64,000 nt of DNA, from contig KQ965769.1 of the NCBI GenBank assembly GCA_001574975.1, forward strand, positions 271,196-335,195, given 5' to 3'. This DNA comes from Gonapodya prolifera JEL478. Taxonomy: Eukaryota; Monoblepharomycota; Monoblepharidomycetes; Monoblepharidales; Gonapodyaceae. Below the pieces are notes generated by a model that ran no database searches, had not been told where the DNA came from, and was given only the letters and a program-made list of their open reading frames with translations. Positions 1 through 64,000 of the stretch are shown in pieces (position 1 is the stretch's first letter; each line of letters starts with the position of its first letter). The position numbers and the translations under genes are program-made.

Positions 1-6
1 GATTGG

Positions 7-489
7 ATGGCGGGGAGGCGAGGGAACCGTGGAGGGCGAGATGATCAACGACAGAATGAACAGTCGGGATCCTCCAGACTGCAAATGAAGCACGATCCAA
101 TCGGGGTAGACACGGCGCCGCCAGTCATTCCGCCTCTCGACCCAATCACCCCCTTCCGCTCTGCTCTCCCTGCTCCACCTCCAACTCCGGCCTCAACCAC
201 CCTCCCCGACAAACCCACCCAAATCACGTCCCCGCCCTACTCGTCATCCCTCGTGTTCTCATCCTCCATCATTCTCTCACCAACGCACTCTCGTTCGGGC
301 TCCCTCGCCCTGCTGACGGGGATCGCCGCCCAAGTGCCCGCCTTGACACTCAACCTGCCCTCAACCCTAGGAAGCGTGACAATGATGCAGAGAAGGAGCT
401 TTGCGGCGCCGACTCCGAGTCGGATCATTACGCAGGAATCAAAGCAGGATGGGTTCGGGCTACGGAAACGAGCGTGAGTTCCTCCGCCG

Positions 490-532
<43 letters not shown>

Positions 533-2523
533 CGAGCGCAGCGAGCGTCAAAGCGTAGTGAGGACACCGAGGCCTAATCGCCGCAAGCTGGTGCTGACCG
601 GGAGTCCGCCGGTCGGGACGCGAATAATACAGCGCGGAGTGCTTGGCACCATATCGCCCGGATAGTCTTTCTTCACTGTGCTAAGCGCCACTTGGCGCTG
701 ACCGAGGAGTCCATGCACTCACCTCACCTCACCTCCTCATTGCTGACCCGATCACCCACCCCAGTCTCACCGTACCCAGCCACGCCCTACCCTCCCCAAT
801 TTTACCCCCAACTCCCGTCCTGCCATCACCCCTGATCCTCCCTGCAGTCCTCCCACCGCATGTCCGGGCATACCCGTACCGCGCCTCGTCCGAAACCGAC
901 CCGCCGTGTCCGCCCGACTCTGCCCCGCCTGCGCCTAATCCTGCTCCTGCTCCTGATCTTGCTCATGACGGCGAAGCCGACCACTCCGGCCACTCGGACG
1001 CACCCAAGACCGGGGTCGAGGACGTGACGGACCCAGACCTACCACCACTCCCGACGCCCTCCCCAACGACACCCTCGTCGACGCTCCTCCCACGCCGAGA
1101 CATTGACGCCGTTCTTGCTCACTCGCGCCAATTCTCCGTCTCCGTCGCACGGGGTGGGACCCGCTCGCCCCACAACACCGCACCAAGTACCAGCGCACTT
1201 ACAGACGATCCCGAGCCCGAGCCCGTGGCCGATCCCAATCCACTCCCACCCCAGAAACAGAAACCACGCACGCAGTCCGTCTCAGTTTTCGGGCGCGACG
1301 TGGACGAAGTCGTGTCGGCGGGGTCTCGCTCGCCATCGCCACTGGACCCGGCCACGCTCACGCCCGGAACACCCGTGTCTCTCCCAAAAGACTCTTCACC
1401 CCTGTCGGGAAGATCGTCGCCCCTGGATGTAGACGCGCTTACACTGCACGGATCTAGTGGCGGTGACTCCCCCACGGCTCCGCTCCCACTCGCGCCGATC
1501 CGCTCCCCGCCACTCGCACACCTCCGCATCCCCACACCGGCCGCCACGTCGCCTCTGCGGATTCCTCTGCCCGTACACATGTCCCTGTCCACTCCAACTG
1601 CTCCTGCTGCGGCACCTGTTCCTACACTATCGCACCGCCTCTCTTCATTGCCACCCTCATCATTCCCGAACCACACCACACCCGACACCACGGGGCATGC
1701 GCACCACGGGTCGCCCTTCCTCTCAACATCCTTCCGCGACCCGCCTCCCAGGGATGTCGAGGACCTTTTCGGGCCGCCTAGTCTTGACTCGTCCCTGGCC
1801 GCGCAGGCGCGTGGGTGGGTCGTGGGGAGAGGGAGGAGGAGCATCCACGAACATGGGCAGAACGTGCGGGGAAGAGAGGAGGTGGTGGAAGACGAGCTGG
1901 ATGAAGAGGAGTGGGAAGACGACGACGACACCGCGTCGTTCCCCACCTCCCACGCCCACGCCCACACCACGCCCAGGTCGGGCGGGGGCGGAAGGAAGGG
2001 CATGGTCCCGTACAACCCCATTACGGGCGAGATGGGCGAGACGGGCGGGTTCGGCCCCACGCTGGGCGAGATCGTGGGTGTGGCTGCCGGGGGTCTAGGT
2101 ATGGACGTTGGAGCGTGGGGTCCGGGAGGGAGAGCAGGAGCAGGAGCAGAAGTAAAGGAGTGGAGCGAGGGCCGACCCCGGGTCGTGCCCAACTCCAGGA
2201 GAGCCAGCACCACGGCGGAGTCAACAACTCCACTTCCTGGACCCAGCCTCCGTTTCCGCAGCACCCGGCAGCACACTGCCCGCACCCGTTTTCCACCGCT
2301 GTCTCTCGTTCTGCTATACTTGTGGCGCTTGCTTGTCTTTGTGTTGAAGTACGTCGCGGCAGGATTGCTTGTGGGAGTGGGGTGGGAAGTGGGGAAGGTT
2401 GTTGTCGGGTGGGCTGTCGGTGGTGCTACGAGAGTGGGAGGTGGTGGAGCTGGTGGGGGTGGTGGGGTGGTGGGGGTCGGGGTGGGAATAGGCGCATTGG
2501 GAAGAGGAGGTGGGGAGTTGTGA
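7..2523 (+). CDS. Pro/Ser-rich protein with C-terminal membrane segment, unknown function
   Basis: Two exons, 7-473 and 765-2523, join in frame (phase 2) across an intron with GTGAGT donor and CCCCAG acceptor, giving about 741 aa if the ATG at 7 is the start. The frame is open to the window edge, so the gene may begin further left. Most of the protein is low-complexity Pro/Ser/Thr, followed by an acidic patch (EDELDEEEWEDDDD) and a Gly-rich region. Near the C-terminus is a hydrophobic stretch (LSLVLLYLWRLLVFVLKYVA, then GLLVGVGWEV) that should span a membrane once or twice, before a Gly-rich tail. No known domain is recognised. The intron carries a copy of the intronic repeat family and a 40-base G run. 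Gene existence is supported by the consistent splice and a 1.7-kb open exon; function is unknown. Confidence 0.55.
474..764 (+). repeat. Intron holding copy A of a GC-rich intronic repeat family
   Basis: The intron of the first gene carries a core at about 533-735 that shares exact short blocks with the fifth intron of the DRG1 gene: GAGCGCAGCGAG (534-545 here, 31357-31368 there), CCGAGGCCTAA (567-577; 31373-31383) and GCGCTGACCGAGG (695-707; 31392-31404). The last block forms the 3' arm of a hairpin (TAAGCGCCACTTGGCGCTGACC). The repeat lies in the sense orientation of its host gene. Confidence 0.7.
493..532 (+). repeat. Homopolymer run of 40 G
   Basis: An uninterrupted run of 40 G residues lies just inside the intron of the first gene, before the repeat core. 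G-rich stretches also precede the core in the other three repeat-bearing introns. Its true length is uncertain because such runs are hard to sequence; it could form a G-quadruplex in the transcript. Confidence 0.9.
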
Positions 2524-2721
2524 GAAACCAACAGAGTGGATGGGCCGTGTACGGAGTCGATCGATATATAGGACGAGAATTGTGTAGGAATATGGAGTGT
2601 ATTTATGTGCCAAATGCTTATCTCATGTGCTGGGTGACGGTGGAGAAATGTCTGCAAAGGTCGCAACATTACAGTCAAAACGTTTCACCGAAAATCGCTC
2701 CAACAATCCAGACCGCCACAC

Positions 2722-3135
2722 ATGCGCTTCCTACTATCCCTCGCCAAAGCCCTTTTTGCAATCTTTTTCCCATCCAAGAGGCCGCCTGCGAAACGTACCG
2801 ACAGCTACAAGGTTCCTCCCGAAATCGCCCAACGCGAGAACAACTCCGACATCTCGTGAACTGCTACAGAGCGAGGTCGATCGGCTTGACGTCTCCATAG
2901 ATACCTCTTTTCGACTCCTCGGCATCTTCTTTCCCTTCGCACGGTGAACAAATTCTGGTGGGAACGTTGTCAAGGTTCCAGTGTACCTTCAACTGACCGT
3001 CGTGAGCTATCGCAGGCTCGCAGCAGTGGACGGATGTCCGGAGTGGAAGAAACTATTCGACTCACTGACCCAAAATCAAAAGATTCGGGATGGAGATCAT
3101 GTGGAAGTTTCGGACTTTGGCACTCTGTAAAGACT
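2722..3135 (+). other. Possible small gene or gene fragment, unresolved frames
   Basis: An ATG at 2722 opens a hydrophobic N-terminus (MRFLLSLAKALFAIFFPSKR). Downstream, about 2953-3135 reads as a plausible protein stretch (VVKVPVYLQLTVVSYRRLAA, then EWKKLFDSLTQNQKIRDGDH, ending VSDFGTL and a stop). The two pieces lie in different frames and I found no convincing intron to join them. It is either a small spliced gene or a fragment; no family is recognised. The stretch 3136-3690 shows nothing I can support. Confidence 0.25.
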
Positions 3136-3689
3136 GCGTCTTAATCACTCAGCCCAATTTCGATTCGGCTTCTTTCATCGTACCTTGTAGTTCATCCAAG
3201 ATGCGATCGATGCCGAGAAACTGTCAGTCGCAGCGGTTCGCTGGGGATGCTACATATGGCAGCGCCCAGCACTCGCGCAGGAAAAATTTTGCGTTCCACC
3301 TGTTTTCCTTGCATTTTCCGCCCCTCTTTCCACCCCTTTTCCGTACATCTCTATAATGGACCCGACCCAGGATGGAAAAGGGGGGCGTGGGAAAGGTTGG
3401 TACCAGGTGTGTGGAACAACGTGACGCCCACGCTGAAATTCTGCCGAGATTTCCATCCCTCGTTGGGAGCTCTTCGGCAACCCACGCAATGAATTTATGA
3501 TATTTGTACAATCTATTTGCAGTTATCCACGGAGCTGGCTTCTGGGTAGTCTACGTGACCACCTACAATCTCACCAAAACTCACCGGGAACAGAAGCTGT
3601 TAGTTTAATGCTCAAGCTGCGTGCAAGAACACCTAGCACACAAGAGCGTTGTAAAATATCGCACCTGAGGTACTCTGACAATCAAGTCC

Positions 3690-4480
3690 GTGGTCATTTT
3701 TGCCGACACTCACCTGGAATAGACGTTTGCGAGTTGACATTTCGCCTTCGCGGATGCAAGGCAATTTCCACCGGCGAGATCGCCCAGGGAGACAGAGGAT
3801 GAGAGATAGAGGGATGAGAGTGTAGTCAATGTAAAGCTCGTGACCAGTCAGCGGAAACCCACCTGGAATCGACGTTGGCTCGGTTTATTCGACCGGCATG
3901 TCTCTGTCAAAACGGATTCCACCCGCCGAGAACGCCCAGGGTGGACGCTGAATGGAATGATAGAGCAATTAGAGTGTTTCCTGGGTCAAACTTTCGACCA
4001 GTTCGCCGAAACTCACTAAGAACCGTCGTTGGTCCATGTCATAGCCAAACCGGTTTCTACCGGCGACACCGCCACGAGTCGAAGAGTATAGAGAGATAGT
4101 ACGATAAGAGTGTTTTCGGCGTCTATTTTCCGGCCAGTTCTCCGAAACTCACTTTCAATCGATTCCACCATGTCAAAGGGAGACCCTTTTCACTGGCGAG
4201 AACGCCACAAGTCGAAGAATATAGAAAGACAGAACGATAAGAGTGCTTTCGGCGTCAGGTTTGCTGCCAGTTCGCCGAAACTCACCCCAATCGATTCATT
4301 CCATGTCAAAGTGAAGACCCTTTCCGCCGGCGAGCGCACCTAACATGCAAGAGAAAGGAACGATTAGAGTACTGACTTCATCGTTAATGGGGCGGCGTAG
4401 CCGTAACTCACCCGGAGTCGAAGTTTGGCGTGTTGTTCCTTGATGTTACTCAGGTCGACATGGACGCAGACAGGTAAGGT
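3690..4480 (-). repeat. Degenerate tandem array, period about 130-155 bp, about six units
   Basis: Units begin near 3700, 3845, 3997, 4132, 4265 and 4392. Each carries on the minus strand a motif like GTGAGTTTCGGCGAACTGG, followed by a T/C-rich stretch (for example CTCTTATCGT then CTATCTCTCTATACTCTTCG) and a GGCGTTCTCGCCGG-like block. Read on the minus strand each unit looks like a short exon-like block, a consensus intron donor (GTGAGT or GTGGGT) and a pyrimidine tract, but a matching AG acceptor is not kept in every unit. No continuous protein can be read through. It may be a decayed array of duplicated exon-intron units or a satellite that happens to contain donor sites. Confidence 0.6.
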
Positions 4481-5044
4481 GTGCCGGATAGTACGGGCAA
4501 AACAGACATTCACTGCATTGCTTGATTGCGCTGTTGGCTCGGGTGCCATCGTTGTTTGATGTGAGTTTATGGAAGAGTTTCGGAGTCAATTTTATACACA
4601 TAGATCGTTTCGCTGCCACATGGCCACTTTTGGACCCACGTGGGTTCTTTGACCGACATGGATGTTTTCTGCCGGTGTATTTAAACGGCATCTCATTTCT
4701 GTTTCGTTGGGGGGATAGTTAGCAAGTCTAATAGAAATATAACTATCCGGGAATAGAAAGTGTGTTTGCCGCAAAGCGGTCAACTGCTTCGGTGTCGGGC
4801 GGAACTAGCGGAAAAATGATGTCAACACACCAAACCCTAAAGGATCTAGAGAAGAGAAACTGAAATAAAATTCCCGGCGGCACCCTGCAGTGCCCGACGT
4901 CTCATAAAGGTCTCTGGCCATTTTCTCTTTCACTTGTCTCATACACTGCGCTTGCATCTGCCTCTAAGGCATCTTGAGCTCCATACTTCCAAAAAATTCG
5001 AAACAGATTGGAGGCACAAGCCTCAACTCTATCACACTCTATTC

Positions 5045-6205
5045 ATGCCGGCGGTCTTGCGGAACCAACCGCTTCCCGCTCTCACACTTACTGAACTACG
5101 GAATACTGTAACCCGTGAGCAGATTGAAGCTGCATCACAGAACGACATACTTAAATACATCCGGCAATACAATCGCTCAAATCCTCCTGACAAACTCGCT
5201 GTCGCTGGACCGTTAGTTGAACTCCGCGACAGTCTCCTCGAACTTCTTCCTCAAGCTCCACCAGCCGCACCAGTCCAACCAGCACTGACCCAGTCGCTGA
5301 CACCAGAGCAGCTGAAGGTCTCCCTACCACAAGACCAAATCGCGACTGCCGACCGAACGAAACTTTTGAAACTCGTCGGTCAATACAACAAATCGAACCC
5401 ACTCACCAAGCTCCCAACGAAAGGGGCACTCAAAGACATCCGCAAAGCCATCCAAGCGCTCTACAGCGGGCAGATTCCTGAAGGAGCGGCCAATCCCGCA
5501 GTGGAGATACCACCAGCGGTAAAACCAATCACCATCGATCCTGCCGGGCCGGCGGGAAGTTCTCCCGGACCACACCCGCGACCTGCATTACCTAACTTTC
5601 AAACTCCATTTCCTGACACAAGGGTCGAAGATAAATTTGAGAGCAAAGATAATAACGAGTTACTAGAAGAAATCTTTGAAACAGAACAGTACCTCCGCCT
5701 GGAGACCCTTGACCCAGCGACCATCGGCTTTCAACCACCAACCNCCTTTAACTTTGTCGGCGACAGGCCACTTGCAACGTTTATTAAAAACCCCCTCAAC
5801 CGTGCAATNGAAGCAAAAAAGCGCTGGTACCGTGACAATTGGCCAGTCGCGTGGAAAAGAATTCAGTCATCACCCCACGAAGTTCTCCCCCAAAATGTCT
5901 GGAAAGATATTGCATTCGGTCAACCCATTGACCTCGCCAAATGCCTTGACACCAACGTCCAGTCCGCCCTCACAGGGTCAGATGTTTATGCCATCGAAGG
6001 CACACCAATCTCAATTACAACCTCAAATACAATCAAAACACAGTCTTCGAATACTTCTTTGCATATCGTACGGGATTTTCTGAAGGGTGGGTAAAGAGAA
6101 CGATTGGAAAGGGGAAACGAATGGGAATTGGCCCAAATCACAAGGCGCCTGAGAGGCGACTTCCCGGTGGAAAAAGTGAGACGCAGATTTAGGTGATAGA
6201 AACAA
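5045..6205 (+). other. Relic of a possible mobile-element ORF with duplicated SAP-like domain
   Basis: From an ATG at 5045 the frame encodes two related about 55-aa blocks: one starting LTLTELRNTVTREQIEAA with KYIRQYNRSNPPDKL, the other LTPEQLKVSLPQDQIATA with KLVGQYNKSNPLTKL. Both resemble SAP-type helix-extended-helix domains. A Pro-rich linker follows, then a conserved-looking block (AKKRWYRDNWPVAWKRIQ, VLPQNVWKDIAFGQPIDLAK). The layout recalls N-terminal ORFs of fungal mobile elements, but the family cannot be assigned and no reverse transcriptase, integrase or terminal repeat was seen nearby. The 3' part looks degraded, so it is treated as a fossil of uncertain class. Two single Ns fall inside. 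Confidence 0.4.
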
Positions 6206-7576
6206 CTGTATTTTTTCCACCCATGGGTAAACGGGTGTGAACTACCGAAAACCCATCGAAATACACAATTTTACCATGGATATACCACGGATGGAATAAA
6301 TTCGGTGGTATGAATACCATTTCCACGGGTGGTTCCCGAGTGAAGTTTCCTGTGTCGTATCAACTGGCCAACTATCACAAAGTCGCGCCCATATACGGTC
6401 TTGCATGTGCCTGTTTGGAATTCTCGCATACCGACGATAATTGCCAAACATTCCATCTGAACATGCGGGAGCCCCTGTGTGTCTGTCAGAGATGAAATCC
6501 TTGAGCATCTGTTCTGTCAGTCTTGCCTCTTATGATTGTGGCCTTTGTGATAACGAACATGGCACGTTTCTATCGGACGATGATTGGCGCTCGAAATGTG
6601 TGAATTACGGTAATTAGGTGGCTGTTGTGAACTTTAGTTAGAGTGTTTCTACGAAAGAAGTCTGTGTTCGAAATAATATGGTAGAGACTTTAGTCGTGAC
6701 TCAGGAATATACACATGCGGAAATTAACAATCTTCAATATGATTGTGACGTTTCCAACGGATATTAACTTCCAAATCGTGATGCGAGAAAGTTGATGCCC
6801 TTTCATTCTACGATTGTCGCAGCTTGATTAGTTACCACATAATTTGGTCCCCAACCCTCGGGTCCTCCTTTCTCTACGTCGCGTAAACAAAGCATGGTCA
6901 GTCATAGTACTGAGGATTTGCGAGCCAAGTATGGTGACGTCAGCTTTTCACCCCTTCGTGCAAAACGAAAACTGCAACTCTGTTGACGGCCATTTGGGTT
7001 GGAAACTTAAGCTCCAGATGCTATTGCTTCAAGGTGCGATTCACTATGACGAGGGGGATATAACCACGTGAGTTGAAAAACACCACGTAATTGTCCGTGA
7101 TCTTTGAAGGAAGCTTTTCAACACTTTAGTCCGATCTCTCTCAAGCTTCTGGCTTCACGCGCCATTATCCCAGACCAATTAACATGCTCGATGTGCCAGA
7201 AACGGTCCAAAACGTGCAGTCACTCATTTACCTACGCCACTCTCAAGGTTCGACATTTGGAATGTACGTTTCTCCTCCCCGACTAGCAAATTTTATAACG
7301 GCCCGGTGCATGCAATGGTGACTTGAAGTTTTCCCGTCGGACATTTTGGGCATTATGGATCGAGCTGGACATGCTTTACTGGAGAGGGCCGACTCAGCCA
7401 TCTTTGATCTTCTTCCCACCCCCAGCATCCGCGCGCTCGGCGTAGGATCGATAAGCTGTCGTCTCTCGAGAAAAATCCAGGAGGCAGTGTGACTCAGGAA
7501 GCGTCATCGGTGATTGGAGCTTAACTTTATTCTGGTTGCGTTGTTGGTGTCGCGGCATTCTACAAGAATAGTGCAA
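6206..7576. other. Intergenic, no supported gene
   Basis: About 1.4 kb of lower-GC sequence with only short unconvincing open frames on both strands. No domain, RNA gene or clear repeat was recognised. Confidence 0.5.
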
Positions 7577-8424
7577 CTAAGCTCTGGCGACTTTTGCTCT
7601 CCTGCGACTGCCCTGCGACCTCGCCGAACCCGCCCTCCTAACGATAGGTAAACCAATCCGAGGCGACGTTCAAGTAAACAATATTATAGAGTAGTAGCGA
7701 CCGTGAAACCCAGAAACCCACCTCATTCCGACCAAAGCCCGCATCAAATTCGCCACCTCCACATCCCGCTTCGCCAGCGCCTCTTCGTGCTCTCGAATCT
7801 GCTGTCGGAGCTTGGCTTCCTCTGGATGACCCGACGACCAGAACGCCGCTGAGGTGGGCGACTGCGGGACGGCAGACGCCGACGCCTTGCGAAGTGCAGT
7901 CGCGGCGGCAGCGGGAGTGAGGACCGCGCCGGTCCCGGTGGACGCTTTCATGAGAGAGATGGGCGACTTGAGTTGCGATTTCTGCCACTCGGGGCGCAGT
8001 TGGGAGGGAAGTGGGGAGGTTGTCAGTGCAGTAGGGGATGGTTTGCCCCGAGAGCGGGTCGAGGATGGGCGAGGTCGCTCCGAACCGAACTTGTGCTGTT
8101 GTAAGAGTGGGAACAGACTCATGATGAAGATACCGAAAAGAACGCCCCAAGAAATCTCCGTCTTACCTGCATCCGCACAGCAAAAGGCCCGTACCCAAAG
8201 TCCCGATTCAGAATCAGCGCATTGTTTTTCGTCGCTTTGAGCTGCTTGCCGGTGGTCTCCCTCTTGATCGGAGCCACGGCCGCTGACTTTGGCTTTTCAG
8301 ACCTCGCCGTCGGTGCAGGCGCAGCTGCCGGGGCGGGAGTCGACACTTTCGCTAGAGCTGCTGGCTGAGCGGGTGCGTTCGCCTCGACTCTGGATTGCTT
8401 CGTGCTGGCTTGCTTCTTTCCCAT
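7577..8424 (-). CDS. Small basic coiled-coil protein, unknown function
   Basis: Three exons on the minus strand: 8424 to about 8167 (start MGKKQASTKQSRVEANAPAQ), then from about 8097 to about 7722, then a short last exon ending at the TAG at 7577-7579. Junctions are ATG CAG|GTAAGA to ACAACAG|CAC, and ATG AG|GTGGGT to CGTTAG|G, each keeping the frame. The N-terminus is Ala/Pro/Lys-rich, followed by a better-conserved-looking core (NNALILNRDFGYGPFAVRMQ). A predicted coiled coil follows (EEAKLRQQIREHEEALAKRD), with a basic Arg/Ser tail. It may be a nuclear or cytoskeletal adaptor, but no family is recognised. It is divergent from the mucin-like gene that starts at 9117. Confidence 0.6.
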
Positions 8425-9116
8425 CGGTGCAATGGTGTATTGACGAGTGATATGTGTTGAGTTTGAACGATCAGTGCTTAAATCTCTTCTTTATATTTGA
8501 TTTTCAAAGGGAGTTAATTTCCGCCTGCGAAGACATTTGTTGTTTCACCTGCGGCCCCAACCAACATTCGACCACTTCGCATGCGAAGACCCAACACAAC
8601 TGACTCACTGCCTGATCGAGACCACGCACTCGTCTCCTTCTATAATCAAAGAGGACGGGTAAGACATTCTTCAAGGAGTACGACCGGTTGATGAAATGAT
8701 CGCTGAAATGGGCGGAGCAGGGAGAAAACAATTGATTCCCGAAATCCCACGAGGCACGCGAGAGAACTAATTGCAAATTGCAAGAACGGATAAAAAAATT
8801 GGACGATGCACAAAAGATTCAACCTGAAAAGGAAGAATTCAAATGGTGGGGAATACTTGAATTCCTGGCATCTTATGTGTGCATGTGTGCTCCATTCGTA
8901 CAGAGAGTGAATGTCCTAATGTTCCTCCGCTCAGGTCCGAAATGATCTTCAAAGGCTTCTCGTCTTGGCGTTTCCGTTCGTGCCAAGTCGGACAGTAATT
9001 ATTTGCTCACCGCAACGTCATGACGGAACCGACTCAGCTCCGGCTTCAAAAGGACGATTATCCCGCACTATCAATCCAATCCATCCGGTTCCGAAAACAT
9101 AATCACACTCTCTGCC

Positions 9117-10531
9117 ATGACTCGTTTCACCATCCTCATCGCTGCCGTCGTAGCTCTGTCCCTCTCGTTGATCGTGGCTCCCTCTCAGGTGAGTCCGTCC
9201 TGCCTGCCTGCATCCCGACCCTTTGGAATTACTTCAACACAAAACCCGCATTGACCACCGCCAGGCTGCCTGCGCTCTCGACGGAGACTGTCCATCGAAC
9301 CAGAGGTGTTATGCATGCGCGCCCGGGAACTTTTCGTGAGCCTCGTTGTTCCCATTTCGGATGTTCGCCGACAAACCGACGAATCGTCCCTGGGTTGTTC
9401 AGCGCCAATGCCTGTGGTCCTTCCTATGTCGGAGCGTGCTTGGAACCCACCACGTAAGTAATTCGCCCCTTTGTGGCAAAGATCGACGTGGGGCTGACGT
9501 CTTGGGCTTCCACGGAATTTCCCCGCGCACCCGCACCAACAGCACGTCGGTGAACACGGTCACTTCAATGTTCGTTAACCTCACAAAACAGAGATGCACC
9601 CTTTCTGACTCAATCCTTTCCCCTTGCCTTTATCAAATCCATCGCAATATCGCATTCACTAATGATCTTCATGACGTGCACTTGAACAAATCGACTCTTC
9701 CAGCACCGCATCCTCCTCGCAACCCACATGCGCTAACGCCACAGACTGCACTGCCACTGCCACTGTCAATGCCACTGCCACTGCCACTGTCAATGGGACT
9801 GCCACTGCCACTGTCGATGCCACTGCCACTGCCACTGTCAATGCCACTGCCACTGCCACTGTCGATGCCACTGCTACTGCCACTGTCAATGGGACTGCTA
9901 CAGTCACTGTCGATGGGACTGCTACTACCACTGTCAATGGCACTGCTACGTCGGCCAATGTAGCCCCGTCTGAGAGCGCGACGACATCGTCCTTGTCGGA
10001 AGCTACTACTACGTCGGCCAATGCAGCCCTGTCTGAGAGTTCGACGACATCGTCCTTGTCGGAAGCTACTACTNNNNNNNNNNNNNNNNNNNNNNNNNNN
10101 NNNNNNNNNNNNNNNNNNNNNNNNNNNNNNNNNNNACTACGTCGGCCAATGCAGCCCTGTCTGAGAGTTCGACGACATCGTCCTTGTCGGAAGCTACTAC
10201 TACGTCGGCCAATGCAGCCCTGTCTGAGAGCTCGACGACATCGTCCTTGTCGGACGCTACTACTTCGACTCCGAGCACGAGCACTTCTGCCGTCACGTCG
10301 ACTACGGCGTCAGGATCATCCAGAGCATCCGGAGCGTCCGTGACAGGGTCACCTACGCCTTCTGTTGCACGCGCCACCTCTGCGACGGGAACGTCCCAAG
10401 TGTCTGCGGCTGCAGTCGCGACCCAGACTGCAACAAGCGCGAGGACCGGTGCGGCGGGCTCCAGCCATTCCGTGCCATGTTACAGCGCATTTATATTGGT
10501 GGTTGTTGGATTCTTCGTTTCTTGTGCATAA
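9117..10531 (+). CDS. GPI-anchored mucin-like cell-surface protein
   Basis: The start MTRFTILIAAVVALSLSLIV is a signal peptide. Exons are about 9117-9189, 9265-9335, 9403-9453 and 9704-10531; junctions 2-3 and 3-4 keep the frame. Across junction 1-2 the canonical GTGAGT/CAG pair leaves the frame one base out, so that boundary is unsettled. Exons 2-3 encode a small Cys-rich domain (DGDCPSNQRCYACAPGNF, NACGPSYVGACLEP). Exon 4 is almost all Ala/Thr/Ser: first a TATATV-type minisatellite, then a 21-aa repeat, then a Ser/Thr stalk. It ends with a hydrophobic tail (CYSAFILVVVGFFVSCA) typical of GPI attachment. A scaffold gap inside the repeat shifts the displayed frame, so true repeat number is unknown. 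Likely a wall or plasma-membrane glycoprotein heavily O-glycosylated on Thr/Ser. Confidence 0.75.
9740..9955 (+). repeat. Coding minisatellite (actgccactgtcaatg type)
   Basis: Irregular tandem copies of 6-24 bp units encode Thr-Ala-Thr-Val-(Asn/Asp)-(Ala/Gly) runs, with sequons (N-A-T, N-G-T) in many copies. It lies in exon 4 of the mucin-like gene. Confidence 0.85.
10000..10265 (+). repeat. 63-bp coding tandem repeat interrupted by an assembly gap
   Basis: Near-identical 63-bp units encode a 21-aa Ser/Thr-rich repeat (starts TSANAALSESSTTSS). The N run at 10074-10135 (62 Ns) sits in the array. The reading frames on either side differ by one, which is expected if the gap length is only an estimate. 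The array is probably longer and variable between strains. Confidence 0.85.
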
Positions 10532-10932
10532 TTAGACCTTAGTGCCGAGGCATTCTTCGTAGCGAACGTGGCTTAATGTCGTAAGCTTTTTTTTTTGTTT
10601 GTAAAACGAGAGGAGAGACATTTTCTGCAATTCAAACGTCCGAGATGTGTAACCATCGTCCATAGAAGAAGTCGAGCGATGTCTGCCTACAGTCGCTTCC
10701 CGTTCTTGCACCGGCATGTTGAGTATGCACCATTCTGAGATCGGTAGGACGACTGTACGCAGAACCAAAGAGCATAGGCGGCGTGATTTGTGCACCACGG
10801 GTGGCGACATGTGGCAATACCCAAGTACAATGTGCGGGCTGCGGCCCCAACCCCAACTTGATTCCTGCCTGATCACGATCGAGATCCCACATCACCCACT
10901 CATCATCTTCAATAAGTCAGCGGATAGCAAGA
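10532..10932. other. Intergenic, no supported gene
   Basis: About 400 bp between two plus-strand genes. Only short frames without recognisable content are seen; it probably holds the 3' end of the mucin-like gene and the promoter of the next gene. Confidence 0.5.
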
Positions 10933-11932
10933 ATGGTTCGAGATGTCGCGCACACAGCCATCGCGGCGGTTGGTGGGGTCGTCGAACGGTCAGACGGAAA
11001 GATTCTCGACATTGGAGCCGCGAAGATTCCCAGATTGAGTCGAAGGAAGCAAGAAGACAAGGTAAGGAGCTTTGCCTATTTAATGCCATGACGGACTGTG
11101 AATCTTTGCGCGCAATCGGTGGAAGCTCGATCGGGCAAGCGTAAGAGAAGTCACCTCTGCTTCCACTCCACCGCGCGACACTCTACGCAACGAAACGCCC
11201 AACATCTCAAACCAAGCGCATAACGATTTACAAGACAAAGTGGCGACCTCCCAGCCCATTTGTTTGTCGCAACGTGATCCCGGGGAGGAATCTCTACCGC
11301 CTTTGCCTGGCAAGGCGGCGGCTTCTGCAAGTACCGACGACAAGGAACTTCAAGACTCTGTGAACCAGAACAAACTCGCTCAACATGAACTTCTACTGGT
11401 ATCCGATCTACCACCGGAGAGCAATTCAGCTATGCCTGGACCTCATTCCATTTCACAGATTTTTAATAATCCTCCGCAAAGTAATCCCCCTGTGTCCTCA
11501 CCCACTTCGGCCAGCTCCACCTCACTTCCACAATTAAATTCCATCGAATCCCATCTCAAAAACGAGAGCAAGGTGTCGGAGAGGCGAGGGAAGGATTATC
11601 ACACGCGGACAGGTCTTTGGAGAATCGGAGGGACCATTCGACGGAAGTCAGGCTCTGGGCGACAAAGAAGCATTGCCAAGCGACGGACGTCAATCAAGAG
11701 TTCACCGGAGGAGACCCTCCACCCCGTTGACGCTTCACTAAACGAGGCGAATCACAACCAAGTAGACTGGGGTCGATCATTCTCGTCACTCTCGATTGTG
11801 CTTCTCATTATTTCGCTTTTGGTGCTCGCGATGTTGACGGCGGCGTGGTACTTAGACAGTGCTGTCTCGAATGCGGGGTTTCTAGACGACGGAGCGGGGG
11901 AGTTCATTCGTGATATTGCGATTCCGTACTGA
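10933..11932 (+). CDS. Protein with C-terminal single membrane segment, unknown function
   Basis: Exons 10933-11061 and 11126-11932 (intron GTAAGG...GAAG, 64 nt) join in phase 0 to give about 311 aa. The N-terminal exon (VAHTAIAAVGGVVERSDGKI) is compact and well-formed. The middle is Ser/Pro/Asn-rich and probably disordered, followed by a basic Arg/Lys patch (GTIRRKSGSGRQRSIAKRRT). One strong membrane segment lies near the C-terminus (LSIVLLIISLLVLAMLTAAW), with a short outer tail. The basic patch just before the membrane segment suggests the long N-terminal part is cytosolic. No family is recognised. Confidence 0.6.
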
Positions 11933-12159
11933 ATACTTCATAGTCCAGGTCGCGAACTTTATAACTCATCATATGGCAGAAGAGTTGGCTCTTTGAATTA
12001 CAAACATAACATGAAGATACACAACTCGTGTCGAGTGCACTTGGGCACTGCATATTTACAATTCAAATATAATTATTGCAGAGTTCCAAGCCGAAAAGGA
12101 GGTTCCGCTTGCCCCTGACAGATTCCGGTGACTTTCCCTAGCGCAGACATTCGACTTCA

Positions 12160-13560
12160 TTTGAGTCAATGAGTTCGACCATCCCTTAACTCCCTTCCCC
12201 ACTCAACATACATGTTCAAAAATGGCGTGCTGATTCCGGGAGTATTAGCAACGATCCTGGCAGTAGCACCACCCGCTATTTGAATTAAACTACCTGTGCG
12301 AGCGTGGGGGGGGGGGGGGGGGGGGTAATTGAATCTAAGAGTGAAAAAAAAAAGTTTAGAAACACCAGGAAAGTCTATGGTTATTGGAAGCACCCCTAAG
12401 TTACTCCGCACTATTGTCGTGTCTCTGATAGAAGATTCCCTTGCGAGACGTAACTGCATCTGGGCATACTTGTCACCCTGCTTTGCGGCTTTGGCATACC
12501 ACTCCCTAGCTATTGGCTCATCTTGCTTAACACCCCGACCGTACTGGTAGCAGTTGGCCAGATAGTATTGGGCGTCTACATTTCCATTCTCCGCGGCCAC
12601 TTGGAGCCACTTTGCTGCTTCACCTTGGTCTTTGGTGACTCCATGACCGCAAGTGTAGCAAAGTCCCAAATTGAACTACGCGACAGAACCTCCTTGTTTG
12701 GCAGCACGCTGGCACCACTTAAAGGCTGCTGCAGAGTCCGTCGGAAGTACATCAAGTCCATTCCTGTAGAAAACGTAGAGCTGATGCTTCGCCTGTACAT
12801 TTCCAAATTCCACTGTGCAACGCCTTATCCAGATCCTGGGCGTGGCCATTGACACCGTGATAGAAACAGTTTGCCAATGAAAAGAGTGCATTCGCGTCCC
12901 CCATTAGAAGTTCTGGAATTGAGTTGGGTGTCCCTGCAACTGCTGGCTCTCGCCCTAGGCTGCCACAAGTGCAGGTAGGTTGTAAGTTGACAACACCAGT
13001 CTTTTGACAAATTGAACGTTGACTCACGCATACTGTGCGAGGGTTTGCGAGATCCGCAAAAATGAAGGACGGACGTTGGGTTCTGGATCCCAGCATTGCC
13101 TCATCAAGACTCAACATCTTGGGGCATGGACGAATTGGGAGGAAGTTCCGGACAGAGATGAGGTGTGTTCCAAGTGTTCATATTCATTGCAAGCCCGTCA
13201 AACGGGGGCTTCTCGGTCCACAGCTGAAGATTGAGGCGTATTTCAAAAAGTTTAGCTTTGGTCTTGAAGGTCGCATTCAATGGCGTCGACTCACAGAATA
13301 TATGACAATGCCAAACGTATAAACATCAGTCGCTTTTGCGTTTCCCTCTCCTCGCAAACGCTCAGGCGACATGTACCGAAAGGTCCTAATACGACCACCC
13401 GTCGGGTCATAGGCTGGTGCGTCCAAGAACTTAGACGTTCCAAAATCCGTCAAAACAGCGTGTTTCCTCGGGCTTCATATCTGCATGCACAACTCCTTGA
13501 CCGTGGAGGTGCTCCATCCCTCGCAAGTGTCGTATTAGTTTTCAGGGAGTTGGCGATCGC
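12160..13560 (-). pseudogene. Broken protein kinase with C-terminal SEL1 repeats
   Basis: Read on the minus strand, about 13530-13250 gives kinase subdomains VI-IX: LRGMEHLHGQGVVHADMKP, then VLTDFGTSKFLD, then RTFRYMSPERLRGEG and ATDVYTFGIVIYS. Next come LWTEKPPFDGLA and LMRQCWDPEPNVRPSF, the C-lobe of a tyrosine-kinase-like (TKL) domain. Further on are SEL1 repeats (DANALFSLANCFYHGVNGHA; AAAFKWCQRAAKQGG; GEAAKWLQVAAENGNVDAQY; IAREWYAKAAKQGDKYAQMQ). The reading frame changes by single bases at several points, for example after HADMKP and between SEL1 units, and the N-lobe is absent. Kinase-SEL1 fusions are common in early-diverging fungi. I call it a pseudogene, though sequence errors could contribute. 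Its 5' edge abuts an ankyrin gene on the other strand. Confidence 0.65.
12306..12325 (+). repeat. Homopolymer run of 20 G
   Basis: Twenty consecutive G residues just beyond the 3' end of the SEL1 repeats. Length may be inexact. Confidence 0.9.
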
Positions 13561-13562
13561 CC

Positions 13563-14054
13563 GTGCACCATCATTGGGACATTGTGTTGTATTTCTTGGG
13601 GCGCGGGATTAACGTAAACGCAGCGGATGACACTCTGCTCAGATATGCCGTCAAATTTGGTCGACTTGATATTGTTCAACAACTCTTGGAAGCAGGGGCG
13701 TGCGTGCTTGGCGGGATTGAAGGCTCGCTGCTCTCGGCAGTGCAAATGGGGGATTTGGAAATGCCAGCTCTTCTTTTGGAACACGGGGCAGACCCGAATT
13801 CCCATTGAGGGGGTTTCTTGGAAGTTGCCGTCGAAGCCGGTAACGTTTCAATGACAGAAATTTTGCTCCAGCATGGCGCTAACGTCCACGAGAGCAATGC
13901 GAACGCGCTCTTTGTGGCAGAGGAGGGGAATTGGACACTGCCGAGGTTTTGGTAAAGGCGGGGGCGGATGCGAACGCGAGGGATGGCGCACTGTTTCGGA
14001 TAGCAAAGGAGCTGGGGAGGCTCGACGTTGTAGATCTTCTTTCCAAGTACTGAG
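13563..14054 (+). pseudogene. Ankyrin-repeat gene fragment with stop and frameshift
   Basis: About four ankyrin repeats are visible: DIVLYFLGRGINVNAADDTL, RLDIVQQLLEAGA, MPALLLEHGADPNSH, MTEILLQHGANVHESNANAL, and in another frame ELDTAEVLVKAGADANARDG and RLDVVDLLSKY before a TGA at about 14052. An in-frame TGA follows DPNSH and a one-base shift is needed near 13935. There is no plausible start or F-box upstream, because the kinase-SEL1 remnant begins immediately on the other strand. It therefore looks like a 5'-truncated, decayed member of the ankyrin/F-box family seen again at 52321. Confidence 0.65.
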
Positions 14055-14421
14055 GCGAGAGGCTGAACATTTGATGGGAAGACGTGAGGCAGCATTTCAT
14101 CTCGTTTGTATGAAGTTATTTATGTAAGCCCCACAGTTAATTAGCTGTCTAAATTGTGTTGAACTGCACCCCGACGAATCAGGATATTCATGCTGGTCCA
14201 TTTTCAGAAAGACAACATTTATAATGTGACGGAGCGTCTCCGTACAGTGCTTCAGTCCGAACTATGATGTATATCTCAACTCCCGAACGTCCCTATCCGA
14301 TCGAACCCAACACAGGCTAAAATCACAAATATATTTTCCATGCAATTGAGGAACCACGTCAAATACCCAGTACACCAAGACGCTTCCTTCCTGGTCGTAC
14401 ACCAGTGAGCAGCATCACCCT
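14055..14421. other. Intergenic, no supported gene
   Basis: About 370 bp between convergent features. No open frame of interest or repeat was recognised. Confidence 0.5.
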
Positions 14422-16050
14422 TTACAGCCCCAACGCAACCGCCGCCAGTCCCAAAAGCGCCGCAACCACACCCGTCCCGACCTCCCTCGCCACCGCCGCG
14501 CCAGGCTTGGCCGCTCCCGTCGCACCCGCCGCCGCTGCCGTAGTAACACTCGCAGAGGGGGCGTTCGCAGTCGTGCTCACCGCCGCTGCCGAGCTCGAGG
14601 CGGCCGCAACGGTGGTCGTGGTCTGCGCGGTGGTCGTCTGAGGTTTCAAGGGAAGGTCCGGGAACACGGTGACGGAGAGGTTGAATCCCCCGCTGGTAGG
14701 TGCTTGCACGGTCACGTTGTCAAAGCCCGGGCCGTAGTTACCGCCCTGTTGTTGGAGACAGCCGCGGGTGTCGAACGTGTCGGGACAGTATGTGTGGTCG
14801 TGGCAGCACCGGAGGCAGTAGATTCTGTGAAGTGGGGAGGGTAAAAGAGGATTTGAGAGGTCAGAGGGGGGAGATGAAAAGAACAGGAAACGGAAACAGG
14901 GAAAGTGACAAGATGCCGGTCTCCATGGAGTACCGTTCCACGAGAGTATTCCCCTCCGCGGGCGCTTCGCCTCCGCGGAGGGATACGCTCTGCGTGAGAT
15001 ATTCGCCTCGGTCGGCGCTGCAGCGCCTACGCCTCGGGCCTCGGTGTCATCGCTCCGCTCGCGTCTCGCAACTCCGGCCTCTGACCTCATTTGCTAGCCA
15101 CCCTCCCCCCCCCATCCCCCACAACGTACCCATTACCCAGAAGCTGTATGAAAGTGTCGTATCCCTTACACGTCGCTAACGGCGGGCACCCTTTCGACCC
15201 GCACCCGATTCCGTTACTGTCCGTCTGCCCGCCCGCGTCGCCGGGCACGAGTGGGAAGGCCGTTTCGTTGTACAGCCCCGTGAGTTGGATGAAGGCTTCC
15301 TGGCCCTGTGCGTTCAGTGCGCGGTGGAAGTGGGCTGAGTAGACAAAGCCGGGAGGGATGAGCCGTTGGGGGCCGGATGTGCAGTATGCGAGGGCGCCGT
15401 ATTCTGTGTGTGGGGGTCGGGGGACGTTAGTTGGAGAGCCAGAGGACGAGGAAAAGGGAAGGGGAAGGGGAAGGGAGAGGACGAACCAGTGTCAGCAATC
15501 AACTGGTTGGGCCCAGGGGGAAGAATGAGACAGAAGTCGTTCTGGTCCGTGACGTGGATCATGACGTCTGTGATGTTGATCACCTATTTTCGTTTACCGT
15601 GGTCACAGGAGTGCGGGTGGGGGAAGTATGTATTACTGGTTGGCATGGTCGACGGGGAAGGGAGACAGGGGCACACAGAACTCACTCTAGGCGACTTTGT
15701 CCCTCGGTCGTTGATGTTGACTGTTACGATCTCGCCGTTGATCGACACGACGTCGACCTGGAACGGGTGGGCGGACGGGGTTGTTGTTCAGTTAGAAGCC
15801 GAAGTGAGAGTGTCGCGCACACCATCGGGTCCCTTCACCAACGGAACAGCCGCTATCCTGGCCCAATCCACCCCTCCCCCCCTTCGCCTGTCCCCCGTAG
15901 CCCCACTTTGCCCCACCCCGCCTCCTCACTCACCCCCGTCAAGTTGATTGGCGGCGTGGACGTCATTTGCGCCCCCGTCCCTTGGGGTGCCATGAGTGCC
16001 AGCCCGGCGGATACGGCGACTGCGATGAGCGGAAGGGAGAAGAGCACCAT
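14422..16050 (-). CDS. Secreted GPI-anchored protein of the macrophage-activating-glycoprotein type
   Basis: Five exons on the minus strand: 16050-15934, 15757-15686, 15583-15487, 15403-15130 and 14824-14422, all joining in frame to about 320 aa. The start MVLFSLPLIAVAVSAGLALM is a signal peptide. The middle matches the pattern of basidiomycete 'macrofage activating glycoprotein' proteins: a VAYCT-like AYCTSGPQRLIPPG, then AHFHRAL...IQLTGL, then VPGDAGGQTDSNG, then IYCLRCCHDHTYCPDTFDTR and CLQQQGGNYGPGFDNV. A Thr/Ala-rich stalk and a hydrophobic C-terminus (GTGVVAALLGLAAVALGL) suggest a GPI anchor. Role in the wall or surface is unknown. The last intron (14825-15129) carries a copy of the intronic repeat. 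Family match is from remembered motifs, not a search. Confidence 0.7.
14825..15129 (-). repeat. Intron holding copy C of the intronic repeat family
   Basis: Within this 305-nt intron the minus strand at about 15085-14935 reads GCGAGCGGAGCGATGACACC, GAGGCC, a hairpin GGCGCTGCAGCGCC, then GACCGAGGCGAATATCTC and two CCGCGGAGG arms. This matches the order of blocks in copies A and B. A G-rich tract (GGGGGATGGGGGGGGG) precedes it after the donor. Orientation is sense to the host gene. Confidence 0.7.
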
Positions 16051-17450
16051 TGCGGTTTCGGTTTCGGAGTGGGGAGGAGGAGGGAGAGATTGCCGCAATT
16101 GGAATGAACCGGGCCAAATTGCAAATGGTGGCGCAGGGGTGGCCCGCCCTGAGGCTCACTCTGACGATTTTTGTGCGAAAGGAGATGAAAGATAAATTGA
16201 TTTTATCATACGGCAAAAATAGGAGATCTGGGCGGGTGAGTGGGCCGGGTGAGACCGGAGACCGCGGTGGTGTAGAATGGGCGGGTGGGTGAAACATAAA
16301 AATACAGACATGAGGTGTCAGTTATGTGAGACAATCACCGTATTGAGCGAATATTGTAGCCCATATCTGCGAGAAAGGGCGGGCGTGCGGGCGTGCGGGC
16401 GTGCCCGGACAGCTCGGGCGAATGCTACAAGGGCTATCGCAATCAGAACCCACAGCGAACTGACAGAGACACGAAGTATGTTGAAGTTCAAGTGGAGATG
16501 GGCGATGACGATGAGTGGTCGTGGGAAGGAAGTGGACAGGGACGATCGGCGCTATTAATGGGACGTATTGATACCGTTTGAGAAGCCACGGCACCTGCGG
16601 CGATGGGGTGCCTGAACTGTCTGGCGCTACTTGGCTACGTGTGATACTGCTTCGGAGAGTGTCACTCGATGTGCCATCGCTCACGTTCTGTATGTAGCGT
16701 TGTATGTTTTCAAAAAAGAATACTTACTACTTCCTCCTTCAGTATACCACTACTCGCAGAAAGAAAACTCTTCAGCTCTAAATTCACATTCACATGCCAC
16801 TGGCACTGGCCAAACTCTATCTCGGTTCCCCCGCAAGAACAGAAGAACGGTTCAATACCTATTCAGCCGACATCGCCACCACTGAGCCCTGAGTCACCAC
16901 TTTACCCCGCTTGCGTTCTCTGCTCCATCTCCATCGCATCTGCCACGATGCCGATTCGTGGATTCTACAGCGTCCTACGATGGAAAATACATTCAGGGCG
17001 GGGGCGGGGGTGCTGACTGTACGCCGGAAGTATATCTTTGTTGAGTAGAAGGGTTTATACCGAAATACCCGCACAGCCACGTCGTGTGGCCACGTTTGAA
17101 CTCGTCGCTCGGGTCCGTGCCACGATTTGATTCTCTCTCGTTTATTGAGATTGGCGAGTGGAGTAAATTACCCAAAATGTGCGGAATAAAGTCGGACCCA
17201 ATTGAGTCGATCCGAGGTCGTTACGACGTACTACCGCCCCAAATACAACCCGCACACCCCATCGGCCGCACCACACACTTCCCACCACCGAAATCCATCT
17301 CTTCTCGCCCCCGATTCCCCCGATTCGCCCACCAAATCGGCGATCCGCGGCCCACTCCGCGCGGAAACCTAAATTTATCCGTGGGTCCGCGGCTAATAGG
17401 CACTTAGCCGCCTCTGCCTCATGGACGTGTTTTCGCAACTGTTCATTATT
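16051..17450. other. Intergenic region between divergent genes, no supported gene
   Basis: About 1.4 kb upstream of both the minus-strand MAG-like gene and the plus-strand kinase. A small GC repeat (three copies of GCGGGCGTGC-like units near 16380-16405) is present. No coding signal convincing enough to call was found. Confidence 0.5.
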
Positions 17451-17467
17451 CCGGGTATATATACCGG
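17451..17467 (+). promoter_or_regulatory. Near-palindromic TATA element upstream of the kinase gene
   Basis: CCGGGTATATATACCGG lies about 100 bp before the kinase ATG at 17567 and is followed by a pyrimidine-rich leader. It has the sequence and spacing of a TATA box for this gene. Confidence 0.45.
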
Positions 17468-17566
17468 CGCTGCTTACCCCCTTCTTCTTCCCGTCTTATA
17501 ACTACACATCGACACTCTTCTGCACACTCTCACATCTTCACTCCACCAATCCGAACAATCTCACAC

Positions 17567-19183
17567 ATGGCGATGGCCATTCCGTTCCTTCCCTTTCTCA
17601 ACACCAACGCAAGGGAGCCGGCGCTGCCCTTCGGAAGAAACTCAGAGGTCGTCACCGGACACAAGGGGCGATGGAACGTAGCAAAAGACGTCCTGGGGAG
17701 CGGGAGCTTCGCGGTCGTGCGGGAGGCCGTGAACCTCGATTCGGGTGTGCGGGTGCGTTCATCACCGGGTGAATGGGTAAATCGTTTTTAAACGCGCTGA
17801 CACACCTCTTCCCCTCCCCAACACCACCAAAAGGCCGTCGTGAAAATCTGCTCCACCACCCCCGCCGAATCCCGCTCCAACCACGTTCTTTACGCATGGC
17901 GCGAGCTCGCCACCCTGGCCCACTTGAGTCAGGTGCAGCACCCTAATGTGGTCAAGCTCCTCGATGCGGCGGTCGTGGGGGAGACGGTGTATATTTTTGA
18001 GGAGAGGGTGGCGGGGGTGGAGTTGTTTGAGTTTTTGGTGAGCATCTTCGCATCGAGGGTTTTGGTTCTGACTGCCACTTTCGATGCACACTCTAACACT
18101 CACCCACCACCCCCCAACACAGAAACTCAACGGCGGCCGCCTCCCCACCTCCCAAGTCCGCCACATCACCTCTCAACTCCTCTCCGCGCTCTCCCACCTG
18201 CACACCAACCACGTCCTGCACCGCGACATCAAGCTCGACAACGTGATCGTCGATCCTACCTCTTTACGCATTACTCTCATCGACTTCAACTTGGCGACTT
18301 TTTATCACCCCGAGGCGTTCCTCACGGAACCGGTCGGGTGTATCAATTATTCGAGTCCGCAAGTACTGGAGGCCGCGAGGGGACACGCCTATGTAGCGGA
18401 ACATGGGTGGAGTGATTTGTGGGCACTGGGTGTGGCCGTGTATGGGATGCTCGTGGGGTGAGTCTTTACCTTCCTCTCTCTTCTGCATCGGCGACGCACA
18501 TCCTAACCACCAACCCCCCCCCGACTCGAAGATTCTTCCCATTCCGATCCGAAGACGCACGACGCCTCAACCGCGAACACAACGCCTTGAAAACCAACCC
18601 GCTGACATGGTACACCTCCGACATCGACCCCCTCGCTAAATCCTTCGTCGAGGCCATCCTCACACCTCTTTCCCGCGGAACCATCTCGGCGGCCTCACTC
18701 TCCTCGCACCCGTTCGTCGCGGGCCACGCTTCGTTGGTGGCAACGGCGGCGGCTGCCCAGGTGCACCCGAGGGACGCCGCGGTGGTGGGTGATTCGGGGC
18801 TCGTTTCGGAGGATTTGGATATCCAGTTGTTTGCTGTGAGGAAGTTTGTCGTGCAGCTCGTGCATGACGCGCTCTTCTCCTCCCGCGAACCTGAGTCGCC
18901 CTCTTCCGACACAACGGCAACGGCAGACGCGGATGAGAACCATCTCCGCGTACCTTCGACTACGTCATCTCGCACGAGCTCGGACTCGACGGTGTGCTCG
19001 CGCAGCTCAATGTCCGGGCGGTCGGTGAGGGGGAGTTCCGAGTCCATTCGGACGGTGTCTTCGATCGGGAAGCCCCACGCGGGGGCGGGTGTGAAGGAGA
19101 GCAAGAGGTGGAAGGTGTTCGAGGGAGTCAGTGGGGAACTGGGAAAGATGGGCTCGGGCATGTTTCGGTGGAAGAAGGTGTGA
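17567..19183 (+). CDS. Ser/Thr protein kinase with DFN in place of DFG
   Basis: Exons 17567-17752, 17834-18037, 18123-18457 and 18532-19183 join in frame to about 458 aa. Visible kinase features: glycine loop LGSGSFAVVREA (res. about 43-54), catalytic lysine in AVVKIC, HRDIKLDN in the catalytic loop, magnesium loop LIDFNLATFY (Asn for the usual Gly), and VGCINYSSPQV in place of the usual APE segment. These are followed by GWSDLWALGVAVYGMLVG and WYTSDIDPLAKSFVEAILTP. The C-terminal 180 residues are Ser/Thr-rich with a basic tail (KESKRWKVFEG). The fold resembles the CAMK/CAMKL group, but assignment is tentative. Invariant Lys, His-Arg-Asp and Asp are all present, so it is probably active. Confidence 0.8.
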
Positions 19184-19528
19184 GGTGTGATAGGACTCTG
19201 AGGGGCGGCTTGAGAGTGAGGGGAGAGCCGGGTGTATATAGGTGTACATACATACTATTAGATATGCAATTGTGTTTTTCTCGAGATTATTTTCAATGCA
19301 TTTTGACTGTTTGCAGCATAAATGAATGCGAGCGGCGTCCATACCACGTCCACACTGCACAAGCCCAATAAAACACGCACTTGCTACACTCGTACCCACG
19401 CACACGTAATGCTCTCCAAACTCCACCGTGCCATCTGCTGCCCTTGCATCCTGACGGACAAGACGTGACTACGGTCAGAGGCACATCCCCTCAGCACTTC
19501 TCTTCTCGTCCTCGCCCCAAAGGCCACG

Positions 19529-21571
19529 ATGCTGCCCTCTCCGCCGCTCACTCCCCCGCCGCTGTCCCTGTCCCTGTCCCTCCTCCCAGACGACTCCGAT
19601 CCCTCCTCACCCCCGTTCCGCGTCCCCGCCCCACGGTTTCTACTCGAGACTCCCAGTGGACGATTGGGGGATTTGGCAACACCAATCATAGACTCGACGA
19701 AGCTGACTATGCCGGACTACATCGCTGACTACGCGCTGCGGCGGTCGCACGACGGACGCGACAGCCACGACCAGGAGGACGCGGACCAGGACTCGACACC
19801 GACGCGACATACCCGATCCGCATCACAGACCAGCACGCGCTCCACGGGGATCGCAAACGACGCGGTGTTTTATACGAGCTTGTACTATAATCATGTCATG
19901 GTCGGATTGGGGTTTATTACGGGGACGAGGTGGTGGAACCGGTGCGTGGTGTTGGGTGTGCCGATCGGACCGAGCCGACTGCCGGTACCGGACCCTTTCT
20001 GTGATGTCACGAGGTGGTGGGTCCGGGAGGTACCTGAGTGCAGAGGGAAGACATAGGGGAATGAGTGTGACTAGGAAGTGATGGCCTGTCATTGGATCGA
20101 GGGGTGCCGGTCTCGACAATCACAAAGGCCTCATTGCGGTCCTCACCCAATACCTCTCACCCCACCATCATCGCAGAATCACACCCAACGTCATCCTCGG
20201 CGCCATCCCCGCGCACCCCTTACTGCAAGACCTCGTATCCAACCAAATGGTGTTCGCAGTCCTCTCCGTCATCGAACCGAACCGCCTCTACGTCGCGTCC
20301 ACTGAAGAGTACGCCAGGTGAGTCTTGCCCGCCCGCCGTTGTCCGGGCGTCCTGCCTGGCGAGCCTCTTACCACCTTCGTGTACCTGTGCCTGCACCTGT
20401 ACCCTCTCTATATTCCCTCCGGACGTTCGACACGGGCGCCGCACCGCCACACCCCCCAGAATGGGCATCCGCTGGCTCAACCTCGACGCCGACGACTTCA
20501 CCGACCTCCCCCACTCCATGCTCCTTCGCGGGGTCGAATGGATCGAAGACGCCCTAAGGGAGGAGTACGCGAGGGTCGGGGAGAGTCTGGCTCGAATCAG
20601 TGCCAAAGTCGGGCGGACAACGTCGTTGGCGTCGATTGAGACGGTCAAAATACATGCGAGGAGGCATTCGGTTCTGGGTGTGCGGACGGGGTCGTGGAGT
20701 GGCAGTAGAGGGCCCGGGTCGGGGACGCCCGGGATGCAGGGCACGCCGGGCACGCCGGGCACGCCTGGGACGCCAGGGAAGGAACTGACGTCTTTCCCGG
20801 ACCCGATTGGGTACGCGGATGTGCCCGGTGGGACCGTGTTTGGGAAGTCGGTGTATATTCACTGTAAGGTGCGTTTGGGTGGGCGGTGGGGGGAATGGTC
20901 GGGGGGTTCGGGGGTCTGGAAGGGGAAGGGTGGTTGGTGAGGGAGGGCGGAGGAGTGACCGCCGGATGTGCCAGTACTTGGAATGGGGAACGAAGACGTT
21001 GGTCAATGCTGGGCAAGCACGCTCCTGGGGCTTCGGTGGTGGTGGGTGGTGGCGGTGTGCGGTGTCGGGACCTGTCGATTCCGTTGGGTTGCGGGATCAT
21101 TCTCACCTTCCTTCACATTAACCACCTCGCTCACATCTTCCTCCATTCCCCATCCCGTCCTCACCACACTCGACCCCCTTTCACCCACCGCNCCCGCCCC
21201 CCTCTCTCTCCCCACCCCCACTAAAAAAGGCCGGGCGCTCCCGCTCCGCCGCCGTGGTCCTCGCCCACCTCATCCGCAGGTACAGATTGACGTTGGAAGA
21301 AGCCCAGGGGATTCTGCAGAGGAAGCGGCCGCAGGTGCGCTTCGTTGTTGTGTTGTAGTGCCCACCCGCTCGTTCGGGTGTTGATTCGTGTTTGCTCCCC
21401 TCCCACCCTCGCCACCCTCGCCACCCATCCCCCACCTACCGCCACCGCCCGCACAAAAAGGTCTCCCACCGCGTACACACCATGCCCTCGGTCCGGCGAT
21501 TCTACGAGGAAACACTGGCGAAGGAGGCCATGGATGAGATCGTGCGGTATCCGTGGATTGATCAGGTCTGA
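19529..21571 (+). CDS. PTPMT1-like dual-specificity phosphatase, copy 1
   Basis: Exons 19529-19941, 20177-20317, 20460-20868, 21230-21334 and 21461-21571 give about 392 aa with every junction in frame. After a Ser/Pro-rich N-terminus and a hydrophobic stretch (DAVFYTSLYYNHVMVGLGFI), the body follows PTPMT1: WWNRITPNVILGAIP, then VLSVIEPNRLYVASTEEY, RWLNLDADDFTDLP, the split active site VYIHCK|AGRSRSAAVVLAHL (Cys-x5-Arg), and LEEAQGILQRKRPQ. The assigned role in other eukaryotes is dephosphorylating phosphatidylglycerophosphate in cardiolipin synthesis. Between helix and active site is an insertion with collagen-like GTP repeats (GTPGTPGTPGTPG). A paralogue follows 0.7 kb downstream. Exon 3 begins at an intron the paralogue lacks. 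Confidence 0.85.
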
Positions 21572-22245
21572 AGTCTGAGCCGGAGCGTGAGAGTGAAAGA
21601 GTAGGAGCAGGCTGGCGCGCGAGAGCGAGAGCGAGCGAAAGAAGAAGCACGAGAACGAGCAGGAGCAGCAACAGGAGCAATGACAGTTAAGGAAGCGACA
21701 ACGACAGACGGACGCCGTGGGGAGTGACACGAAGAGGCGAACCGCATGGCGGCATACGTATCCCCACGCTCCGCAGCCCCAAGCTTTCACCCACACGTTG
21801 GACACCGACCAAGGCCCCCTCTTTCCGGTCAACCACCCAACGCACACCTTTCCCTTCCCGATCTCTTCATCCTCAACCCCCGCACTCCCCCCCGCGGACC
21901 CCTTGCCGAACCCTGTACAATACCCCCCTCGCGCAGTGCCTGTAGCATACACCATTGGCAGAGCGAGAGCGCGAGCACAAGGTGGCAGTCTATTACTTTT
22001 ATTTTACCGTACCCTACCCCCTCCAAAAAAAACCCCATTGCATTTGGCGGAACCTCACATATCTATCACCTTTTTTAACTTAGTCGTTGGTATTGTATGA
22101 TGTAGACGGGCAAGAATGAGAACGTGTTGGTGATTTGATCCTGCGCTGACTAAGTACCAAGGCTTATTTAAAAACCTTGCGCCGTCTTCAGGCCATAGGC
22201 TTCCCCGCACTGCCGTGGTCAGAGGCACTTCCCATCACCTTCGCG

Positions 22246-23951
22246 ATGCTGCTGTCTTCGTCGCGAACGGGGCCTCCTCGCTCGCTCTCCCTATCAAGGC
22301 TTTCCGAAGACTCAGATTCCCCGTCTCCGCCCTTCCGCGTCCGCGCCCCGCGCTTTTTGCGAAAAACTCCGTCCTTGAGACTCAGCGACCTGGCAACGCC
22401 AATCATCGACACCACAAAGATTGAACCGCAGGACTACTTCGCTGATTACTCTTTTCGGCACTCCCAGGAAAGCCTGGACCACGTGGAACGTCGCCCGAAG
22501 CCAACCCGACATGTCCGATATGCCTCTGAGAAAAATCCGCGCTCCCCGGGGATCGCAAACGACGCAATGTTCTACACCAGCCTGTGCTACAACCAGATTA
22601 TGGTCGGACTAAGCTTCCTCACGGGAACACGATGGTGGAACCGGTGCGTGTCACGTGACCATCACACAGTCTTGGGATCCTTTTCCGTGACGTCACCCTT
22701 ACAGCGGGAGGGTGAAGGGTGCAGTGTCGGGGCGGGGAAAGGGTTGATGCGAAACATGCATTTGGGGAGCGTCGGGTGACTGTGTGTGGCTCCATTTGTG
22801 AAGGAACGTACTGAGGACAGTGTGACCAACTGGTTGTTATTGACACCGCTTTTTTCATGAGAGTTCTTCTCTCCACACTTCTCCTTTCAGCATCACACCC
22901 AACATAATTCTCGGCGCGATCCCTGCTCGCCCCCTGTTGCAAGACCTCATCTCCAACCAGATGGTCTTCGCCGTCCTGTCTGTGATCGAGCCCAACCGTC
23001 TCTACATCACCTCCTCCGAAGAGTACGCGAAGCTGGGGGTGCGGTGGCTCAACTTGGACGCGGACGATTTCGCCGACCTGTCGTACGACGTGCTCGTGGC
23101 AGGCGTCGAGTGGATCGAACAAGCACTGAAGGAAGAGTACATCCGCGTGGGGGATTCCCTCGCGAGCGCTGTTCGCAGGACGGTGTCCATGACCTCGATC
23201 GAGACGGGCAAGATTCACACTCGGAGGTTTACGGACTCGGTACTGGAGATTTCGTCGGGGACACCGGGGAAGGAGCTCACTTCGTTTCCGGACCCGATTC
23301 GGTACACTAGTACGCCTGGTGCGTCGGTGTTTGGAAAGTCGGTGTATGTTCACTGCAAGGTGCGTTACCAGTGCGGGGCTTGGTTCGGAGATGGCGGTAG
23401 GAAAAAGGTGAAGGTGAGACGTTTCTCCGCTCATCCGACAGGTAAGTGGTACTCTTTTCAGTACTGAGCTTGGTCGGATACTCAGGATTCCTTCTGTATT
23501 CGAAGAATAAAACACCCGTCAGCTGCCACTTGGTGCCAGCAATGTTTCCCCGCCGCTCCTGATCAGGTCTTTTCCTCCCGGATCCCCCTTTCACTCTTTT
23601 CCTTCCTCCTACTCCCAAAGGCCGGTCGCTCCCGCTCCGCTGCCGTGGTCCTCGCGCATCTCATCAGTCGGTACCGCCTCACCCTTGAGGAAGCCTTAGC
23701 GATTCTCATCCGGAAACGCCCACAGGTACGTTCCCTCGTTATCCGCGATTGGTGAGGACCGGTCGGTGGTACGCTTGAAGACTGACCCTGTCTCGTGATC
23801 TATTCAAAATGCTCGTATCGTACCACTCTCACCATCCAAGGTCTCGCCCCACATACAGGCAATGCCCTCGGTACGGCGCTTCTACGAAGATATTCTGGGC
23901 AAGGAGACGCGGTGCGAGATCATGCGGTACCCATGGTTCGACCAGGTCTGA
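22246..23951 (+). CDS. PTPMT1-like dual-specificity phosphatase, copy 2
   Basis: Exons 22246-22643, 22891-23359, 23621-23725 and 23859-23951 give about 354 aa in frame. It is a tandem paralogue of the gene at 19529: same N-terminal Ser-rich segment, FYTSLCYNQIMVGLSFLTG, WWNRITPNIILGAIPARP, LGVRWLNLDADDFADLSYD, active site VYVHCK|AGRSRSAAVVLAHL and C-terminus MPSVRRFYEDILGKE. It lacks both the intron between EEYA(R/K) and the (M/L)G(I/V)RWLN block and the GTP-repeat insertion. The active Cys and Arg are kept, so both copies are probably functional. Introns 1, 3 and 4 of the pair are at identical positions, which shows the duplication arose at DNA level. Confidence 0.85.
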
Positions 23952-24534
23952 TGCCCGAACGAAACAGCACTGGAAGTTATACAAGGTGTGTTCGATGAAC
24001 ATTTGGCAAGACTAGAGGAGACCCCCATGAAAGCATTGCTGTACGCTTATAGCACACACCCCTAGTCCTCCTTGTCCAACCGCAACTACGTCAGCTGGCG
24101 TACATCACCCGTTCTTCACCTGCCTGTACAATACCCAAAATCCCTTCGACTAGCGGTTTCGCTGTACCATATCGTCTTAGCCTCCCACAACAGCGGTGCC
24201 CTTGCTTTTTACGATTAATGCATCAACCTACTTCGCAAACGATCCTTGCATTCCCCATTGGAAGCTGCAAAAGTTATTGTTGGTATAATCAATATTTTAC
24301 TGTAGATAAGAAACAAATATTGTCGTGTGGTGACTGCCTGTCACGCAAATGGGATGGTTCAACTCTGCCGGAGAGATGCCAGATGGGTGTCGCGAATCAG
24401 AGGTGACGGGGTCGACAAACCTCGGTCATGCAGATTAGTCGTGGATCGAGAAGGCCCCGCAAGACGGGCATTCATTACGGTATTGACACATCCTATACAA
24501 AGAGACCTCGTCGATAACAGTACGTCCACCCAGG
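23952..24534. other. Intergenic between convergent genes
   Basis: About 580 bp with no gene or repeat I can support. Confidence 0.5.
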
Positions 24535-25656
24535 TTAGATCTTGGCCGGCTTGGGTGCCCGAGGTTTGTTCTTCATGGCCAGAAGCTCTTCGACGCCGCC
24601 GGGGGGTTTGGGAAGCATGAATTTCTGGGTGGTGGGGGGTGGTGGTGTATGGGGTTAGAGTTGTCTCTTGTTTCGGTCTTTCAGCCGACCTCCGCCCGAT
24701 CCGTTTAAGACACGACACAACCCGAGCCAAACCAAACGCCAAACCAAACGCCAAACCAAACGCCATCCCCGGCACCACTTCAACCCGACCACCAAACTCA
24801 CCGTGTGCGACCCCCGCGCGATCACGTCACCGGCGACCCACAGCTCGCACTGCGTGAACGACACGGACATTCCGGGGCGGGAGCAGGTGCCGACGATGTG
24901 GATGGTAGGAGGAGTGGGAGAAAGGTGGATAAGGGTGGTTTAAGGGTTGAGGGACACAGGAAAGAGCGAAAGGAAGCTTCGGAGACTCGTGTGGACGTCC
25001 GTGGAGGTGTGAACCTCGTACCCAACACCGAACGACGCGATCGCCTATTTGCGAAGAAGCACCAGGTGATGTACCGGTTTGCGGTAAGTTCTGTTCCACA
25101 CAACATGGACGTATGGAGAACCCACGAGTGAGGATACGATGTCAACAAGGACCATGACGACAGCTCCTTGGAGGTGGTGAAAAGGGTGTAAGTTGTGGTA
25201 CAAGAGGTTTAAAGTTGGAGGAAGGACTTACGTGGAAGGCACCCATGAAGTTCTGTCAGATAGAATGGTTCCAGTGAAGGAAAATGTTTCTTTGAGAATG
25301 AGCATTGTGTGGAGACGAGATCACGGACAGAACCATACCCACCACTTGATCTTACATCGTAGCAAAGGTAAGCCACAGTCTCAAATGTGCTGACGACGTT
25401 GTAAAGAGACATACCTTGCCAACTTTCAGCTCGCACACGACACGGCCCTTCTCTACCGCGACCACACGCAGCCTCTGCCAATTCCACCGCCAGCCAATCA
25501 AGGCATCTCGTCAGTGCTACCCTTCACAACCCCCATCGCCCTCAGCACGGGAACTTACGTCAATTCCCACCCAACGCTCCGAGTCACCAGCTCGCGGTGC
25601 TCGTCCATGCGCTTGAGCAGGGCTGCGTTGGATTCGAAGATGAGTGACGCTGCCAT
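24535..25656 (-). CDS. Hotdog-fold acyl-CoA thioesterase, ACOT13/PaaI-like
   Basis: Minus-strand gene starting at 25656 (MAASLIFESNAALLKRMDEH) and ending at the TAA at 24535-24537. Pieces in order: TLRVVAVEKGRVVCELKVGK, NFMGAFHGAVVMVLVDIVSS, AIASFGVGYEVHTSTDVHTS, PTIHIVGTCSRPGMSVSF with TQCELWVAGDVIARGSHT, and KFMLPKPPGGVEELLAMKNK with a short basic tail. These follow the order of fungal ACOT13-like proteins: the HGG-like motif, the ST-D-V-S/T strand and the ARG-SHTK end. The catalytic-loop glycine-aspartate region (HGAVVMVLVD) is kept. Exons are very short, and the middle junctions (near 25230 and 24980) do not all keep the frame with canonical sites. Either the boundaries are unusual or the sequence has small errors. 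Confidence 0.6.
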
Positions 25657-25899
25657 TGCGTTGCAGTGTGGTTTTGGGCGGGATGTGTTTGGGTTGCAGA
25701 AGTGGGCCGGTCGCCGCGAATGTGGGTGTCGGGTCATCAACTGACCGCTGTCGATCAATTCGTAAAAGTCTCCTTGAATGGAATTATCATTGGAAAATCT
25801 CCACTGGAATAGCGGATACGTTCATTGTGCCAGTCTGGTCTCGTCCACTACTTGGCCCAGACATGGCCCAGCCATGACCCACACTCAAAGCCACATCAC

Positions 25900-26284
25900 T
25901 CACGCTTTCTCCGTCAGAACGCCCCGAACGCAGGCGCACCGGCGCGCATCGATAGCAGTGACCATTTTCGCCGATTGCGTGCCCCGGTATCCGAAGGGGG
26001 AGTCTTCTGGGGTGTTGTTTCGCTCCGACTCCACTTTGAGTGCCCTCCTCTTCCAATCGGCTCGAGATTGTAGCGTGTTCACACCTCGGGGACACTTTCA
26101 ATAATGACTGGAGATGGGACAAAGACGCCGGCGTGTCGTACTGGCGTGTTCGGCCCAGGAGAGGTGCGTGGACTTTTTCGAGTATATTTTTAACGTTACC
26201 AGCAGCGCTGGCATGAGCGAGAGGTGAGTTTTGAATCGCATCAATCTGTTCTTGGGACTCTCGCTTAGTTTGCTGGACGTTCAC
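25900..26284 (-). other. Possible small gene, unknown
   Basis: Two coding-like minus-strand stretches: one from an ATG at 26284 (NVQQTKRESQEQIDAIQNSP, then NVKNILEKVHAPLLGRTRQY), the other from about 26082 to a TGA near 25900 (LQSRADWKRRALKVESERNN, then GYRGTQSAKMVTAIDARRCA). They lie in different frames and no clean intron joins them. No family is recognised; it could be the 3' neighbour or debris of the Crypton remnant. Confidence 0.25.
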
Positions 26285-26527
26285 GTTCGTGTTGGACCTG
26301 CCTTCTCATCACGACTTGGCAAACACACAGCACACTCTTCGCTTCGTCGTAACGCTAAACGATGAAAGAAAACATCAAAAGTGCATTCGAATGAAACAAA
26401 ACTACAACGAAAAGGTGTTACTTCAAGCGTTTCGCTCTGCCAGAAGTGTCTTCTGCAACTTATCCAAAGACCAGTTCTGCTCAAGACGCCGCTCCCCCAA
26501 CACACTCACCGCGGCTTCAGCACTACC

Positions 26528-27830
26528 TTAGCTAAGTGCCAGAACTGTGACGTCGTCGTACACAGCTTTGCGCCGGAGAAACAGTTGGGTGTCCCGCAAC
26601 TCCGGCTTCCACTTTGCCCCAAACCTCGATTCCATCTCCTTAATGGGGGGGCCGCCGGCGTATCCATCCACATACTCGGCCCAATCATCGGGAACAGTCT
26701 GAATACTACAATTCAAGCTGTATTTGACCATAGCCTGTCGTGGTGGCCACCTGAATCCCGATGGGGCCTCCTCCACGTCTTCCACGTCTTCCACGTCTTC
26801 TTCCTCTCGCTCTTGTGGCGCGGCTGCTCTATCAGAGTGCTGGTAAAGTGTTGGGGCGTTGCTATCTCCACTGGGGCCAGAGGGAGGGGGAGGGGTGGGA
26901 TTGACCGGACCACCTCCAGCAGCACCACCTGTGGAAGCCAGAGACGCCATGAACGACTGAAAGCCATTGCTCAGAGCATTAAAGAGGGAGTTGCTGGACC
27001 GTGTAAGTGATGAGTCTTTGCCGTTGAGGGAGTTGACGGACTCCATAACAGGATATATGAGGTTGTGCACGGGCACTGATCGTCTCCCTCTGGTGGGCAC
27101 CCATTGCAGCTATGAGATCTGGAGCTACTCAATCACGCTCTGTAGATGCAGTTGCTTGAGCTCCCGTCGCTGCCATTGCTGCCAAAAGCTGCCTCCGAAA
27201 CTCTTCAAAAGCGTGAAACTGAAAAACAGGGGTTTGAAAGAGTGAGTGATCCTGGTAAGAGTCATTTCCCTTAAAAGCAGCTGCGTCTTGTAGTAAGACA
27301 ACCCGCAACCATTTCAGAAGGTCCAGAAACCCTATTGCCGCAAGGTCTTGATTCGCTCCAGTCCTTGCCGTCACCTCCGTCCACACTGTGTCCACTTCGG
27401 GAAAATGGCAGAATGGAGCTGCTCTGAGGGGACCACTACGTTGCGCTGGAAGAACTATGTCTTCCCAGTTGGAGCAAAACCAGCCAGGGCGAGAATGGGA
27501 CCACGAGGGATTTTGCTCATATATGAGCCCTCCATGCGCTCCCCATTCCAACGCCCTAAGCGCCTCCCTTGGTTGTCATCAATGCCTGCGATCTGTTCAA
27601 GCTGGCGAACTGGTACATGCCGTCGTGCTTGAGTTTTGCTGATCGAGTTGATTCCAATCGAGGCCAACATCCTGTTGGTTGACTTGTGCTGTGCAGCATA
27701 TTTAATATGCTTAAGAGGATCAATGTCGTCCTTTCCTCCTTTTGCAAGCACAATATGGTACCACGCAGATCTGGCAGACCGATCTGGAAAATAGAGATCG
27801 AGGTCATATCTGCCATGAACAAAAGACTGT
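26528..27830 (-). mobile_element. Crypton DNA transposon remnant (tyrosine recombinase)
   Basis: Three fungal-Crypton parts are in order on the minus strand. First, at about 27825-27460, is the C-terminal part of a tyrosine recombinase: YDLDLYFPDRSAWYHIVLAK, then HKSTNRMLASIGI, KTQARRHVPVRQLEQIAGID, GRRLGRWNGERMEGSYMSKI. The catalytic Tyr is in GSYMSKI; the usual KTH is KTQ here. Second, at about 27480-27130, is an NDC10-II-like domain (NQDLAAIGFLDLLKWLRVVL, LQDAAAF, HAFEEFRRQLLAAM). Third, at about 26700-26530, is a GCR1_C DNA-binding domain (DDWAEYVDGYAGGPPIKEME, RFGAKWKPE, RRKAVYDDV). The recombinase is missing its N-terminal half and first catalytic Arg, and there is a frame break after LALAGFAPTG. 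The copy is therefore truncated and dead. Confidence 0.75.
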
Positions 27831-28375
27831 GAGAGGATGACCTAGAAGCACTGATAGCAGTTTAGCCGTTGGCGGGACGCGCTTCAGGTGTTTCCCTCAC
27901 TGCGTATGCTTCACTTCTTTACAGGTTCGGGGCTCAGCAGTGCCATAGGAGCATACTCTACCCGACCCCGATGCTCATTCCAATGTCCGTCGTCCGATCG
28001 TCGCGTCCAAACAGCAAGCGTTTATCAGATATATGTTTTTGATAGGCGTTATACTGAGTAGTTTTGGCGAAAAGGTCCCATTCACGAAATACGTGTGTCA
28101 CCAGCCCAGCAAGGTTCGAGGAGAGAGATATTTGAAAATGATGTGAAGAAGTTAGGGTTCCTGAAGGTCCTTGATGCTGAAGCTGTCCATCTTGAAATCG
28201 AAGTCGTAAATGAGTTTCCTTTGATCAACTACGCACCTGACTCCGACCACGCACGTCTGCATTTCGTTCACGAATTCCCACGTTTCGCGCTATTTCCCTG
28301 TTTTTGTCGTCTTGTGTTCAAAATGGCACAAAAAACCTCCAAAAGTTCTGCCGCTCACCTTCCCCCCTGACATGA
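27831..28375. other. Intergenic with one unexplained minus-strand open stretch
   Basis: About 545 bp between the Crypton remnant and the PGAP4-like gene. On the minus strand about 28100-27960 reads HVFREWDLFAKTTQYNAYQK and HISDKRLLFGRDDRTTDIGM, which looks protein-like but matches no family known to me. Nothing else is supported. Confidence 0.3.
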
Positions 28376-30197
28376 ATGCGCACTCCTCCGCGTACTCCGA
28401 CCCGCCTCCGCCGCTCCCTTTCTCTCCCTCTGGCGCTCAACGCCGCGTCGCCCGTCCGTATCCCCCCCGTCCACCGCATCGTCGCTGTCCTCTTGCTGGC
28501 GACTCTTGTTGTCCCACTCTGCACCTATCTGTTCCTCCGCGAATCCCTCGATGACAACCGATACTCGTACTTTTACCAGTGGGATGAAAAGGCGCTGACC
28601 CGGAACGAGGCGATCCGGCTAGTCCATTCGGAGGTTCTGATCGATATTCTCAGCGGAGGTGCCGTGCCTCGCCAAAACGGTCTGGATCATGCCAAGTCGA
28701 ACAAGACTGGACTCTTTTTCGACGTGGACGAGAGTGTGGAACCGGATATATGCTTTGTGGTGATGGCAGGGGCGCCCCGTGAGCGAAAATACCTGACTCA
28801 GGTAAGTGTGTGGGGGCCAGGTGACGCGGAATGAACGAGGTGAAGCCGAGTGAAGTGGAGTCGAGCCACGCGAGGTCTGGAGTGCGAAGCATGGACGAAC
28901 GAGTACCGAGGCCGGAGCAAGCGCTGAACGAGACTGGCCGCCGGAGGCGAATACCCCGAGAAGCGGAATACTCTCACTGAGCTCATATCCCCGCCGGAGG
29001 GGAATGATCCATGCGGAGTGCGAATGGTACAGCCCGGAACGGAATTTACTCTCGCAATGCGTACATTTCACAGGCGGATTGGGGCTGGAGCAGGTGGAGC
29101 ACGTTTAGTTCGCGAAACTGCAAATGAAATTTGAAATTACCTTTTTCATATCTCGTCCCCACCGTCTTTAGACCGTCGCATTCCTCCTCGCCCACATCAA
29201 CCCCATAAACGCCTCTGACGCCCGGCGTGTCCAGCTCTCCATCTATTCAACCCTCCGCCCGACCGACAACGCCACCGAACTCTCCCGCCTTTCTCGCGTC
29301 GTGCGTGTCGTCTCAAATAATCGCACTACAGAAGCAGATGCCAGGACCACCACGTGGTCAGCAAAGCTCAGTCTCGACAGGGCGAGAGCGTACCGATACG
29401 CGGACGAGGCCGGATGCAGATTCGCGGTGATGGTCGAGGACGATGCGATTGCGGGGAGGAATTTGCTCGAGACGCTTACGAGGGCCGCGGAGGAGCTGGA
29501 GCGGAAGAAGGTGGAGTGGGGGTTTGTGAAACTGTTCTACACGGGTACGTTGAGTTCCATTGTAATAAGGACGGTTCATTGTGGACAAAGGTTGTTTCTC
29601 CACGTGCGCCTTGCTCACCTACCCTCCTCCCATCCAGAATACTGGTGGGGCTGGTCTGTCGACCTTCGCGACATCGTCCAGCTCGTCCTCATGGGCGTCT
29701 CCGCCGGTCTCGTCCTAACACTCGCATCCTCACTTATCCTCCTGCCCTGCCTCCTACCCCGCAAACCACCCATCGTCGTCCACCTCGTCTCCTTCGCCTA
29801 CTTCACCGCCTTCGCCACACTCATCCTCTGGTCCGTCGGCAAACAAACCATATTCGCGCCCATCACCCGCGCCCCCGGGCTGCACCTGCGCACACCGGAC
29901 GAGGTGCGCGCTGTCGGGGTTGCCCACCTCCATCCGCGTCGCCACCTCTCCAGCCTCGCGTCCTACCTCGAGGAGCGCGCATGCGACACGTGCCGCGAGA
30001 CGGACAATCTCGCCGACGACTGGACGTTCGAAGCGGGCGTGAGTCGGTGGGAGCTCGTCCCGCACGTGTTTCAGCACATTGGGGTGTTCAGCTCGTGGAA
30101 GGCTAAGAACCAAGGGGAGTTTCGGTGGGTGAAGACGAGCACGGCGTTTTATGACGACAGTGTGAGATTGTTTGGGGATGGGGGGGTGCTGCTGTGA
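28376..30197 (+). CDS. PGAP4-like GPI-glycan glycosyltransferase
   Basis: Exons 28376-28801, 29172-29544 and 29638-30197 join in frame to about 452 aa. An N-terminal signal-anchor (HRIVAVLLLATLVVPLCTYL) is followed by a luminal GT-A region (DICFVVMAGAPRERKYLTQ|TVAFLLAHINP). This contains the acidic motif AVMVEDDAIAGRNLLETL and the conserved WGFVKLFYTG|EYWWGWS. Two closely spaced membrane segments then interrupt the catalytic domain (IVQLVLMGVSAGLVLTLASS and VVHLVSFAYFTAFATLILWS), and the end has VPHVFQHIGVFSSWK. This split-domain layout is characteristic of PGAP4/TMEM246, which adds GalNAc to the GPI glycan in the Golgi. The first intron (28802-29171) carries a copy of the intronic repeat. 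Confidence 0.8.
28802..29171 (+). repeat. Intron holding copy D of the intronic repeat family
   Basis: The 370-nt first intron of the PGAP4-like gene contains at about 28826-29030 the most diverged copy. It has GAGTACCGAGGCCGGAGCAA, GCGCTGAACGAG, then GGAGGCGAATACC, GCGGAATACTCTC and GGAGGGGAAT. The last three blocks are closest to copy C. A GTGTGGGGG tract follows the donor. Sense to the host gene. Confidence 0.6.
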
Positions 30198-30502
30198 AGG
30201 GTGGTCATATTCACATTGGAGGTGCTCTGGGTCTCAGTGGTGTGAGGCCATTGGAGCAGTGATTAAACATTGGAAAAAGCGTAATTGATTGAGATTTGAG
30301 AGTAGGTGCAGACATTGTTATGTACATGGAATTCAATTGGCGTAATGTCAGAAGCTACAACATTCCTTATTCATGAGGAATATTCAGCTTGCCCGTTTTC
30401 ATTCAAGCTTTGATAATGGGTTTGTGGGTGGCGGCAGAACTGTCCAGCCGGCTAAATTCGATTTCGAACAAAGCCCAACACCTCCGACAAAACAGCGCAA
30501 AC
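30198..30502. other. Intergenic between two plus-strand genes
   Basis: About 305 bp with no gene or repeat seen. It should hold the 3' end of the PGAP4-like gene and the DRG1 promoter. Confidence 0.5.
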
Positions 30503-32504
30503 ATGGGCATTCTCGAGCGAATCGCAGACGTACGTGGCCACTCTAAACACCGGCTACCTTAATTGCGACCCGCGACAACTCCCATCACGCTCACCGCACC
30601 CCACGCACTTCCACCGTCGCAGATCGAGAAGGAGATGGCACGGACGCAGAAGAACAAGGCAACTGAGTACCACATCGGTTTGCTTAAGGCCAAGCTGGCA
30701 AAGTACCGCCTGCAGCTCTTGGAACCCCAGGGGAAGAGCGGTGAGGAGTTCTTCGAGTAGCCAGTCGATCCGGACCGGGCTTATACCGTCAACCAATTGT
30801 GTATTATAGGTGGAAAAGGAGAGGGCTTTGATGTGATGAAGTCGGGCGATGCGAGGGTCGCGCTTGTGTGAGTTATGGAGAAAGTTCCTCTTTCAAAAGC
30901 ACGGACTTCAAGGATACCCCGGACGTCGGACGGGGCTGCGCCAACACAGCGGATTTCCCTCCGTCGGAAAGTCGACCCTCCTGTCCAAAATCACAGAAAC
31001 CGAGTCCGTCCAGGTACGTTCACCATTCCTTAAAACCATGTCCCCACTGCCTAGCGGCAATCATCCTTCCACCCACCCTCCCCCACCCACCCACTCCACT
31101 CCACTCCAGGCCGCATACGAATTCACAACCCTCACGTGCATCCCAGGCGTCATTCCCTACCACGGCGCGCGTATTCAGCTCCTCGACCTGCCCGGAATCA
31201 TTGAGGGCGCTGCCCAGGGAAAGGGAAGAGGACGGCAGGTTATTAGTGTGGCCAAGACGAGTGATTTGATTTTGATGATGTTGGATGCGAGTGAGTTGAG
31301 GGTGGTGTATGTGTGTGGGGCGGGGGGACAGCGGAGAATAAAAGACCGGGCGGGCCGAGCGCAGCGAGGGCTCCGAGGCCTAAGCGCGATAGCGCTGACC
31401 GAGGCATACATCTCGCGGAGCGAGCCCCGGGACCTTGCCCAAATGGGGCCGACCGAGGATGTAATCCGGGGATTGGTCGGCAGGTTGGGATGTGATGGGG
31501 TGTATTGATAATTCGTCGAAATTGACCGACCTGCTGCCTGCCGGCGAACAGCAAAGGGCCCCGAAATCAAGGACATTCTCGAACGGGAACTCGAAAGCGT
31601 CGGAATTCGTCTCAACCGGCGCAAACCAAACAGTGAGTCCACAACCTCTATTCGTCACCTCCGTCCTTCGCTCACCCAACTCTGCCTTTTGCTACACCCA
31701 CTTCTAGTCTACTTCAAGCCCAAGAAAACCGGCGGGATCTCTTTTACGGCTACCTGCAAGCTCACGCACCTCTCCGACTCGCTGTGCGCTTCCATCCTCC
31801 GGGACTACCGCATCCACAACGCCGAGATCCTCGTCCGCGAGGACGCGACGGTAGACGAGTTCATCGACATCGTGTTGGGGAATAGGAAGTACATGAAGTG
31901 CCTTTATGTGTATAATAAGGTGGATGCTGTGTCGTTGGAGGAGAGTGAGTTGAAGAGGTGTCGGTCGACGTCTCTGTCTGGTGCGGACCGCCCAACCGCA
32001 TGCACCCTTATATGACAAACGCACATCCCTTCTCTTGCCTTCCCTTGCACCCCACTTTCTCTGCCCCACGCACCCTTCCCACCCCCGCAGTCGACCGCCT
32101 CGCGCACCTCCCCGACACCATCGTCTGCTCCACCATCATGGACCTCAACCTCGACCACCTCATAGACCGGATCTGGACCGCGCTGGACCTGCTCACGATC
32201 TACACCAAGCGCCGTGGGGAACTGCCCGACTTCGAGGGCGGTGTGATTATGAGACGCGGAGCGTCAGTGGAGGACGTGTGTCATAGGATTCATAGGACGC
32301 TGGCGAGGGAGTTCAAGTATGCGTTAGTTTGGTGAGTAAGGGTGGGGTGTTTGGGTCGGTTGGAGACGGAGCAAGTTGGAGTGCAGCGGGTGCTGACAAT
32401 GCCGACTTTGTTGTAGGGGTCGTTCGACAAAGCACAACCCTCAGAAAGTCGGTCTGAAGCATTTGGTGGAGAATGAGGACGTCATTCAGGTGGTAAAGAA
32501 ATGA
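30503..32504 (+). CDS. DRG1: Developmentally regulated GTP-binding protein 1 (RBG1)
   Basis: Nine exons (30503-30529, 30623-30740, 30810-30867, 30950-31013, 31110-31290, 31552-31632, 31708-31944, 32091-32331, 32417-32504) join in frame to about 364 aa, the usual length of DRG1. The N-terminus [20 protein letters not shown] is family-specific. G1 is [16 protein letters not shown]2/G3 FTTLTCIPG and [11 protein letters not shown], and G4 appears in YNKVDAVS. The S5D2L insert is present ([20 protein letters not shown]), and the TGS domain ends [22 protein letters not shown]1 binds DFRP1 and acts on stalled or translating ribosomes. Intron 5 carries a copy of the intronic repeat. It is convergent with the SDR gene downstream. 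Confidence 0.95.
31291..31551 (+). repeat. Intron holding copy B of the intronic repeat family
   Basis: Fifth intron of DRG1, between LDA and TKGPEIK. The core at about 31334-31488 has GAGCGCAGCGAG, CCGAGGCCTAA, a hairpin AGCGCGATAGCGCT, GACCGAGGCATACATCTC, then GCGGAGCGAG and a second GGGCCGACCGAGG. A GGGGCGGGGGGA tract precedes it. The other DRG1 introns are shorter (67-146 nt) and carry no such core. Confidence 0.75.
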
Positions 32505-32852
32505 GGACCTCGCGATACGGTGGTCAGGTTTCCGTGTGAGCGCCTGTGTATACAAGTAGTGAACAGTTTGGCTGTGCCATTGCAGTTGGAGTGAAAGTGC
32601 AAGCACTCGTGTGAAGCTCGAAGTAGGAAATTATCATATTTGTGGTCGTCCGTAATAGGCAATACATATCGTTTTATCCCCAGCTCCAAAACGTTCCTTG
32701 AAAGTTGCAAAGAGTCCCCCGTCGGCCTTTTCTTTTGCAGTCCAGTACGGCACGTCTACTGCGCTCACGTGTGTCGGATGCTCATGCCTGAATGCGACCC
32801 GCGAGGAAGAAATCGATCAGTTCGAAGGACCCCCAACCACCAGCCCCCTCCA
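32505..32852. other. Intergenic between convergent genes
   Basis: About 350 bp shared 3' region of DRG1 and the SDR gene. Nothing else seen. Confidence 0.5.
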
Positions 32853-34214
32853 CTACACCACGGACGCACCTCCGTCGACGGGGACAGTGACTCCGTTCAG
32901 GTAGGAAGCAGCCGGGAGGCAGAAGGAGACAGTGATTTGGGCGACTTCCTGCAGAGAGCAGATACAGTTGTGGATCGTGGTGAGAATTGTATTGCAACAT
33001 TGGCAAGGAAGAATGGACGAACCTCGGGGTCACCGTAGCGACGAAGGGGAACCCTTCGGCGAGCGTAGGTCTGCTTGGAGGCTTCCGGAAGCCCAGCGGT
33101 CATGCCTACGTAATATATGGTCAAAAGTACCGTTTCAAATTTCCATTCCATTCGCCGTCGCGTCCTACAAAATTCGATGGCTCACCGGTGTTAATGGGAC
33201 CAGGACAGATGCAGTTCACCGTGATGTTGCCAAGTCGGCCCAGCTCGGCAGCAAAGGACCGAGTGAGACCTGTGACGCCGGCCTTGCTGGCGTTGTACCT
33301 GGTAGCGAAACTTCATAACTCTGCCACCGTGCGACTGACGCAGGTGACGACTTACGCGGCATTCCCAGCAGTGGCGAGAAGAGCTTCCGTGCTGGCAATG
33401 TTCACAATACGGCCAGCTTCCGACTTCTGGAGGTAGGGCAGCGCAGCGCGGATGAACCAGGCGTGGCAAGTGAGGTTGATGGCGAGGGTTTTGTCCCCTG
33501 GCGGGTGGCGGGTGCGGTCGTTTGCGGTTAAGTGCAAAGGTTTGAGAGGAAGGCAGGGTCTCAGGGAACACTCACACAGGGTTTGGAACTTCTCCTCTTC
33601 GGTGAACGCACCGAGGTTCAAGGATACACCGGCGTTGTTCTATTGCATCCCGAAACGGTGTCTTCAAACTTTTCCGAAACCGCTTACTTCCCGCCATCAC
33701 AACTCACAATCAAGATATCGATTCCTCCAAACTCTTTCGCCACCTCCTCGACAACTTGCTGCACTCTCGCCTTGTCGCTAACGTCGCAGGCCCATCCACG
33801 GGCAGCGTTGGGTCCGTGAACCCCCTTGATGGTGTCCACGACAGCGGAGACGCCTACGGTGGTGAGGTCGAGAGCAGCGACACGGCAGCCTTCGTCGGCG
33901 AGGCTTTTGAGGGGAAAGACGGAGGATCGTGTGTTCAAAGGGATCATCACTTCGTCCACAATAATGTTACTTACAGGAACGCAGTGGCTCTTCCCATCCC
34001 GCTTGCCTATAATGCCATCGACAAAGCATCGAGCGGAGGTTTTGGAGACGTTGAGGTGCCTTCCAACCCCAATCGGCATTTGGTCGGAACGTACCGCTCC
34101 CGTCACGATAGCCTTCTTGCCATTGAGACTGCGAGACAGCTTCGTGATCCGCTTCTCGGACGAAGCTCCGGAGATGTGGCCGTGCAGCTGGTTGACGCGG
34201 ATGATGGCGGACAT
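32853..34214 (-). CDS. Short-chain dehydrogenase/reductase (3-oxoacyl-ACP reductase / hydroxybutyrate dehydrogenase type)
   Basis: Eight-exon minus-strand gene from the ATG at 34214 (MSAIIRVNQLHGHISGASSE) to the TAG at 32853. In order it encodes KAIVTGA|ASGMGRATAFL (TGxxxGxG nucleotide motif spanning an intron), LADEGCRVAALDLTTVGVSA, GWACDVSDKARVQQVVEEVA, KEFGGIDILI|NNAGVSLNLG, DKTLAINLTCHAWFIRAALP, IVNIASTEALLATAGNAAYN with catalytic YNASKAGVTGL, GNITVNCICPGPINT, VPLRRYGDPE and the end LNGVTVPVDGGASVV. The NAG, Ser and YxxxK sites are complete, so it is a classical NAD(P)-dependent SDR. The exact substrate cannot be set; similarity is to the FabG/BDH-like group. It resembles the second SDR at 46876 in exon-dense structure but is clearly distinct. 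Confidence 0.85.
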
Positions 34215-34689
34215 TGTTGCAGTCGTGTTTGAATTCGGGTTGGGTGTGTGCCGAAAATTTTGCCGTCAAATTTCATGAACATTTTCGAGAATACAACCTC
34301 CCACCCGCGTCCGCGAGCGTTACTCGTTACGGTGATTTATTTTGAGTTCTGACACCGTAACCTGCTTCTATGCCACTTCACGAAGTCCTTCATATTCCAA
34401 GAAACTCTCCCAATAGGCACTATTCCACGAAAACTTTCCGATTTTCCCCTCGTCAAGAGTCTCAAAGCGTCCACTGTTCGCCCAGCTCGGCGGTTGGCTC
34501 GTCGACTCCACACCCATCACGGTATGCCAACGACACTTCCCTCCACATTACCAGCCGTCCACAAACTTCCGAATTACCCAGCCTATTGCTTCAGTAGACA
34601 TTGTATTGCTACGTATTTATTGACTCCATTCCCTCGCCAAAGTTTTGTAGAGTGCAGACACCACTGCTTCAGTGGATCATTTCATTGGA
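34215..34689. other. Intergenic, no supported gene
   Basis: About 475 bp upstream of the SDR gene. No gene, repeat or RNA recognised. Confidence 0.5.
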
Positions 34690-36838
34690 TTTTATATTTA
34701 AAATGGGGACCCGCTTGAGCCAGACTCTGCCAGACTGTCCTGACTGCCGTTGCCGTCCGTGTCCGAGCCCGCCACGAAAGCGTTTCGCATCGGACCACTA
34801 GTCCCAAGAGGCGACAGCCCTCCTCCGGGATCCCGCGATCTTCCGCAGCCACGCCCCGATGAGCCGCGTGGAGCTACCTGTTGATGCCGACGTCGGGTCC
34901 CTGCTGCGGGTGCCTGTTGCTGCTGACCGTCGAACGGGGCTCAATGGCTTTGGGTGGGTGGGGGTGCGTTTTTATATGAGAGGAGCTGCGGCCCCTCTCG
35001 AGTTTGCGTGCACAAAAGTCTGCCGCAGTTACTTTGCCACACTGCCATTGCTTGGACATGGTTGCTTGTATTACAGGCCCAACGGTTGCGCCGGGGTGCT
35101 GGGTGAGGCAAGAGGTCCGCTCAAGAACTCGAAATTTCCACCCCCATGTGAAGGCGACACGGTCTGCGACAGAACGCCAAGCTCCTCAGGATACGATGCA
35201 TCTCAAGCGATGTCTTTTCGCGCTATACGAGAAGCGGACCTGGTCGGGAAAGCCTGGACAAGGGTGGAGCGATGACAAGGTGCGCCGCACTTTGGAATCC
35301 CGAAAACTTCATCCATCATTCGAATCAACCGCCGTTGAGGGACTTTCGAGACGACTGGAGCGTGAGCCAGCCTCCAGTGAGTGTGATTTTGTCTGTTCCG
35401 GCCTACTTCGCTCGACGTTCGACTTGCGCCTTATCGTGAAGCACGTTGCAGGCTTCTCGTGACAGAGGTCCATCTGAAGCACCGCTCTCAAGCATCTTCC
35501 AGATAGATCTGTCCTATCTTGGACTTGTCAGGTGGAAAAGAGGCTTCTCTGTGAGTATCTTCATGCTTTCGCATCCTTTGTCCATGGATACCTCTACGAA
35601 TGGGACGCAGAACGAAATGGAGCGGCGAAAAGACATGGGGGACTGCTGTACCTATTCCTTCCGAATCACAGGGCCATAATATGAACGATTTCACCTCCTT
35701 TTCAGCCTCAAAACCACGGCAAGTACCTGGAGCTGCTATGGTCTGCGTCTCCGCCACAACAGCTCGAGGACTTTCCACCGACGAATCGCACAAGGAAAGC
35801 GGGCGAAAGGAATCGGCGAAGACCGAGGAGCGAGCGGTTTCCGATGCGCTGGCAAGTTCCTAACTCGGTCACTGATCAACCCAACGTCGTGCAAACGAAT
35901 GAACCGGGACTTTTTTCGACCGGAAGGTACGCTCGGCTGCCCCTTTGTCCAAGAAATTTGAACCGAAGAATGCTGATGCTGTTTTCCGGACCTTCCGACT
36001 TGGCGGACTGGTCATGCCAACTGGAGTAACAAAACCAGAACGAATTTTCGATTCTTCGGGAACGTAACGCCGTCTCGCCAATGAGAACACTCCTGTGGTA
36101 TTCGCTGTCTCAATCCCGTGCACGCTTTGCCTCGCCATGCTCGCTGGCCGCTCGCCGAAGATACCCCCTCGAACTTTTCGACCTGCTGCGCTCGAAGAAT
36201 ACACTCGTCGGCTGCCGCTCACTCTCTTCGCCTCAATTTGGGCTCAAATTCGTCATGGCACTGGATGTGTCTATCCGTCATGACAAAATCGGTATGAAGC
36301 TCTACAAGCATCGCAAAAGCGCGCTGAATCATCACTGCTTACATCAACGACTGAACATAAACCAGCATTGCTGCGATATGTAGTCGAAATGCTGGGACCT
36401 CCGCCTCCCCCAAGAGACTCTTCAAACACGAGCGCCACCCTTATCGTAGAGAGCCACTCCGTGTACGCAGTCAAGTTTCACTCCATGGAGAACGTACGCC
36501 ACCGCGAACACAAATCATTCCAATGAGACTACTCAAACTTACCAACGACCAGCTAGTCTGCTGTCATACCGACTGCAAAAGGGTACATCCCTTCTGTGAT
36601 CCAGAACCCGGTAGACAGCCGCTTCCACGATGGGCAGTGTGTGGTCCAGCTGCGTACTCACCGAGTCGGAAATTAATGGGGGTTCTTCACTATCAGGTCG
36701 ATATGCGTGGGATCTCGTGGACATGGTGCTGCAGGCTCCACACAAGGGCACGTGGAAGAGAAACTTTGTGTATGATTGGATCAGCGGTTGGGCTCCATGT
36801 GAACAGCGTCTCTTCGACGTAGATGTCCGGTCCTAAGG
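34690..36838. other. Unresolved region with coding-like stretches on both strands
   Basis: On the minus strand, 34960-34690 reads QQQQAPAAGTRRRHQQVAPR to SDTDGNGSQDSLAESGSSGS and a stop. Upstream on the same strand are TVSPSHGGGNFEFLSGPLAS, RPEQTKSHSLEAGSRSSRLE and, at 36850-36700, GPDIYVEETLFTWSPTADPI. On the plus strand, 35460-35680 reads HLPDRSVLSWTCQVEKRLLC, EYLHAFASFVHGYLYEWDAE and RHGGLLYLFLPNHR, continuing at 35700-36030 as NHGKYLELLWSASPPQQLED and RWQVPNSVTDQPNVV. Frames switch and no family was recognised. It may be one spliced minus-strand Ser-rich gene over a decayed plus-strand gene. I cannot choose without transcripts. Confidence 0.3.
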
Positions 36839-37023
36839 AAGATGCTCCATTGCATGTCCGAGAAGATCCCTTACGCTTCTATTCATGAACCCCTCGACGC
36901 GCTCACACACCATGAGCACCCATCCGTTGAAAACAGAGAAACGGAGTTCGCAATCAAGTTGCTCTCGCTGGTACGGATCGATACGCTGCGTAGAACCAGA
37001 CGGCACCCAATCCTCTCACTCGG

Positions 37024-37823
37024 ATGGCGGGCGACGCGAAAGCCCAAGATTCTAATGTATCTCCATCATCCCCGGGCAACGATGGGAAATCGTCCTCTGC
37101 CACCCAGTTCAGCATCTCTATCGACGAAGTTGCTGTCACAACCAAGCCCAAAAAGCTCCTCTCAGTACCTCAATCTCTTCTCGACACACCTCGCCCATGG
37201 CATAAGTGCCGCGTGCCACGGCCCAGCGTCGCCCAGTGCCTTTGCCTTCTGTCATTTATCCTCCTGGGACTTGGCTGCTATTACAGCTACCGGGCACACG
37301 CAGCGTGGTCGTGGATCGGAGCAGTGGAGACGAAGTTCTGGCCTCTTCAAGGCGCTGAGGCACCAGTGGCGAAACGACAGCGCGTGGGTGACTCTGTGTA
37401 CCAAGTTGGACCCTGACGCTTGCCGGGACGAGGACTCGTACCGATTCAACGATGTCAGTGGATTTTTCCAGCGACACGAGTGGGAGCAGATTGACTGGGA
37501 ATTTGACAATTGCGGGAGGTGGGGCAACGTGTTGCATCGTGGGATGCACGAGGAGGAGGTTTGTACCACTTCTTGCGATTCGAACAACAAATGCACCGCC
37601 ACGTGCCACCGAGTTTGAGGATTGGAGAAAACGCACACAAATTTGACCACCAGTTGCGGGAACTACGGGCAGTACCTCAAGTTTAACGAGAGCATCACTT
37701 TTAGATATTGCGGAGCAAACTTCCGCAACCAGACCACCGGCAATCGGATGGACCACAGGCGCGGTTTTGGCAATGGTGTTGGGCGCCGGGATGTTTATTG
37801 TGCTTCTATTTATGTATTTGTAA
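37024..37823 (+). pseudogene. Cys-rich two-pass membrane protein, frame broken
   Basis: Starting at ATG 37024 (MAGDAKAQDSNVSPSSPGND), the product has a Ser-rich cytosolic N-terminus and a membrane segment (SVAQCLCLLSFILLGLGCYY). An outer Cys-rich region follows in another frame (TLCTKLDPDACRDEDSYRFN, CGRWGNVLHRGMHEEEVCTT, SCDSNNKCTATCHRV), and a third frame (NLTTSCGNYGQYLKFNESIT, FRYCGANF). A final membrane segment is in the last frame (AVLAMVLGAGMFIVLLFMYL) before a TAA at 37821. The pieces fit one protein, but one-base shifts near 37385, 37615 and 37740 separate them and no introns of workable size explain these. It is either a recent pseudogene or a gene with sequence errors. Family unknown. 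Confidence 0.5.
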
Positions 37824-38132
37824 AGTGGAACGGTAGAAGCTGAAGTTTATTGTGGAACATTCTCAAATACTGAGATGTGAGTCTAAGTACATGTGGCTCA
37901 CGGCACGAGTCAAACGGCATGGTTCGAAAACTTTTCAAACTGCTCTGCAACATTTCTAACAATGCTTCAGCAAATCATTCTCGCAGCTTTTCTAACGTAT
38001 CTACGTTGGCCACCTCGCTTCGTCAACAATATAATGCTTGTCACCAAATTCGCACCATGGAAGTGTGCCAACCCTTTTAACTTTGCCAAAAATGAAATGA
38101 TGCTGCGCTCCGCGTCGATGACCTCGTTAATG
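37824..38132. other. Intergenic, AT-rich, no supported gene
   Basis: About 310 bp without recognisable content. Confidence 0.5.
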
Positions 38133-39403
38133 TTAGGATATCTGTGCACGTGAACTCGATTTTAGACCCGAGGTGTCACGAGGATCTTTTCGATCACATA
38201 TTTCCATTTTGAGGTCCTTGCTTCGAGAAAAAGCAGATCGAAAAGTCCAAAAATATTGTTGTGATGCTTCGGGTTGAATGTAAAAAATGCTTTGATCTGA
38301 GCCGAGAGGTCCAAACGATTCAAACGATTTCGAATCAACAAGCTCGCGGGGAGATCTGATGAAGCCCTGCGGTAAGGACACATCCAAGAACAAATTCTCC
38401 AAGTGTTCCTGCTTTCTTAGATCTGCACAGAGCTGCTCCACCCAGTGGTAATGGATGCTACTTATAACGTTTTCATACCCAATGGTGACGTGCTTGGAGA
38501 GATCCAGATACACCGATCGGAGTGAAGGACACCGAGGGCTCTTCCACTCTGCCAAAGCGCTGACGTTCTCGCCCCCTAGGACAAAATGAAAGTGTCCCAG
38601 GCTGCGCACATTAGGAAACATGGTGCCGAGACGTTTGAGGGAACTCCTAGGCGGCACACTCGACATGCTCTGGCACTGGAATGATGTCACCTGCCGCCGA
38701 AACCTCTCAGGTATGGACCTGACCAACACCTTCATTTCGGATTCCGAGAGACGGCCACACGTCGAACTCCACTCCGATGCGTTTGGGAATGTGTCCAGGA
38801 GCATCTCGTACACTATCGCCAACTGCTTCAGTTGACGAGGATTTGCGGCATTGTGGTCACAACTTCCAAGAAAAAAAATTCATTCGATCCTCTTGACTGC
38901 GTCCGACATCTTCCCCTCGAGGACGGAAAGCTGCCGCGGCGTTCCCAGAAGATGAACACATAAATTTTCTTCGCCCAAACCCAATCGAAGAATTTTCCAG
39001 CACATCGGCGGACGCCCGCATCGTTGTATTTCGATCTCGGATCGTTGATTTTCGCTCGGGATACCTGAATGTCGGGTAGCTGAATGGGTTCGAGATGTTC
39101 GCGATGAAAAGGGGATGCAACGGCGATGGAAACCAACTCTTCCAAACACCCATCGATAGAACCTCCGCTGAGCTCATAATCAAACAGGTCTTGGTGGAAA
39201 ACGGTGACTTCTGCCCACGCAACCGCCCACACTACACCGCCGTTTTCGGCAAAGTGCGGAACGTGGGAAGACGAAACGAGTCTCGATCGACGACGAGGGT
39301 TATCATGCACTACAAGAACGAGGGAGGAAGGCGGCGGAAGATTTTGGACAAGATTTCCGGTGGGAGAGTTTCCATGCGTCAATTTGTTGTCGAAGGATTG
39401 CAT
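38133..39403 (-). pseudogene. Diverged paralogue of the 48391 F-box-family gene, frame broken
   Basis: The minus-strand stretch 39300-38860 (VVWAVAWAEVTVFHQDLFDY, EELVSIAVASPFHREHLEPI, LPDIQVSRAKINDPRSKYND, FFDWVWAKKIYVFIF) aligns by eye along its length with the middle of the F-box protein at 48391-49284 (TLWAVARMDLSFWLSDIIGE ... YFMTWVSNRQIPSVHI). The stretch 38860-38133 (NPRQLKQLAIVYEMLLDTFP, SLKRLGTMFPNVRSLGHFHF, CPSLRSVYLDLSKHVTIGYE) reads like leucine-rich repeats of an F-box/LRR substrate-binding part. The two lie in different frames around an A9 run at 38872, and no F-box is seen at the 5' end. Likely decayed. Confidence 0.5.
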
Positions 39404-39807
39404 TTTCCTCCTCTAATGCTTGGAGGCGGGCCTCAGTGGCAGTATGTGAGGTAGCTGAACAACGACGCATGGAAACTTTTCGTTGGAGCTCAGGTACACG
39501 CTATCGGTCAAGCAGATAAACCCTGACAAAACGACGTCTCGCGCGACCGATTCCGCACAGAGCATCTCAGACATGAGATTTGATCATGTTCCTGTTCGTG
39601 TAAGCAAATTAGTTGACAGTTGATCAAACCCCTTTGCACGAGTGGTGAAGCGCTAGGCACAACCCCCTCGGTATCTCCGAAGTAATTTCATCTTTCAACC
39701 CCTCAAATCAATACCGGCGTTGGTCCTCTCTGCAGTGCCATTCGCCAGTAGGCGAGTTCAAACATATAAGCTGTGGCCACACTGATCTCACCTTCCCCCT
39801 TTCCCCA
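39404..39807. other. Intergenic between divergent F-box family members
   Basis: About 400 bp; no gene recognised. Confidence 0.5.
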
Positions 39808-40078
39808 ATGAGTATACAATCGCTACCCCGCAAGCTCCTTCTCCGCATCTTCACATACCTTCCCCCACGTACCGTCCTCGCCCGCGCGGCGCTCGTATGC
39901 CTCCACTGGAACCTCGTGGCCCGCACTACATTCTCGCCCGATGGGAGCACACTTCTGCACCTTCGCGTGGTCTGGACGATGCCGGAAGAGGGCAAGCCGT
40001 TTAGCGTCAGGGATTCGTACCCGTTTCGGACATTTCAGAGGGTGCCCGGGGGTGGGACTGGGAGTGGTCACGAGGAAA
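39808..40078 (+). CDS. F-box domain fragment
   Basis: An ATG at 39808 opens MSIQSLPRKLLLRIFTYLPP RTV (cut here) followed by RAALVCLHWNLVARTTF, a clear F-box with the conserved LP start and the W/L pattern. After about 90 residues the frame passes into a region (QTQHIFYPVGCSC) that overlaps, out of frame, the membrane-protein gene starting at 40079. No LRR or other substrate-binding part follows. It is therefore either a truncated F-box gene or a 5' exon captured by the membrane-protein gene; no splice joining them was found. Confidence 0.45.
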
Positions 40079-40777
40079 ATGTTCTATCCCAAACTCAGCA
40101 CATCTTCTATCCAGTGGGGTGTTCGTGTCGCTTTACAGGCTGCTTGCATTACCACCTCACTTGCTATCGTCGTGCTAGCAAAAATCAGTTTTGCGAATCC
40201 TACGAAGGCGTTTCAAGCCGACTCTTTCAGCCGCCGTATCATGGCCGCGCTGCTCTCCGAGGCTCTCGCGCAGGGATTGTGCTCATTGGGATTCCTGATT
40301 TTCCTATACTATCACGGAAGGAATTCGAAATGGAAGGGTAATTGGGATCTGCACGATATCTCAGCTGGGAGATTGATGCGGTGAGTGGTGCCCCGCTTTC
40401 ACAAATAGCCTGATGGGATCCACGTGTTGCCGTTTCTTTTCCTAAGCACGATCAATCTGGTTAACATTTGGCTCATGCTAATCATATTCCTTGCCGTACT
40501 CTTTGGGATGGCGACAGCTGCTTCTGGGACATCAGGATGTGGAATATCATCAACATCATCAACATCAACCACAACAGTCGCCGTAGACACCAACGTATTT
40601 GATAAGGATTACGTCGAAGATTCCTGCAAAGATTGGGAAACGCTTTCTCCGTACGCGAAAAGTGACCGTGAAATTGCTCTCCGAATCGTTTCATTTATCG
40701 CTGTGGGTCTGTACAGCGCGAATTTTTTGTTGGAACTGTCAACGTTTGTGGCAAAGTGGGGACCGCACACACCGTGA
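40079..40777 (+). CDS. Small four-pass membrane protein, unknown
   Basis: Exons 40079-40380 and 40447-40777 (donor GTGAGT, acceptor CCTAAG) join in frame to about 210 aa. Four hydrophobic segments are visible: VALQAACITTSLAIVVLAKI, LLSEALAQGLCSLGFLIFLY, TINLVNIWLMLIIFLAVLFG and ALRIVSFIAVGLYSANFLLE. The loop between segments 3 and 4 is Ser/Thr-rich with two Cys (SGCGISSTSS, DSCKDWETLS), tetraspan-like. No family is recognised. The ATG was chosen because it opens the frame just upstream of the first segment; an F-box-coding stretch lies directly upstream in another frame. Confidence 0.55.
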
Positions 40778-40887
40778 CATTCATTTTTCGGAAAGTGCGA
40801 GCGTAGTTTTATTACCATTATGGAAACCAAATAACAATAAAAAAAACAGTCTTGTGCCCATCAAATGATAAGTACTGATGTAATGGG

Positions 40888-43408
40888 TCACGTCCATTTC
40901 GGTATTCTCAGGGGATGTGCCTCTGAAGCGTTTCAACATCACCGATATCAGGAGCACATCAGTAAGAGCTCGCGGTTCCCATCACGCGCTAAAACTCACC
41001 AGTGTTGAAGACCCACTCATCCAACCTCACCACGTCATCCTCCTCGAAAATCAAATACCCATACTTCAACGTCTCGGCAATCAAAAAGCTCTCCTGCATA
41101 TCGTTCCACTCCCTGCCGTGGCGCTCTCCGCGGTTGCCGACGCCGACGTTGGCGATCCCGGCGTATCCTCCGGTTTCGATGCGGCATTCTCGTTCGATGG
41201 AAAGAAGAATACCCCGAGCCCATTGTCGGTAGATGGGGTCGTGTGTGTGCCGCCAGAGAAGGAAGAGGGATTCCAGGGTCTCAGGGCGGAGAATGTACTA
41301 GACAAAACACACATTTGTGTTGAAACACGGACGCGGAGAACTTATTTTGAGGAACGCTTACCCTGGTATGGTACGATGTTCCCCAACCAGCCGGCCTCAA
41401 TGTTTCTCCAGTCATTTCGACCAAGTCCGATGCCAAGCCCAAAGGCCCTTCGCTGTACATCCGCACACAGGACTCTGCGACTCCCTTTGCCCAGCTGAGA
41501 ATCTTCGCCTCCCTGTGGGTATCCTTCAACTTCTCTGGTGCCGTCATGATTCCGAGGACGAACATTCCTGGAATGAAGCAAGCCAGGTGCTCCATGGTGG
41601 AATCGTGGCCTCCAGACGGATGGTGCCACGACGTGAGGAAGGCGACGGACTCTCCGTTGGGGCGAGTGTGGTTGACACCATTGTGGGAGAGCATTGCCTT
41701 CAAGGTGTTTCAACAGTTGGTGCACTGCCGTTGAGGGTCATCTGAAGCCACGGACTCACATCGACGCTTTCCTCATACATATCCCGCCATACTTGTGCCC
41801 ACGCCGTATCGGTGTTGACGTCTGCTTCACCGCCAGGTCCACCAGCCCACACCCAAATCTTGAGCAAGTATTCGTAAAAGCTGTCGATCCCACCCCCGAC
41901 GCCATACCGCCCAGTGTGCACCACGTTCAATCCTCTCGGGTCAATCCTATCGCTCCACACCCCTGGGACGGGTGTCGTCCCCCGAAGCTTCTCCATCGTC
42001 CGCGACAAGTCCTTCACAGCTCCTGTAAACCGTTCGTCTTCTGTCCATTTCCCGAGGTACGCAAATTCCAATGCGTACGTCCCAGTCTCTGCCGTTCCCA
42101 CCATACCCTGTAACCAATCGTGCGCGACGTGCGCCCCCGTGTGGAGGTTGATGGCGCCGCCAGCAAGACCGGAGGAAGGATCCACGGCTTTGAGGAGGCG
42201 GAGGCCCAAAGAATGTGATAAATTGAGGTAGAGGGGATCTTGGGTGAGCGAGTGCGCGGACAAAAGGCCACCAAGCTGGCGAATAGTAGTTTCGAAGAAG
42301 GAAACTGAGGCATCCTGCGGGCGGGGGGAGACGTGTGAGGCGAATCCGACGGACGTGCACGAAAGCATTAAAAAATGGGCTCACCACGTCCCAGTTCGCC
42401 TTCTTGACAAGGACCCGTGCTTCCTCGTATTCCTTTTCCAACCCCGCGATCCACAGAGTATCCAGCGAGTCCACAGGCGTGTTGTAGAGCGACCCTGCGG
42501 GGTACCAGTTGCGCCCAGTGTGTGCGATGGGGGCGAGATCATCGTGAGCGGAGGCATATGTGTGGTAGCTGCCGATTGGAGTAAGTTCCGATTTCAGATG
42601 TGGAAAAGAGGCTCCAAAGTCACAATACCCACCCTCTCCATGCGTGTCGAATCATGTCTCGGACGAAGTCGAGCATTTCGTCGTCCCGGGAGGCCTTCGG
42701 GGAAGCTTGTTTTTTTGTGTTTGCACTAAACTTGTGAGAGTCTTCGTCTTCCAAAATGCGATTCATTTCCTTTGCATCAGGGGCACGCTCTTGGGAAGGA
42801 ATAGGCCTACCCTGTCCAATCTCGTCAGTACGGACAGGAGGCCCGTTTTCATTGGGGTTTGAGTTTGCTTCTTGTCCCGTGAACCGCAGGTCACCTGTAC
42901 TGTCAGAGAGGGGTCCATTTTGCCAGATTACTCGTGTCGGGATTTCTTCGACGCGATTCAAATCGGATTCCAAGGAAGCATCGACGATGCTGTTGAAGGT
43001 ACTTGTTTGATCGTCGCGTGGCAGCCGGTCACCACCCATCTTGATGCGCGACCCCAACATGGCGTTGAACCTCCCTTGAAAAAGCCAAGGAGCGGCTACA
43101 AGAGCCGCCACTGCAAGAGCTCCAAGGATTATTCGAAACCTCAAGACGCGATTTCGCCTTTCCCTCAAGGAAGCCGAACGAGGCGACGCAGCTTCCTCAG
43201 AGCCAGCCGATGAGTTGGATTGGACCGGTAGAGCCATCTTCTGTGAATGCCATGGCCATTGACTGGCTAGGTTTGTGGCGATTGATAGTCCCTGCGTGAT
43301 TTGGTTCATTCGGTCCAGGTAGGCTGTTCGCGCAGCCTTCTCTGCCTTCTCTTCGCGGAGAAGGGCGACGCGGTCCGGCGATGATCCGGCGCGAGAAGGG
43401 GACGACAT
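40888..43408 (-). CDS. GH47 class I alpha-1,2-mannosidase
   Basis: Minus-strand gene from the ATG at 43408 to the TGA at 40888. It is a type II membrane protein: Arg/Glu-rich cytosolic tail, anchor RIILGALAVAALVAAPWLFQ and a Ser/Asn-rich stem. The GH47 catalytic domain then runs: MIRHAWR|GYHTYASAHDDL, PVDSLDTLWIAGLEKEYEEA, SVSFFETTIRQLGGLLSAHS, HVAHDWLQGMVGTAETGTYA, GGGIDSFYEYLLKIWVW, STMEHLACFIPGMFVLG, YILRPETLESLFLLWRHTHD, WNDMQESFLIAETLKYGYLI, and the diagnostic end VFNT|EAHPL. Substrate in relatives is Man9 or Man8 N-glycans in ER/Golgi. Five or more introns are visible. One apparent single-base shift lies near 41710, between SAPTVET and KAMLSHNG, in a variable loop. The stop-proximal exon is only about 35 nt. 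Confidence 0.85.
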
Positions 43409-43549
43409 CAATGAGTAGGTTCAAGATTGATTGGTTCCCTCCAACTGCCAAGGTTGCCCGTTTCACCAAAAATTCAAACTTGTCGGATAAAACTCCCCAT
43501 CCAGAATTAAATATTCTTATACAAGTAGTTTTATTTACAAGAAATGCCA

Positions 43550-46500
43550 TCCCGCGATATCGCTTGAGTCGACTGCAAAGGGGGGGAAGAGTTCCGTTTC
43601 GAGGTGAATTTTTCGTCGGACACAACCTCGGCTTCCCCTTCACCACTGACCGCCTGAAACTGAATGAAATCGTCCAATTGCCCTTCCCTGGTATAACTTA
43701 CAACAATTGCGCCTTTTCCCCCGTGGATCCCCGTCAGGTTGACTCCCCCCGTTCCCGTCTTCTTCCTCGGAGGTCAATTTCCGTTTTCGCCTAGCATCTC
43801 TCTTAATCTGGGCTTTGACACGCTCTGTTATAAGCTCGGTAGTCCAAATATACTTTCGGAATTCCTCCTGAGTCAGCGCTCGTGTCGCGGCGTCCTCGAT
43901 TTTCCAACGCATTCCTTGGAAAGACGGGCAATCGCCACGAGCTCCCCTTTCGTCCCACGTATCGTCGCACTCGTGGGGTGATTTACCGCCGAGGCTGACG
44001 TTTGTTCCGGGAAGTCTGGGCAGCCGTCGCGCTGACAAATGAATGGGACTTCCTCGATCCCTTCCAACGGAAGACCAACGCACGGTGGGTGGAACCATCG
44101 CGCGCAGGCATCACATTGGACTAAAGGGCCTTCCCATTCCATTTCATTGGAGCAACAGCGGACTTCCTTGTCATTTTCGGCCAGAATTCGCTTCAAAGCT
44201 GCATCCCGGACCCGCGGCCGTCTCTTCTTTTTCAATCTTTGCTCCTCGTTTCTAGCGTTTTTTCGCAGCTTAGTGTTGCTTCGCTGGGTGATTTTGACCT
44301 GAGCAAGGTCGATAAGCCGCTGACCTTGCAATTCTCCAGATCTTTCGCTGACGTTCCTTAGTTTGACTTCAACAACTTTGAATGCTCATACCATTGCGCG
44401 ATATCAATGGGAGTCTTAAGACAATCAGGTATGTCTCCAACTTTGTGAACAAGCCAGGAGTATGGAAATTCACTAGTTGCCGAGGAAACAGACGAATCCA
44501 GGATGTGCTTCATGAAGGAGACTGCTGCTTTTGCACATTCCTTTCACCGTGCAGTGGGTCATTAATTTTGCATGTTGTGTAGGGTATCCAAAGTTTGTTT
44601 CCATCAGGATCCTTCGTACCAGCAAAGTCTTCACGGAACTCTGAAAGCTCATCTGGAAGCTCTCGCCATTCACCTCTCGCGACGCGATCTTTTATGAGCA
44701 CAGAACGTGTTGCTGTGTCCAGTTGCACAAGCTTGATGCAAGTTGCTGCAGCATCGGAGCTATGCCATATGCCCAATTCTCTCGCTAATCCAACTGAATC
44801 CTGTAAGATGTTAAGTGCATCAAGTTGATGAACTGCCTCATTTGATAATATAGGTACCGTGCCTAAAAGCACTCGTTCTGTCTTCTGATTGTCATGGAAA
44901 ATGGCAAAGCCAGTAAGAATCTTCTTGTCGCATGGACCTCCTCCACCATCACACTCCAAGGCATAAAGTGGCGGTCTCTGTGAAAAAATTGTTGTCAAAG
45001 ACTGCTTATTGTACCTTGCAACAATCTGGCTATGTCGAGAGAGAGTGGCGGCAGAAGGGAATGGTATAAGATCATTGATGTTCAAGCCGTTAACATCAAA
45101 AAACGTTCCAAAAACAGCGTGCACAACTTCGCGAAGTTGGTGAATGTGCAGTCCGTATAATGAGATGAGGCGCTAAACCTCAGCTGCGTATTCCGGGTGA
45201 AAGCGGTGTGAATGTGGGTCGTAGATAGAATGAGGACGGAGGTTTGTAACCTACTCTGATACTGAGAACAGTAGCAAAACTGCATCTTTATTGAGAAATA
45301 CGCACATGGATGGGCTCAAAAGTGTGAACTGCCTTGAAGGTCCCATCCTTCGCACCCTGCCACGACAACTCCTCCTCGACAACCTTCCCATTCAGTTCAT
45401 CCACAAGGCGTCCTCTTTCACGTTCTAGTCGCTCAATCATTTCTCTGGCCGATGAGAGTTCTCTCAGTGCCTCTGACCTCTCATCTCCGACCTCTGAAAG
45501 TCGCTCTGCAACTTTCCCACCCAAGTCACTTCGTTCCTTATAGCGAGACTGTGAAGTGTCGCGAAGTCTTCTTTAGTTCTTTCAAGCTCCAAGTAAGTGA
45601 GGTGAAGCTTCTCGGCAAGATTATCTGGGCAACCAGCATTCAAAAGCTCATACTCCAGAACTTGATTCCTCTCAGAAAGACGAGCAACTTCATTTTCTAA
45701 ATAAGTGCGTTGCAAATTATCACTGGTCGACGCGGAATTAATGGAATGGCGGGTGCGAACAAGTGATACTGAGTTATTCCCTGACGTGGACTGAGAAGAG
45801 ATATTGGTCGCATCAGCTAATGGGGTGCAAGGCCCCAAAAAAGCTTGATGATGAGTTATCTTGGGGGAGTCCAAAGGTGAGTCCCAACCACATTGCAAGT
45901 GGGTAAGAAATGTCTGAGGCATGCCTGATGGTGTGTGGCACCATTGAAGGAGTTAATTCATGGTGCAATGGGTGCGAGCATAGTTTTGGGCGAGCCTTCG
46001 AAACATGGAGGACGAGCGTGTGGTGTTTGTTGCAAATCACAGTACCAGGTGGGGGGCACCGAAGACGTTGCCGCAAATCTCCAGTCACAACATGCATCCG
46101 GGTAGCCTGCGTGCCAGTTTCCTTGCAGTCAGGTAAAATGCAGCTCGGAGGGAGGAGATGTGTCGTGGGATCGGCCATTCCAGAATTCGGGACTGGAGGG
46201 TCATCGCAAGCCGATACAAGCCATCGCAAGAGGCGCAAGAGTTGTCACAAGAGCAGCACCAGTGTCACAGATTTCCAAAGGACTACAGTCAGTTACCATT
46301 GACTACGGTAACCTGCCGGCTAAATCCGAACACTCACGAGAACGTCCTGCTGTGTCCAGTCCACTGATTGTTGAAACAGCAACACAGCAACTTCTCGTAG
46401 TGTGGCGCGATTGCCCTCTTTATTAATTTCTTTGAAATTGAATCTCTGAAGAGAAGTATGGTCCCGGTTCTTCTGAGTGGGATGCCGTTTTGTCTCAGAG

Positions 46501-46640
46501 CCCGACGGCCCCTCCCGACACAAAGAATTGGCAGTGGCGCAGCCATGAAACGGGTAAAGGTCTAGGGATCGCGCAAAAATACAAACAACTATGGGCTCCA
46601 CGAAATTCGCCAAAGCCAAAGCATAATGTCAATGCAATTA
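43550..46640 (-). pseudogene. Decayed multi-part locus with Zn-binding, coiled-coil and PHD-finger parts
   Basis: From 5' to 3' on the minus strand: FNFKEINKEGNRATLREVAV (46560-46390); EICDTGAALVTTLAPLAMAC; a Cys/His-rich block CILPDCKETGTQATRMHVVT with PPGTVICNKHHTLVLHVSKA (46150-45990); a coiled coil LENEVARLSERNQVLEYELL with GDERSEALRELSSAREMIER (45710-45400); PLYALECDGGGGPCDKKILT with DSVGLARELGIWHSSDAAAT (44960-44740), which resembles transposase-derived proteins. Last come a basic region and a PHD-like finger (CCSNEMEWEGPLVQCDACAR WFHPPC, cut, then FICQRDGCPD; 44180-44010) and a tail ending SRDGISCK. Several single-base frame changes, for example at the G6 run near 43744 and near 45535, break it. 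It may be one former gene or two. Domestication of a transposase-like protein with a PHD finger is possible but unproven. Confidence 0.45.
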
Positions 46641-46875
46641 TTGGGAGAATTGTGAAGAGTGGTGGGAAACAGGTGGTTGATTTGCAACACCCTTGATTAT
46701 AAATCCTAGAGTACGAAAAGAGATATGGAAGCCACTGATGCCACAGAATTACGAGATGGCGAAACTTAACGCACCACGCTTGCATACCCTTGGGGGACGG
46801 TAGCTGTTTGGCCAGGCCAATCATCGGCGGAATACGATAAGCCAAATGGGGTAAACAGATAAACAGTTCCCATCC

Positions 46876-48269
46876 ATGAAACAAAACACGACCGAGAGGA
46901 CGGGATGCAGAGACTCAATGACTCGGAAACTTTCGACGATTGACAACTCCATCGCTGGAAAGGTTGCCGTGGTGACCGGCGCAGGTTCGGGACTCGGTCG
47001 GGCCACCGCCCACCTGCTCAGTGATTATGACGTAAAAGTTGCGGTGAGTCAGCAAAACAATTCCGTGGAATCTTCTCGTCTTGATTCCAACGCGTGCGTA
47101 ACAGGCTCTCGACACGAATCTCGACTCCATCAGAACTGTTGTCGGAGAGATCACAGCAGTTTACGGGGAGGGCGCCGCGCATGGATGGAAATGTGACGTT
47201 CGCAGTATGGTGGAAATTCAGGAAATCGTGCAGCAGGTATGTTCCAAGACCTTTATATTTCTGCGGGCTGCAGCGCTCTCAGCTAACGCTGGCGTACGTC
47301 ATCCTTGTCAGATCGCTGAAAGTTTGGCAGGATCGATTTTTTGGTGAACAGCGGTGGGTTGACTTGAATCTCCCCGACGAGCTTTTTCTTGAGCAGCCCA
47401 CCATTCAGCGGGTGTCGGGCTCGCCAGTGCCTCGGTTTCGAAGCGAACCAATGGACCAGTCCCAACTCGGAGAAACGAATTCAATTCCTCATGGACGTAC
47501 GTACGAACTTCGTATTTCAGACCATCTATTTATTACTCAGATTGTTCCATGACCATCTTATCCAGGTCAATGTCACCGGAACCGCCCGAATGATTTCTGC
47601 ATCCACCCCGCACCTCGCCAAAGCTGCCACAGAAGTCGACCGCCCCAGACTTACCAAGACCCCTTGGGTAAATCCTTCTCGTATCATCAACGTGGACAGT
47701 GCTGGGGTTAGTATCATCACAGTTGTATTGATCAAATTTGCTGAAATCTGACTTATCATGATTTAACACGTTCCTGTCCTTCAAGCCCTCTGGCAGTACT
47801 GCTTACGATATCTCAAAACGCGCTGTCATGGGCATCACCCGCTCAGCTTGTATCCGCCTTGGCCCCATGGGGATCGCCGTGAACGCCGTCTGCCCTGTAC
47901 GTTGCATCTAGTTTTTTCACAGCAATAAATAACATCATTACCGCAGGGACCCATTCTTACCCCCTTGACAAAAGCCTACACCAGTCCTTTCATCAACGAA
48001 ATAGCAAAGATCAAACCCAACCGACGCGCGGAACTGCTAGAGGATGAGGCGCAAGGTATCGTCATAATGTGCATGCCGGGAATGAGCGCGATGCACGGGC
48101 ACTTCACTATGGTGGACGGTGGGGTCAATTTGAAGAAATACGGACATGTAAGTTCACAATGGACGGAGCGACCATGAGGAGACATGGATTGGATGCTGAC
48201 CTCCACAACTAAACCCTTAAGACGTATGACTTCGATGCGTTAGAAGCCACGGGAGTGAAGGGGAAGTGA
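46876..48269 (+). CDS. Short-chain dehydrogenase/reductase, second copy type
   Basis: Start at ATG 46876; exons encode KVAVVTGAGSGLGRATAHLL (TGxxxGxG), ALDTNLDSIRTVVGEITAVY, IDFLVNS|AGVGLASASVSK, VNVTGTARMISASTPHLAKA, RIINVDSAG, PSGSTAYDISKRAVMGITRS (catalytic YDISK), MGIAVNAVCP, GPILTPLTKAYTSPFINEIA, GHFTMVDGGVNLKKYGH and the end TYDFDALEATGVKGK with a TGA at 48267. Introns use GTGAGT, GTATGT, GTGGGT, GTTAGT, GTACGT and GTAAGT donors; the junction near 47505 can be drawn in more than one way. The Ser-Tyr-Lys set is present. Same general class as the SDR at 32853, but with an NSAG rather than NNAG motif. Substrate unknown. Confidence 0.8.
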
Positions 48270-48390
48270 CAAACAGACTCGCGAGAGCAAATTTTCGTAT
48301 CACAATGAGGAACTTTGCCGATTGTGAAAACAAAGAAGATATTATATAGCAGTCGTTGAATTTAATTACGTAGTTCGTCCCAGTTACTTT

Positions 48391-49284
48391 TTATAACCCA
48401 GACTGTCCAAGTCCCTCCTTAATCCTCCGCCTCTCTCGTTCGACAATGCAGTCACTCGCCACAAGATGGAACCCATGGCATTTTGCAATCCGCTTGAGCG
48501 CCGCAAAAAACTTCCCAGCTTCACGATTCCGAGATGTCGTCACAATCTTCTCCAATTCAAACAAAAATAAAAGGAATAGGCATGGGGACCTCTCGATGTT
48601 CATGTAATATGGAGAAGTTTTGGGAGGTACGCCGGAAGTTTCCAGAAACGCGGATCCGTCGAATTGTGTCACTGACGGGTAGACATTCCCTTCCAGTATG
48701 CGCGAAAAACCATCTTCTGAAATATGCACAGATGGTATTTGCCGATTGGATACCCATGTCATGAAGTAATTCACGCCGCGTCGCACATTGTCCTCGGTCT
48801 GGACGCTCTCCAATGACCGCATCCCGTAAATCCTGACTTGAGTGATTACTACACGATGTCTCGATGGAGCCCACTGTGGGTACGACGCTGCATAGCCATC
48901 ACGAAATATATCCAATCTGCCCTTCACAACTTGTTCAACCGTCCATTCATCGCTCCCTTCGCCAATAATATCACTCAACCAAAAAGATAGATCCATCCTA
49001 GCTACTGCCCATAACGTCTGACCGGTCCCAGACGTGTCCAAAACAGGAAGCCAACGGTCCGGGCTCTTTTTGAATTCAGTCCTCCCATGAATGCTACAGC
49101 AGTCGAGCGTGACGCTGCATTCCACGACGGGAGTATCGCCAATAAAAGGGATTGACGAGACCGTGGCAGAGAAGCGACGAGAGAGGCGAAGAATACGGCA
49201 GTAAACTGTCGACGGGGGAAGGAATCGAATGATTCTGGAGAGAACTTCCGCGGGGAGAGTGTCTATCGCAAGACAGTGGTCCAT
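48391..49284 (-). CDS. F-box protein, single exon
   Basis: ATG at 49284 gives a 297-aa single-exon protein. The F-box lies at residues about 8-45 (IDTLPAEVLSRIIRFLPPST, then RILRLSRRFSATVSSIPF). The rest has no recognised repeat but contains TLWAVARMDLSFWLSDIIGE and RRGVNYFMTWVSNRQIPSVH, which align with the decayed paralogue at 38133-39403. The family would recruit substrates to an SCF ubiquitin ligase through Skp1. It is convergent with the SDR gene, whose stop is 120 bp away. Confidence 0.75.
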   Translation of the reverse strand: MDHCLAIDTLPAEVLSRIIRFLPPSTVYCRILRLSRRFSATVSSIPFIGDTPVVECSVTLDCCSIHGRTEFKKSPDRWLPVLDTSGTGQTLWAVARMDLSFWLSDIIGEGSDEWTVEQVVKGRLDIFRDGYAASYPQWAPSRHRVVITQVRIYGMRSLESVQTEDNVRRGVNYFMTWVSNRQIPSVHISEDGFSRILEGNVYPSVTQFDGSAFLETSGVPPKTSPYYMNIERSPCLFLLFLFELEKIVTTSRNREAGKFFAALKRIAKCHGFHLVASDCIVERERRRIKEGLGQSGL

Positions 49285-49726
49285 TTGAGAGGTCACAGAG
49301 TCCCTGGAGTGGCAATAGACAGGGAGAAATACGTGCAGGTGCGTGCTGTGGCCGTCGACGGACCAACCAAACAGATGTCTGTTTTGTGGTTGAGTTGATT
49401 GAAGCTAGTACCACGCGCAGTTACAAGTAAGGTTTTGATGAGACTCGGACGAATTCAACGAATTTTATGGGCAAACTAGCTATCAATTCTTTTATTGCCA
49501 CTATATAGAGTGGAATAATAAGCACTAAATACTGGGGGGGATGTGTACAAAATTCCTGGCACTGCAGCACGAAGCTGCAACGCCAACGCCACCTGCCATC
49601 CCGTCCATTCCATCGTCCCCTTGCGCGTTGGCCCCTCTCCGCTCAGACATCCCTCTGCAGCTCACTCGCTGCTCTCCAATCCCTTGACCCCCTTAAGCCT
49701 CCCGTGCCGCAACAACCCCGAGTCCA
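49285..49726. other. Intergenic between divergent genes
   Basis: About 440 bp promoter region of the F-box and AP-2 mu genes. Nothing else seen. Confidence 0.5.
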
Positions 49727-52043
49727 ATGATCTCCGCATTCTTCATTTTCAACGCCAAAGGAGAGGTCTTGATTTCTAGACTGTTTCGGCACGACATTAA
49801 GTGAGTCGATGGAATTGAAAGTGGGAGGAGGGCGGCTTCAGAAGTGGTCGTTGGCATTGAGAGTTCACCTTGATTGCGGCTTGACACGGCGCGCACGCTC
49901 CGAGCGTCGTTTCACGAAGGCATAGTGCGGAATAAGTCTTCGAGCTCCGTGTGGCTTTGGTGACATGTATCCGGAGAGCGCAAGGATTAAAGAGACTGGG
50001 TCAACATTCTAGCAAGCATATAAAATTGCAAGAGGACGTGTATCTGGCGCGGAGGGCTCGCTCGTGTACACTAAAAGGGCTCGAGCATAATTATTATATT
50101 GAACGGACGCATCTCTTGATGCCATACCCTGGATGGGTTCTCGCTCGACCCGTATTTGGCATCCGGCCAACTCACATATTCCTATCAGACGCTCAGTTGC
50201 CGACCTCTTCCGCGTCCACGTGATTGCCGACTCCTCCAACAAATCCCCCATCACGACACTCGGCGCCACGTCCTTCCTCCATGTCCGACACGAGAATCTA
50301 TACGTTGTCGCCGTAACCAGGGGAAACGCTAACGCGGCGCTTGTGTTTGAGTATCTCTACCGGTGAGTCTTACACTTGACAAGGGGCACGACGCAAAGGG
50401 CGGGAGGGAAGAGGAGAAAGTTGCAAGGAACTCCTCGAATGCGCGACGTCACGCAACGTGAGGTTTCGACTCTAACCCGCGTCCCCCTTTGGCGGCATGC
50501 TACAACCCTCTCTCACTCTCGCTCCCAGATTTGTGACGCTGTGTCGCCAGTACTTCGGTCTCCTCGACGACTCCACCGTCAAGGCCAACTTCGTCCTCAT
50601 CTACGAACTGCTGGACGAGGTCGTGGACTTCGGGCTTCCCCAATCCACGGACCACCAGACCCTCTCCCTCTACATAACAACCGAAAGCATCCGGAGCGAG
50701 AGGGCCGTGCTTGAGGACGCCAAGCAGATCACGCTGCAAGCGACGGGGGCGATTAGTTGGAGAAGACCCGACATTCGGTACAGGAAGAACGAGGCGTTTG
50801 TGGACGTAATCGAGGGAGTGAATCTGTTGATGAGCACCAAGGGTGAGTGATCCCGGCGTTCTGGTGAATCAAATTCTACCTCCAATGAAACTTACATTCC
50901 CGGAACCCACATCAATGAATTCCACCTCGATGCCTCGACGTTACCAGGAACCATCCTCCGCTCGGACGTCTCCGGCCAAATCCTCATGCGTGCCTACCTC
51001 TCCGGCATGCCCGAATGCAAACTCGGAATCAACGACCGCCTTCTCCTGGACCGAGACGCTCACCCGGGGGGCGCCGAGCGAGCCGTAGCGGAGCGGCAGC
51101 GGAGGGGGCAAGGCAGCGGAGGCGTGGAGCTGGACGACGTGCAGTTCCATCAGTGTGTCAGGCTGGGAAGGTTCGATAGCGATCGGACCATCAGTTTCGT
51201 GCCTCCGGATGGGGAGTTTGAGTTGATGCGGTGAGTCAGCCCTCTTGAATCTGTGGGGCGGGTGATAACGCAGACTAACGCTCTTCGGCTCGACACCACG
51301 GCGCTTTCCTCATGATCCTGGCCGGAATCCGACCACCAGCTACCGCACCACCGACTCCATCTCCCTCCCCTTCCGGGTGACTCCGCACTTCTCGCAGTCC
51401 TCGACGACCTCGGCCGAGTACCGCGTGCACGTCCGGTCCATGTTCTCGCCAAAGGTTTTCGCACAGAACGTGGTCGTCAAGGTACCCACGCCGACCAACA
51501 CCGCTAACGTCAAAGTCGTTGTGGGAGGTGGAAAGGCCAAGTACGTGGGTGCTGAGAACTGCGTGGTGTGGAAGTGAGTACCGCCAGCCGCCCTCTCAAT
51601 TCTACCAGAAATCATTCGAACACCCACCCGCTACCAGAATCGCCCGCTTCCCTGGCGCGACCGACCTCGTTCTCACCTTCTCCTGCGAGCTGTCCCACAC
51701 CACGGCGGGCAAATCCGGCAAAGCGTGGTCTCGCCCGCCCATCTCGATGGATTTCCAGGTGCTCATGTACACGGCAAGTGGGCTTTTGGTTCGGTTCTTG
51801 AAGGTCTTCGAGAAGGGGAGCTATGAAAGCGTGAAGGTGTGTTGGTCAGATACGTTGCGGTAGGGAATCTGGGTATGAAATAATGTTTCACTCGCGTTCG
51901 ATTGCGGATCGGCATTACCGGTTCCTTCGCGGACTACGCCCTAACCTTCCACCCCACCACGTCAGTGGGTCCGCTACATGACGAAGGCGGCCTCGTATCA
52001 GATCCGCGTGAGTTCACGTTCACGTTTTAGTTTATTGTGCTAG
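49727..52043 (+). CDS. AP2M1: AP-2 clathrin adaptor complex subunit mu
   Basis: Seven exons (49727-49800, 50189-50362, 50529-50842, 50948-51230, 51340-51573, 51638-51836, 51966-52043), all in phase, give about 451 aa. The start MISAFFIFNAKGEVLISRLF is specific for AP-2 mu. The longin part continues with SFLHVRHENLYVVAVTRGNA and FVTLCRQYFGLLDDSTVKAN. The linker leads to the MHD (WRRPDIRYRKNEAFVDVIEG, ILMRAYLSGMPECKLGINDR, FHQCVRLGRFDSDRTISFVP PDGEFELMR, cut here), VKVPTPTNTANVKVVVGGGK and WVRYMTKAASYQIR. An insertion of about 20 Arg/Gly/Ala residues (AHPGGAERAVAERQRRGQGS) sits before ELDDVQFH, and the C-terminus runs 11 residues past QIR. The subunit binds YxxPhi cargo in clathrin endocytosis. 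Confidence 0.93.
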
Positions 52044-52320
52044 TCGATCCTCTTACGTACTGTTCACAACACCGATCTAGTTTTAACGATCCGTTGTGCT
52101 GCACTCCCAATTGAGGGTCATCGGGTACGATTTTCTCCTGCTAGCGCCGTATTATTGTACTGAATATACCCCCTCCGCACTCTGTTCTTGAGAAGCTCCT
52201 TTCTTCGTGAGACGTGAAAGTAGAAGAATTGTTGCTTAGTTGACCACGTTTCATGGAGAAACATCTGATCTCAATACCATTTCAAACACAACACTCGCCC
52301 AACGAGACCTGCCGCTCGGA

Positions 52321-52886
52321 ATGATCGGAATGATACGCTTTGATGAGCTTCCACCAGAGGTGCTCGTGCTGATTGGGCGTTTCCTTCCTGATCGTCTTGG
52401 GCTTCCCTTCAATCGTGACGAACTGCTTCTTCAATGTGGCGTCAATCCCCGCGAAAACAGTAGAGTCATAACAGGAGCGGCAAAAGGGAGAGTGTCGATA
52501 TCCTGCGATTGCTGCTGGAATAAGGCGCAGATGTCGATGCAGCAAACGGCGCGCCCTTACGAGGAGCACTTCAGAGTAAGAAAATAGAAAGCGCTCTGCT
52601 ATTGCTTCTCTGGAGAGCGAATCCATCTTTCTTTGAGAGGAACAGTCGATCGGTTTTGGATATGGCAGTTGAACTTGGAGAGTATGACATCATTGAATGC
52701 GTACTACTCAAATCGGGTTCGGTAGAGGTCGACGCCGATAACGGGGCAGCACTCCGTAGGGCTGCTTCATCAGGTCAAACGGAGGTTGTCCGTATGTTTC
52801 TTGAACATGGAGCCGACCCAAACTGCGGCGATGGAATTGCATTTCATTTTGCCAGGATGTCGGGCTATGGTCATCAACAGCTATGA
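52321..52886 (+). pseudogene. F-box plus ankyrin-repeat pseudogene
   Basis: ATG at 52321 opens MIGMIRFDELPPEVLVLIGR, an F-box-like start. Around 52490 the reading passes by a one-base shift into ankyrin repeats (ESVDILRLLLE, then a TAA, then GADVDAANGAPLRGALQSKK, then ESALLLLLWRANPSFFERNS, MAVELGEYDIIECVLLKSGS, GQTEVVRMFLEHGADPNCGD). It ends abruptly after another partial repeat. The TAA replaces the residue normally between LLLE and GADV. It belongs to the same family as the 13563 fragment. Confidence 0.7.
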
Positions 52887-53072
52887 TCAAATGGACTTTT
52901 GATTGAGCAAATAGTAGCGCGTAAAACGAGCATTTTGTATGTACAACAATAAGCGCTGCCATTGACGTGAATGGGCGGTTAGGATTCGTATTCACGCCGT
53001 CCCTCAAGGTTTAACTCAGCTGTCGATTGGCTACCTCCACGTTTTTCTCGCATAAATTAGCCACAAAATCGC

Positions 53073-55391
53073 TTGACTGTCCGCGTTGCTATCAATCGAT
53101 CGAGCAACCTCGTCTCCCTTTGCATCTTCCCAAATCCGAACTTGATTACAATCCCCGTCCGATCACACCCCCTGCACGCACACAGCTGCACTCCTGTCAG
53201 TCTTCTCACCAACAGGCAGCGTTTTCCGCGCGCCACGGCCCTGCGACGCCCGCAGCACACTGCCCCCGTTGCCCCCAACAATCCTCAATATGTCCAAATC
53301 GGGACAAAGTGCGAACAAACTCCAGTTGTTACCCCAGCGTGCCCAGGCGCGCGTCCGATCGCTCCGCAAGGGTCAGCTGCCTGTGTGGAGATTGAGGGAA
53401 AACTCTGCCATCGCTGTTGGGATACCGCTGTGGAGGACAGACACGGCTCATCGGCGCCGTCACCCGGGGCCACGGCACACCTCACCAGGGACACATCGTG
53501 CACACAGACACGCAGCACCACTCGGCTCCACCGCGGAACTCGCACATCGACCGCGGCCTGCTGTCATCGCACGCCTCCGCGCATCCAATCCCTCTCCCAC
53601 ACGCACTGCGCCTATCACGGCCCGCCTCCCACCAAATGCGTGGTTTCTCATCCACGCCACATTCCGACTCGCCCACCCACGTCCGCGGCCGCTCACCTGC
53701 CATGCACAGACGCGATAAGGAGGGCAGAACAAGGTACGCTCTTGTCCCGCGTTCACCCTCAACAAAACGCGAGGCACAGACACCTCGCGTGACTCATCGC
53801 CTCTGACACCACGTCGCCCAAAAGCTCGCCCACCCGCGGTGCAGACACCGACGCCCCACCGCCCCCGCCGCCCCCGTCTCCGTCTCCGCCCGCAGCTGCA
53901 CCACCCCCGACCGCTGCTGCACCAGGTGCAGGCGCGGGTGCGCCACCGCCTCCTCCTCCTTCGTCAATTCCGCAGGGTGGCGACGACGCATCGATATCGC
54001 CACCTTCTCCACTTGGCGCTCCACCCGCCGGAGCCGCATTTGCATCTGCATATGCTCCCACGGCCACGTTCGCAGTCTCAGTTGGCATTGGCACTGTGCC
54101 CGGCCCGAGCCCTGGCTCATCCCTCGACTCAACTCTTGCAAAGGACGTCACACCACCGACACCTACCGGTCCCAACCTCGGTAGCGCCCCTTCCCCACCT
54201 GCAGCTGGTGCACAACTCGGCGGACAAGGAGGCCGCGCTCCATCGTCAACCACTCCCGCTCCTCCAGGTGCAGGCGGCGCTGCTGCCCCTCCCACCGGCC
54301 CTGGCACCAACGACGGCAGTGGCGCGCTTCCACCACCCCTCTCCTCATCAACCCCACTCTCCACCGCCCCCTCCATCCCGCCACTTCCCGCCCTCATCGC
54401 CGCATCGTTGTCGCTCTTTGTGCTGTTCATCATTGGGACGTTGGTTGCGAGGAGAGTGAAGAGTCGTAGACGACGGGCAAAGGCATCGTCGGCATCGGAG
54501 TTGGGGTCGTCTCACACCCCAGGCACACGACAAGCACCCGCGTCCAGCGCAAGCGCGAGTGCAAGTGCGAGCGCATGGCCGGCCGCGAAAAGGGTCTTGT
54601 CTATGCCCCGCTCCATCCCCGTTCCTGGAAAGCGATGGGTCGGGGGCTGGGGCTCGGCTGCTCCTGCCACGTCGTTTGCCTCACCGACACCGACTCCGCG
54701 CACGTCGGGTCTCAGACCCGCCTCGGCTGCGTCAATGGTACAGGCGACGACGATCACAGTGGGCGGCGGCGGGGCGAGGAAGGCGATGGTTGGGTTCGGC
54801 GGGGGAGCCCCCGGAACAGCGACTGCAGTACCACCGGCCAAAGCGCGGCCCGTGAGCGCGGTCTCGATCTCGGGCCCTTCACCACTCGCACCAGCACCGC
54901 AACTTTCCTCTTCCTCGTCACCTCCCGGTGCGCCTTCAACTTCCGGATCACCAATGCCGCCGCCGACGCCACCCGTTCTCCCCATCATATCCCTAACGCT
55001 CCCGGCACTACCCCCACCCACGGCCGTCGCAGACCACCACCGCCGCTCCGTCGACGCTGGCGACCCAACCGGTGACGGTGGTGCAGGGGCAGGTGGGGGA
55101 CCCGCGACGCCCGACTCGTGGTCGACGTACTCTGCACCCCAAACTCTCCCCCGTGGAGCCGGCACAATCACCCGGGACCCTGGGACGCTCACGCGGGAGT
55201 CACTTGTCGGAACTGGAACACTGAGCCTCACGAGGACCGTGACGAGGGAGAGGGAGCCGCTAAGTTGGGACATGGAAGGGACATCGAGTTTCGAGACGGG
55301 CAGGGAGGCCGGGGAGGAAGAAGGTGTGGTGAGATCGGCGGAGGCGAGTGTGGGGAGGCGGCGCAAGGTGCCGAGAGGGAGGACGGGGTGA
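53073..55391 (+). CDS. Single-pass membrane protein: Cys-rich ectodomain, Pro-rich stalk, Ser-rich tail
   Basis: Exon 1 runs from about 53073 (true start not found; no ATG opens this frame) to 53733. The last exon is 53845-55391, joined by a GTACGC donor and GCAG acceptor in frame. The first part has regularly placed Cys (TKCEQTPVVTPACPG, SAACVEIEGKLCHRCWDT, AACCHRTPPRI, THCAYHGPPPTKC). A Pro/Ala/Ser stalk is followed by a membrane segment (PALIAASLSLFVLFIIGTLV) with a stop-transfer ARRVKSRRRRAK. About 300 Ser/Pro/Thr-rich residues follow, including TLTRESLVGTGTLSLTRTVT. The layout is like fungal surface sensors (WSC/Msb2-like), but no WSC domain is seen. A 5' exon with the signal peptide is presumably missing from this model. 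Confidence 0.55.
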
Positions 55392-56019
55392 TGGGGTGAG
55401 GTCGGGTGGTGGGATGATATCATGGGTTGACGAGTGACGGCCAACGAGTCGGGTCTGGTGGATGAGGAGTGATCGGGGCGGCGAGGCAGAGGAGCACATG
55501 TGTGAATTGTGAGACTTACACTTTGGATTTGCAAAGCACGACCACGTGGGCGCTTCGCGTACAGCGACGACGTGCACTGATACGAACGAATGGACTTTTG
55601 GGGGTGGGCACTGCAGATGGAATTGGCGAATAGGCACAGAGGGATATTTATGGAAGCAAGGGCTTTTTGCATTATTATTATTGTAATGGGTTAGGGTTGC
55701 TTTCACATGGGGTACGTCATTTTCTATTCGACCAGAAGGTAAATCAAAGAAGGGGGCATGTTTCGAGCAGCAGCAGTGCGACGATTCCGACCCGCGCTTG
55801 CAGAATCGCCAGCGCCAGCGAACTCTCGCAGTTCTCCGAGTCTTTGCGCCACTCGAATCCGCCGTGTCCGACGTCCACTTTGGCCCGCAGCGTCACCCTC
55901 TTCTGCGTGGCGGCTGAATAATAATATACACAACTAATATACATGAGCATCCATCACGAACAGTTACACCACCAAACGTGCAAGCGGAGACAACGAAAGC
56001 TGGTGTAAAGTAAAAATAC
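55392..56019. other. Intergenic with a small GC-rich island
   Basis: A GC-rich block at about 55770-55915 is open on both strands (plus: TIPTRACRIASASELSQFSE; minus: FEWRKDSENCESSLALAILQ) between AT-richer flanks. It could be an isolated exon fragment, but nothing supports a full gene. Confidence 0.35.
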
Positions 56020-57361
56020 TCATGATTTTGCTAGCAAGTCTGGCACGTCCAAATCCGTCGACACCACCCTCTTCAAGAACTTCAACGGTTGCTTGCCCAG
56101 CTTTTCCGGCACTTCAATCTTACGTGCCGCCCTCGTGTTCATTTTCTGACCCACGCGTTCATTGACTCCCCGGATGTACGCGACCGACTGCACGACGATG
56201 CAGAACACGAACCAAGCAAGGATCACGAGGGCGTCGCGGTACAGCAAGTGCTGCTGGGACTCGAATACGATGCGCGACACCCGTGGACGGCAAAGAAAGG
56301 GAAGAGTGCGTACCCGATCCGGTAGAAGTCAGGCGTGATGAGCATTTCAGTGAGTCCGCCGCTGCTGGTGATGAAAACGTAGAGGAAAAGCATCACTATC
56401 TGTGAGACGAGATGGTAATAAAGCAGGTGTGTCATATCAAAACGGCTCGCCGGAGAATTGACCATTCCAAATACGCAGGGGGTCCAAAATCTACTCACCC
56501 CTTGACCTATCTTATTCCCCAGCAACGTAAACAGCATCGAGACGAACGACAAGCTCGTGAGCCCCACATAGAACCACCAGAACCAAACGCGCGCAAAGTT
56601 TCCCTGAGTCGATCCCAGAGCGAAGGGCGCTCCATTGATCACGAACGAAAGGACGAGCATAAAGGGAATTGCGAAGTAGAGACGCAGGATGCCTTGGCGG
56701 ATCCGGTCCGAGGGGACTTTGATTTTGGCAATGAAGTTGGCGGAGAGGATTGAGGCGACAAGCTGCAGAAACGAGAGTCGAAAAGATTGAGAAAAAAGGT
56801 GGAAATGGAGGACGTTTTAAAAAGGCTTACTATCAAAACCATTGTTATGAGCGTCATGGTATCTTGGGCTGGCTTTGTTACTGGATGAATGTTGGTCAAT
56901 TTCATTTGAACAGGGCTATTTGATCAAACNNNNNNNNNNNNNNNNNNNNNNNNNNNNNNNNNNNNNNNNNNNNNNNNNNNNNNNNNNNNNNNNNNNNNNN
57001 NNNNNNNNNNNNNNNNNNNNNNNNNNNNNNNNNTTAACCAAATTCTGCGCGAGTCCACTCCGAAACGATGTTTGGAACTGCAACAGGGCATTGACAAACG
57101 AGGTGTCGATGTTGTACCCTCGCCCCGAGTCGTGGATGTATTCGACGGTGGAGGGAGGTGTTCCGTTGACGCCAAGGATCCCCGCCACGAGGTTTCGAGA
57201 GTATCTGAGGGCGCAAATATGGCACCCCACACCCTTGCACCATCGTCTACAGTGGCAAGGATAGTGTCGCGATCCAGAATAAACCGAGCTTTCAGCGTAC
57301 CTCCGTTCCGCACAAGACTCATGGAGCACAACACTACGATTGAATTGTATGTGGACCACAT
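56020..57361 (-). CDS. SNG1/DUF3533-family membrane protein, partial
   Basis: Minus-strand exons: about 57361-57034, then a scaffold gap, 56929-56831, 56762-56499 and 56399-56020. The lumenal part has DDGARVWGAIFAPSDT, NLVAGILGVNGTPPSTVEYI and DTSFVNALLQFQTSF. After the gap come VQMKLTNIHPVTKPAQDTMT and membrane segments (LVASILSANFIAKIKV, AIPFMLVLSFVINGAPFALG, VWFWWFYVGLTSLSFVSMLF, IVMLFLYVFITSSGGLTEML, FYRIGYALFPF, ALVILAWFVFCIVVQSVAYI). This order matches fungal SNG1 (nitrosoguanidine-resistance, YhgE/Pip-like) proteins. Single-base shifts are needed near 57190 and 56280. The N-terminal cytosolic part and first membrane segment are not seen. A decayed F-box fragment begins right at its 5' edge. 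Confidence 0.6.
56930..57033. other. Scaffold gap (104 N)
   Basis: Run of N inside the SNG1-family gene; it hides the lumenal segment between SGLAQNLV and VQMKLTNI. Confidence 0.98.
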
Positions 57362-57364
57362 TCC

Positions 57365-57896
57365 TCAGCATGTCATGAGTGAACTGTTTTCTAGCTTTTT
57401 TCTTTTGATATGGGACCACTGCCGAATGTGAAGGCAGATCTGGCAGAGCCCGGGGTGGGAATGCAGAGTATGGGCAATTGCGGAAACGCGAGCAGGGGTC
57501 AAGGACTTTTTCTGCCGCGGCCGCCAGCGCTCTATCGAGCCCAGGAGCGCCACGGTTGAGAGAAACATCGCGAGGTCGTTGTCACCCCTGAACACCACGC
57601 TCTCGAGCTTACCTGGTGTCACAGCCCCACCCAGCCTTTGCAGCTCGTCGAGGAGAATGCAAACAACTGCGATGTCTGCTGGCCACCGCCCGCATTCGAC
57701 CTCAGATGCGCTAGTCGGGTACTTCAAGCGGCGGAGGACGCGTGCGGCGATCGCATGTGGGTTGCGGAGCAGCCAGCTCGGTGTTGAAAGCGGAAGTGGG
57801 AAGGCCAAGACGGCTGCCGGCCCAGAACGCGGATATGCGGATGATGATTTCAGATGGAAGGGATAAGAGAGGGAAGTGGGCGGGTCGCCGGTTCAC
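57365..57896 (-). pseudogene. F-box-family gene fragment, frame broken
   Basis: Minus strand from 57896: FPLLSLPSEIIIRISAFWAG is an F-box-like start. One base out of frame, TPSWLLRNPHAIAARVLRRL, WPADIAVVCILLDELQRLGG and KLESVVFRGDNDLAMFLSTV follow. The second part is the type of segment that precedes ankyrin repeats in chytrid F-box/ankyrin proteins, but no repeats follow because the SNG1-family gene begins. Likely a truncated, decayed member. Confidence 0.5.
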
Positions 57897-58623
57897 TGGG
57901 TTAGAAGAGTCGATGATGTTTCTCGATGGCAGGGGTCTGAGGAGAAGACTTACGCGCGGTCATGGGATCTACCATCGTGTCCGCTTTTGATGTTCTACAG
58001 AGCGCCGTGTTTGCAGGTCAAGCCCGGCATGGAGCTGGGACGAGCGACACCTTCACGGTCCGCCTCGCGGAGGAGCGCCGGCTGGCGGGATTGGCCATCA
58101 CAGAGGCGCCTGAGCTCTAGAGTCTAGATGTTGAATGTAGTTGTCGAGTGTATTGCCAAGTCCAATACACAGGATCATCCTTTCTAATTCAAGGCCCCCA
58201 CAGGGAGGCGCAAAGTTCATGTATCGCTCGCTGCGGGCGAACTGTCTTATTTGCATTTCGAACGTTGCTTGCACTGCTGGCTTGGTTGGGGCCTTTTGTT
58301 TTCGAGCGTTGGAGGGCACGCGGAACAGAGGAACATCATCGATGCAGAACATCGCAGTCCGGGAGAGGGGGTGCGATATCCCCATCACAACACCGAATCA
58401 GAAGCAATCGATAACCAGCATCACGTGCTTCACTCGCTGGACGCACCTGCGATCGGCGAAGCATGGGACGTTGGGACGGCGAAGACGGAGTGGCGAGTCA
58501 GGGCGGAAACGAAAGGAAGGACGCACAGCGCATAGACGATTAGGAAGACTGAAGGGACTGTCGATAGCGGGAAGAAGCAGAGCTGACAGCGAGACGTAGA
58601 CTGGCTGCCGGTGGGCAATCAAA
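57897..58623. other. Intergenic, no supported gene
   Basis: About 730 bp, only weak frames on both strands. Confidence 0.5.
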
Positions 58624-58748
58624 ATGGGCGGCGCATTTCGGATCAGCAGGGGAGACAGCGTGGGAGCGGGAAGAGAGACGCGACTGCGGGCTGGAATTGC
58701 GATTGCGCTGAGTGCGTTGGGGGGAGTGAATGCGCAGACTGGTGAGAG

Positions 58749-61545
58749 ATGAAGATTTGGGTGTGTCGGGCGGATTGGATCACTGACTTGGATGGTGCTC
58801 TTGGCTCGGCTCTGAATGACAAAGACAACACGCAGCAGGTGAGATTGGTGTCAGACGAGATTCCATCGACTAGTGCTCACTTTTGAGCTTCTCTCAACTT
58901 TCACACTTCTGCTCCATCACCTCACAACCCACAATCAAAACTCCAGCCCGACGACATCATCCTCCGCATCGGCGCACTCTCCCTCACACGCACATGGACA
59001 ATCGTCTTCTTCTCCGTCGCGGGTGCACTCCTCGCGCTCATCCTCCTCGCAATCGTCTACTTTGTCTTCTTCGCCCGGTCGTCTCGCCCACACTCACCCT
59101 CGAAACGCACATCAAAGACCCCGCAAAACGACGACGACGACGACACCCCGATCGCGGAGATGCAAATGTCGGGAAGCTCGGTGAACCTCCTCGCGAACGT
59201 TCCCAAACCGGGCACAACCGACGCACCAGTCCTTCCCATCACGGTCGACCCGCCTTCTTCCTCCTCCGCCACCACCAAGCCAGCCGACTCCCCTCCTACT
59301 GCACTTCCCCACAATCGCACAGTCTCCTCAACAAAGCCTCCACCGACACCGATGGCGCCTACCCCCGTGGTGGTGGACGCAATCCCAGAACTCCACGAAG
59401 CACCCGACCCTTCAAAAGCTCACGGCCTCGCCCGCTTCCAATCGCAGCATGCAAAGACCCTCGTGGCTGGGACCGGTGGAAGTCCTGTGTCGGCGTCCAG
59501 CTTGCCGGGAAGCGCTACGGGGAGTATGGCACCCGCACATGGACTTGTCGACGACGGGTTTGCAGACGCAACACTCGTTGCTGGAGCTGGCGCAGGCGGC
59601 GGGCAGGGCACGACGACCGCACCGATGGCTTCGCCTACGACTGCACTGATGTCGCCCTTACTGGGTGACTTGGGCCATTCGCATCCCGACTCTAACGCTC
59701 CTGCTCCTGCTCCTGCTGCCACGCCGACCACCACCCTGGCGCAAGCTCCAAACATCTCGCTCGCATCGTCTCATTCGCCAACCTCTCCTTCCGCCCATCA
59801 AACGACACCAAAATCCACATCCTCCTCGACCCGTGCCGCGCTCCACATCCTTCCGACGCCCGCCACACCCCCTCCCGACGCTGGCGGGGTCCACCTCGGC
59901 ACATCCACCCCAACACCCGCCCTAGAAACTCCGGCATCGCTCATGCAAACCCCGCTCGCACTCCGCGACCCGCGCCCGTTCTCTCCCCGTGTCGGGCTCT
60001 CACCTGCCAGGCTCAGGGTCACGGTCAGGGCGATGCTGCGGCACCATTCGAGTCTTGTCAAGAGCGGCGGGGCCGAAGGGGATGGTGCGGGAGAGGTGTT
60101 TAAAGTCGCAAGGGAGTTGGGAGTGGTTGCGGGACTGAGCAAGGAGGTTTTGAGGGCCGCGAGTGCGCCGAGGGGGAGGAAAATTGGTGTGTTTGGTGTG
60201 GGTTGTTGGGGGTGGGTGTGCGAGAGGGGTTGGTTAGGGTGCGGAGCGAGCTACTGCGTGGGTGGGGGCATTGCAGAATCGTCAGGACAACGGGAATCGA
60301 ACACGTCATTAGAGCTTCACAAGATGCTTACATAAAACCACTCTCTTCCTCTCCACCCCAGGTCTCTCCCGCGGCGCCTCTTCCCGCCGTTCAACCCGCA
60401 CCCGTCGAGGCACGACCGTCAAGCAAACAGGCAGCATCCGCGGAATTCCCATCGTGGAAGTCGTCGAAGCTCCCGAATCCAACGACGGCGTTGGCGTGGG
60501 CGAGGGTGGGGAAGCAAAGGATGCAGTCTGTCAGCAAGACTGGGAAGACGAAGACGACGCACCGCTCTCGTTCCTCCCCGGCACCGGCACGCGCCCGCCG
60601 ACACCTGCTGGACGCTCGACCACTACCTCCACGCGGCCCGTAAAGTCTCTCGCGTCCCGTGCGGGTGGAAGTAAACCAGCGTCCCCAAAGTCCCCGAAGA
60701 AGAGCGAGGATAAGCAAAAGGGACACCCGAAAGTGGCGAGGGGTGCGACGAGGGGACGCACGGTGCGGATGAGGGGTGCTGTCAGTGTGAGCAAGGGTGC
60801 CGCCGGGATCGGTGCGGGAGTGGGAGTGGGAGCCGGCCCAGGGAACGAGGATGAGGAACCCCTTGGCGCAAAATCCCCCGCGCTCGCAGTTCCTGCTCCC
60901 ATGGGTGTGGTACCTGGCGTAGGCGTCGCGACGGGGGCTGGATTACCGCCGCTGCCCGCCTATGCCGGAATGGGCATGGCCATGGGCATGGCAATGCCTC
61001 CAATGCCCCCCACGATGGACCCCGCACAAGCGCAGTACCACGCCCAAATGCAGTATTACCAGGTGCAAGCACAGGCACAGGCACAGGCGCAGGCTAACCT
61101 CCAGGCCCAGATGAGCATGCAGATGCAATGGGTATTCTTGCAGCAACAGGCGCTCGCATACCACGCTCAGTACGGAGCTTCTCTTGCCGTTCCACCGCGT
61201 GGTCGTGGAGGGCGGAAAGGTGTGAGAGGTGGTGTGGGTGGGAAAAAGGGGCAAGCAGGAAGGGGAAGGAGAGCCTCCGCGATCAGCACCGCTTCGGATG
61301 ATTCGTGGACCTCAGCTACGACGGGGACGGGGACAGGGACTCTGGGCACGGGTACTGGAGGTGGGAGTACTTTGGGTCGGAGCGGGGGAGGAGGGTCGCG
61401 GATCGTTGAGGCGGTGATGGGTGGTGGTGCCAAGGCAAAAGAGGGAGGAAAGGGAGTGCCAGGGAAAGGAGGGAATGGGGGGTTGGATTGGAGCGCGATG
61501 GAAAGTGTGAATAGTCGTCCAGTCGAGAAGAGAACGTGGGATTGA
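58749..61545 (+). CDS. Single-pass membrane protein with long low-complexity cytosolic tail
   Basis: Exons 58749-58838, 58947-60186 and 60362-61545 join in frame to about 837 aa from the ATG at 58749 (MKIWVCRADWITDLDGALGS). A signal-peptide-like frame starts upstream at 58624 (ETRLRAGIAIALSALGGVNA) but cannot be spliced in frame with canonical sites, so the true 5' end is open. Soon after the start is a membrane segment (IVFFSVAGALLALILLAIVY). The rest is Pro/Ser/Thr-rich, with a more ordered block LALRDPRPFSPRVGLSPARL, RVTVRAMLRHHSSLV and LSKEVLRAASAPRGRKI. Late parts are Lys-rich, Met/Pro/Gln-rich (AQAQAQAQANLQAQMSMQMQ) and Gly-rich, ending RPVEKRTWD. The ordered block and tail are duplicated at 63210-63590. 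Confidence 0.65.
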
Positions 61546-61859
61546 GCAACTGTGTGAACTTGTTGGGGACTGGTTATGTAAAAGAGGAAATTCTGAAAGT
61601 TCAAAGCCGAATTTGTCTGAAAGATCTTACGTGGTGAATTGTAACTGTATTTTGGGCAAGAAGCAAAAGAATCACGATCGGTTCTTTAGTAACCCCTTCA
61701 TGCGAAGTGATCTCGGTGCATGCACATTCCGGCTGCCTGATCACAAACGAAGATCTCATTTCCTTCTGAAAGGGGTCAATCAGCGAGCGCTGAGCAGCTT
61801 CCAATTGATACCACGGCGTCCGAGATAAGAGGCAAACACAGCCGCCATCACTCAGACCA

Positions 61860-63179
61860 ATGGAAGACGAAAGCGACGAAGACGCCGAGCGCATGTGCAG
61901 TGTCGCACTGATGGGCGTTGCGGTGACCGGACTGCTCGCCATGGTGGTACTGGGCGGGAATTTCATCAGGGTCAAGGTCAGCAAGTGCTGCGCGGAGCCG
62001 CCGCGCCATATTTCCCCAATGCCCCCGTAACCGATCCGTACGTCATCTCGCGATAGGACTTTCGAAACCCTATCAATCATGTCTATGTCAGCCTTTTCGC
62101 TGCTGACTCCGTCCTCATCCTTACTGTCATTGTCGGACAAACAGTCCGATTTGTCACCGGTACACTACGCCTACCCAATTGGGCATGTCAGACAGAGGGT
62201 GGACTGCTGGCACTTGCAGCTATGGTGTCCGTTGCCTCTATTGCGCATATAGGTGAGTGATCATTCCAAGCACAATCGTTCGCACCATTGATGTCTACCC
62301 AGGCAGAGAGCGGTACAACATTGTGGTGCAACAATTTAGCTATGACCTTGCCGCCCACCGTGTAGGAATTGTATTCACTTGGGTTTCGGTGGCCTGCCTT
62401 GCCACCGCACTTGGCGTGGTTGGAGGTAGCAGTCAACATACTGGACTTTCGGTGAGACCGCTCTTTATGCTCGTCGTGCAAATGCCTGCAAGTGTCTTAC
62501 TCTTAGCGCCTGTGACACTCTAATGGAGATATGCGCTGGCGACTTTACCTCCCGAGACAACCGCGTTGTAATCGTTGCCATTCTAATCACTGTCTCATCT
62601 ATCGGGGGCTCCGTTCTCTTGGCACTGTTCTCGTATGTCTGCATCGCCAAAGCTATCTTCGACGTGCGCTACAATCGCCTTCAAACTGGTGCTTCAAGGA
62701 CCGAACTCACGGCATCCTCCATCAACGCCCGCAATGAAAGATCCCTCAAAAGTCCTATCAAATCTACTGAAATCCACCCCGCTGTGACGGCGCTCACCAT
62801 CGCCACGAGTTATTTCGTCACTTGGGCCACCTTTGCCTTGGGGATTCTCGTACCTGAAGTGACGACGGGGACGCATGCGGGGGGAGTTGACGCCACGATT
62901 GTGGAGCCGGTGTTGTGGATGCTCATATTTTGGCACTGTTCTGTGTGGGATGTGGTGCTTGTGTCTGGATTGGATCCAGAGCTGAGGGCAGAGATTCGCC
63001 GAGTGGTGGCTCGATGGTGGGCGGGTGGACATTCGGATGTGGGCAATGATCACGAGAGTGCTCAGATTGCTCAACCACGTACCAAAGACATGAATCAAGC
63101 TTCTGATCACCGGAGAAAGCTCGGGAATGAAGCGCCCGACGTTCTGAGAACAGCAGCAGGCTCATATCCCTCAGTCTAA
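61860..63179 (+). CDS. Seven-transmembrane receptor, class A GPCR-like
   Basis: Exons about 61860-61976, 62057-62252, 62303-62451 and 62493-63179 give about 382 aa in frame. Helices: ALMGVAVTGLLAMVVLGGNF (TM1), NHVYVSLFAADSVLILTVIV (TM2), CQTEGGLLALAAMVSVASIA followed by HIGRERYNIVV (TM3 with an ERY motif like the class A DRY), VGIVFTWVSVACLATALGVV (TM4), VVIVAILITVSSIGGSVLLA (TM5), ALTIATSYFVTWATFALGIL (TM6) and VLWMLIFWHCSVWDVVLVSG (TM7). The TM3 Cys and the extracellular CDTLMEIC could form the usual disulfide. No retinal Lys is seen in TM7, so it is not an opsin. Ligand unknown. The third intron would be only 41 nt. A second copy starts at 63965. Confidence 0.75.
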
Positions 63180-63209
63180 TTAACTATTTCAGATGATATC
63201 AATAGCATT

Positions 63210-63590
63210 TTGAACTTGCCATATAACAGCAAATTCCCGCCGGCACTTGCGCTCCTTGACCCGCGTCCATTCTCTCCCTGGGTTGCTCTCTCACCTGCCA
63301 GGCGTCCCGTGACAGTGAGAGCCATGCTGCGGAATGCAAAGGAGCTGGAGATGTACGCAAGGTTGCAAAGAAAACCGGCGTTGTGGCAAGGACTGAGAAA
63401 GGAGGTGCTGAGGGCTGCGAGTGCGTCCAGAAGCAGGAAGATTGGTGAGTAACTTGAGGAGGTGTTGGGCTGTGGAGCGAAATAAAAGTGGATGAAAGGG
63501 GTTAGCAGGGAAAGAAGCGAACAGACGACTGGATTGGAGTGCAATAAAAAATGTGAATAGACGTTCGATGGAGAAGAGAGCGTGTGATTG
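63210..63590 (+). pseudogene. Duplicated 3' remnant of the 58749 membrane-protein gene
   Basis: LALLDPRPFSPWVALSPARR, PVTVRAMLRNAKELEM and LRKEVLRAASASRSRKIG repeat the ordered block of the upstream gene, including its GT donor. Then comes LDWSAIKNVNRRSMEKRA, corresponding to LDWSAMESVNSRPVEKRTWD, with stops in between. The Lys-rich and Gln-rich parts have been lost. It is a truncated duplicate. Confidence 0.8.
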
Positions 63591-63964
63591 AGCAGAATGT
63601 GTGGGAACTTGTAGGTGACCTAAACAGGGAAAATATTCTGAAACTTGATTTTGTGGTGATGAAAAGATTTTAGTTGGTGTGGTATAAATTACAACTGTAA
63701 TTATGGTAAGAAGTTTGAAAAGAATCACGATCGGTTCTTCAGTGATCCCTCCGTGCGACGTGAAGAACCCTGGCGAGGTGATCTAGGGGCACAAAAGACC
63801 CGACTGCCTGACCACCAACGCAGATCTCAATTGGAATCAGCAAACCTGCACCGGGCAGCTTCTTAAGCCAAACGCCGACGTTCGCAATCAGAGAGCAACA
63901 TGCCGCCAATCGAATCGACCACCCACTCCCGATGGCAGAGCAAGATGATAGACTTACCCCCGCG

Positions 63965-64000
63965 ATGAACGACGCTGACGCCAAGCGCATAAGCAGTGGT
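63965..64000 (+). CDS. Second 7TM receptor copy, first codons only
   Basis: ATG at 63965 starts MNDADAKRISSG, matching MEDESDEDAERMCSV of the receptor at 61860 in position and pattern. The rest lies beyond the window. Confidence 0.6.
   Translation, partial: MNDADAKRISSG

Follow-up and report, generated by a model that had tools for sequence, protein, structure and literature searches.

Sense-biased, hairpin-bearing repeats in introns of Gonapodya prolifera JEL478

Introner-like elements were reportedly described by van der Burgt in 2012, from Dothideomycetes and other Pezizomycotina. Introners account for new introns; the growth of introns, and what could confine mobile DNA to their coding strand, are further questions. 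These introner-like elements are treated in the accessible parts of Collemare 2015 (PMC4457414) and Gozashti 2022 (PMC9860276), and the pipeline of the latter is said there to exclude most secondary insertions into existing introns. For fungal introner-like forms, stable structures or inverted repeats have been reported (quoted in the accessible part of PMC8469720). The same part of that article presents the sister stwintrons and cropped sister introns of Hypoxylaceae as proliferating symmetric intronic sequences acting on the coding strand only, with no target-site duplication seen, and discusses a transcription link and an R-loop model. Among the papers listed for fungal and Basidiomycota introners and for sense-oriented fungal intronic repeats, mostly seen without full texts and with few subscription papers or bioRxiv preprints, no family like the one described here was noticed.

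Four copies in the window and the wider family

The original prediction placed four sense-oriented, hairpin-bearing repeats in introns of the window, i.e. the whole 64-kb stretch of DNA analysed (Table 1). Predicted splice sites, joined frames and an independent profile confirmed all four. The introns start with GTGAGT (W1 and W4), GTACGT (W2) and GTAAGT (W3), all end with AG, and their flanking exons join in frame in 4/4 cases (open frames, hand count), e.g. TQ joined to TVAFLLAHINP for W3. A profile built from 29 sequences located elsewhere in the genome matched these four places and no others in the 64 kb at E 0.001. Sense orientation was borne out for every copy, including the one in the minus-strand gene. 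As predicted, the introns are long, 261-370 nt vs a median of 76 nt for ordinary introns, the latter taken from predicted introns restricted to 45-130 nt.

Table 1 Features of the repeat family in the window.
Feature	Position	Strand	Description
Copy W1	474..764	+	repeat-holding intron; G tract 489-532; repeat blocks ~534-712
Copy W2	14825..15129	-	intron of minus-strand gene; core ~14939-15068
Copy W3	28802..29171	+	intron; core ~28897-28978; also in diverged second gene copy, contig C126
Copy W4	31291..31551	+	intron; core ~31353-31406; also in C126, there in longer form
Hairpin unit of W4	31375..31404	+	GAGGCCTAAGCGC-loop-GCGCTGACCGAGG

The expected spread over unrelated genes held up: by Pfam, all nine host peptides tried (9/9) come from genes unrelated to one another, namely an RNA polymerase subunit (Pol III RPC2), epimerase, eIF4E, EF-Ts, aldo-keto reductase, LIM, NIPA, methyltransferase and CID. 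As in introners, many similar introns thus lie in unrelated genes. In the window, Pfam found nothing for 4/5 host gene pieces and for 7/8 other frames. The upstream exon of the W4 host gene matched the GTPase family MMR_HSR1; we take this gene to be DRG-like.

Genome-wide, the 13-base core GAGGCCTAAGCGC has 322 copies (164 + 158), vs 0 + 1 for its reversed control, and the block GAGCGCAGCGAG 74 + 72 times, vs 7 + 13 for the control. These block counts rule out chance resemblance among the four introns, and the family comprises several hundred copies or more. Its modules are a G tract, GCGAGGTCTGGAGTGCGAAGCACGGAAGACCGAGC, the hairpin unit, and CCGCCGGAGGCGAATG-like and CCGCGAAGCGGAATAC-like blocks. 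Single copies repeat or miss modules, and module content varies widely. Among 13 copies met without selection for the core, by a splice-site similarity profile, 5 have the core. No constant element end, from which terminal inverted repeats or target-site duplications could be scored, was found among aligned copies. Copies also change length as hairpin modules are gained or lost: second gene copies differ in length, and L019 has a 36-nt hairpin segment that L024 lacks. For W3 and W4, the two copies searched for near-identical young counterparts, hits other than the gene copy on C126 were 36-177 nt long at 72-98% identity (40/263 candidates scored). The core with both arms had 0 matches in a viral and 0 in a prokaryotic collection.

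Orientation and position within the intron

Seventy copies were drawn from the window, the C1 tile and loci L001-L004 and L010-L068. The first pattern supplied L001-L008 (its first eight places) and the second L039-L068 (its first 30); L009-L038 are the matches to W3 and W4 plus surroundings. L005-L008 gave no profile hit and were left out, although L007 resembles a sense intronic copy by eye. Overlaps were removed by identity of the first 60 core bases. Duplicated pairs count twice (e.g. L019 + L024; W3 and W4 with L010), as does L064, on either side of an N stretch read as A, where its margin is meaningless. Two copies in the C1 tile were already known when it was chosen, and it is no fair sample of density.

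By a crude, sequence-only gene model, which mislabelled L002 and L053 when judged by eye, 59 of the 70 copies lay in introns in sense and 3 in introns in antisense, with the other 8 elsewhere. The corresponding numbers for 210 random segments were 39, 28 and 143. With a looser model, L002/L042 and L045 came out as antisense; L002 is sense by eye. The coding-frame score alone assigned 54 of the same copies to sense and 1 to antisense, leaving 15 undecided. A GTRVGT motif lay at most 100 nt upstream in 51/70 copies and on the antisense side in 11/70 (random segments, 36/210 and 27/210). Genome-wide, a GTGAGT at a distance of 10-71 nt upstream of the core had 84 sense (38 + 46) and 9 antisense (3 + 6) matches; the nine fall on 8 cores, and for two of the nine (C36, C53) the core also has a sense match. 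Aligned with one another, the 70 copies and their flanks gave 7855 plus-strand alignments (self-matches included) vs 67 on the minus strand. The sense bias, nine-fold (84:9 matches) to twenty-fold (59:3 copies), is real, though not absolute, since a clear antisense copy (L075, C1:365251-365650) sits inside an intron. The other two antisense labels, L040 and L030, are weak; L040/L070 (C1:318158) is antisense, in or beside a coding frame. The claim that the repeat lies only in introns and always in sense thus stands within the window, but not in its strict form genome-wide (L075; L040/L070). Sense and genic enrichment, as tested for the introner class, was found, and the compartment and GTGAGT counts did not show the transposon/MITE pattern of both orientations and intergenic copies.

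Similarity among family members sets in at the 5' splice site and is gradually lost over the final 100 nt of the intron. In 56 sense introns, coverage was 0.75-0.96 beginning at the 5' splice site; it had dropped to 0.51 at -80 and to 0.09 at the 3' splice site. The similarity near both splice sites that characterizes introners was therefore not found. The repeat starts at, or some tens of bases past, the 5' splice site, and the intron tail after it is private to each intron and of about ordinary-intron length. A G tract precedes the repeat in part of the copies. The association noted for this tract is real: a G run of at least five was present in 26/65 leaders vs 7/232 ordinary introns, with leaders of varying length and ordinary introns read over their first 46 nt.

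Paired changes keep the hairpin unit and support the predicted family hairpin: 82.7% of cells were paired, vs a maximum of 74.4% in 2000 shuffles, in a count of 110 units, some of which are not the hairpin unit.

Second gene copies and possible origins

A presence/absence comparison had been proposed for orthologous genes and was done here on diverged second copies of host genes. Among 13 such copies, 11 have a long intron, two have an ordinary-size intron (C12 and C149, with an interval of that size at the element position) and none has a continuous exon at the element site. Lengths were hand-corrected for trimmed or overlapping query ends by up to 28 nt (L028), the figures for L032 cover two introns and a small exon, and L026, L032, L021 and L033 were judged from length alone; the second copy of L034 (minus) lies outside the length comparison. 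Second copies were found for 0/23 host-gene flanks on contigs C1-C5 and for 11/15 on smaller contigs, which does not support a genome with a second copy of every gene. None was found for L016, L030 and L022. L016/L030 was rejected as a gene pair and is outside the 13: the repeat alone matches, the exons do not. Near 36,915, C126 and the window are also set apart by a 368-nt gap, which was considered as an insertion; the stretch contains no family copy by eye.

The 70-nt C12 intron aligns to the 3' tail of L036, a filled intron. At the expected donor position, the C149 interval has TTGAGT. This interval scored 28.3 bits against the family (maximum of 200 shuffles, 26.8) and is likely a remnant of the element, so loss by deletion is possible. 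A clean empty site for an insertion was not seen among the 13 second copies. The G tract is absent in both C12 and C149, and G-rich introns as targets are thus not favoured.

It seems unlikely that the repeat is a true introner-like element that made these introns and supplied its own 5' splice site, with 3' ends that diverged and short introns as decayed copies. The similarity starting right at the 5' splice site fits such an origin, but most copies have no shared sequence on the side of the 3' splice site. The donors differ between filled L036 (GTGCGT) and C12 (GTCGGT), so the donor may be the element's own. None of the 13 second copies has a continuous exon, which speaks against this origin. 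The likely C149 remnant would be one decayed copy, and introner-like elements have been reported to become rapidly indistinguishable from regular introns (accessible part of PMC4457414). Also against this origin, 232 ordinary introns showed little excess of sense remnants over shuffles (5 vs 3.4 at a score of at least 25 bits, 2 vs 0.6 at 28 bits or more). The original prediction of an introner is right about intron residence, sense orientation, unrelated hosts and the hairpin. Introner membership is unsupported, because similarity ends before the 3' splice site and the short second copies retain an interval.

Random insertion of an ordinary interspersed repeat, with antisense and intergenic copies selected away or not tolerated, is very unlikely. 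Only eight of the 70 copies are outside introns, in spite of the large non-genic share of the DNA (54% of 144 kb in the gene model with copies masked, ~40% by subtraction in the first run, with introns at ~10%), and three of the eight (L052, L053, L066) have a sense donor. Intergenic copies are, moreover, beyond the reach of selection on splicing. Part of the bias could come from selection, since acceptor-like YAG triplets are fewer on the sense than on the antisense strand of copies (1.71 vs 2.71 per 100 nt); the few existing antisense copies also agree with random insertion. We regard as highly improbable a functional intronic RNA element under selection (a splicing aid or intron-borne RNA) that is not a mobile repeat. 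The module content varies widely, two second gene copies manage without most of the repeat, and Rfam, snoRNA included, yielded nothing for the window at gathering score and nothing for five loci at E up to 1. The paired changes in the hairpin unit speak for it, as do 91 sense vs 13 antisense CTRAY branch-like motifs in the copies and the slightly better folding of sense than antisense RNA (-0.372 vs -0.350 per nt; 37/52; Wilcoxon P 0.0002). Whole copies, however, showed no folding advantage over dinucleotide shuffles (mean z -0.28, n=48; ordinary introns -0.04, n=40), and one-sided hairpin changes of the G-U and A-C types were equally frequent (10 and 10, hand count), indicating no preference for the sense RNA.

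We favour, as the probable explanation, a modular repeat, anchored at the 5' side, that spread through short introns already present, by a route that would be linked to transcription. The element would enter such introns, not create them. Its propagation may use single-stranded DNA of the coding strand, exposed when R-loops form at G-rich intron starts, or else intron RNA after excision. Transcription-linked propagation would explain sense orientation and rarity outside transcribed introns together, and sense bias, 5' anchor and private 3' tail would make transcription-linked insertion testable. More tentatively, the family is possibly an intron parasite that enlarges existing introns, a modular, hairpin-bearing element entering the exposed coding strand right behind the 5' splice site during transcription. 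If so, sense orientation and intron restriction would result from the mechanism, without selection, and the family would form a separate class beside introners, mostly excluded by design from introner surveys.

Comparison with known systems

As far as the accessible parts of the publications go, the family resembles the Pezizomycotina introner-like elements in that numerous similar sequences occupy introns of unrelated genes, follow the coding strand and are enriched in genes. Those elements make up entire introns, resemble one another near both splice sites and create new intron positions. Here, in contrast, the 3' end is private and the copies are modular and diverged; intron creation, the defining introner trait, is neither shown nor excluded by the second gene copies. 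High copy number and genic enrichment are shared with the Micromonas and DNA-transposon-derived introners, in the available account of them (PMC9860276), whereas the element here does not span the intron. The Hypoxylaceae forms, according to the accessible part of PMC8469720, are nested or cropped introns at new positions with terminal inverted repeats of 45-55 nt; a long terminal inverted repeat was not noticed here, though without a dedicated search. With these sister stwintrons and cropped sister introns, as described there, the family has in common that intronic sequences proliferate on the coding strand.

Copies in the window and in the genome

The window has the gene structure of a compact, intron-bearing eukaryote, presumably a fungus. 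Four GC-rich repeats had been predicted in introns at 474-764 (+), 14825-15129 (-), 28802-29171 (+) and 31291-31551 (+), here W1 to W4. All four were confirmed at these positions, with exon frames joining across each intron, and a profile from 29 sequences outside the window matched only these copies within it. A run of ~44 G was located at 489-532 in the W1 intron, immediately 5' of the repeat. Another G run begins the segment 12306-12396, which has 91% identity to positions 438120-438205 of contig C16, next to which C16 carries a further match to the W1 leader and repeat. The window also has a tandem array with a ~133 nt unit (3798-4334) and two adjacent paralogous stretches (19771-23958, pieces 72-81% identical). 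The multi-copy segment 4756-6025 (95% identity to C71, 85% to C66, shorter matches on C48 and C68) is perhaps a transposable element; its reading frame had no Pfam match.

In the genome searched (47.56 Mb, 207 contigs), the 13-base core GAGGCCTAAGCGC occurred 164 and 158 times on the two strands, and its reversed control 0 and 1 times. The core was present in 5 of 13 copies found without selection on it, and in 13 of 26 similarity-picked copies. Together, the 322 cores and these shares suggest several hundred copies; extrapolation from the window (4 copies per 64 kb) gives nearly 3,000. We can only say that the family has several hundred to a few thousand copies.

Orientation and location of the copies

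A small gene model was trained on the fetched DNA, and the best fit was determined for 70 copies, with the copy masked, and for 210 random control segments. The copies were assigned to sense introns (59), antisense introns (3) and non-genic DNA (8). With a margin >5, the numbers were 48, 2 and 6. Random segments gave 39, 28 and 143 (30, 20 and 110 with margin >5). A GTRVGT donor was found at most 100 nt upstream in 51/70 copies on the sense side and 11/70 on the antisense side, versus 36/210 and 27/210 on the two sides of random segments. Genome-wide and without the gene model, GTGAGT preceded the core by 10-40 nt in 38 sense versus 3 antisense cases, and by 41-71 nt in 46 versus 6; the chance expectation for both ranges together, an arithmetic estimate, is ~5 of 322 cores. 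This count agrees with the gene model, and the sense orientation bias of the family is well supported.

The nine antisense GTGAGT matches fall on eight cores, two of which (on C36 and C53) also belong to a sense match. At C36:71366-71436 and C53:107596-107705, a single core is flanked by GTGAGT on both sides, one per strand. Sense and antisense donor-core arrangements are inexact mirror images, because in antisense copies the element's 3' part would separate donor from core. The original prediction of a family found only in introns and only in sense holds for W1-W4, but not as a strict genome-wide rule: besides the non-genic copies, there is a clear antisense copy within an intron (C1:365251-365650) and another copy lies antisense inside or adjoining a reading frame (C1:318158).

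Anatomy of the element introns

Sense element introns had a median length of 312 nt (donor to core 46 nt, core to 3' splice site 89 nt), and ordinary introns of 76 nt. G runs were found in 26/65 element-intron leaders versus 7/232 ordinary introns. The modules after the donor are common to the copies, their number varying and single modules being absent in some. Similarity was profiled in 56 sense introns as the share of positions that three or more other copies cover. Coverage was 0.47 over the 10 nt upstream of the 5' splice site, partly an artefact of model donors set too far downstream, 0.75 over the first 10 nt downstream of the site, and 0.93 by +30. On the 3' side, it was 0.65 at -100, 0.51 at -80 and 0.09 at the splice site.

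The predicted hairpin was borne out for single units, but not for whole copies, which folded no better than shuffled sequence. The stem AGCGC/GCGCT is maintained by paired changes: across 110 units, 82.7% of cells pair (2000 shuffles: mean 69.4%, maximum 74.4%), 62 units are fully paired (shuffles at most 53), and 15 have both arms changed yet fully paired. One-sided changes were equally of G-U (10) and A-C type (10), so the stem pairs without preference for the sense RNA; for whole copies, the sense RNA had a slight stability advantage over the antisense RNA. In its 3' half, the W4 intron has complementary segments, GGTTGG..CCGACC, which by eye are GGTTGG..CCAACC in the C126 locus L010, a pairing-preserving difference. 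These segments perhaps provide a shorter path to the 3' splice site.

Second gene copies and the origin of the element introns

Parts of the genome are duplicated, with ~78-98% identity between the two. Window 28342-33968 and beyond has a second copy on C126 (L010-L012, L077, L078; ~79-92% identity), and the two differ by an inversion between adjacent genes. Across contigs C1-C5, the five largest, second copies were found for 0 of 23 host-gene flanks.

Intron lengths in element copies and diverged second gene copies, from match coordinates
Locus	Element copy (nt)	Second copy (nt)
L032	364	335
L034	319	253
L026	217	330
L038	389	361
L028	255	166
L021	394	324
L015	306	54
L033	276	294
L036	189	70
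L035	396	233

The intron was long in 11 of 13 second copies and of ordinary size in two; none of the 13 had a continuous exon at the position of the element intron. The repeat was confirmed in 7 of the 11 long ones, three by sequence comparison (W3, W4 and L019/L024, repeat common to both gene copies) and the other four by a match to the core or a motif within the interval. The short second copy on C12 is a 70-nt interval with ends GTCGGT and AG, whose bases align to the filled intron's private tail; a 101-base stretch scored 25.4 bits against the family (99th percentile of shuffles). The other, on C149, lacks a GT where the donor is expected and scored 28.3 bits, above all 200 shuffles. Given this alignment and these scores, insertion and deletion are indistinguishable for both.

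Most likely, the element would insert into already existing introns by a route linked to transcription, a mechanism that we infer from the orientation bias. R-loops are favoured where G clusters lie on the non-template strand. For Hypoxylaceae, published work discusses a link to transcription and a coding-strand R-loop model (PMC8469720). An introner survey of 3,325 genomes gives eight groups from annotated genomes, with Pezizomycotina as the fungal one, and its pipeline is said to exclude most secondary insertions into existing introns (PMC9860276). The introner-like character originally proposed is retained in part: similarity near both splice sites, on which the survey is based, is missing at the 3' site, but in orientation and genic restriction the family is like introners.
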